From Emticicia agri (GTDB taxonomy: Bacteria; Bacteroidota; Bacteroidia; Cytophagales; Spirosomataceae): a stretch of DNA of 32,350 bases. The notes under the pieces were generated by a model. The model did no database searches and was not told the DNA's origin. It saw only the letters and a program-made list of their open reading frames with translations. Numbering within the stretch: the first letter of the stretch is position 1; each line of letters opens with the position of its first letter. Position numbers and translations under genes: made by a program. The stretch lies in assembly GCA_945860265.1 (NCBI GenBank), contig CAMAQF010000048.1, forward strand, positions 1 to 32,350. The letters run 5' to 3'. Below are positions 1 to 32,350 of the stretch, piece by piece.

Positions 1-1036
1 TAGCTGCTACTAATGGAACATTATCTACAATAGCCGATACCAAGCCAATGATCAGAATAATTAAATCTTGATTACCAATAGTATCGTTCATGCTCACTGC
101 CAAACTTTGCAAAAGCCCAGTTGATTCTAAACAACCAATGGCCAATAAGATGCCCAAGAAAAACAAAATACTGCTCGAATCTATCTTGCTCAAAGCATGC
201 GATGCCGTGAAAGGTTGGCGATCTTCTTCGTCTTTTTTGCTGTGCAAAATTTCGCCAACAACCCAAACAATTCCTAAGCCAAGCATCATACCCATATAAG
301 GTGGTAAATGCGTAACAGTCTTGAAAATCGGTACAAAAAGTAGTGTTCCAAGTCCGACAAAAAACATGGTATTACGTTCTTTGGTGCTTGTCTCTATGAA
401 ATCATTTTCTTCAATTGCTTGATTATCAATTACTTGTCCTCTCATTGTATAACTTAAACACAATAGTGGAATAACCAACGAAACTAAACTCGGAATAAAT
501 AAACTTTGCATAATATTGGTTGCTGAAATTTGTCCGCCAATCCAAAGCATGGTGGTTGTTACGTCACCAATCGGAGACCACGCTCCGCCCGCATTGGCTG
601 CAATGATTACGATTCCTGCAAAAAACTTTCGTTGGTCAGTATCTGAAATGATTTTTCGTAACAAAGAAACCATCACGATTGCGGTAGTAAGATTATCAAG
701 AACTGCTGAAAGAAAAAATGCCAATAAACCGATTGTCCAGAGCAAAGTGACTGATTTTTTGCTTGAAATTTGGTCTGTAATTATCTTAAAACCTTGGTGA
801 GCATCAATCAGCTCAACGATTGTCATTGCTCCGAGCAAGAAAAAAAGAATTTCGGCAATTGATGCCAAATGATGCGAAAGGTTTTCTTGAATTACATGGC
901 TTTCAGCCCCTCTCATAGCATAGACCGTCCAGCAAATTGTACCAACCAGTAGGGCAGACGCCGTTTTATTGATTTTTATTGGGTGTTCAAAGGCAATAGC
1001 TGCATAGCCAATGATAAATATAATTGAGATGAGCAT
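1..1036 (-). CDS. nhaD: NhaD-type Na+/H+ antiporter (C-terminus cut by window edge)
   Basis: A minus-strand frame is open from an ATG at 1036 to the left edge, giving about 345 residues with no stop. It reads as a polytopic membrane protein. Segments typical of NhaD and the ion-transporter superfamily are visible: SAVLDNLTTAIVMVSLLRK, then ANAGGAWSPIGDVTTTMLW, and near the edge a second LVSAIVDNVPLVAA element repeating the DN(L/V)(T/P) pattern. Members exchange Na+ (or Li+) for H+ across the inner membrane. The usual family length is above 400 residues, so roughly the last quarter lies outside the window. The next gene to the right runs the opposite way. Family confidence is high; specificity for Na+ is taken from the family. 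Confidence 0.88.
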   Translation of the reverse strand, partial: MLISIIFIIGYAAIAFEHPIKINKTASALLVGTICWTVYAMRGAESHVIQENLSHHLASIAEILFFLLGAMTIVELIDAHQGFKIITDQISSKKSVTLLWTIGLLAFFLSAVLDNLTTAIVMVSLLRKIISDTDQRKFFAGIVIIAANAGGAWSPIGDVTTTMLWIGGQISATNIMQSLFIPSLVSLVIPLLCLSYTMRGQVIDNQAIEENDFIETSTKERNTMFFVGLGTLLFVPIFKTVTHLPPYMGMMLGLGIVWVVGEILHSKKDEEDRQPFTASHALSKIDSSSILFFLGILLAIGCLESTGLLQSLAVSMNDTIGNQDLIILIIGLVSAIVDNVPLVAA

Positions 1037-1489
1037 GATTTAACTAATATTTTGAGACAATAAAAGTACAAATAAATAAAGGATTTAACATTTGTATTTA
1101 TTGGTAAAGTTGCTCGTGATTAGTTGCTGCCTTAAAATACCCACTTCCGACAGGTAAAAAGACTGATTTTTAAAATGGTTATATTGTAAGAATTTAATTA
1201 TTAGTTTTCATGAAAAATAAACATTAAAATCCTATTTTAGTGAAACAAAATTTGATATAGTTTTAGGTATAAACTCAAGTATAGACTCAAAGAAGGGCTA
1301 GTGGTCTAACTGTGATTTTGGCCAAATAAAAAGGTATTTTTAGTTAATTTAGATATTTGAATTTAATTCTTACTTTTGAGTTTGTTTTTTTCAAATCAAG
1401 AAAAACACGAGTAATTTAAAGACGCAACTAATGCTAATATTTCATCTATATACTCGTCAACAGTCGACTCAAAATCAATAAATAGCAAA
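1037..1489. other. AT-rich intergenic region between divergent genes
   Basis: This 450-base stretch separates the antiporter from the NAD(P)-binding protein. I see no coding frame worth calling. It contains a TACTTTTG -7-like element at 1371-1378 and, nearer the downstream gene, a GCAACT/CATCTA pair (1424-1448) that resembles the ECF motif found elsewhere but has a spacer 2 nt shorter. Confidence 0.6.
1371..1378 (+). promoter_or_regulatory. Candidate -7 element (TACTTTTG) for the NAD(P)-binding protein
   Basis: TACTTTTG fits the Bacteroidota TANNTTTG consensus. No good TTTG element sits at the expected distance upstream (only TTTA near 1348), so the call is weak. The start codon lies about 110 nt downstream. 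Confidence 0.35.
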
Positions 1490-2092
1490 ATGAATATAAC
1501 TATCATAGGAGCCTCGGCTGGAATTGGCCTAGAAACAGTAAAACGAGGATTAAATAGAAATCATTCGATAACGACCCTTTCTCGATCTGAAATTGGAATA
1601 GAGGAGAAAAAATCCTTAAAAATGGTACTTGGTGATGCAACTAATAAATCTGACCTATTAAATTCGATTCAAAACGCAGATGCTCTAATTGTAACATTAG
1701 GAACTGGCAAGAATATGAAAACTACTAGCCTATTTTCAGATTTTGCAAAGTTAATTGTCGAAATACATAAGGAGAAAAAAATAGATACCCCATTTATTTT
1801 TGTTACAGGATTTGTAGCAGGAGAAAGCAAAAATTATGTTTCTTGGTTAGTAAAGATCTTTTTAAAATACTTTTTAAAAGACGTTTATGCTGACAAAGCT
1901 AAAATGGAAGAAATTATCACTAATTCAGATCTGAATTGGACAGTTGTGAGGCCAGGAAGGCTATTTGACAAGGAATTGACAGAAAAATACCGTGTTGAAA
2001 ACAAATTATTTAAAGGAATTAATATAGGCGGAATTAATAGAGCAGACGTAGCAGACTTTTTAAGAAAACAGGCAGAAAAACAAACTGAATAA
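1490..2092 (+). CDS. NAD(P)-binding atypical SDR / NmrA-like oxidoreductase
   Basis: 200 residues. The N-terminus MNITIIGASAGIGLET is a Rossmann nucleotide-binding loop (GASxGIG) after a first beta strand. LGDATNKSDLLNSI and ADALIVTLGTGKN match the second and third strands of the NAD(P)H-binding family (PF13460 type), and DLNWTVVRPGRLFD near residues 155-170 is the family's typical late motif. The classical YxxxK dyad of catalytic SDRs is not clear, so it may be a regulator or a reductase of unknown substrate. It stands alone, with long AT-rich flanks on both sides. A weak ECF-like promoter candidate lies 42 nt upstream. Confidence 0.75.
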   Translation: MNITIIGASAGIGLETVKRGLNRNHSITTLSRSEIGIEEKKSLKMVLGDATNKSDLLNSIQNADALIVTLGTGKNMKTTSLFSDFAKLIVEIHKEKKIDTPFIFVTGFVAGESKNYVSWLVKIFLKYFLKDVYADKAKMEEIITNSDLNWTVVRPGRLFDKELTEKYRVENKLFKGINIGGINRADVADFLRKQAEKQTE

Positions 2093-2690
2093 AAAAAATA
2101 CATCACTATTTCTGCAAAATAGACTCGGCTGAACATTTGTACCTTCTATTTGCATTTGCACTAAATTTTAATTTTTATTCTTCTAATTCCCCAACAACAC
2201 TAAGCCTTTTTCGTTGACAGCAATATAAAAAGACCGAAAAAATAATATAACACCATATCAGTTCAGTTCCAACAATCTCTCCCAGAGGAACGGAGGAGAT
2301 GGTATTGGTCCTTGCTTTTGAAGTTAAACAATACTACCCAAAAAATCAAAGAATACCCATATAAGGGCATGAATAATTTTGAAATCAATTTTTAAGATAA
2401 AATAATGATTTAGGCCATTGATAATATTCGTTGTGAATCAGGCGAAGTTTCTGACTCAAACTCAAAATGTGTGCTTATTGAAAAGTAAATCAAGATAAAA
2501 TTAGAATAAGCGTATTTCGTTTTGTGACGAAATAGACTTTTTTTTCTGTCAGCCTAAATGTCTTATCAATAATTTACAAGACCTCATCAAGCCCTGTTAC
2601 CATTCATTCAAAAAAATAATTGAGCAGATGAAAGTATTTGTCTATTTTTGCTCAACACTTATTTTATTTCATAAATAAACCAATAGTAAA
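2093..2690. other. 600-base intergenic region; inverted repeat and gene remnant candidate
   Basis: No convincing gene. An inverted repeat ATTTCGT (2514-2520) / ACGAAAT (2527-2533) is followed by a T-run (about 2538-2545) and may be a terminator or a small-RNA 3' end. On the minus strand at about 2178-2335 a frame of some 50 codons has no usable start; its translation includes a hydrophobic run (LIWCYIIFSVFLYCC), possibly a gene remnant. A candidate promoter for the next gene is listed separately. Confidence 0.45.
2620..2650 (+). promoter_or_regulatory. Candidate promoter TTG-N20-TATTTTTG
   Basis: TTG at 2620-2622, a 20-nt spacer and TATTTTTG at 2643-2650 fit the main Bacteroidota promoter pattern. 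Transcription would begin near 2657, about 35 nt before the ATG at 2691. Confidence 0.5.
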
Positions 2691-3740
2691 ATGAACAAAT
2701 TAACCCCTTTTGCAAGATTTCTGATAATGCTTGTAATACTTGGTGCAATCTTTTTTGGTGGAAAATATGTCCTCGAAAATACATCTTGGGGCAAAAATAT
2801 GCTTTCCAAAAGTACGACTGAGCAAACCGATGCCGATACAAAAGCTCCTGAAGAAGGCCCAGCTTCGGAAGCATTAAGTACTTCGAGTTCGTCCTCCTCA
2901 AGTTCGAGTGATACAGAGGCTACTTCTGGCGGAGGGGCGAGTTTTAGTTATGTAGCACCAGAGCCTATCAACGGAAAACTGAAAGGTGTAGTTGAGCTGG
3001 GTGCGAGTGGTTTCAACTCTTTTATTGTAAGAATTGATAAAGATAAAAACTGGAAGCTTGAAAAAGCAGAATTTGGGAATAGCTTAGTAACAGAAAATAT
3101 GGCAACTGATGAAGACATTCGTGCAGGTTTAAAGCAATATATCGGCAAAATGCTTGATTTTGGCGTCAGTGGCCGTGATATTCACTTTGTGGTGAGTTCG
3201 GGTGCTGTAAAAGCTGATATTACACAAAAAATCATCAAGAACTTGAAGGCTTTGAATTATTTCGTAAATACGGTTTCAGCTCAACAAGAAGGTGCTTTAG
3301 CCTTGAAATGTGTATTGCCAAAAGACTTTGAAGAAGAGGCTTTTGTAACAGACATCGGTTCAGGAAATACGAAAATTTCGTGGATTAAAAGCGGCGGAGT
3401 GTCGGCGGTTGAGACTTACGGAGCTAAATATTTTCAAGATGGCACTGACGATGGCAAAGTATATGGCGAAGTAAAAGCTAAATGTGCAGGAATTCCGAGT
3501 ATGCAACGCAAAACTTGCTTTATAATTGGTGGGGCTCCGTTTTCGATGGCAAAACAAGTAAGAAACGGTAAAGAACGCTATACAATCTTGAAAGCACCAA
3601 AAGATTATAAAATGGATGATGCCAAAGGAAAAGCAGGTATAAATATCTATAAAGCTATCAAAGATGCCACTGGTTGTGAGCAATTTGTGTTCGACTGGGA
3701 CGCTAACTTTACAATTGGTTTCTTATTGAATTTGCCTTAA
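2691..3740 (+). CDS. Membrane-anchored Ppx/GppA-like (actin-fold) protein
   Basis: 349 residues in three parts. Residues 9-28 form one transmembrane segment; residues 40-90 are a low-complexity linker with a run of about ten serines (64-73); residues 97-349 resemble the exopolyphosphatase/GppA branch of the ASKHA fold. Visible motifs in order: VELGASGFNSFIVRI (101-115, phosphate-1 loop), VVSSGAVKADI (167-177, like the TSAxRDA segment), SAQQEGALAL (196-205, like SGxEEA), DIGSGNTKISW (221-231, phosphate-2 loop) and CFIIGGAPFSMAK (276-288, adenosine-type loop). The catalytic Glu of the EEA motif is changed to QEG. By the positive-inside rule the main domain would be outside the cytoplasm, odd for a nucleotide-binding fold. 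Function unknown. A terminator follows directly. Confidence 0.6.
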   Translation: MNKLTPFARFLIMLVILGAIFFGGKYVLENTSWGKNMLSKSTTEQTDADTKAPEEGPASEALSTSSSSSSSSSDTEATSGGGASFSYVAPEPINGKLKGVVELGASGFNSFIVRIDKDKNWKLEKAEFGNSLVTENMATDEDIRAGLKQYIGKMLDFGVSGRDIHFVVSSGAVKADITQKIIKNLKALNYFVNTVSAQQEGALALKCVLPKDFEEEAFVTDIGSGNTKISWIKSGGVSAVETYGAKYFQDGTDDGKVYGEVKAKCAGIPSMQRKTCFIIGGAPFSMAKQVRNGKERYTILKAPKDYKMDDAKGKAGINIYKAIKDATGCEQFVFDWDANFTIGFLLNLP

Positions 3741-3766
3741 AGTTTTTAATACATTTTGACCTAAGA

Positions 3767-3801
3767 AAGTCCTCCGAAACATTATATTTGGAGGACTTTT
3801 T
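3767..3801 (+). terminator. Rho-independent terminator
   Basis: Perfect 9-bp stem AAGTCCTCC (3767-3775) / GGAGGACTT (3790-3798) followed by T residues. It ends the Ppx/GppA-like gene and separates it from the sigma operon. Confidence 0.85.
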
Positions 3802-3831
3802 GTTTGCAAAAAAAAGTTTTTTTCGATATTT

Positions 3832-3860
3832 CCGCAAGTTTTATTTAATTTTCACATCTA
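3832..3860 (+). promoter_or_regulatory. Putative ECF-dependent autoregulatory promoter
   Basis: CCGCAAGTTTTA (3832-3843), 11 nt, CATCTA (3855-3860). GCAAGT to TCTA is 17 nt, the usual spacing of ECF -35 and -10 elements. The same two blocks with the same 11-nt gap stand at 5377-5405, and a close copy stands at 28776-28750 on the minus strand. No TANNTTTG element is visible here. The predicted transcript starts about 20 nt before the TTG start codon. Binding of this particular sigma factor is inferred. Confidence 0.7.
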
Positions 3861-3888
3861 TATTAATTAATTAAGAAAACCAACTTAT

Positions 3889-4464
3889 TTGGACGAAAAA
3901 CAATTCATTACTGATTTGCAGAAAGGCTCGCAAAGTGCTTTCCGCCACCTCGTTGATACATTTCAAAACAAGGTGTTTAATACGGTATTGTCTATTGTGC
4001 ACAACGATGAAGAAGCCGAAGATATATCTCAGGAAGTTTTTATTGAGATTTTTGAGTCAGTGGGTAAATTTAAGGGAGAAGCAAAGCTTTCAACATGGAT
4101 TTATCGAATAGCGACCAATAAAGCCATAGAGCATCATCGCCGAAAGAAAGCCAGTAAACGCTTTGCATTTCTGACGAGTCTTTTTGGTGAAAACGATGAA
4201 ATTGTGCATCATCCAGCTGATTTTGAGCACCCTGGGATTTTACTTGAAAACAAAGAACGAGCAAAATTATTATTTAAACATATTAACCAATTGACTGATA
4301 ATCAGAAGGTTGCTTTTACACTTTGTAATATAGAAGGACTAAATTATCAAGAAATATCAGATGTGATGCAACTGTCTATGTCGTCGGTTGAGTCATTATT
4401 ATTCAGAGCAAAAACAAATCTCCGAAAAACATTAAAAGAGTTTTATGTGAACCAAATTATATAA
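3889..4464 (+). CDS. ECF (RpoE-like) RNA polymerase sigma factor
   Basis: 191 residues, typical for an ECF factor with only regions 2 and 4. Region 2 is at about 19-88: FRHLVDTFQNKVFNTVLSIV, DISQEVFIEIFE (45-56, core binding) and LSTWIYRIATNKAIEHHRRK (67-86, -10 recognition). Region 4 is at about 130-182: LTDNQKVAFTLCNIEGL and YQEISDVMQLSMSSVESLLF, the helix-turn-helix that reads the -35 element. The start is a TTG, since no in-frame ATG or GTG precedes region 2 at a sensible distance. Four nucleotides separate it from the next gene and four more separate that from the third, so the three form an operon. Its own promoter carries the motif repeated before the YHYH operon, which suggests autoregulation. 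Confidence 0.92.
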   Translation: MDEKQFITDLQKGSQSAFRHLVDTFQNKVFNTVLSIVHNDEEAEDISQEVFIEIFESVGKFKGEAKLSTWIYRIATNKAIEHHRRKKASKRFAFLTSLFGENDEIVHHPADFEHPGILLENKERAKLLFKHINQLTDNQKVAFTLCNIEGLNYQEISDVMQLSMSSVESLLFRAKTNLRKTLKEFYVNQII

Positions 4465-4468
4465 GGTC

Positions 4469-4786
4469 ATGAAAAATCAAGAAGAAATTGAACGCCAAAT
4501 AGATGAAACCGTTGGAGCATTAGAAGGAATAGAACGAGCTGAACCTCGACCATTTTTTTATACTCGATTAGAGGCCAAAATGGATATTTCTGGAATGCAA
4601 CAATGCTATGCAATAATACCAAAGTTTATGGCACGGTCAACTTTTGTGTGGTCGTTTTTAGCTTTAGTTGTATTGCTGAATGTTGGGGTTGTGCTTCGAT
4701 TCAGCCAAAAAACAGTTTCAGAACCGCAAAATGCCAGTTCGTTTGCAAAAGAATATGGATTAAATACGCTCGATTCAAATTTATAA
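4469..4786 (+). CDS. Short membrane protein in anti-sigma position
   Basis: 105 residues. The N-terminal 50 residues are charged and probably cytoplasmic (MKNQEEIERQIDETVGALEG, then FYTRLEAKM). One transmembrane segment follows at about 55-77 (FVWSFLALVVLLNVGVVLRF), with a short tail of about 25 residues outside. Position and topology fit an anti-sigma factor for the ECF protein encoded just upstream. There is no HxxxCxxC zinc motif, so it is not a ZAS-type protein, and it is shorter than most. The transmembrane segment resembles that of the next gene product (both contain LLNVG after a Trp). The anti-sigma role is inferred from context. Confidence 0.6.
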   Translation: MKNQEEIERQIDETVGALEGIERAEPRPFFYTRLEAKMDISGMQQCYAIIPKFMARSTFVWSFLALVVLLNVGVVLRFSQKTVSEPQNASSFAKEYGLNTLDSNL

Positions 4787-4790
4787 TACC

Positions 4791-5321
4791 ATGAAAGATA
4801 ATTACAAATACAACATACTTTGGACAGCTTTAGGTGTGCTTTTGTTACTGAATGTTGGGTTGTTAGTTTGGATTAGTTTTTTCTCAAATAAACTTCCCGA
4901 TCAACCCAAACGATTATATTTAGAAACAGAGTTGAAGTTTGATGAAAAGCAAGCCGAAACTTACCGAAACCTACGCCAAGATCATGCCCAAAAAATGCGT
5001 AGTTTGCGTGAAAATGTAAAAGAAATGAAAAAGGCTTTCTATGCTGATTTAGGTAAACCTATTTTAGAAGATTCATTGAAGGCAAGAACAAAAAAAATAG
5101 AGAGTAAGATGGCCGAGGCAGATGTAATTACGTTTCGCCATTTTCATCAAATTCGCCAAATGTGTACACCCGCTCAGCAAAAGCATTTTGATGAGGTAAT
5201 TCTCGATTTAATTCGTTCTATCGAACGTCCAGGCTCTCAAGGCGGACCACACCAAGGAGGTCCACCGCCAAGAGACGGTCGCCCACCGTTGGATAATATG
5301 CCTCCACCGCCTGTCAGATAA
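4791..5321 (+). CDS. Periplasmic Spy/CpxP-like (heavy-metal sensor type) protein
   Basis: 176 residues. A signal anchor lies at about 8-30 (ILWTALGVLLLLNVGLLVWI). The rest is a largely helical, charged domain (LKFDEKQAETYRNLRQDHAQ, then a helix rich in K, E and R), with FRHFHQIRQMCTPAQQKHFDEV at about 117-138, which matches the LTxxQ-like motif of Spy/CpxP and metal-resistance sensor proteins. The C-terminus is a flexible Gly/Pro/Arg tail (GGPPPRDGRPP, PPPP). Proteins of this group in ECF operons bind or sense metal or misfolded protein outside the inner membrane and feed the signal to an anti-sigma factor. The one Cys and nearby His residues could bind metal, but this is not shown. Confidence 0.7.
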   Translation: MKDNYKYNILWTALGVLLLLNVGLLVWISFFSNKLPDQPKRLYLETELKFDEKQAETYRNLRQDHAQKMRSLRENVKEMKKAFYADLGKPILEDSLKARTKKIESKMAEADVITFRHFHQIRQMCTPAQQKHFDEVILDLIRSIERPGSQGGPHQGGPPPRDGRPPLDNMPPPPVR

Positions 5322-5376
5322 TATTTATGAAAATAATTTGCTAAATACTTGTCGAAACCATTTGGTGAAAAAAATA

Positions 5377-5405
5377 CCGCAAGTTTTAGAAATAAAATGC
5401 ATCTA
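5377..5405 (+). promoter_or_regulatory. Putative ECF-dependent promoter of the YHYH operon
   Basis: CCGCAAGTTTTA (5377-5388), 11 nt, CATCTA (5400-5405): 12 of 12 and 6 of 6 bases identical to the sigma gene's own promoter with equal spacing, while the 11-nt spacer differs. Both are followed by a TTAATTAATT stretch. The leader to the ATG at 5514 would be about 100 nt. Confidence 0.72.
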
Positions 5406-5513
5406 TTTAATTAATTTCAAAAAAACATTGACCAATAAATTATTCTATGGACTGAACTTTACGAGAAAAAACACTTTCAACTAGTTAATGTTTCACTTTA
5501 AAAATCAAGTACA

Positions 5514-6344
5514 ATGAAAAATTCAGTCATGTTTTTTGCAGTTCTAGTTTCCAATGTCATGCTTTTGGTTTCAGCATGTGGTAATGAGTCGAACTTATCA
5601 CCAAGTACAACATCGAGCCTCCCAACCACTAATTCGACTACCTCATCAACCGGTTCGAGTTCGACAACCACAACAACCGCCAATGCACTTACTTCGCTCG
5701 AAATTTTTAAGAAAGTTTATGGAGCAACGGAAGTCTATATCGAAGGGAATTACGCAATTATCAAAGCAAATGGTTTGCCAGACCATAAAAGTCCTTATTA
5801 TAAAGATACTCAGTGGGCAACCGCAAAGTATGAAGCTTACAACGGAGCGAATAATAAGTTTGCTTTAAATCCTAATAGAATTGTTTCACAAAGTTATGTT
5901 TTTAAGATTCCAATAAATCCAGCAAAAGCTTCAAATTCAAGTGCAACACCAGCTGGGCCGATTGGTATATCTCTTAATGGTGTTCCGTTTTATAATCAAT
6001 ATGCAGCCATGAATGCTCCTTTAACCAACGAAGCAAACGGTTTTGACCAATATAAAGGACATCCACAGCAACAAGGTCAATATCACTACCATGTTGAGCC
6101 AACTTACCTTACTGATCAAAAGGGGAAAGATGCACTTTTGGGTTTTTTGTTAGATGGGTTTCCTGTTTATGGGCCACTCGAAAAAGGTAAAACTGTAACC
6201 AATAGCGATTTAGATGGCTATCACGGACACTCGCACGCCACAACCGAATACCCAAACGGTATTTATCATTATCACATCACTGACGCAGATCCTTACATCA
6301 ATGGCAATGGTTTTTATGGCACGGCAGGCACTGTTTCTAAGTAG
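5514..6344 (+). CDS. YHYH-domain lipoprotein
   Basis: 276 residues. The lipoprotein signal ends in LLVSAC (Cys22), followed by a Ser/Thr-rich linker to about residue 60. The domain at about 85-276 carries two YHYH tetrapeptides (190-193 in GQYHYHVEP and 251-254 in GIYHYHITD), with LLGFLLDGFPVYGPL and LDGYHGHSHATTEYP between them. This is the YHYH family signature (PF14240 type). The many His residues suggest metal binding, but the biochemical role of the family is not established. The protein should sit in a membrane facing the periplasm or the cell surface. The next gene starts inside its last codons, so the two are probably translationally coupled, and a SCO1 gene follows. Confidence 0.88.
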   Translation: MKNSVMFFAVLVSNVMLLVSACGNESNLSPSTTSSLPTTNSTTSSTGSSSTTTTTANALTSLEIFKKVYGATEVYIEGNYAIIKANGLPDHKSPYYKDTQWATAKYEAYNGANNKFALNPNRIVSQSYVFKIPINPAKASNSSATPAGPIGISLNGVPFYNQYAAMNAPLTNEANGFDQYKGHPQQQGQYHYHVEPTYLTDQKGKDALLGFLLDGFPVYGPLEKGKTVTNSDLDGYHGHSHATTEYPNGIYHYHITDADPYINGNGFYGTAGTVSK

Positions 6345-6900
6345 TATTTTCCTATTGATAGCTGCTTGTAAGCAAGCAACTAAAATAAATACTCCGGAGA
6401 TAAAATTCGAAGCGAATTATGAGGCTTTTTCGCATAATCAAGGGGTATTACTTTACGAAAATAAACCTTTTTCGGGTGTTCAGTATCTACTTTTTACTAA
6501 TCAAGATACCGCAAAAGCTTCGACTTATATAGCAGGAAAGGAGCAGGGGTGGAGTAAAATTTGGTACGAGGATGGTCGATTAGCCGAAGAACGCTATTAC
6601 GAAAAAGGTAAAAAGGAAAATATACACCGTGCATGGTGGCCTGATGGAAAACTTCGTTTTGAGTATCATTTTAAAAACGATGAACATCACGGCCAGCAAA
6701 TAGATTGGTTTCCGAACGGAAAAATCGCTGAAATATTTCATTACATAAATGGGCACGAAGAAGGTCAGCAACAAATGTGGTTTGAGGATGGCTCTCTTAA
6801 AGCCAATTATGTCATAAAAAAAGGTCGCCGATTTGGCTTGCCAGGTGTAAAAAACTGTATTTCAGTGGTTGAAAACAATACTTTTCGAGCAAAAAAATGA
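6307..6900 (+). CDS. MORN-repeat lipoprotein (YwqK-like)
   Basis: About 197 residues from the ATG at 6307 (or 194 from 6316). The longer open frame to 6214 is out of place, because the lipoprotein signal ALFLSSIFLLIAAC begins right after these Met codons. The mature part has at least four MORN/toxin_YwqK-type repeats, recognisable by W(Y/F)xDGxL: WSKIWYEDGRLAEERYY, HRAWWPDGKLRFEYHF, QQIDWFPNGKIAEIFHY and QQMWFEDGSLKANYV. It overlaps the YHYH gene by 38 nt, and its stop overlaps the SCO1 start as ATGA, so the three genes form one tightly coupled operon. 'Antitoxin' annotations of this family are by name only; a binding or scaffold role is as likely. Confidence 0.8.
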   Translation: MVFMARQALFLSSIFLLIAACKQATKINTPEIKFEANYEAFSHNQGVLLYENKPFSGVQYLLFTNQDTAKASTYIAGKEQGWSKIWYEDGRLAEERYYEKGKKENIHRAWWPDGKLRFEYHFKNDEHHGQQIDWFPNGKIAEIFHYINGHEEGQQQMWFEDGSLKANYVIKKGRRFGLPGVKNCISVVENNTFRAKK

Positions 6901-7586
6901 TATTTAAAATTATAAATAATACTCCCCCTTTAAGTGGGGCAGGGAGATGTAAATATATTTGTATTCTTTTTCTGGCATTGAGTGCTTGCCAACCCAAAGA
7001 GCAAACTCAAATAGAAAACTTACCTTATTACAATACAGCTGAATTTACACCAAAATGGTACACAAAAAAACAACTTGATACACTAAAATTGCATAAAATT
7101 GCTGATTTTAGTTTTATTGACCAAGATGGTAAAAAAGTATCAAGCGGTAGCGTTAGAGGTAAAATTTATGTGGCAAATTTTTTCTTTACCATTTGTCCGA
7201 GTATTTGTCCAACTATGACACAAAATTTATTGGTTGTACAGCATACATTTAAAAATGATGCTGATATTTTGATGCTTTCGCATTCAGTTATGCCTACTAC
7301 CGATATCGTAGCTCAACTGAAAAAATACGCCAATCGCTGGAAAATTGATTCTCAGCGATGGCATTTACTCTCTGGCGAAAAAGAAAAAATTTATGAATTA
7401 GCTCGTCAATCGTATTTTGCCGAAAAAGAAATTGGTTTACAGAAAGACAAAAATGAGTTTCTTCACACTGAAAATGCTTTTTTGATTGATAAAAACGGCT
7501 ACATTCGTGGGGTTTACAACGCTACATTAGCACTCGATGTCGAAAATTTGGTGAAAGATATTAAAGTTTTACAGGCAGAACTCTAA
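6897..7586 (+). CDS. SCO1/SenC-family copper chaperone lipoprotein
   Basis: 229 residues. Lipoprotein signal with LALSAC (Cys31). The thioredoxin-like SCO domain spans about 65-225. The copper site is visible as CPSIC (Cys100 and Cys104) with the partner His190 in FLHTENAFLIDKNG. SCO proteins bind Cu(I)/Cu(II) and mature the CuA site of cytochrome oxidase or act in redox control at the membrane. It starts on the ATGA overlap with the MORN gene. Oddity: residues 8-17 (NTPPLSGAGR), before the hydrophobic core of the signal, are encoded by an imperfect palindrome (6922-6946) that looks like an inserted repeat. Being in the putative ECF operon, it may serve metal stress rather than oxidase assembly. 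Confidence 0.9.
   Translation: MIFKIINNTPPLSGAGRCKYICILFLALSACQPKEQTQIENLPYYNTAEFTPKWYTKKQLDTLKLHKIADFSFIDQDGKKVSSGSVRGKIYVANFFFTICPSICPTMTQNLLVVQHTFKNDADILMLSHSVMPTTDIVAQLKKYANRWKIDSQRWHLLSGEKEKIYELARQSYFAEKEIGLQKDKNEFLHTENAFLIDKNGYIRGVYNATLALDVENLVKDIKVLQAEL
6922..6946. repeat. C/G-rich imperfect palindrome inside the SCO1 signal peptide
   Basis: CTCCCC on the left and GGGG..GGGAG on the right surround a CTTTAAGT centre. The block is GC-rich within AT-rich DNA and is translated as TPPLSGAG. It resembles a short dispersed repeat that landed in the frame without breaking it. Confidence 0.5.
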
Positions 7587-7593
7587 AAAATCA

Positions 7594-7601
7594 TAACTTT
7601 G
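7594..7601 (+). promoter_or_regulatory. -7 element (TAACTTTG) for the tricorn protease
   Basis: TAACTTTG lies just after the SCO1 stop codon and fits TANNTTTG. A T-run at 7567-7570 is the only candidate upstream element, 23 nt away. The leader would be about 40 nt. It indicates that the protease is transcribed on its own. Confidence 0.5.
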
Positions 7602-7649
7602 TTAGCAAAACAGGGCAATATCTTTAGCCCTTCAACAAACTAACGCTAT

Positions 7650-10600
7650 ATGAAAAAAACTATCCTAACTGCAGTATTTCTTGCCTGCACAAGCCTTTTT
7701 TTACAAGCACAAAACAATTTACTGCTTCGTCAGCCAGCCATCAATAAAGATGGGTCGCTAGTGGCATTTTCGTTTCAAGGCGATATTTGGACTGTGCCAA
7801 GTTCGGGTGGAAAAGCTTCTCGCTTAACTATCCATGAAGCCTATGAAGGCAATCCAGTTTTTAGTCCAGACGGCACTCAAATTGCATTTTCGGGAGCAAG
7901 ATTCGGTAATAACGATATTTTTGTAATGCCAACCGAAGGCGGAATGCCTAAACGCCTAACTTTCCATTCAGGCTCAGATAATATTTCAAGTTGGACACAA
8001 GCTGATAAGATTGTATTTTCTACAAACCGAGAGTTTAAGCAAATCGAACGCCCTAACGAAGTTTACGCAATCAGCCCAAAAGGAGGTACTGAGTATCGTA
8101 TTTTAGATGCTGTTGGGTTCGACCCCATCTATTCACCAGATGGCCGATACATTGCTTTTGTGCGTGGTGATATTAATCCGATTGCTCGCCAAGGCTATAA
8201 AGGAAGTTCTAATCGTGACCTTTGGCTCTATGACACTCAAAACAAAACTTTTCAAAAATTACCAGGTTTTGAGACAAACGATGTTCTTCCACAATGGTTT
8301 GGTAGCAATACTTTATATTTTTTGAGCAGTAATGAAGGTGCTTATAATATTTATCGACTAAATATCGCTACTAATGGCAAGTTTTCTGATAAACCTGAAA
8401 AACTAACGAGTTTTAAAGACGAATCAATAAGAGCTTTTAGTGTTTCAACCGACGGAAAAACAATAGTTTTTGATAAAGATATGAATCTTTATACGCTTAA
8501 AACCAGCGGAGGTTCGGCTCAAAAACTTAACATACAAATTAGTGCCGACGAACGGCTAGATGCTACCGAACTAAAAACATTTACGTCAGGAGCAAATCAA
8601 TACGCAGTTTCGCCCAATGGCAAATTGTTGGCTTTTTCTATTCGTGGAGAAATCTTTTTGAAAGAAGCAGATAAAGAAAAATCAAGAAGCATAAATGTTT
8701 CCGAGCATCCATTTCGTGATGTCGAGCCAACTTGGTTGAATGATTCTACGCTTCTTTTTAGTAGCGATAGAGCCAACGGAAATTTTGATATTTACATGTT
8801 TCGTTCGTCCGATTCAACTCAACGAAATATTTTCAAATCGCTCAAACACGAACTTGTGCAAATTACCAAAAATCCGAATGATGAAACCTGTTTGAATGTT
8901 TCGTCAGATGGTAAAAAAATTGCTTATGTGCGTGGACGTGGCACTTTTGTAGTAGCTGATATTATGGCTGATGGGAAATTATCTAATGAAAAAATATTGA
9001 ATGAGAGTTGGGCATCACCTCGCGGTATCGTGTGGAGTCCTGATAATAAATGGTTAGCTTATTCGATCGAAGATTTATATTTCAACGAAGAAGTTTTTAT
9101 TCACGCCGCTGATAATTCTTCAAAACCGGTCAATGTATCAATGCACCCACGAGGCGATGGTCGCCCATTTTGGAGTGCTGACGGCTCAAAATTAGGTTTT
9201 ATTTCTGAGCGAAGCGTAGGCCGTAGTGGCGATGTTTGGTTTGCGTGGCTCAAAAAAGAAGATTGGGAAAAAGAAAGCCAAGATTGGCAAGAGCGTGAAA
9301 CACCAGCCGAAGCTGCACCAGCAAAACCAAATGATAAAAAAGATAAAACTCCGAAGCCAATTAAAATTGATTTCGATAAAATCTATGAGCGTGTAGTGCA
9401 AGTAACCAACTTTTCTGGTGATGAAGGTGACCTTATTATCTCGAAAGATGGAGAAACTTTCTTTTACACAACAAATAGCAGCAATGCCAAAGGCCGCGAC
9501 TTATTTAGTATAAAGTGGGACGGAAAAGATTTGAAGGAAATCACTAAGGGAGGCTCAAATCCGAGCGGAGTTTCGATAGATAAAGACGGCAAATATTTAT
9601 ATTACAGCCGTCAAGGGGCTTTGGCTCGTATCGATATAAAATCGAGTGTTTCGGAAAATTTGCCTTTCGTTTCAAAAATGAAAGTTGATTATAACGCCGA
9701 ACGTACGCAAGTTTTTGAAGAAGCATGGCGTACTATCCGTGATGGTTTCTATGACCCTAAATTCCATGGAAATGATTGGGCGAAATTGCATGATAAATAC
9801 AAAGAACGTTGTGTAAATGCCAGCACGAGCAATGATTTTAGAGATATGTTTAACCTCTTGTTAGGCGAACTTAACTCAAGCCACACAGGGCTAACCGTAA
9901 GCGACCGTGCCGAAACACAACGTGAAGCAACAGGGCTTTTAGGTGCAGAAATTATGCCTGTGAGTGGTGGTGTAAAAATTAGTCATATTGTGCCAGAAAC
10001 TCCAGCAGATAAAGAAAAAAGTAAGCTCAATGAAGGTGATGTAATTACTGCCGTTAATGGTGAGGTTATAGCTGAAAATGCTAATTTTCACGAATTATTG
10101 AATGGTTTGGTGAATGAAAAAGTTTTATTAACTGTAAAAGCAGCTGACGGAAAAACGCGTGAAGTAGCTTTGCGACTTACGGCCAATATTTCTAATAATT
10201 TATATAATGAGTGGGTAGAAAACCGCAAGAAATTGGTGGAAAAATACTCAAATGGCCGTTTAGGGTATATTCATATCAAAGGCATGGATTTTCCGAGTTT
10301 TGAGGTGGTTGAGCGTGAATTTGCAGCGGCGGGCTACGGAAAAGAAGGTTTATTGATTGATGTTCGTTACAATGGTGGTGGCTCAACAGCCGATTATTTA
10401 ATGACGATTCTGAACTACAAACAACACGCCTACACAATTCCGAGAGGAGCGAGCAATGATTTGGAGAAAGATAAATTGAAGTTTAAAGATTATTATCCAA
10501 CGGGCGAACGCTTAGTCTATGCCGCTTGGACAAAACCCTCTATTGCTCTGTGTAATGAAGGGAGTTATTCAAACGCAGAAATCTTCTCTCACGCTTATAA

Positions 10601-10865
10601 AACGCTTGGAATTGGCAAACTCGTTGGTGTTCCAACCAACGGTTCGGTAATTTCTACTGGAGGAAAGAGTCTAATGGACGGTTCGTTTGTTCGTTTGCCA
10701 TTTCGTGGATGGTTTACAAAAGCAACCGATAAAAATCAAGAATTTGGGCCAGCCGTACCAGATATTATCGTAGAAAACCAACCAGATTGGATTGCCAAAG
10801 GCACTGACGACCAACTCAAAGCAGCCGTCGATGAGCTCTTGAAAGAGATAAATGCTAAGAAATAA
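7650..10865 (+). CDS. Secreted tricorn-type protease (S41 family, PDZ)
   Basis: 1071 residues with a Sec signal peptide (MKKTILTAVFLACTSLFLQAQ). The N-terminal two-thirds hold WD40-like/TolB-type beta-propeller repeats, seen as recurring NPVFSPDGTQIAFSG, YSPDGRYIAFVRG, VSPNGKLLAFSI and WSPDNKWLAYS. Then follow the tricorn C1 domain (around 700-760), a PDZ domain (about 765-840) and the S41 core with YNGGGSTADYL and NEGSYSNAEIF. By family alignment His745 (in NSSHTG) and Ser974 are the catalytic His and Ser. A lysine- and alanine-rich insert lies near 545-570. Archaeal tricorn is cytosolic; this copy has an export signal, as is usual in Bacteroidota, and would cleave peptides in the periplasm. 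It is followed by a terminator. Confidence 0.93.
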   Translation: MKKTILTAVFLACTSLFLQAQNNLLLRQPAINKDGSLVAFSFQGDIWTVPSSGGKASRLTIHEAYEGNPVFSPDGTQIAFSGARFGNNDIFVMPTEGGMPKRLTFHSGSDNISSWTQADKIVFSTNREFKQIERPNEVYAISPKGGTEYRILDAVGFDPIYSPDGRYIAFVRGDINPIARQGYKGSSNRDLWLYDTQNKTFQKLPGFETNDVLPQWFGSNTLYFLSSNEGAYNIYRLNIATNGKFSDKPEKLTSFKDESIRAFSVSTDGKTIVFDKDMNLYTLKTSGGSAQKLNIQISADERLDATELKTFTSGANQYAVSPNGKLLAFSIRGEIFLKEADKEKSRSINVSEHPFRDVEPTWLNDSTLLFSSDRANGNFDIYMFRSSDSTQRNIFKSLKHELVQITKNPNDETCLNVSSDGKKIAYVRGRGTFVVADIMADGKLSNEKILNESWASPRGIVWSPDNKWLAYSIEDLYFNEEVFIHAADNSSKPVNVSMHPRGDGRPFWSADGSKLGFISERSVGRSGDVWFAWLKKEDWEKESQDWQERETPAEAAPAKPNDKKDKTPKPIKIDFDKIYERVVQVTNFSGDEGDLIISKDGETFFYTTNSSNAKGRDLFSIKWDGKDLKEITKGGSNPSGVSIDKDGKYLYYSRQGALARIDIKSSVSENLPFVSKMKVDYNAERTQVFEEAWRTIRDGFYDPKFHGNDWAKLHDKYKERCVNASTSNDFRDMFNLLLGELNSSHTGLTVSDRAETQREATGLLGAEIMPVSGGVKISHIVPETPADKEKSKLNEGDVITAVNGEVIAENANFHELLNGLVNEKVLLTVKAADGKTREVALRLTANISNNLYNEWVENRKKLVEKYSNGRLGYIHIKGMDFPSFEVVEREFAAAGYGKEGLLIDVRYNGGGSTADYLMTILNYKQHAYTIPRGASNDLEKDKLKFKDYYPTGERLVYAAWTKPSIALCNEGSYSNAEIFSHAYKTLGIGKLVGVPTNGSVISTGGKSLMDGSFVRLPFRGWFTKATDKNQEFGPAVPDIIVENQPDWIAKGTDDQLKAAVDELLKEINAKK

Positions 10866-10872
10866 TTTTTTT

Positions 10873-10909
10873 AAACGTCGGCATTAGAAATTTTGCCGAC
10901 GTTTTTTTT
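10873..10909 (+). terminator. Rho-independent terminator after the tricorn protease gene
   Basis: 10-bp stem AAACGTCGGC (10873-10882) / GCCGACGTTT (10895-10904), followed by a T-run to 10909. Confidence 0.9.
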
Positions 10910-11111
10910 ATTGGGAATTTTGTCGTAAACCTTAAAAGTCAGATGAGTGTGGTTTGGCTAAATGTTCAAAATTGACTCAGTGAGTTCGGCTTTCTCTAAA
11001 CGCATCTTCACAATGCCGTTTTGAAAATGGCTGAAAAAATTACAGAATTAAATTTCTGACAAGCTGGAAGTGCACTAACACTATTACTAATAATTCTGAT
11101 TTTTAGGGAAT

Positions 11112-11158
11112 AAAAAAAACCGTAGTTGCTTAATTATCAGCATATTACGGTTTTTTTT
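11112..11158. terminator. Bidirectional terminator hairpin beside the tRNA
   Basis: AAAAAAAACCGTA (11112-11124) pairs with TACGGTTTTTTTT (11146-11158). A-tract on one side and T-tract on the other allow termination on both strands; on the minus strand it ends the tRNA transcript. Confidence 0.75.
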
Positions 11159-11169
11159 AATACTTAGAG

Positions 11170-11253
11170 TACCCGGAGCCGGAGTCGAACCGGCACGAGT
11201 GTAACCTCATTGGTGTTTGAGACCAACGCGTCTACCAATTCCGCCATCCGGGC
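11170..11253 (-). tRNA. tRNA-Leu (anticodon CAA)
   Basis: 84 nt on the minus strand, beginning GCCCGGA and ending TCCGGGT plus discriminator A. The anticodon loop is CTCAAAC between TTGGT and ACCAA, giving anticodon CAA. The T arm is GCCGG-TTCGACT-CCGGC. A long variable arm between the anticodon and T arms marks a class II tRNA, as expected for Leu. The first acceptor pair is G-U. The 3' CCA is not encoded. Confidence 0.95.
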
Positions 11254-11270
11254 AAATCTCTTTGGGTTTG

Positions 11271-11301
11271 CAAAGGTAGAATTTAAATCTTCTAATCCAA
11301 A
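11271..11301 (-). promoter_or_regulatory. Promoter of tRNA-Leu: TTTG-N19-TACCTTTG
   Basis: On the minus strand TTTG (11301-11298), 19 nt, TACCTTTG (11278-11271): an excellent match to the Bacteroidota housekeeping promoter. Transcription would start near 11264, ten bases before the tRNA. This site supports the taxonomic assignment. Confidence 0.8.
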
Positions 11302-11444
11302 ATACAGCCTAAGAAATTTTAAAAATATTTTAATCTTTTGGGCTTTTAGCCAGGTAATCAACAACTTATATTTTAAACAATAATTGAATTGCAGAACCAA
11401 CTCAAATCTGTGCCCAATGGATTATTGTCTGTTGACTAAAAAAA

Positions 11445-12749
11445 CTATATTCTAATGATCTCTGCACCAATCGCATTCAAACGTTTGTCGATGTCTTGGT
11501 AACCACGGTCAATTTGTTCGATATTATCAATTGTACTTATGCCATCGGCCGAAAGTGCTGCAATCAACAACGAAACCCCTGCACGAATATCAGGTGATGT
11601 CATTCTGATTCCACGCAAATTATGCTCACGGTTCAATCCAATAACGTTGGCACGGTGTGGGTCGCACAAAATGATTTGGGCACCCATTTCAATCAATTTA
11701 TCAACAAAGAATAAGCGGCTTTCAAACATTTTTTGGTGAATCAATACCGCACCTTTGGCTTGAATAGCAGTTACCAAAATAATTGAAATCAAATCGGGTG
11801 TAAATCCTGGCCATGGAGCATCATAAATCGTCAGAATAGAGCCATCAATCAATGAACTGATTTGGTAGTTAGTCTGAGCAGGAATATGAATATCATCGCC
11901 ACGGAATTCCATTTTTATACCCAATTTCTTGAATACATCAGGAATAATACCGAGTTCTGGAATCTGACAATTTTTAATAGTAATCTCTGATTGGGTCATC
12001 GCTGCCAAACCTATGAAGCTACCAATCTCAATCATGTCAGGCAGCATCGTATGCTCGCAACCACCCAATTCGCTCACACCTTCAATTGTGAGTAAGTTTG
12101 AGCCAACACCGCTGATTTTTGCTCCCATACGGTTGAGCATTTTACATAACTGTTGTAGATACGGCTCACATGCGGCGTTATAAATGGTTGTTGTACCTTC
12201 GGCCATTGCAGCTGCCATCAAAACGTTGGCCGTTCCTGTTACCGAAATTTCGTCCATCCAAACATAAGCACCTTTAAGCTTTGATCCATCAACTGTATAG
12301 AAAGCATCATTTGGGTCGTAGATAAATTCTGCACCAAGTTTTTGAAAACCAGTGAAATGCGTATCCAAAGGACGACGACCAATTTTATCTCCGCCTGGGC
12401 GTGGAGCTTTTCCTTTGCCAAAACGTGCCAACATTGGCCCTAAAAGCATGATTGAGCCACGCAATGAAGATGCTTTTTCTTTATATTCTTCGGTTTCAAA
12501 GTAAGAAAAATTCACTTCATCGGCTTGAAAACGATAAGAACCTTCGCCAATTTTACTACGACGAACGCCCATATCTTCGAGCAATTCCATGAGTTTGTTT
12601 ACATCACGAATATTCGGAATATTATGAATCGTTACGGGTTCTTTGGTCATCAAAACTGCACATACAATCTGTAATGCTTCGTTTTTTGCTCCTTGAGGAA
12701 TAATCTCACCTTTAAGTTTTAATCCTCCTGTAATTTTAAAAGATGCCAT
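11445..12749 (-). CDS. murA: UDP-N-acetylglucosamine 1-carboxyvinyltransferase (MurA), Cys-to-Asp variant
   Basis: 434 residues from the ATG at 12749. It catalyses the first committed step of peptidoglycan synthesis in the cytoplasm: transfer of enolpyruvate from phosphoenolpyruvate to UDP-GlcNAc. Landmarks are GAKNEALQ (20-27, with the catalytic Lys), RGSIMLLGPMLARFGKGKA (97-115) and PGGDKIGRRPLD (118-129). The active-loop residue, Cys115 in E. coli, is Asp121 here (codon GAT, 12389-12387). The frame can be extended to 12800, but the added residues come from an AT-rich repeat, so the shorter start is preferred. DUF4290 lies upstream on the same strand, an arrangement familiar from Bacteroidota. 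Confidence 0.95.
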   Translation of the reverse strand: MASFKITGGLKLKGEIIPQGAKNEALQIVCAVLMTKEPVTIHNIPNIRDVNKLMELLEDMGVRRSKIGEGSYRFQADEVNFSYFETEEYKEKASSLRGSIMLLGPMLARFGKGKAPRPGGDKIGRRPLDTHFTGFQKLGAEFIYDPNDAFYTVDGSKLKGAYVWMDEISVTGTANVLMAAAMAEGTTTIYNAACEPYLQQLCKMLNRMGAKISGVGSNLLTIEGVSELGGCEHTMLPDMIEIGSFIGLAAMTQSEITIKNCQIPELGIIPDVFKKLGIKMEFRGDDIHIPAQTNYQISSLIDGSILTIYDAPWPGFTPDLISIILVTAIQAKGAVLIHQKMFESRLFFVDKLIEMGAQIILCDPHRANVIGLNREHNLRGIRMTSPDIRAGVSLLIAALSADGISTIDNIEQIDRGYQDIDKRLNAIGAEIIRI

Positions 12750-12756
12750 TTTTTTT

Positions 12757-12864
12757 GAATGTAGAATTAAGAATTGAGAATTAAGAATGAAAAACCTCAA
12801 AGAAAAAATGCCAAATACAGATACGTATCCACAATTCTTAATTCTACATTCTTAATTCTCAATT
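12757..12864. repeat. AT-rich inverted repeat (ATTCTTAATTCT type)
   Basis: GAATGTAGAATTAAGAATTG (12757-12776) is the exact reverse complement of 12832-12851, and the 18 bases 12772-12789 are the exact reverse complement of 12847-12864. The block sits between murA and DUF4290. It could fold into a long hairpin in the murA-DUF4290 transcript, and it creates a spurious N-terminal extension of murA. Confidence 0.8.
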
Positions 12865-12876
12865 GTGCCTAAGCAC

Positions 12877-13641
12877 CTATCTCGGTCTGCGATTATTATT
12901 ATTTTTATTATTGCTATTAATATTTCTGTCGTTGCGGTCATTGCTCGGCTTATAACCTACGCTTCCGAAATTCTTATTTCGGTCGTTTCTATCTCCTGTA
13001 GCACGATTACGGTCACGGCTATCACGTTCGCCACTACGATTATCTCTGAACTGGTAGTTATTATTTCCGCTTTGAGATTGGTTTTGTTGTGTACGTTGGC
13101 GATTACTACTTCCATCTCTCGGCGAAGATTCCATCAAACCATCACGACGAAGGTCGTCGATTTCATGTTGAAGTTTAAAACCAGATAATTCTAGAATCTG
13201 CTGTAAACAATCAGCCGTTTCGATAGTGTCTTTGTTCCAAACTTGAAAAAAGCTCTTCATCAATCGCACCATGTAGGAAATAAACGCTTTGCGTTCATCG
13301 TATTCTTGTGTAATCATGGCTTTCACAACCAATAATTCCAAATTTCGCCCATACAAACGGTGCTTTAGTTGATGCTGATTGTAAGGAACGGTCATTGGTT
13401 TTTTACCCAAAATCTCTTTTGGTGGTGGCGGAAAAGGACTATCAACATCCAAATCAAAATTGGCAATAACGTAAAGGTCATCCCAAAGTTTTTTTGAATA
13501 GTCAATTCCCTCACGCATATTTGGGTGTATCTGACGCATCAACTCAATCAAAATATGGGCATATTTTGTGCGTTGGTCACGTTCGGGCAGACTCACGATG
13601 TAGTCTGTTAATTTCTGAATATTACTTCCGTATTCTTTCAC
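12877..13641 (-). CDS. DUF4290 family protein with disordered Arg/Asn-rich tail
   Basis: 254 residues. The N-terminal 165 residues match the DUF4290 family: MKEYGSNIQKLTDYI, then REGIDYSKKLWDDLYVIANFDLDVDSPFP and YGRNLELLVVKAMITQEYDERKAFISYMVRLMK. The last 85 residues are low-complexity, dominated by N, R, D, S and G (repeated RDRN, NDRN and RSGERDSRDRN), resembling flexible RNA-binding tails. The family is confined largely to Bacteroidota and is often coupled to murA; its function is unknown. It lies 127 nt upstream of murA on the same strand and is probably co-transcribed. Confidence 0.85.
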   Translation of the reverse strand: MKEYGSNIQKLTDYIVSLPERDQRTKYAHILIELMRQIHPNMREGIDYSKKLWDDLYVIANFDLDVDSPFPPPPKEILGKKPMTVPYNQHQLKHRLYGRNLELLVVKAMITQEYDERKAFISYMVRLMKSFFQVWNKDTIETADCLQQILELSGFKLQHEIDDLRRDGLMESSPRDGSSNRQRTQQNQSQSGNNNYQFRDNRSGERDSRDRNRATGDRNDRNKNFGSVGYKPSNDRNDRNINSNNKNNNNRRPR

Positions 13642-13650
13642 AGGATAAAA

Positions 13651-13692
13651 TGAATGAGTGAAGCGGAACGCCGCCCGTTTTGAATGAGTGAA
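13651..13692. repeat. 12-bp direct repeats flanking a GC-rich core
   Basis: TGAATGAGTGAA occurs at 13651-13662 and 13681-13692. Between them lies CGGAACGCCGCCCG (13664-13677). The reverse complement of this 14-mer occurs twice in tandem inside the glycosyltransferase gene at 25766-25794. It is part of a dispersed repeat family. Confidence 0.65.
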
Positions 13693-13762
13693 TTTTAACT
13701 CAAAACTCCTTATCTAAATTTTTACTTTTAGAGAAAATTTCTAAAATCTAAATGCACTTTAG

Positions 13763-13770
13763 CAAAAGTA
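13763..13770 (-). promoter_or_regulatory. Candidate -7 element for the DUF4290-murA unit
   Basis: Minus-strand TACTTTTG (13770-13763) fits TANNTTTG, but no TTTG stands at the right distance. The leader would be about 115 nt and would include the 13651-13692 repeat. Confidence 0.35.
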
Positions 13771-13783
13771 ACAAAAAATAATC

Positions 13784-13810
13784 TTTGGGTTAAATTTTTC
13801 TCTAATTTTG
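13784..13810 (+). promoter_or_regulatory. Candidate promoter of the GHL10 lipoprotein gene
   Basis: TTTG (13784-13787) and TAATTTTG (13803-13810) are separated by 15 nt, shorter than ideal. The ATG lies 26 nt downstream. Confidence 0.4.
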
Positions 13811-13836
13811 AGCAAAATTTTCTAAAAAGTATTTCG

Positions 13837-15390
13837 ATGCACTTCAAAAAAGCTATTTTTTGCTTAATAATCTACGCTTTCCTAAGTGGATGCAGTAAAA
13901 AAGCTACCCAAAAGATAGCTACAAAACCTGCTAGCCCAAAGCGTGAATTCCGTGGGGTTTGGGTAGCAACGGTTGATAATATCGACTGGCCATCTCGTAA
14001 AGGTCTTAGTTCTGAAACGCAACAACAAGAATTTAAAACTATACTCGATAAACAAAAAAGCTACGGTATGAACGCCGTAATGGTGCAAGTTCGTGCCGCT
14101 GCTGATGCTTTTTATGCTCGTGGAAAAGAACCTTGGTCTGAATGGCTTTCGGGCGAACAAGGAAAAGCACCCGAGCCTTATTACGATCCAATGGTCTTTA
14201 TGATTCATGAAACCCACCAACGAGGTTTGGAATTTCATGCGTGGCTCAATATGAATCGTGGCGTGCACAAGGCATCAAAAAGCATTATGGACGAACATAT
14301 AACGAAAACTAAACCAGAATGGTTTTTGACTTATGGCAGCTATAAATTATTCAATTTGGGTATTCCAGAAGTTCGAAATTATATAACGGATGTGGTGGTG
14401 ACAATTGTACGTAACTATGATATTGATGGTATTCATTTCGATGATTATTTTTATCCTTACACCGAGCCAAATCAGAAACTTCGTGATGAAGATACTTTCA
14501 AAAAATATAGCAATGGCTTCAAAAATATTAAGGATTGGCGAAGAAATAATATAGATTTGTTTGTAAAAAACGTCAGTGAGGCCATTAATCGTGAAAAACC
14601 AAAGGTAAAATTTGGCATTAGTCCATCGGCAGTGTGGCGAAATGATTCAACTGACCCAATTGGTTCGGCCACGCTAGGTGGACAACCTTCGTACGATAAT
14701 CTTTATGCCGATACCCGCAAATGGGCAAAAGAAGGCTGGCTCGATTATATCACACCGCAGATTTATTTTAGTTTTGAGTTTGAAAAAGTTCCCTATAAAG
14801 TAATGACTGATTGGTGGACAAAAAACTCTTTTGGTCGCCATCTTTATATCGGGCATGGTGTATATCGAGTAAAGACTGGTAGTAAAGAAATTGGTTGGAA
14901 TAAAGCCAGTCAGATTCCTGGTCAGATTCGCTATAATCGCACAAAATCTCAGATTTCTGGCAGCATCTTCTTTAGCTCCAAACAACTGATTAATAATGAG
15001 TTATCGGTCAACGATTCTTTAAAAAAACTCTATTATTATCCAGCATTAATGCCCACAATGCCATGGAAAGATAAGATTCCACCGAATGCTCCACAAAATG
15101 TAAAGATTCGTAAAATTGCGGATTTGGGCGTAGCTGTTACTTGGGAAGTACCTGCAACTCCACCCAAAGATGGCGACGAAGTAAGTGCATTTGTGGTTTA
15201 TCGTTTTGAAGAAAACGAGCAAATAAACCTCGAAAATCCTGCGAGAATTTTACAGATTGTCAGAAACGAAGGCATTTTGAGTTGCACCGATAAAACCTTT
15301 AATCAAGAGAAAAACTATGTATATGTAGTTACAGCTCTTGACCGTTTGCAGAATGAAAGTGTGATGAGTAATGTGGTTAAGTTGAAATGA
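13837..15390 (+). CDS. GHL10-type glycoside hydrolase-like lipoprotein with FnIII domain
   Basis: 517 residues. Lipoprotein signal with LSGC (Cys19). Residues 35-345 match the GHL10/DUF187 TIM-barrel family: REFRGVWVATVDNIDWPS, YGMNAVMVQVRAAADAFY, HAWLNMNRG, DIDGIHFDDYFYPY and KFGISPSAVWRN. The Asp pair in GIHFDDYF is where this family keeps its probable catalytic acids. A C-terminal fibronectin type III-like domain (about 415-515: PPNAPQNVKI, VAVTWEVP, FVVYRF, YVVTALD) follows. These proteins are thought to act on polysaccharide or peptidoglycan-derived glycans at the envelope; the substrate is unknown. It is transcribed alone and followed by a strong GC-rich hairpin. Confidence 0.88.
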   Translation: MHFKKAIFCLIIYAFLSGCSKKATQKIATKPASPKREFRGVWVATVDNIDWPSRKGLSSETQQQEFKTILDKQKSYGMNAVMVQVRAAADAFYARGKEPWSEWLSGEQGKAPEPYYDPMVFMIHETHQRGLEFHAWLNMNRGVHKASKSIMDEHITKTKPEWFLTYGSYKLFNLGIPEVRNYITDVVVTIVRNYDIDGIHFDDYFYPYTEPNQKLRDEDTFKKYSNGFKNIKDWRRNNIDLFVKNVSEAINREKPKVKFGISPSAVWRNDSTDPIGSATLGGQPSYDNLYADTRKWAKEGWLDYITPQIYFSFEFEKVPYKVMTDWWTKNSFGRHLYIGHGVYRVKTGSKEIGWNKASQIPGQIRYNRTKSQISGSIFFSSKQLINNELSVNDSLKKLYYYPALMPTMPWKDKIPPNAPQNVKIRKIADLGVAVTWEVPATPPKDGDEVSAFVVYRFEENEQINLENPARILQIVRNEGILSCTDKTFNQEKNYVYVVTALDRLQNESVMSNVVKLK

Positions 15391-15391
15391 T

Positions 15392-15440
15392 TTTCGGGTC
15401 CTCGACCGCACTGGAGTCCCAGTCCGCTCGGACACCGAAA
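15392..15440. repeat. Extended GC-rich imperfect hairpin (REP-like)
   Basis: Centre ACTGG (15410-15414), loop AGTC, CCAGT (15419-15423). Pairing continues outward with a few mismatches (GACC.. with ..GCTC, GGGT with ACC) to flanking TTTT and AAAA. It begins immediately after the stop codon of the GHL10 gene. Its composition differs sharply from its AT-rich surroundings. It may also stop transcription. Confidence 0.6.
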
Positions 15441-15582
15441 AATTCAAATGGCTTTGCTCGGATAAAGAAAATTATTAGCTATTTTGAAAGGACTACAAAA
15501 GTCCAAAAGACTGCTTTCAGACACTTAAAGTAATGCAGATTGCAAAGCTTTAGTTGGTGCTAGATTAGAGTCGAAGGCCTAT

Positions 15583-16500
15583 CTAAGGCTTTCTCGTACT
15601 CCAATAGCTTGCCAAAAGTGAACCGTTGGTATTCATAATTGGCCCAAAAAGTGCTGGGGCGATGCCCACCGTTGCGAGTTTTCCCATTGCTTTAGCCAAA
15701 CCTGATGCTAAACCTGCGTTTTGTAAACCAACTTCAATGGCAACTGTTCGGCAATCTTGCTCGGGTAATTTGAATAATCTTGCACCCCAATAACCTAAAA
15801 TAAAACCACCGATATTATGTAAAAAAGTGGCAAAAACTAAAGCCAAACCAACGGTTTGTAATGATTTTTGACCTGCTGCCGTAATAATCACGATAATTAA
15901 AGCAATACCTGCCATTGAAATGATTGGTAGAACTTTTTGCAACCATTCGCCTCTTCCTCTAAGTAATTTTGTAAGTAAAAAACCAATTCCAACTGGCACG
16001 ATTATCATCTTGGAAATATCAAGTGTCATACTCCAAAAATCAATTTCAATGAATTGACCACCGAGCATTTTCATCAAAAAAGGAGTCAAAATTGGAGCGA
16101 GAAGCGTTGCAAATGAGGTGATGGTAATTGACAGGGCAACGTTGGCTTTGGCGATGTATGACATCACATTAGAAGCCAAACCGCTTGGCGAGCAACCAAC
16201 TAATATAACTCCAGCGGCGATTTCGGGTGGAAAATTAAAACTTTTGGCGATAGCAAAACCCAAAAATGGCATGATTGTAAACTGACAAACAAGCCCCACT
16301 ATAACGGCTTTTGGCATTTTTATTACTCCAAGAAAATCATTATAAGTCATTGTTGTTCCCATACCAAACATAATTATTTGTAGCAACGGAATAATCAATT
16401 CTTTGAGTTGAAAACCATTGATTTCGGTAAAATATTGCGGAAAGAAATACGCAACAGTAGCCGCTATGACGATAAAAAACGTATAAGTATAATTTTTCAT
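15583..16500 (-). CDS. Bile acid:sodium symporter (BASS) family transporter
   Basis: 305 residues with about nine or ten hydrophobic segments. Family motifs are clear: GCSPSGLASNVMSYIAKANVALS (from residue 102), SFATLLAPILTPFLM, and EVGLQNAGLASGLA (256-269), where the E and QN residues form the sodium site in the family. BASS transporters import organic anions with Na+ (bile acids in animals; pyruvate, pantothenate or similar acids in bacteria). The substrate here cannot be told. It lies 54 nt downstream of the DUF6044-like gene on the same strand, so it may be co-transcribed with it. Confidence 0.88.
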   Translation of the reverse strand: MKNYTYTFFIVIAATVAYFFPQYFTEINGFQLKELIIPLLQIIMFGMGTTMTYNDFLGVIKMPKAVIVGLVCQFTIMPFLGFAIAKSFNFPPEIAAGVILVGCSPSGLASNVMSYIAKANVALSITITSFATLLAPILTPFLMKMLGGQFIEIDFWSMTLDISKMIIVPVGIGFLLTKLLRGRGEWLQKVLPIISMAGIALIIVIITAAGQKSLQTVGLALVFATFLHNIGGFILGYWGARLFKLPEQDCRTVAIEVGLQNAGLASGLAKAMGKLATVGIAPALFGPIMNTNGSLLASYWSTRKP

Positions 16501-16554
16501 GGAAATTTATAGGGTTGAAATACGGTTCGAAGATAAAAAAATTATGGTTTATTC

Positions 16555-18219
16555 TCACAAAATCTTATAAATCCATACTCGCCAGTTGGTATCTTCTACT
16601 TTTGAAAGCAATTTTAAATGCTCTGATGGGTGTTTAACTTCAATTGCTGATAAAATATAACCGCACTTCAATAGTTTCAATTTATCAAAATTGTAATCTA
16701 ACTTTTCGGTGCAACACTTTTGTTTTTTCAAAATGCCATCACCAGAAATAACGGCTTCATTATCAAATAAATAGCATCTGCTCCCCCAATGCTCAAAATA
16801 GTTTTTGATGAATTTATTTTGGTTCAGTTCAGGTTGAATAATTGCTTGAATTTGATGTTTGTATGCCAGTGAGTACAGTACCGCATAACCATCAATCGTC
16901 GGAATTTCGTTATACTGTGCAATAGCAGGATGAAGACCAACCATTCCTACTCTTTTATTTGGATTTTTATCTTGTTTCAATACAGTTTTTACTTTTGAAA
17001 AAAGGTCTTCAGCATAAAATTCTCGGTATGAAACATATTCTCGCCCGTGAATGGTTTTCTTGATATAATCTTCTACTAATTGATTTGAGAATAGAACGAT
17101 TACAACCTGAATAGTAGCTAGTGCGATTGCTATTTTGATGGATAATTCTCTGATTATCAGCATAAAAACACCAAACCAAAGTATTGGGTAAAGCGAGTAA
17201 AAGCGGTCAAGTTGAATAGCCTTTAAAATTGGCAAGTTATCTTTCAGCGTCTCAAAACCTGCGAAATTCCAGAAACCGTCAATTACTGCAATAATTCCAA
17301 GAATAATGAGACAAAGGACTACCGTAAAAAGTTTTTTTTGTTTGAGAAAACCATAAATCAAATAGGAAAATACAAGCGGTAAAATCAAATAAGTATGAAA
17401 AGATGGGAAGTGATTTTGCCCACCCAAGAAAGAGTTTTTGGCGGCAATTAGGCATTCTGCAAACGTATTTCCTTGCATAAATTCAACTCGATGTGGTATA
17501 AATCCCGCAGGCGTTCCGATTTTAAGAATATCTAAAAATAGGCGATAATCGACTAAAGTATAACCAACCGTGAGAATAAAAAGCGATAAAATACCTGCAC
17601 CATAAGCCACTTTGCGTTCTTTTTTAAGAAAATTCAGTCCTAAATATCCGACCATCAAAACCATCATAAACAGGCCTGAAAGAATTAATGAGGAGTAAAA
17701 AGGGAATAATAAAAATATAATCCAGTCAATTGCCGAATTGTGTTTTTTTAAGATTCTATCAAAACTCCAAAAAAGTAACGGTTGTCCAGCTGAACTCAGT
17801 CCACCTGAAAACCAAAAGGGCAATAAAGCAAAGCCTAAAGCCACGAAAGGAGCTATTTTAGGAGAAAGTTTGAGAGTATTTTTTGTAAATAAATATGTAC
17901 CGACAAAAGCTACTAAACTCATTAAAATCACATTGAGGTTGTAGGCAACAATTGGCTTAAACCATACAAATAACCACGCAATTAGACTCCATTCCGAGCC
18001 AAAAGCAATACGTGGGGCTCGCATGACGGTTTCGTTGGGCGTATATGAACTCGCAAAAAGCAAATGCTGGTCGGCCAATGATTTGTACCAAGCAATGTTT
18101 GCTTCCAAATTATCATGTACTCTGATTGAAGCATCTTCGCCTAAAAAAGCAATAAAAGCGAAGAATATCAGAAGTAGTAAAAAGCTGATAATGAATGATT
18201 TATTAAAAAAAAGAGGCAT
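16555..18219 (-). CDS. Polytopic membrane protein, DUF6044 (YkoS)-like
   Basis: 554 residues with about ten or eleven transmembrane segments and a soluble C-terminal part of about 160 residues. After the first segment it reads DASIRVHDNLEANIAWYKSL, which resembles the conserved start of DUF6044/YkoS-type proteins; a later loop has NHFPSFHTYLILP. The fold resembles GT-C glycosyltransferases in outline (first periplasmic loop with acidic residues), so a role in transferring or exporting surface sugar is possible. The context of aminotransferase, methyltransferase, flippase and glycosyltransferases agrees. The family name rests on memory of the N-terminal motif; function is unknown. Confidence 0.6.
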   Translation of the reverse strand: MPLFFNKSFIISFLLLLIFFAFIAFLGEDASIRVHDNLEANIAWYKSLADQHLLFASSYTPNETVMRAPRIAFGSEWSLIAWLFVWFKPIVAYNLNVILMSLVAFVGTYLFTKNTLKLSPKIAPFVALGFALLPFWFSGGLSSAGQPLLFWSFDRILKKHNSAIDWIIFLLFPFYSSLILSGLFMMVLMVGYLGLNFLKKERKVAYGAGILSLFILTVGYTLVDYRLFLDILKIGTPAGFIPHRVEFMQGNTFAECLIAAKNSFLGGQNHFPSFHTYLILPLVFSYLIYGFLKQKKLFTVVLCLIILGIIAVIDGFWNFAGFETLKDNLPILKAIQLDRFYSLYPILWFGVFMLIIRELSIKIAIALATIQVVIVLFSNQLVEDYIKKTIHGREYVSYREFYAEDLFSKVKTVLKQDKNPNKRVGMVGLHPAIAQYNEIPTIDGYAVLYSLAYKHQIQAIIQPELNQNKFIKNYFEHWGSRCYLFDNEAVISGDGILKKQKCCTEKLDYNFDKLKLLKCGYILSAIEVKHPSEHLKLLSKVEDTNWRVWIYKIL

Positions 18220-18244
18220 AAATTTTTAGGTTATTTATTCATTG

Positions 18245-18264
18245 CCGTCCCTTTTAACTGACGG
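18245..18264. repeat. Short palindrome between the wecE-like and DUF6044-like genes
   Basis: CCGTC (18245-18249) and GACGG (18260-18264) around an AT-rich centre. It looks like a decayed copy of a palindromic repeat and has no T-tract, so it is not a clear terminator. Confidence 0.4.
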
Positions 18265-18377
18265 ATAAAAATTAGTAATCATATCGGCTTTAGCCAAAAT
18301 ATTTACCTAATTGAAAATTTGGAGAAAGATACAGATTAAGTATTTACAACAAAAATAGCATATAATCTTAACCAATA

Positions 18378-19502
18378 TCAATTATAAAACTCAATAATCT
18401 TATCAATAATCAACTGTTGGTCTGCTTCAGTTAGTTCATAAAACAAAGGCAAACGCACCAAGCAGTTAGAATAATATCCGCTAACAGGCAACGAAACATC
18501 ACCAGCTTTTTCTTTATAAAATGGACTGCTATGCAATGAAATATAATGAAAAACTGCGTAGATTTTGTTTTCTTTCAAGAAACCAATCAAGGCATCACGT
18601 TGCTCAATCGAATCGGTGAGCAAATAAAACATGTGTGCGTTATTGGTGGCGTAGCTTGCAACTACAGGTAATTTCAATTTGCCAGATTGCTCTAAAATCG
18701 AAAACGATTTGTAATATTTTTCCCAAATCTGCTTACGTTTTGATTGTATTTTTTCAAGATTTTCAAGTTGTGCAAATAAGTATGCAGCCACCACTTCCGA
18801 AGGTAAAAACGATGATCCAATATCTACCCAATTATATTTATCGACTTCGCCACGCCAAAAAGCCGAGCGATTTGTTCCTTTCTCCCAAATAATTTCAGCA
18901 CGTTTCTCGAAACGTTCATCGTTGACAACCAACATTCCGCCTTCACCCGAAATAATATTTTTTGTTTCGTGAAAACTGAAGGCCGACAAATGCCCTATAC
19001 TTCCCAACGGACGACCTTTATAAAATGAATCAACAGCTTGGGCAGCATCTTCGATTATATATAGATTATTGGCTTCGGCAATCTCCATAATTTTATCCAT
19101 ATCGCACGAAATTCCAGCATAATGTACAACTACTATTGCCTTGGTTTTTGGCGTGATTAAGGCCAAAAGTTTATCAGCGTCAAGATTCGGATTCTCGGCA
19201 GAACTATCGGCAAATACAATTTTGGCTCCACGCAATACAAAAGCATTAGCCGTAGAAACAAATGTATAAGATGGTACAATTACCTCATCGCCCACTTGAA
19301 TATCGCACAAAATAGCGGCCATTTCAAGGGCATCAGTACAAGATGTAGTGAGTAAACAACGACGAAAACCGTACTTTTCTTCAAAAAAATGCTGACATTT
19401 TTTCGTAAAAGCACCATTTCCAGAGATTTTCCCCGACTGCACGGCCTCTCCGATGTATTGTAGTTCTTTGCCTGAAAGATAGGGTTTATTGAAAGGAATC
19501 AC
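18378..19502 (-). CDS. wecE: dTDP-4-amino-4,6-dideoxygalactose transaminase (WecE/RffA-like)
   Basis: 374 residues from the GTG at 19502, beginning MIPFNKPYLSG, which matches the start of E. coli WecE (MIPFN). A PLP-dependent DegT/DnrJ/EryC1 enzyme that converts dTDP-4-keto-6-deoxyglucose to the 4-amino sugar (dTDP-Fuc4N) using glutamate. Evidence: SCTDALEMAAILCDIQVGDE, PSYTFVSTANAFVLRGAKIVF, EDAAQAVDS and SFHETKN with the PLP lysine (Lys181 in this numbering). Similarity to WecE runs throughout (for example EKGTNRS and NAHMFYLL). A longer frame starting with TTG at 19529 would take its first residues from a palindromic repeat and is not preferred. Confidence 0.92.
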   Translation of the reverse strand: MIPFNKPYLSGKELQYIGEAVQSGKISGNGAFTKKCQHFFEEKYGFRRCLLTTSCTDALEMAAILCDIQVGDEVIVPSYTFVSTANAFVLRGAKIVFADSSAENPNLDADKLLALITPKTKAIVVVHYAGISCDMDKIMEIAEANNLYIIEDAAQAVDSFYKGRPLGSIGHLSAFSFHETKNIISGEGGMLVVNDERFEKRAEIIWEKGTNRSAFWRGEVDKYNWVDIGSSFLPSEVVAAYLFAQLENLEKIQSKRKQIWEKYYKSFSILEQSGKLKLPVVASYATNNAHMFYLLTDSIEQRDALIGFLKENKIYAVFHYISLHSSPFYKEKAGDVSLPVSGYYSNCLVRLPLFYELTEADQQLIIDKIIEFYN

Positions 19503-19512
19503 GATCGTATAT

Positions 19513-19617
19513 GTAGGACAGGTTTGCAACCTGTCAATGTTAAATTATTTCTATGTTTACAGATAATACAGTTCAAGTATTTGAAAAGTTTGCAACCTGT
19601 CAATGTTAAATTATTTC
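19513..19617. repeat. REP-like palindrome and 30-bp direct duplication
   Basis: GTAG (19514-19517) is followed by the palindrome GACAGGTT-TGC-AACCTGTC. The 30 bases at 19522-19551 are repeated perfectly at 19588-19617, where the left arm of the palindrome is mostly lost. A GTAG-type tetranucleotide before a palindrome is the known architecture of REP elements. It lies between the methyltransferase and wecE. Confidence 0.7.
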
Positions 19618-19647
19618 AAACAATATTCTTGTTCTATTAAGCGACAA

Positions 19648-19672
19648 GATTGGAGCTAACTCCGTAACAATC
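19648..19672. repeat. Short palindrome near the end of the methyltransferase gene
   Basis: GATTG...CAATC encloses GGAG (19652-19655) / CTCC (19660-19663) with a GTAA bulge. It lies just beyond the methyltransferase stop on the minus strand. It may be another member of the palindromic repeats of this genome, or part of a terminator. Confidence 0.4.
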
Positions 19673-19677
19673 CTTTC

Positions 19678-20523
19678 CTATTTTTTTGTCAAAACTACCG
19701 CACAACTTGCACCAAATGTAATTTTTGATTTTCTCAGTTGAGCTAATTCCCAATAGTGAATTTTATTAAATATCGACGTTGCAAGTTTTGATGGAGTATG
19801 ATTATCATATTCGGCATCGAGTGTATTTTTGCGTGTTTTACCAAAAAAATTGGCCAAACGGAATGGTATTGCACGTAAAATACCCATAAAGGGTGGTATA
19901 TATGAGAAAATATAACTGCCATAAGTATATTCAAGTTCACAATCTTTGGCGAGTTTTTCAAACATTTCGAGGTTATAACGTCGGTAATGTCCGCTTTCGT
20001 CATCAACTTCCGACCAAAGCCATTGATGAGCAGGTACGCTAATATAAATATGCGAACCTGGCGGTAAATATTGAGCAAGTACAGTTAAGAATGCTTTATG
20101 GTCCTCGATGTGTTCGATTACATCAAAAAGTCCGACTCCATCAATTTGTTTTTCTGCAAACGGAAATTCTTGGAAAAATATATTATAGGCGTCTTTTACG
20201 CCTCTTTTCTTGGCATTTAGACATCCCGCATATCCCGGTTCAATCAAAAATATTTGTTTTTCTGGGTATTTTTCCGACAAGAATTTCACTTGAAAACCAT
20301 TTCCTCCACCCACATCGGCAAAGTTTTTAGCAAATTTGAAGCGTTGCGTAAGCGTCAGAATCACATCGTTTCGGTGTTTAAACCAAAAACTATTATCTTC
20401 CACAGCGAAGCAATAATTGTTTCCCTCTTCGGGATACGACATTTTTTCAGCATGAGACGCACGCCAAATATCATTTTTATCAAGCACTAATGATGCTGTT
20501 TTCACTTCTTCAGAAACACCCAT
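19678..20523 (-). CDS. Class I SAM-dependent methyltransferase
   Basis: 281 residues. The SAM-binding motif I is FADVGGGNGFQVKFL at about 68-82, followed by the acidic end of strand 2 (IFLIEPG), then FDVIEHIEDHKAFL and PPGSHIYISVPAHQWLWSEVDD. These are typical of Methyltransf_11/12/23-type small-molecule methyltransferases. The C-terminal region has hydrophobic stretches (FSYIPPFMGILRAIPFRLANFFG) that suggest membrane contact. Lying before wecE and near a flippase and glycosyltransferases, it probably acts on a surface glycan or its lipid carrier. The acceptor is unknown. Confidence 0.85.
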   Translation of the reverse strand: MGVSEEVKTASLVLDKNDIWRASHAEKMSYPEEGNNYCFAVEDNSFWFKHRNDVILTLTQRFKFAKNFADVGGGNGFQVKFLSEKYPEKQIFLIEPGYAGCLNAKKRGVKDAYNIFFQEFPFAEKQIDGVGLFDVIEHIEDHKAFLTVLAQYLPPGSHIYISVPAHQWLWSEVDDESGHYRRYNLEMFEKLAKDCELEYTYGSYIFSYIPPFMGILRAIPFRLANFFGKTRKNTLDAEYDNHTPSKLATSIFNKIHYWELAQLRKSKITFGASCAVVLTKK

Positions 20524-20570
20524 TATTCAAACAATTTAATTTTATTGCAAATATTGTCTATTTTGATGAT

Positions 20571-20578
20571 TAACTTTG
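20571..20578 (+). promoter_or_regulatory. Candidate -7 element for the flippase gene
   Basis: TAACTTTG fits TANNTTTG; TTG at 20545-20547 is 23 nt upstream. The leader to 20689 would be about 105 nt. Confidence 0.4.
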
Positions 20579-20688
20579 CAAATTGCACACCAATTATTTT
20601 AGTCCACAAATAAAAAAAATGAAAAGATATATAGGATTTAATAGCTATACTAATAATTTTATAAAATTATACATTTAAAAAATTTTCA

Positions 20689-22182
20689 ATGAATGTTATA
20701 AAAAAACAAGCTTTTCTAGGTACAATTTTCTCTTATGGAGGGGTGATGATTGGTTTTATTACGCAGTTCTTTCTAATTGGAAACTATCTTGAACCCGCTC
20801 AAAATGGAATTATGGCAGTTTTACTTTCCTACATGTATGTGCTGGTTCAACTTTCGTCTTTGGGTTTCAATGCCGCAGGTAGTCGTTTTTTTCCACATTT
20901 CAGAAATGCTAAAAACGGCCATAATGGTTATCTTTTTTTAGGGCTTTCGGTCGGAATTGTTGGTTTTATAATTACTACTATCGGCTTAGTTTTGCTCAAA
21001 AATACGATCATCCAAAACGAAGAAAACTTTACGCTTTTTGCAGACAATTTCTACTTTTTATTGCCCCTTACATTCGCTACGCTTCTTTTCAATTTACTTG
21101 ATAATTACGCCAAAAACCTTTATGATACCGTCACAGGGACCTTTTTAGCTCAGTTTTTGCAAAGATTACTTCAATTAGTGGCTATTTTATTTATTGTATT
21201 TCAAATTGTTGATTTTCAGCAGTTTATGTACCTATGGGTGTTTTCGGTATCTTTTTATGTAGTGCCGATGCTCTGGAAAGCGAGCAAACTCGAAGGATTT
21301 TCGCTAAAACCAAATTTTTCGGTGATGACACCCGCTTTTAATAAAGAATTTGGTTTTTATAGTTTCTTGACAATTCTGACTGGCTTTTCGTCGATGGTAA
21401 TTTTATATATAGATAAAATCATGTTGGCAGGAATTACGACTTTTTCAGAAACTGGAATTTATAACACAGCATCGTTTTTTGGAAGTGTAATGGGAATGTC
21501 GCTTTTGGCAGTCAATAAAGCTGCCCAACCGCTCATCGCCGATTCGTTTGCAAAAAATGATTTAGAGAATATTTCTAAAATTTATAAGAAAAGTTGCACT
21601 ACGGCTTTGATTGTCGGTTGCTGGATTTTTCTAGGAATTTATCTCAACATTGATAATCTTTTTCTTTTCCTAAAACCCGAATATTCGGCAGGCAAAATGG
21701 TAGTAATCATTATCTGTCTTGGCAAACTTTTCGATTTGGCAACTGGACTAAACGGCACGATTCTGACGCTATCAAAATACTATATTTATGACACTTACAT
21801 CATGGTTGGCTTGATTATCATAACGGTTTCACTCAACTATTTTTTGATACCGATTTATGGCATGAATGGTGCAGCTATTGCTTTTGCTTTTGCAACAGTT
21901 TATTATAATTTAGCCCGTTTTTTAGTGGTTTTATTCAAACTCAGAATGCAACCTTTATCTTTTGATTTGGTAAAAATCATCATCGTTTCGTGTATTATTG
22001 GTCTGATTATTAGCTATTTACCTAATATTAGCGGAAATAAACTAATGACGACAATTGATATGGGGTATCGCTCAATAATTTTAACATTCATTTACGGTAG
22101 CATAATTTATTGGAGCAATATCTCGCCAGAATTGAACGGTGCAATGGAGAATTTATGGCTGAAAGTAACTAAGTTTTTCTGA
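20689..22182 (+). CDS. Polysaccharide flippase (Wzx/MOP superfamily)
   Basis: 497 residues with about 12-14 transmembrane helices. The N-terminus KKQAFLGTIFSYGGVMIGFITQFFL and the repeats LDNYAKNLYDTVTGTFLAQFLQRLLQL, FSSMVILYIDKIMLAGI and INKA/VNKAAQPLIADSF are typical of the polysaccharide biosynthesis (PST) branch of the MOP family. Such proteins flip undecaprenyl-linked oligosaccharides to the outer face of the inner membrane. The gene is divergent from the methyltransferase-wecE unit. A weak hairpin follows its stop, shared with the convergent dehydrogenase gene. Confidence 0.9.
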   Translation: MNVIKKQAFLGTIFSYGGVMIGFITQFFLIGNYLEPAQNGIMAVLLSYMYVLVQLSSLGFNAAGSRFFPHFRNAKNGHNGYLFLGLSVGIVGFIITTIGLVLLKNTIIQNEENFTLFADNFYFLLPLTFATLLFNLLDNYAKNLYDTVTGTFLAQFLQRLLQLVAILFIVFQIVDFQQFMYLWVFSVSFYVVPMLWKASKLEGFSLKPNFSVMTPAFNKEFGFYSFLTILTGFSSMVILYIDKIMLAGITTFSETGIYNTASFFGSVMGMSLLAVNKAAQPLIADSFAKNDLENISKIYKKSCTTALIVGCWIFLGIYLNIDNLFLFLKPEYSAGKMVVIIICLGKLFDLATGLNGTILTLSKYYIYDTYIMVGLIIITVSLNYFLIPIYGMNGAAIAFAFATVYYNLARFLVVLFKLRMQPLSFDLVKIIIVSCIIGLIISYLPNISGNKLMTTIDMGYRSIILTFIYGSIIYWSNISPELNGAMENLWLKVTKFF

Positions 22183-22195
22183 TAAAACATTGAAA

Positions 22196-22228
22196 AAACG
22201 TGGTACAACTCAAAGATTTGCCACGTTT
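22196..22228. terminator. Hairpin between convergent genes
   Basis: AAACGTGG (22196-22203) pairs with CCACGTTT (22221-22228). It lies between the stops of the flippase and the sugar dehydrogenase. T- and A-tracts are short, so strength is uncertain. Confidence 0.55.
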
Positions 22229-22246
22229 CGTTCGTTATTGAAAACA

Positions 22247-23434
22247 TTACTTTTTGGCCAAAGTATAAATTTTCCCACTGCTATAGTTCAAGATATAAAT
22301 CTCGCCATTGGCATCTTGCCCAAAAGCTGAAACAGCACCGACATTCGTAATTAACTCATTTTTTGTGACGGTTTTTCCATCATAAGTCAAAACCCAGATT
22401 CTTCCGCTTATGTAATCTCCACAGAAATATTTCCCCACTAAATCAGCAAATTTCTTGCCTCTGTAAACAACTCCGCCTGTTACCGAACGTCCTTCAGCAC
22501 CATTTATATAACTCCAAACTGGAGCAATCAAATCGGCTCGTGAGCAATCACCTGAATAACAATCATTACCTTCTTTCACTTTCCAACCGTAATTTCCACC
22601 TTTCGTAATAATATCAATCTCCTCTACTTTATTTTGTCCAACATCGCCAGTCCACAAATCCTTCGTAACTGAATCGAAGCTAAAACGCCACGGATTTCTT
22701 AGTCCAAACGCAAAAATCTCTTCACTAAAACCCTGTGTATTAGCAGTATATGGATTGTCTTTTGGAATACCATAATTTCCTTTATTAGTCGTATTTACAT
22801 CAATTCTAAGCATTTTTCCTAGAAGACTAGCTCGGTTTTGAGCGTAATTCTGTGGGTCGCCACTACTACCACCGTCGCCAGTTGCTATGTATAAAAAGCC
22901 ATCCCCACCAAAGGAAATTTGCCCACCCTTATGATTAGTATAAGGTTGATCAAAAGTCAATAAAATGGCTTCGCTACTCGGGTCAGCAGTTTGACCATTA
23001 GCTTTAAATCGCGAAATTACTGTCTGACGACGTGGCGAATTTCGGGTATAATTCACAAAGAAAAGACCGTTATTCTTAAAATCTGGGTGAAAAGCCAAAC
23101 CCAACAAACCCATTTCTCCGCCTGAAGAAACACGACCCATAAGATCTAAAAATACCGATTTTGTTTCAGCGTTGGCGTTATTTTCAAAAGTTTGAATTAC
23201 ACCTCTTTGCTCAACTACAAACAATCGGTTTGAGCCATCGTTGGCAAGAGTAAAATCAACAGGAGAATTAAAAGATAACTTTGGAAAGGCCTCGACGGCC
23301 TGATAAGAAACAGATACTGAAGGAACGACCACTACTATTGGTGAAGTTGTGGGAGAATCATCCGCTTCTTTACAGCTGATAGTCAAAAAAGAAATAAAAC
23401 TATAAAAGCCAATGATAACAAACGTTTTTTTCAT
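22247..23434 (-). CDS. PQQ-dependent sugar dehydrogenase-like lipoprotein
   Basis: 395 residues. Lipoprotein signal ending ISC (Cys21). The rest is a six-bladed beta-propeller of the glucose/sorbosone dehydrogenase (GSDH) family: SPVDFTLANDGSNRLFVVEQRG, GLLGLAFHPDFKNNGLFFVNY, NHKGGQISFGGDGFLYIATGDGG, FGLRNPWRFSFD and GDVGQNKVEEIDI. Members related to soluble glucose dehydrogenase and Yli oxidise sugars or sorbosone with PQQ; many Bacteroidota copies are uncharacterised. No PQQ biosynthesis gene is in the window. It is convergent with the flippase and divergent from the glycosyltransferase, so it is a single-gene unit within the glycan region. Confidence 0.88.
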   Translation of the reverse strand: MKKTFVIIGFYSFISFLTISCKEADDSPTTSPIVVVVPSVSVSYQAVEAFPKLSFNSPVDFTLANDGSNRLFVVEQRGVIQTFENNANAETKSVFLDLMGRVSSGGEMGLLGLAFHPDFKNNGLFFVNYTRNSPRRQTVISRFKANGQTADPSSEAILLTFDQPYTNHKGGQISFGGDGFLYIATGDGGSSGDPQNYAQNRASLLGKMLRIDVNTTNKGNYGIPKDNPYTANTQGFSEEIFAFGLRNPWRFSFDSVTKDLWTGDVGQNKVEEIDIITKGGNYGWKVKEGNDCYSGDCSRADLIAPVWSYINGAEGRSVTGGVVYRGKKFADLVGKYFCGDYISGRIWVLTYDGKTVTKNELITNVGAVSAFGQDANGEIYILNYSSGKIYTLAKK

Positions 23435-23589
23435 TATAAAAATTTATTTATTAACTCAATAACGAAAAAATACATTTGTATGTTTTATTAAACAATAGAA
23501 TAAAACTTACTAAAAGTTAATAAATCTTGTAGATTTTCCGTAAAAAATCTTATAATTTGCAATCAATTAATCAACGTTTTTATTTTGTC

Positions 23590-24891
23590 TTGAAAATTCT
23601 ACTTATCAATACCGACGATGCCATGGGTGGAGCAGCTATTGCTTGCCTGCGTTTATTGGCTATTTTGGAGCAAACCGAAGGCATTGAAGTAACAATGTTG
23701 GTACAAGAAAAAAAACGAGATAATCCAAACGTCAAAGCAATTGCCAAAACTTGGCTACAAAAAAAACTGGCTTTTGAACGTTTCGTAAGAGAGCGATTAT
23801 ATTTCAATTTTCAAGAAAAAAACAAGGAAATCAGGTTTGCATTTTCACCTGCTAATTCAGGTATTGATATTTCAGAGCATCCGCTAGTGCAAGAGGCAGA
23901 AATTATTCATTTGCATTGGATTAATTTTGGGTTTTTATCATTAAAATCACTTGAAAAACTTTTTGCACTTAATAAACCAATCGTCTGGACACTGCACGAT
24001 ATGTGGGCATTTACGGGTGGATGTCACCATAGTGGCGACTGCGAAAACTACGAAGATTCTTGCGGGAATTGTGTTCAATATCTCAAAAATCCATCACCGA
24101 CTGATTTGTCGAATAAAGTTTGGCAGCGGAAAAATGCAATTCTCGACCATTCCATTCGACTTCGCTCAAAACACAACATTACAATAGTTGGATGTAGTCA
24201 TTGGTTAAGTAATCGGGCAAAAAATAGTAGTTTGTTTAAAGATTTTTTGGTAAATACGATTCCAAATCCATTAGATACGAGTGTATTTTCGCCACAAAAT
24301 AAGGCTGAAGCAAGAATAAAACTAGGCCTACCGATTGATAAAAAACTAATACTTTTTGTTGCAGCAAAGGTTTCGGTTATTTGGAAAGGGTTTAGTTATT
24401 TTAAAGAAGCTTTGGAGATTTTAAAAGTACAACATTTTCAACATCAAGAGATTGAATTAGTGATTTTGGGAGAATGTGATGGCGAAACTATTCAAAAATT
24501 ACCTTTTAAGGCTCACTCATTGGGTAGAATCTCTGATGTTAATCAAATTGTTTCAGTCTATTCTGCGGCCGATGTTTTTGTTACTTCTTCAATACAAGAA
24601 AATCTACCAAATACAATCATGGAAGCAATGGCTTGTGGTACGCCTGCCGTTGGTTTTGAAGTTGGTGGAATTCCAGAAATGATTGAAAGTTATAAAAACG
24701 GAATGCCGTCCAGCGGTTTCTTAGCAAAATACAAATCAACGAAAAGTTTAGCAGAAGGAATGAAATGGATTTTGTTTGAAGCAAACCATGAGGAATTATC
24801 AAAAAATGCTCGTCAAAAAGTGATAGATAATTATTCCGAAGAAGTGGTGGTTGGAAAGTATTTGGAGGTTTATAGAAGCATGACCTTGTAA
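23590..24891 (+). CDS. Glycosyltransferase family 4
   Basis: 433 residues from the TTG at 23590, which gives MKILLINTDDAMGGAA, the standard GT4 opening; a longer frame from 23557 would add 11 residues unlike the family. The N-terminal Rossmann domain includes WTLHDMWAFTGGCHHSGDCENYEDSC, a Cys/His-rich loop common in this GT4 group. The C-terminal domain has ILFVAAKVSVIWKGF, ELVILGEC, YSAADVFVTSSIQENLPNTIMEAMACGTPAVGFEVGGIPEMI, the nucleotide-sugar site with E-x7-E. It would add a sugar to a surface glycan in the cytoplasm; the donor is unknown. A degenerate TAATTTG element lies at 23553-23559. Confidence 0.9.
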   Translation: MKILLINTDDAMGGAAIACLRLLAILEQTEGIEVTMLVQEKKRDNPNVKAIAKTWLQKKLAFERFVRERLYFNFQEKNKEIRFAFSPANSGIDISEHPLVQEAEIIHLHWINFGFLSLKSLEKLFALNKPIVWTLHDMWAFTGGCHHSGDCENYEDSCGNCVQYLKNPSPTDLSNKVWQRKNAILDHSIRLRSKHNITIVGCSHWLSNRAKNSSLFKDFLVNTIPNPLDTSVFSPQNKAEARIKLGLPIDKKLILFVAAKVSVIWKGFSYFKEALEILKVQHFQHQEIELVILGECDGETIQKLPFKAHSLGRISDVNQIVSVYSAADVFVTSSIQENLPNTIMEAMACGTPAVGFEVGGIPEMIESYKNGMPSSGFLAKYKSTKSLAEGMKWILFEANHEELSKNARQKVIDNYSEEVVVGKYLEVYRSMTL

Positions 24892-24920
24892 ATCGTTATT
24901 GCTTTTTCTAGTGCAACAGA

Positions 24921-26147
24921 TTACAAACCTATTATACAAAAATCGGCTATTTCTTCATAAGCTTTCAGCACATTTTTTTGTAAATCCGTATTTAGTTTTT
25001 GAGCATTTTGTTTTTTATGGTTCAAATCTTCGGCTGTCAAATTACTCAAATATTCTCTAATCTTTTCGCCCAAATCACCTTGTTCGTTAATTAGCCAAGC
25101 AGCCTCTTGGAGCATATCCCAATTATCACTTTCTTGACTTCCACAAAACAAAATGGCTCCGCCTGCGGCAACGGCACTCACTGCTTTTGACGGAATCATC
25201 AAATGGGTATATTTTGTAAGTAGACTTACTAAATGCACATCTAAAAAGTTTAATTGACTTCGTGGCACATTCGGTAAAACTGTAATTCCATCATAGTTTT
25301 TAGCAAATTCAAGCACATTTTGAGCTTTTTTACCGTATAAAGCCAAAATCAAATGATGCTTTTTGGGGTCAAAAGCTTTGATAAATGCTATCAGAAACCC
25401 TTCGTTATGAGCATCATTCAGATTACCACAATAGCCAAAATAGATTTTTCCATCTAACTTCCGCCACGTAGGCAACTGACTATCATAAGTCTGATGAAAA
25501 ATTACTCCGCAAGGAAGAATTGTAGTATCTAATTTATCTATTGACTTTTGAGCGGAACGCTGTACACTATGGATTGTAAACTGTTTGTTATATTTTTCCA
25601 CTAAAACCTCCGCCTGCTTTCGCCCCAGTGCAATCAATTTATTTGGAGCATTTTTGTATGTTTTCTTCAAAAACCACTGATAAACTACGTTTCCCTTGGC
25701 AATCATTCCAATCGCAAGGAAGGCTTCTGGAAATAAATCCATTGACCACAAAGCCCATTTCTGTTCGGGCGGCGTTCCGTCGGGCGGCGTTCCGTTTTTG
25801 AGCAACATTGAAGCCCAAAATGGCAATAAAGGTGGGCTTGTCATTACTATAATTGCAGCCCTTTTGTCAATTTTCCTAGCTTTCCGGATAAGTATTAAAC
25901 CTTCCAAAAAACCCGCTAATTGCTTCAAAGCCTTGTTTTTTCCTTCATAAATACTTGATAATGTATGTACTATACCCAAAGGTTCACGCTTAGCACCGCC
26001 ACCATCGTCGTTACCTTCGATGTGTACGATATGCACCTCGACTTGATATTTTTCGATGAGATATTTGGCCAAATCCCAAGCAGATTCTCCCGTGATTCCA
26101 GGGTTTGGTGGGTAGTGGCGATTAACTATGATAACTTTTCGATTCAT
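24921..26147 (-). CDS. Glycosyltransferase (WbuB-like GT4) with an inserted repeat
   Basis: 408 residues. The N-terminus KVIIVNRHYPPNPGITGESAWDLAKYL and the segment VMTSPPLLPFWASMLL...WSMDLFPEAF are typical of WbuB/WcaI-like glycosyltransferases. The C-terminal half has GYCGNLNDAHNEGFLIAF, GITVLPNVPRSQL and HLMIPSKAVSAVAAGGAILFCG, consistent with a GT-B donor site, though the usual E-x7-E is weak. Between LLKN and QKWALW the residues GTPPDGTPPE are encoded by two tandem copies of a 15-bp GC-rich repeat, an unusual in-frame insertion. The start overlaps the stop of the upstream beta-barrel gene as ATGA, so the two are translated together. Confidence 0.85.
   Translation of the reverse strand: MNRKVIIVNRHYPPNPGITGESAWDLAKYLIEKYQVEVHIVHIEGNDDGGGAKREPLGIVHTLSSIYEGKNKALKQLAGFLEGLILIRKARKIDKRAAIIVMTSPPLLPFWASMLLKNGTPPDGTPPEQKWALWSMDLFPEAFLAIGMIAKGNVVYQWFLKKTYKNAPNKLIALGRKQAEVLVEKYNKQFTIHSVQRSAQKSIDKLDTTILPCGVIFHQTYDSQLPTWRKLDGKIYFGYCGNLNDAHNEGFLIAFIKAFDPKKHHLILALYGKKAQNVLEFAKNYDGITVLPNVPRSQLNFLDVHLVSLLTKYTHLMIPSKAVSAVAAGGAILFCGSQESDNWDMLQEAAWLINEQGDLGEKIREYLSNLTAEDLNHKKQNAQKLNTDLQKNVLKAYEEIADFCIIGL
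25766..25795. repeat. Two tandem 15-bp GC-rich units inside the glycosyltransferase frame
   Basis: CGGGCGGCGTTCCGT occurs at 25766-25780 and again at 25781-25795. Its first 14 bases are the reverse complement of the intergenic core at 13664-13677. Because the unit is 15 bp, each copy adds five residues (GTPPD/E) without shifting the frame. Confidence 0.85.
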
Positions 26148-26986
26148 TCAACTTGGCTCTGATATTTATAACCTCTTGCAAGGTCTAATCTAATTAAGAG
26201 TCCAAAATTATAACTTATTCCTTTCAAAGACTGCCTTGCTTCACCAATTTTATTTGAATTTTGTGTATAAACCAAATCCGAATACAAACCTCCACTCGGT
26301 GCAAAATTTATTCTGCCAAATAAACTGATGTAAAATCCATTGGTCACACGGCCTTGAAGCTCAGTTTGTAGCTCAAAAGCCGCAAAGAGCTTTTTAGTGG
26401 TGAATGACTCAGAAATTAATCTTATTGTATCTCTTTTTGAGGCATTGCCCATCACACCAGTAAACGTTCTAGTATAAACCAGTCGCGGTTTAGCATTGGT
26501 ATTCAACAAAACCCCGCATCCCACATACATGGCGGCATTTTTAGTAATCCTATCAAGATTTAAGACTTTATATTTATATCTGAGCGGTATTGTGTTGAGT
26601 ATAGTTCCGATACGGTAAGTAAATGGAACGCCCCTACCAGAGACAACAGTTTGAATAAAACTGGCAGGATTTTTTAAATACCCAGTCTCAATTGCCCATT
26701 TATTATCAGAATTAAAACCTATTGAAATACCCCATGAAAAATCATTATTGTTTTGACTACTTACTATATTTCCAATAGAATTGCTCAGCGACGCATAATT
26801 GAGTTTAAAGCCACCTTCAAGCCCTAAATATAGACTCACTGCTTTACGGTCAAGATTTGGGTAGGTATTATTTCTGACATCCAAGCGTTTACTGGGTGGT
26901 TTATAATAGTCCTCGTCTTCCTGGGCCTTCAACTCAGTGAAAATACCTGTTACTAAGAATAAAAATAAGAATATTGATTTCATCAT
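26144..26986 (-). CDS. Outer-membrane beta-barrel protein (PorT-like fold)
   Basis: 280 residues from the ATG at 26986. The signal peptide is MKSIFLFLFLVTGIFTELKAQ. The mature protein consists of alternating amphipathic strands (VSLYLGLEGGFKLNY, WGISIGFNSDNKWAIETGYL, IPLRYKYKV, AAMYVGCGVLLN, FYISLFGRINFAPSGG, ISYNFGLLIRLDL), as in small outer-membrane beta-barrels of Bacteroidota. The open frame extends to 27124, but a TAGTTTTG element at 27008-27001 puts transcription start below that, and the signal peptide fixes the start at 26986 or 26983. It is coupled to the downstream glycosyltransferase by an ATGA overlap. The function is unknown. Confidence 0.75.
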   Translation of the reverse strand: MMKSIFLFLFLVTGIFTELKAQEDEDYYKPPSKRLDVRNNTYPNLDRKAVSLYLGLEGGFKLNYASLSNSIGNIVSSQNNNDFSWGISIGFNSDNKWAIETGYLKNPASFIQTVVSGRGVPFTYRIGTILNTIPLRYKYKVLNLDRITKNAAMYVGCGVLLNTNAKPRLVYTRTFTGVMGNASKRDTIRLISESFTTKKLFAAFELQTELQGRVTNGFYISLFGRINFAPSGGLYSDLVYTQNSNKIGEARQSLKGISYNFGLLIRLDLARGYKYQSQVE

Positions 26987-27000
26987 TCTGTAAATATTTC

Positions 27001-27008
27001 CAAAACTA
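27001..27008 (-). promoter_or_regulatory. -7 element (TAGTTTTG) for the beta-barrel gene
   Basis: Minus-strand TAGTTTTG fits TANNTTTG, with a TTG about 23 nt upstream (27034-27032). The transcript would start about 10 nt before the chosen ATG. Confidence 0.45.
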
Positions 27009-27158
27009 CTAACAAAGACGACATCCGTAAACAAAAAGTTGTTTGCAATACAAAACGAGATTTTATTTAGCAAAGAAAAAATATAATTTTTCAATGTATT
27101 TTTAATAAATAACGGAATAAACATAGTAGTATTTCGTGATGAAAGCGAAAAGAAAATT

Positions 27159-27166
27159 TATATTTG
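27159..27166 (+). promoter_or_regulatory. -7 element (TATATTTG) for pgk
   Basis: TATATTTG fits the consensus; only TTTC (27132-27135) lies near the expected upstream position. The leader to 27268 is about 95 nt. Confidence 0.45.
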
Positions 27167-27267
27167 TAAAAAGATTATTAAAAAACTTTTTATAATGTTT
27201 GAGCCGTAAAAAATGAGTAAATTTACTTATTTGCTCAAACGCCATTCACTATAATATTCATTATTGA

Positions 27268-28455
27268 ATGAAAACCTTAGACACGTACGATTTTTCGGGT
27301 AAGAAAGCCCTCATCAGAGTAGATTTTAACGTACCTCTCAATGATAAGTACGAAATTACAGATGATACTCGTATCTCTGCCACGATTCCAACAATCATGA
27401 AAATCTTGAAAGATGGTGGTTCATGTATCTTAATGTCTCACCTAGGCCGTCCTAAGGATGGTCCAACCGAAAAATACTCTCTCAAACACTTAGTAAATCC
27501 ACTTTCGGTGATTTTAGGCTTACAAGTAAAATTTGCAGATGATTGCATCGGAGCATCGGCTATCGAACAGGCTGCAAATCTTAAAGCTGGTGAAGTTCTT
27601 TTGCTCGAAAACCTTCGTTTTTATAAAGAAGAAGAAAAAGGGGATGTTGTATTTGCTGAAAAACTATCGAAACTTGGTAATGTTTGGGTAAATGACGCCT
27701 TTGGCACTGCTCACCGAGCTCACGCTTCTACGGCTGTAATAGGTCAATTTTTTGCTGAACGTGTTTGTGGCTATGTGATGCAAGCCGAAGTTGAGAACGC
27801 CGAAAAAATCTTAAATCATGCCGAGCGTCCGTTTACGGCCATCATGGGTGGTGCAAAAATTTCGGATAAAATCTTATTAATTGAGCGTTTGTTGGATAAA
27901 GTTGATAACCTCATCATTGGAGGAGGTATGACTTATACTTTCACAAAAGCACAAGGGGGAGCAATCGGAAAATCGCTTTTAGAAGCAGATAAAATGCCTT
28001 TGGCCTTGAAACTCATAGAAAAAGCAAAAATAAAAGGTGTAAATCTTATTATGCCGCTTGACAATGTTTGTGGTGATAAATTTTCGAACGATGCCGATCG
28101 AATGACGGTAGCCACAGGTCAAATTGATGACGAATGGGAAGGTTTTGATATTGGCCCTGAATCAGTGAAACTTTTTACTGAAACCATTTTAAAATCAAAA
28201 ACTATCCTTTGGAATGGGCCAATGGGCGTATTTGAATTTCCTAATTTTGCGACAGGTACAAACGCTATCGCCGAGGCTGTAGTAAAAGCAACTGAAGAAA
28301 ACGGTGCATTCTCACTAATCGGTGGTGGAGATTCAGCTTCGGCTATCAACAACGCTGGTTTCGGCGACCGTGTTTCTTATGTTTCAACAGGAGGCGGTGC
28401 ATTACTTGAATACATGGAAGGCAAAACTTTGCCAGGTGTAGCTGCTCTTTACTAA
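27268..28455 (+). CDS. pgk: Phosphoglycerate kinase
   Basis: 395 residues, full length for the family. It transfers a phosphate between 1,3-bisphosphoglycerate and ADP in glycolysis. Motifs in order: ALIRVDFNVPLND (15-27), SHLGRPKDG (about 60), LLENLRFYKEEEKGD (about 112-126), DAFGTAHRAHAST (about 148-160), GGAKISDKILLIE, IIGGGMTYTFTKAQG, GPMGVFEFPNFATGT and SLIGGGDSASAI at the nucleotide site. It is a single-gene unit ended by a strong terminator. Confidence 0.98.
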   Translation: MKTLDTYDFSGKKALIRVDFNVPLNDKYEITDDTRISATIPTIMKILKDGGSCILMSHLGRPKDGPTEKYSLKHLVNPLSVILGLQVKFADDCIGASAIEQAANLKAGEVLLLENLRFYKEEEKGDVVFAEKLSKLGNVWVNDAFGTAHRAHASTAVIGQFFAERVCGYVMQAEVENAEKILNHAERPFTAIMGGAKISDKILLIERLLDKVDNLIIGGGMTYTFTKAQGGAIGKSLLEADKMPLALKLIEKAKIKGVNLIMPLDNVCGDKFSNDADRMTVATGQIDDEWEGFDIGPESVKLFTETILKSKTILWNGPMGVFEFPNFATGTNAIAEAVVKATEENGAFSLIGGGDSASAINNAGFGDRVSYVSTGGGALLEYMEGKTLPGVAALY

Positions 28456-28602
28456 ATTGAATATTTGTGTAATCGATGACACAGCAGGTATTTTATTTTA
28501 CTTTTGATACAACCCTGTCTTTACAACGAATTAAAAAAATCCCCGTACTTATACGGGGATTTTTGTTTATTTTTAATTAGATAAGGAAATAAATGTTGAA
28601 AA
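28456..28602. other. Intergenic stretch holding the pgk terminator
   Basis: Between pgk and the small minus-strand gene there is only the hairpin at 28535-28565, which can end both transcripts. Confidence 0.6.
28535..28565. terminator. Bidirectional terminator after pgk
   Basis: AAAAATCCCCGTA (28535-28547), loop CTTA, TACGGGGATTTTT (28552-28564): a perfect 13-bp stem with A- and T-tracts. It serves pgk (plus) and the small membrane protein (minus). Confidence 0.92.
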
Positions 28603-28716
28603 TTACCAAATCGTAACGTTAGTAAAATACAGACCAATAGCAACAGCTAAGGTTAGGCCGCTGATTAATAATAATTCAGCATACTTAATTGATTCAGATT
28701 TAGCTAGTTTGTTCAT
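28603..28716 (-). CDS. 37-residue single-pass membrane protein, putative ECF regulon member
   Basis: The frame from ATG (28716-28714) to TAA (28605-28603) encodes 37 residues: a hydrophilic start (MNKLAKSESIKYAE), one transmembrane helix at about 15-31 (LLLISGLTLAVAIGLYF) and a short end TNVTIW. Lys3, Lys6 and Lys11 suggest an N-in orientation. I do not recognise the family. Two facts argue that it is real: the pgk terminator closes its transcript, and 34 nt upstream, at correct orientation and spacing, stands the same bipartite promoter as before the ECF sigma gene (GCGACTTTTA-N11-CATCTA, 28776-28750). Small membrane proteins of this kind often modulate a transporter, oxidase or sensor. Confidence 0.65.
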   Translation of the reverse strand: MNKLAKSESIKYAELLLISGLTLAVAIGLYFTNVTIW

Positions 28717-28749
28717 AAAATTTCAATTTGGTTTATATGGAATATTTAT

Positions 28750-28776
28750 TAGATGTAATTTTTAAATAAAAGTCGC
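28750..28776 (-). promoter_or_regulatory. Third putative ECF-dependent promoter
   Basis: On the minus strand GCGACTTTTA begins at 28776 and CATCTA occupies 28755-28750. The distance from GC to CATCTA is 21 nt, the same as at 3834/3855 and 5379/5400. Compared with the sigma promoter, positions GC.A.TTTTATTTAA and ACATCTA agree. The start codon lies 34 nt downstream. Confidence 0.62.
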
Positions 28777-28928
28777 AATGTGCCTTCAATATTTAAATTA
28801 ATCGCCCTATATAAACCTAACGATAATACTCAAAAAAAATTTCTTCTTTTGGATAAACTTATTGAACGGCAATTGATATTTTCAAAAAAACATAACACAA
28901 TTTGTGTCCTCATATCTATTTCAAGTAG

Positions 28929-28936
28929 TATATTTG
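28929..28936 (+). promoter_or_regulatory. Candidate -7 element of the carboxynorspermidine dehydrogenase gene
   Basis: TATATTTG fits TANNTTTG. The nearest TTTG (28901-28904), inside the palindrome ACACAA-T-TTGTGT, is 24 nt upstream, a little far. If real, the palindrome would overlap the -33 region and could be an operator. Confidence 0.4.
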
Positions 28937-29055
28937 TAAGGATTTGTACTCACTAAAATATTTGTGGTAATCCTATGTGCTTAAGTATTTTAGAGAAAAA
29001 AAGACGAATCAAATTCATTAAAAAATCTGATAAATCAGTTTAATTATAGTCAAGA

Positions 29056-30267
29056 ATGTCAAAAGTTATTATCATTGGTGCTGGCGGAGTCGGCAGCGTT
29101 GTCGCTCATAAATGTGCGATGAACTCCCAAGTTTTTACCGAAATCATGTTGGCAAGTCGCACAAAATCGAAATGCGATAAAATCGCAGGCGATATTGAGG
29201 AAATGCACGGTGTGAAAATCCAAACGGCAAAAGTTGATGCCGACAACGTACCCGAATTGGTTGAACTTATCAAAAGTTTCCAACCTAAAATGGTAATCAA
29301 TGTAGCCCTTCCATACCAAGATCTTACTATTATGGATGCTTGTTTGGAAACCGGAATAAACTATTTGGATACAGCAAATTATGAGCCCAAAGATGTGGCC
29401 AAATTTGAATATAGCTGGCAATGGGCATATCAAGACCGTTTCAAAGAAGCTGGTTTGATGGCTCTTTTGGGTTGTGGTTTCGACCCTGGCGTTACGCAAG
29501 TTTACTGCTCGTTTGCAAACAAACATCAATTCGACGAAATGCACTATCTCGATATTATCGACTGTAATGCAGGCGACCATGGAAAGGCATTTGCTACCAA
29601 CTTTAATCCCGAAATTAATATCCGTGAGATAACTCAAAATGGACGTTATTGGGAAAACGGCGAATGGATAGAAATCGCTCCTATGTCGATTCACAAAGCC
29701 ATTGATTACCCAGGTATCGGCCCGAAAGAATCGTATGTATTATACCATGAAGAGCTTGAGTCTTTGGTAAAAAACTTCCCAACTTTGAAACGTGCCAGAT
29801 TTTGGATGACTTTCGGACAAGCATATTTGACGCACCTAGAAGTTCTTCAAAACGTAGGAATGACAAGAATCGACTCAGTAAATTTCAAGGGTATGGATAT
29901 CATCCCGTTAGAATTTTTGAAAGCTGTCTTGCCAGCTCCTGATACCTTGGGCGAAAACTATACTGGTCAAACTTCAATCGGTTGTCAAATCAAAGGAATT
30001 GAAGGTGGAAAAGACAAAACTTACTACGTTTGGAACAACTGCGACCACGCTGAATGCTACAAAGAAGTAAAAGCACAGGCGGTATCATATACAACTGGCG
30101 TACCAGCAATGATTGGTGCAATGCTAATGCTTACTAACCCAGAATGGCAAAAAGCGGGTGTTTGGAACTGCGAAGAACTAAACCCAGACCCTTTCATGGA
30201 TTTGCTCAATACACAAGGTTTGCCTTGGCATGAGCAGATAAATAGTATTTTACCTCATGAATATTGA
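29056..30267 (+). CDS. Carboxynorspermidine/carboxyspermidine dehydrogenase (saccharopine dehydrogenase family)
   Basis: 403 residues. The N-terminal Rossmann motif is VIIIGAGGVGSVVAHKCA, then MLASRTKSKCDKI for NAD(P)H. MVINVALPYQDLTIMDACLETGINYLDTANYEP and LMALLGCGFDPGVTQVYCSFA are typical of the carboxynorspermidine synthase branch of the saccharopine dehydrogenase family. The enzyme condenses aspartate semialdehyde with a diamine (putrescine or diaminopropane) and reduces the product. The matching decarboxylase gene begins at 31539, with tonB between, so the window encodes the two-step alternative spermidine/norspermidine route. A terminator follows. Confidence 0.92.
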   Translation: MSKVIIIGAGGVGSVVAHKCAMNSQVFTEIMLASRTKSKCDKIAGDIEEMHGVKIQTAKVDADNVPELVELIKSFQPKMVINVALPYQDLTIMDACLETGINYLDTANYEPKDVAKFEYSWQWAYQDRFKEAGLMALLGCGFDPGVTQVYCSFANKHQFDEMHYLDIIDCNAGDHGKAFATNFNPEINIREITQNGRYWENGEWIEIAPMSIHKAIDYPGIGPKESYVLYHEELESLVKNFPTLKRARFWMTFGQAYLTHLEVLQNVGMTRIDSVNFKGMDIIPLEFLKAVLPAPDTLGENYTGQTSIGCQIKGIEGGKDKTYYVWNNCDHAECYKEVKAQAVSYTTGVPAMIGAMLMLTNPEWQKAGVWNCEELNPDPFMDLLNTQGLPWHEQINSILPHEY

Positions 30268-30286
30268 TTATTTGGTCTGTAAAGAT

Positions 30287-30333
30287 GTGGCATACCTTGT
30301 TAACGACGATTATGAGGTGTGCCACTTTTTTTT
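30287..30333 (+). terminator. Rho-independent terminator after the dehydrogenase gene
   Basis: GTGGCATACCT (30287-30297) pairs with AGGTGTGCCAC (30315-30325) with one G-U pair, followed by eight T residues. Confidence 0.88.
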
Positions 30334-30471
30334 AATTTCGAGCATAATAAATAAATATTTAAACAATCATCTAAATATATTTTCGCTTTTGCTTGTTCAA
30401 TTCACTTTTCTTCTCTACCATTATGTCGTAGTTCAGTGAGACTACAAATATTCAAATAAACTTTTACTACA

Positions 30472-31311
30472 ATGAAACCTTACACACAAGAGGTGCGAGC
30501 TACTGCTTTGCCCATTCCGAGTACACTTGATGACATTGTTTTTGAGCATCGAAACAAGGCTTATGGAGCTTATGAGCTTCGTACACATTACACCACAAAT
30601 ATCAATCGAGCCTTGTTGATTGGTGTTGGCTGTTTTCTTTTGATGCTGCTTACTAACTTTATTTTTGCGAGACAGCAAGATGAAAAACTGAATAAAGAGG
30701 GCGTAGTTATCAATGTACAGAAACTACCCGATGAAGAACTATCCATAATAGAAAAACCTAAAGAACCAGAACCACCGAAGGAAGTAAAGCAAAAGAAAAC
30801 AGTACAATATACTGATATTCAAATAGTTGAAAATACCGAGCTTGAAAACCCACCACCACCACAAAGTGAAATTGATATTTCTATCATTAGTATAATTGAT
30901 AAGGAAGGGGGTATTTCGGATGCTGTTGCAGAAACTCCACCAACCGAAGCTCCACCAGCAGTAACGAAAGTTCTTGAAATCGAAGAAGATAATACTGAAT
31001 TTCTAACCGTCGAAGCACAACCATCGTTTATGGGCGGTAATAGTGAAATGTACAAGTTTTTAAGCAAAAATCTCAAGTATCCGACTGCTGCTCAACGTGC
31101 CAATATTCAAGTTAAAGTTTTCTTGAGTTTTATCGATGAAAAAGATGGTAGCATTACAGATATCGAAACAATGAAAGGCATCGGATTTGGTTGCGATGAA
31201 GAAGCAATACGAGTTGTAAAACTCATGCCAAAATGGATTGCAGGAAAACAAAATGGAAGAAACGTTAGAGTTAAATTCACAATCCCTGTTTTTTTTAGGC
31301 TCAATGATTAG
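30472..31311 (+). CDS. Energy transducer TonB
   Basis: 279 residues. A cytoplasmic N-terminal segment of about 43 residues includes LDDIVFEHRNKAYGAYELR, typical of Bacteroidota TonB proteins. One transmembrane helix follows (about 45-65, ALLIGVGCFLLMLLTNFIFA), then a Pro/Glu/Lys-rich spacer (KPKEPEPPKEVKQ, ENPPPPQ) spanning the periplasm, and a C-terminal TonB domain at about 185-277 (QPSFMGGNSEMYKFLSKNLKYP, VKVFLSFIDEKDGSI, GFGCDEEAIRVVKLMPKW, RVKFTIPVFF). TonB couples the proton gradient to outer-membrane receptors. No ExbB/ExbD or receptor is in the window. It sits between the two polyamine genes but has terminator signals on both sides. Confidence 0.93.
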   Translation: MKPYTQEVRATALPIPSTLDDIVFEHRNKAYGAYELRTHYTTNINRALLIGVGCFLLMLLTNFIFARQQDEKLNKEGVVINVQKLPDEELSIIEKPKEPEPPKEVKQKKTVQYTDIQIVENTELENPPPPQSEIDISIISIIDKEGGISDAVAETPPTEAPPAVTKVLEIEEDNTEFLTVEAQPSFMGGNSEMYKFLSKNLKYPTAAQRANIQVKVFLSFIDEKDGSITDIETMKGIGFGCDEEAIRVVKLMPKWIAGKQNGRNVRVKFTIPVFFRLND

Positions 31312-31414
31312 ATATTTGTATAAATACTTTTGATTGAAAATAAGGCGACCGTCATTCACTTTGGTCTGTTGCATCGAATAGTTACAAATCAATCCTCCTA
31401 CTAAATCAACACAA

Positions 31415-31447
31415 ATAGCCCTTACAAGATTGTTTGGGCTATATTTT
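31415..31447 (+). terminator. Probable terminator after tonB
   Basis: ATAGCCC (31415-31421) pairs with GGGCTAT (31436-31442), followed by a T-rich stretch. The stem is short. Confidence 0.55.
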
Positions 31448-31478
31448 GTTATGTAATGGTATTAAATAAGTAATTTTG
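31445..31478 (+). promoter_or_regulatory. Promoter of the decarboxylase gene: TTTG-N22-TAATTTTG
   Basis: TTTG (31445-31448) and TAATTTTG (31471-31478) separated by 22 nt. The leader to 31539 would be about 55 nt. It supports separate transcription from tonB. Confidence 0.55.
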
Positions 31479-31538
31479 CAAAACAAAAATACATTTCAAA
31501 GTATTATTAATTCTTACACTATCCATTTTGCGTTTAAA

Positions 31539-32350
31539 ATGTCATTAGATATTTCTCAAATTCCTTCGCCGTGCTATGTTTTAGAAGAAAGACTCTTACG
31601 CCGAAATCTTGAATTACTCAACCGAGTTCAATCCGAATCGGGTGCCTCAATTATTGTGGCCTTAAAAGGCTTTTCGATGTATGCCACTTTCCCGAAGGTA
31701 AAACAATATTTATCAGGAGCAACAGCCAGTTCACTCAATGAAACTCAATTAATTGTTGAAGAAATGGGTTGTTTGGCACATACCTATTCTCCTGCTTATA
31801 AACCAACAGAATTTAAGCAAATAATGGCAAATAGTAGCCATATTACGTTCAATTCTTTGAATCAGTGGAATCAGTTTAAAGACCAGGTACAAACTTTTGA
31901 CAGAAAAATTTCCTGTGGAATCAGAATAAATCCACAATATGCTGAGGTAGAAACAGATATGTATAATCCTTGCATTGTTGGCTCGAGACTGGGTGTTACT
32001 AGAGATATAATAGGCGAAAAACTCCCTGAAGGCATCGAGGGCTTGCACTCACATACACTTTGCGAAAATGATTCTTTTACACTCGAACGTACGTTGGTTC
32101 ATATCGAAGAAAAATTTGGAGATTTGCTTCATCAAGTAAAATGGCTTAATCTTGGCGGCGGACATTTAATAACTCGTGAAGGCTATAACCACGAACATTT
32201 GATTACCTTAATCAGACGTTTACGCAAAACTTATAATATCGAAATTATTCTCGAACCAGGTTCGGCCATCGGTTGGCAGACTGGTTATTTAACCTCGACG
32301 GTTTTGGATATTGTTGATGCTCAAGGCGTTAATGTAGCAATTCTCGATAT
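31539..32350 (+). CDS. nspC: Carboxynorspermidine decarboxylase (cut by window edge)
   Basis: The frame starts at ATG 31539 and is open to the right edge: 270 residues, about 70% of the usual length. It is a PLP-dependent alanine-racemase-fold decarboxylase. SPCYVLEERLLRRNLELL opens the protein, IIVALKGFSMYATF carries the PLP lysine (Lys43), INPQYAEVETDMYNPCIVGSRLGV and GLHSHTLCENDSF follow, and WLNLGGGHLITREGYNHEHL and ILEPGSAIGWQTGYL form the phosphate-binding and active-site segments. It decarboxylates carboxy(nor)spermidine to (nor)spermidine, completing the route begun by the gene at 29056. Confidence 0.93.
   Translation, partial: MSLDISQIPSPCYVLEERLLRRNLELLNRVQSESGASIIVALKGFSMYATFPKVKQYLSGATASSLNETQLIVEEMGCLAHTYSPAYKPTEFKQIMANSSHITFNSLNQWNQFKDQVQTFDRKISCGIRINPQYAEVETDMYNPCIVGSRLGVTRDIIGEKLPEGIEGLHSHTLCENDSFTLERTLVHIEEKFGDLLHQVKWLNLGGGHLITREGYNHEHLITLIRRLRKTYNIEIILEPGSAIGWQTGYLTSTVLDIVDAQGVNVAILD

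Follow-up and report, generated by a model that had tools for sequence, protein, structure and literature searches.

A CnrYXH-like ECF sigma factor locus of Emticicia agri with a conserved promoter motif and a probable link to copper

Relation of the locus to described ECF systems

The nickel/cobalt system CnrYXH of Cupriavidus metallidurans combines an ECF sigma factor with a short, sigma-binding membrane anti-sigma factor of class II, which has a single TM helix, and a membrane-anchored periplasmic sensor. According to excerpts of PMC4803752 and PMC9045368, CnrH uses two promoters, the regulators' own and that of the adjoining target operon. A second point of comparison is CorE, the copper ECF sigma factor of Myxococcus xanthus; as excerpted from PMC10141476, its regulon includes the multicopper oxidase CuoB, and it is a Cys-rich C-terminal extension, not an anti-sigma factor, that controls CorE-like factors. 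For the Bacteroidetes, excerpts of PMC7406223 report a class I anti-sigma factor nearby for only 6% of ECF factors, and suggest that other anti-sigma classes or modes may dominate in the phylum.

The locus considered here lies within a stretch of 32,350 nt from Emticicia agri (the window; Table 1). Like CnrYXH, it encodes an ECF sigma factor, a short membrane protein (here a candidate anti-sigma factor) and a membrane-anchored periplasmic sensor, and, judged from sequence alone, it has the same two-promoter layout, P1 serving the regulators and P2 the adjacent target operon. It differs from CnrYXH in gene order (sigma, anti-sigma, sensor instead of Y, X, H), in gene neighbourhood and in its predicted targets, which are a multicopper oxidase, SCO1, YHYH and a peroxidase instead of an RND efflux pump. 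With CorE it shares a putative copper-linked ECF regulation with a multicopper oxidase as target. Unlike CorE, however, the sigma factor of the window stops soon after region 4 (the match ends at residue 180 of 191, and the approximately 11 residues beyond contain no Cys) and is followed by genes for a membrane protein and a sensor; membership of the CorE group was rejected because the Cys-rich C-terminal extension is lacking.

Table 1. Features of the window
Feature	Position	Strand	Description
P1 (site 1)	3832..3860	+	CC-GCAAGTTTT-N12-CATCTA; sigma start codon 28 nt downstream; proposed autoregulatory ECF promoter
ECF sigma factor	3889..4464	+	191 aa, TTG start; Pfam Sigma70_r2, r4_2
Candidate anti-sigma factor	4469..4786	+	105 aa; one hydrophobic segment (by eye); role proposed from position and architecture
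Membrane-anchored periplasmic sensor	4791..5321	+	LTXXQ/Metal_resist family; predicted CnrX-like fold
P2 (site 2)	5377..5405	+	Same motif as P1; YHYH gene 108 nt downstream
YHYH-domain lipoprotein-like gene	5514..6344	+	Pfam PF14240; first gene of proposed target operon
MORN_2-repeat lipoprotein-like gene	6214..6900	+	Listed ORF start overlaps YHYH
SCO1/SenC-family protein	6897..7586	+	Pfam PF02630; copper-chaperone family
Site 3	28750..28776	-	GCGACTTTTA-N11-CATCTA; ECF-like geometry; judged non-target of the sigma factor at 3889
37-codon gene	28606..28716	-	Conserved small protein, one hydrophobic segment; downstream of site 3; in 11/11 genus genomes

The sigma factor contains sigma-70 regions 2 and 4 only (PF04542 and PF08281) and scores above the cut-off of TIGR02937; its TTG start recurs at this position in 27 of the 37 loci, counting the window, that match from residue 1 onwards. 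Its nearest solved relatives are of the RpoE/SigW/sigma-H type, and NCBIfam models of the RpoE/SigW type score best, yet remain under their family cut-offs except for the general ECF model. The promoter has an ECF look similar to that of the RpoE consensus. The locus departs from the RpoE/SigW type in its -35 element, GCAAGTTTT or GCAGGTTTT, and in a candidate anti-sigma factor outside any Pfam or NCBIfam family. This candidate, among whose orthologues an FFYTRL-like motif is common, gave no match in Pfam, NCBIfam or solved structures, and the YHYH protein likewise none among solved structures. The true start of the MORN_2 gene is probably further in than that of the listed ORF.

The sensor was modelled with AF2 (pLDDT 79.6, pTM 0.55); a single-sequence model (pLDDT 59) was set aside. 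In a Foldseek search with the former, ranks 1-14 were all CnrX (target TM 0.69-0.75, E 1.3e-3 to 1.2e-2, none at E <= 0.001) and rank 15 was NccX, with CpxP and ZraP ranked beneath CnrX. A helix at residues 3-32, hydrophobic by eye, would provide the N-terminal membrane anchor, so that the predicted model combines such an anchor with a CnrX-like periplasmic fold. The likeness to CnrX is one of predicted fold, sequence similarity reaching E = 0.08 at best. The metal ligands of CnrX are H42, H46, E63, H119 and M123, and this set is not reproduced: in the alignment H119 alone corresponds clearly to a residue of the sensor, H117, and the position of Met123 is Val or Ile in 40/40 family sensors, with a Cys four residues further on that is kept in all 40. 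Across the family H117 and C125 are retained in 40/40 sensors and H65 in 35/40, and the conserved Cys takes the place of the Leu in the second LTXXQ motif.

Conservation of the promoter motif

Rereading of the sequence confirmed three bipartite sites of equal spacing, as originally described. Sites 1 and 2, starting at 3832 and 5377 on the plus strand, both read CCGCAAGTTTTA-N11-CATCTA, and site 3 on the minus strand has identical spacing. The pattern drawn from the three had been expected to stand above background genome-wide, which held for exact sites (three in the 4.43-Mb draft genome, all within the window, against none for the reversed control) but failed at up to two mismatches (11 matches against 18), so that the signal is confined to exact sites. 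The degenerate letters R and S of that pattern come from site 3 alone; compared with the core GCAAGTTTT-N12-CATCTA it has two mismatches, as do 21 sites of the genome in all. Core sites with 0-2 mismatches number 25 in the genome, against the 28 of the reversed control, so that site 3 taken by itself does not rise above chance, whereas sites 1 and 2 do so by a wide margin. In a matrix scan of both window strands, no further site came close to the three (9.5 for the next one against 14.5). The matches had also been expected to lie mainly between genes, and 3 of the 4 strong own-genome matches do.

The prediction that the motif is conserved before orthologous sigma genes was borne out. Upstream of these genes, a site CCGCARGTTTT-N12-CAYCTAA was found with at least 14/15 positions in 26 of 41 loci and at least 12/15 in 36, compared with one and 48 (0.6%), respectively, of 8200 dinucleotide shuffles; five loci had no site of at least 12/15. 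The alignment shows almost no variation in either block and variation in most columns of the spacer. Both promoters are kept, at no more than one mismatch, in all eight Emticicia genomes carrying the sensor, in agreement with the proposal that the copy before the YHYH operon is a promoter, and the exact site is absent from the three Emticicia genomes that lack the sensor. A P2-type site (13-15/15) occurs within 450 nt past the sensor in 21 of 40 loci, among them the 8/8 of Emticicia. P1 and P2 also co-vary, GCAGG replacing GCAAG at both in 10 loci, in one of which (L126) both sites end in GACCTA. This conservation, a matter of sequence as it is, gives good support to P1 and P2 as promoters of the ECF sigma factor at 3889, with P1 as an autoregulatory promoter carrying its own bipartite motif.

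Across the 11 genus genomes, 14 of the 16 exact core matches are at the locus, one precedes the multicopper oxidase and one a di-haem-peroxidase-like gene; matches with 0-1 mismatch are weakly enriched (38 against 21 in the control). With a stricter pattern, 200 family genomes gave 58 exact matches against 10 for the reversed control (counted from the result table), and these concentrate at the sigma/sensor locus, as the original prediction implied, 39 of them lying within 2.5 kb of a sensor gene. The sensor is present in 33 of 37 motif-bearing genomes and in 46 of the 163 others (Fisher 6e-12). Eighteen distant exact matches were fetched, G035:C290 being left out of the assessment; six are probably background, four within reading frames (G163, G039, G176 and G021) and two (G035:C199 and G051) without a fitting gene. 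In Flavobacterium aciduliphilum the motif is exact, with the sigma gene 18 nt downstream. Among the 14 loci with a sigma match beyond five Emticicia loci, the motif is exact in one (L247), matches at 13/15 in L251 and at 8-11 in the other 12.

The third own-genome copy lies 44 nt upstream of a multicopper oxidase gene and was missed earlier because it is outside the window. The oxidase, identified by Pfam, heads a putative target operon with a MORN gene, and 7/7 Emticicia orthologues have the motif at 13-15/15; it is absent from 10 more distant orthologues (66-74% identity). With a matrix trained on the relatives this copy scores 13.8 and site 3 scores 14.5, no lower, so that its assignment rests on conservation among orthologues. 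By that measure of sequence it is a better third own-genome site than site 3, and, like the motif and its two window copies, it appears well supported. In relatives, the predicted distant targets include a di-haem cytochrome c peroxidase.

Site 3 and competing readings

The original prediction had the sigma factor at 3889 read all three window sites, site 3 included. The spacing and perfect CATCTA of site 3 fit this, its matrix score is on a par with that of the accepted multicopper oxidase site, and some relatives have a similar bipartite layout at the same distance in the orthologous promoters. However, the C before GCAAG is kept in 38/38 sigma-gene sites, the third base A of GCAAG in 37/38 and its fifth base G in 38/38 (the latter two, unlike the C, belonged to the score by which the 38 sites were selected), and site 3 violates all three. 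The orthologous promoters, moreover, read roughly GTGRCTTYT-N12-CRTCYAA or are altogether different, with matrix scores of -1.7 to -17 in nine relatives; the 37-codon gene is retained in three genomes without the sensor; and two-mismatch sites occur at background frequency. A regulon of all three sites is therefore quite improbable, and it is the orthologue non-conservation and the broken positions, not the matrix score, that led us to drop site 3. Site 3 is probably no target of this sigma factor and probably belongs to something else. For a possible separate regulon of the site-3 promoter, GTGRCTTYT-N12-CRTCYAA at up to one mismatch gave 44 matches across 11 genomes and its reversed control 21, the 44 including the 37-codon gene's own promoters.

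The part of the prediction that stands is that the factor would read P1 and P2. Bacteroidota genomes encode many ECF factors, and the motif could be a real promoter read by another of them, the sigma factor at 3889 being merely among its targets; the link between sigma factor and motif is itself an inference, and four of the 37 motif-bearing genomes lack a sensor match, although in one (G095) a sigma gene lies 21 nt behind the site. We consider this very unlikely, since motif presence follows system presence, most exact matches are at the locus, and the A/G variant of the -35 element tracks sigma residues 57, 166 and 172, two of them in the region-4 match, albeit confounded by clade; self-regulation with a second promoter for the adjoining operon also parallels CnrH, as far as the excerpts of PMC4803752 and PMC9045368 go. 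Rather unlikely, but less so, is a circuit that answers envelope or oxidative stress instead of copper, with the CnrX-like protein acting as a Spy/CpxP-type chaperone regulator. The LTXXQ family match, the lower-ranking CpxP and ZraP fold matches and the di-haem peroxidase among relatives' targets are in line with it, whereas the multicopper oxidase and SCO1 among the targets, the retained H117, C125 and H65 and the CnrX hits at the head of the fold search speak against it.

Proposed circuit and its implications

We think it likely that positions 3832-7586 form a self-contained metal ECF module, most likely for copper, that drives P1, P2 and the multicopper oxidase operon but not site 3. The sensor and the short single-TM candidate anti-sigma factor would keep the sigma factor inactive until a periplasmic metal signal, presumably copper, releases it; the freed factor would then read the conserved motif directly and activate three operons: its own through P1, YHYH-MORN-SCO1 through P2 and, at another place in the genome, multicopper oxidase-MORN. 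The targets SCO1, multicopper oxidase, YHYH and di-haem peroxidase together suggest a CnrYXH-like, probably copper-responsive circuit of Bacteroidota. More tentatively, and with slightly less than even confidence, we propose a circuit widespread in the phylum, in which periplasmic copper would be sensed by a protein of CnrX fold, its metal site rebuilt around His and Cys, together with small anti-sigma factors of a class not yet described; through one conserved promoter code these would switch on a compact regulon for the oxidation and delivery of copper, made up of multicopper oxidase, SCO1, YHYH proteins, MORN lipoproteins and di-haem peroxidase.

A literature search returned no match for the combination of ECF, Bacteroidetes, multicopper oxidase and anti-sigma, and, by title, none on the function of YHYH proteins, alone or with copper. 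The locus offers a concrete candidate for control outside class I anti-sigma factors, by a short candidate anti-sigma factor together with a predicted CnrX-fold sensor, and a promoter code conserved over many genera with a small predicted target set would allow a specific and cheap test of metal response in Bacteroidota. It also permits a first guess at the function of the YHYH family: if the copper-circuit reading is true, YHYH proteins would be a new copper-handling family.

Conserved promoter motifs at the sigma locus

The three bipartite sites of the original prediction are present in the window exactly as it gave them, and its pattern has three exact matches in the 4.43 Mb draft genome (174 contigs, of which the window is contig C48), all within the window, against none in the reversed control; in 200 family genomes it gives 16 exact matches versus 5 in the control. 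When sites are scored on a 15-position core (GCAAG-type -35 block, N12, CATCTA), four in the genome reach at least 14, three of them intergenic and in front of genes (see table) and the fourth inside a gene. Another 21 sites score 13: 16 inside reading frames, four intergenic, including site 3, and one unplaced.

Sites and genes considered, with core score and distance from site to gene start
Feature	Position	Strand	Core score	Distance (nt)
Site 1 (P1), before sigma gene	3832-3860	+	at least 14	28
ECF sigma gene	3889-4464
Candidate anti-sigma gene	4469-4786
Sensor gene	4791-5321
Site 2 (P2), before YHYH gene	5377-5405	+	at least 14	108
YHYH gene	5514-6344
37-codon gene	28606-28716	-
Site 3, before 37-codon gene	28776-28750	-	13
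Site before multicopper oxidase gene	contig C31		at least 14	44

The motif is kept upstream of orthologous sigma genes. It was sought at 41 loci, which share kinship and are not 41 independent cases: the window and 40 stretches from 39 family relatives, surrounding the orthologous sensor gene and picked from the top of the list (79 of the 200 family genomes have a sensor match). Within 160 nt of the sigma start, 21 loci have a 15/15 site, 26 at least 14, 28 at least 13 and 36 at least 12, the corresponding counts in 8200 dinucleotide shuffles being 0, 1, 6 and 48. All but one of these 36 sites lie 21-34 nt from the start codon, the exception being 80 nt away. Across the 38 sites scoring at least 11/15, the blocks C-G-C-A-R-G-T-T-T-T and C-A-Y-C-T-A-A are near-invariant and the spacer is mostly variable; the core columns took part in site selection, but the flanking C before (38/38) and A after (35/38) did not. 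The window's sigma gene begins with TTG, at 3889; of the 37 loci whose match runs from residue 1, the window among them, 27 have TTG at this place and 10 have ATG. The TTG start may hold down the gene's translation.

Downstream of the sensor (within 450 nt, 40 loci), a site of at least 14 occurs in 12 loci and of at least 13 in 21. Both P1 and P2 are present with at most one mismatch in all eight Emticicia genomes having the sensor; the three without a sensor match contain no exact core site, and one of them has a single one-mismatch site. A variant -35 block, GCAGG for GCAAG, with CACCTA, TACCTA or GACCTA, stands before 12 sigma genes, and P2 also carries GCAGG in 10 of these loci (nine score 13/15 there); in one, L126, both promoters end in GACCTA, and no P2 was found in the other two, L102 and L128. 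To judge from these variants, P1 and P2 evolve together. The GCAGG variant follows sigma residues 57 (S/T), 166 (S/A) and 172 (F/H), the last two within the region-4 match, although clades confound this association. Sites 1 and 2 behave as real promoters in all the sequence tests run.

Distribution in the family

The exact core has 16 matches in the 11 genomes of the genus, 14 at the sigma locus and two in G128, one before a multicopper oxidase and one before a di-haem-peroxidase-like gene. Allowing up to one mismatch gives 38 matches versus 21 in the reversed control, which makes a single-mismatch site untrustworthy alone. The stricter GCARGTTTT-N12-YAYCTAA, which misses the window's own genome because a T follows both its sites, has 58 matches in 37 of the 200 family genomes versus 10 in the control; for 39 of them a sensor gene is no more than 2.5 kb away, and the sensor is present in 33 of the 37 genomes versus 46 of the 163 others (Fisher 6e-12). 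Among the 19 exact matches away from a sensor, 18 were fetched; 12 have a plausible target downstream and the other six look like background. Five of these targets are di-haem-peroxidase-like genes: a scan assigned L170 to CCP_MauG, and the other four were recognised by visual inspection from their CxxCH motifs and their resemblance. Two are multicopper oxidases, two encode small secreted proteins that match nothing in Pfam, and the remaining three are a YHYH-MORN-SCO1 operon (visual inspection), an EF-hand gene (from a scan) and a sigma gene. One relative, G065, has two sigma-anti-sigma-sensor-YHYH loci, L110 (G065:C15) and L120 (G065:C23), each with both promoters.

A scan of named genomes gave at least 20 loci, five from the genus and 15 from Chitinophagaceae, Sphingobacteriaceae, Flavobacterium and other MAGs. 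Among the matches listed, 14 of these 15 loci include a sigma match. Flavobacterium aciduliphilum carries an exact motif in front of its sigma gene, one Bacteroidia MAG has a 13/15 site and the other 12 loci reach only 8-11. On L254, a Candidatus Edwardsbacteria MAG contig, a sigma gene of 50% identity adjoins a sensor-like gene, which suggests either a module outside Bacteroidota or a binning error.

Site 3 and the multicopper oxidase promoter

Site 3, proposed as a third regulon member, did not hold up: it breaks conserved positions, orthologous promoters differ and its two-mismatch class is at background. It departs from the core at bases 3 and 5 of GCAAG and lacks the preceding C, positions held in 37, 38 and 38 of the 38 sigma-gene sites, respectively. 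The genome has 21 two-mismatch sites, site 3 among them (25 sites with 0-2 mismatches versus 28 in the control). The 37-codon gene is present in all 11 genomes of the genus, and upstream of it relatives have a TGTGRCTTYT...CRTCYAA-like element or nothing similar. Scored with a matrix from 37 relatives' sigma-gene sites, site 3 reaches 14.5 and the orthologous promoters in nine relatives -1.7 to -17, the upstream region of a tenth (G118) ending at its contig end. Since the multicopper oxidase site scores 13.8, no better than site 3, it is conservation, not score, that decides membership, and on present evidence site 3 would lie outside this sigma regulon.

To judge from the conserved layout, site 3 may serve a different ECF factor as its promoter. 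In relatives (loci L056-L058 and L060) the 37-codon gene has in front of it a second type of ECF-like promoter, approximately GTGRCTTYT-N12-CRTCYAA, and related GTTACTTCT-N12-GCGTCTAA sites are also seen in G118, in G094 and, twice, in G074 (loci L275, L284 and L266); a different ECF factor may read this element. The product of the 37-codon gene is small, has a single hydrophobic segment and matches no NCBIfam family; by visual inspection, the genes on either side resemble those for phosphoglycerate kinase and saccharopine dehydrogenase.

The C31 site, GCAAGTTCT-N12-CATCTA, precedes a multicopper oxidase of 498 aa (Pfam Cu-oxidase_2 and _3), which is followed by a MORN lipoprotein gene. Matches occur in 47 genomes, and 30 loci were compared. 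This promoter is kept in all seven Emticicia orthologues (13-15/15) and in G119, from one other genus (15/15); it was not found before the G097 copy, the 11 paralogues or the 10 orthologues that are more distant. By these comparisons, the genome's better third site is the multicopper oxidase promoter rather than site 3. The G097 copy (L111, G097:C362) lies within the sigma/YHYH locus, where there are also two MORN-like and two SCO1-like matches; this arrangement favours a shared function.

A circuit resembling CnrYXH and its likely signal

Domain and structure-relative searches identify the first operon product as an ECF sigma factor. The second has 105 aa, one hydrophobic segment and no family match; a class I anti-sigma is nearby in only 6% of Bacteroidetes ECFs, according to PMC7406223. 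The third is membrane-anchored and belongs to the LTXXQ/Metal_resist family. With its best model (20-sequence alignment, pLDDT 79.6), Foldseek ranks CnrX 1-14, NccX 15 and then CpxP and ZraP, none reaching E 0.001, and a sequence search also points to CnrX (E = 0.08). H117 and C125 are invariant in the 40 family sensors, 35 of which keep H65, and Val or Ile takes the place of CnrX Met123; the wider set of named genomes retains C125 in at least 90% of cases, short of all.

No paper on this circuit or its promoter was found in the literature searched, mostly by title, and a predicted motif for this sigma's ECF group may already be in print. In C. metallidurans, as PMC4803752 and PMC9045368 describe it, the CnrY-CnrX complex holds CnrH until Ni or Co releases it, and free CnrH transcribes cnrYXH plus the adjacent cnrCBAT. 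Here too the regulators have one promoter (P1) and the adjacent operon another (P2), but the CnrX ligand set is not kept in the sensor and the candidate anti-sigma has no family match; because of these differences, we leave membership in the CnrYXH type unclaimed and propose, by analogy, that the circuit works like CnrYXH. Its multicopper oxidase and SCO1 targets point to copper as the inferred signal.
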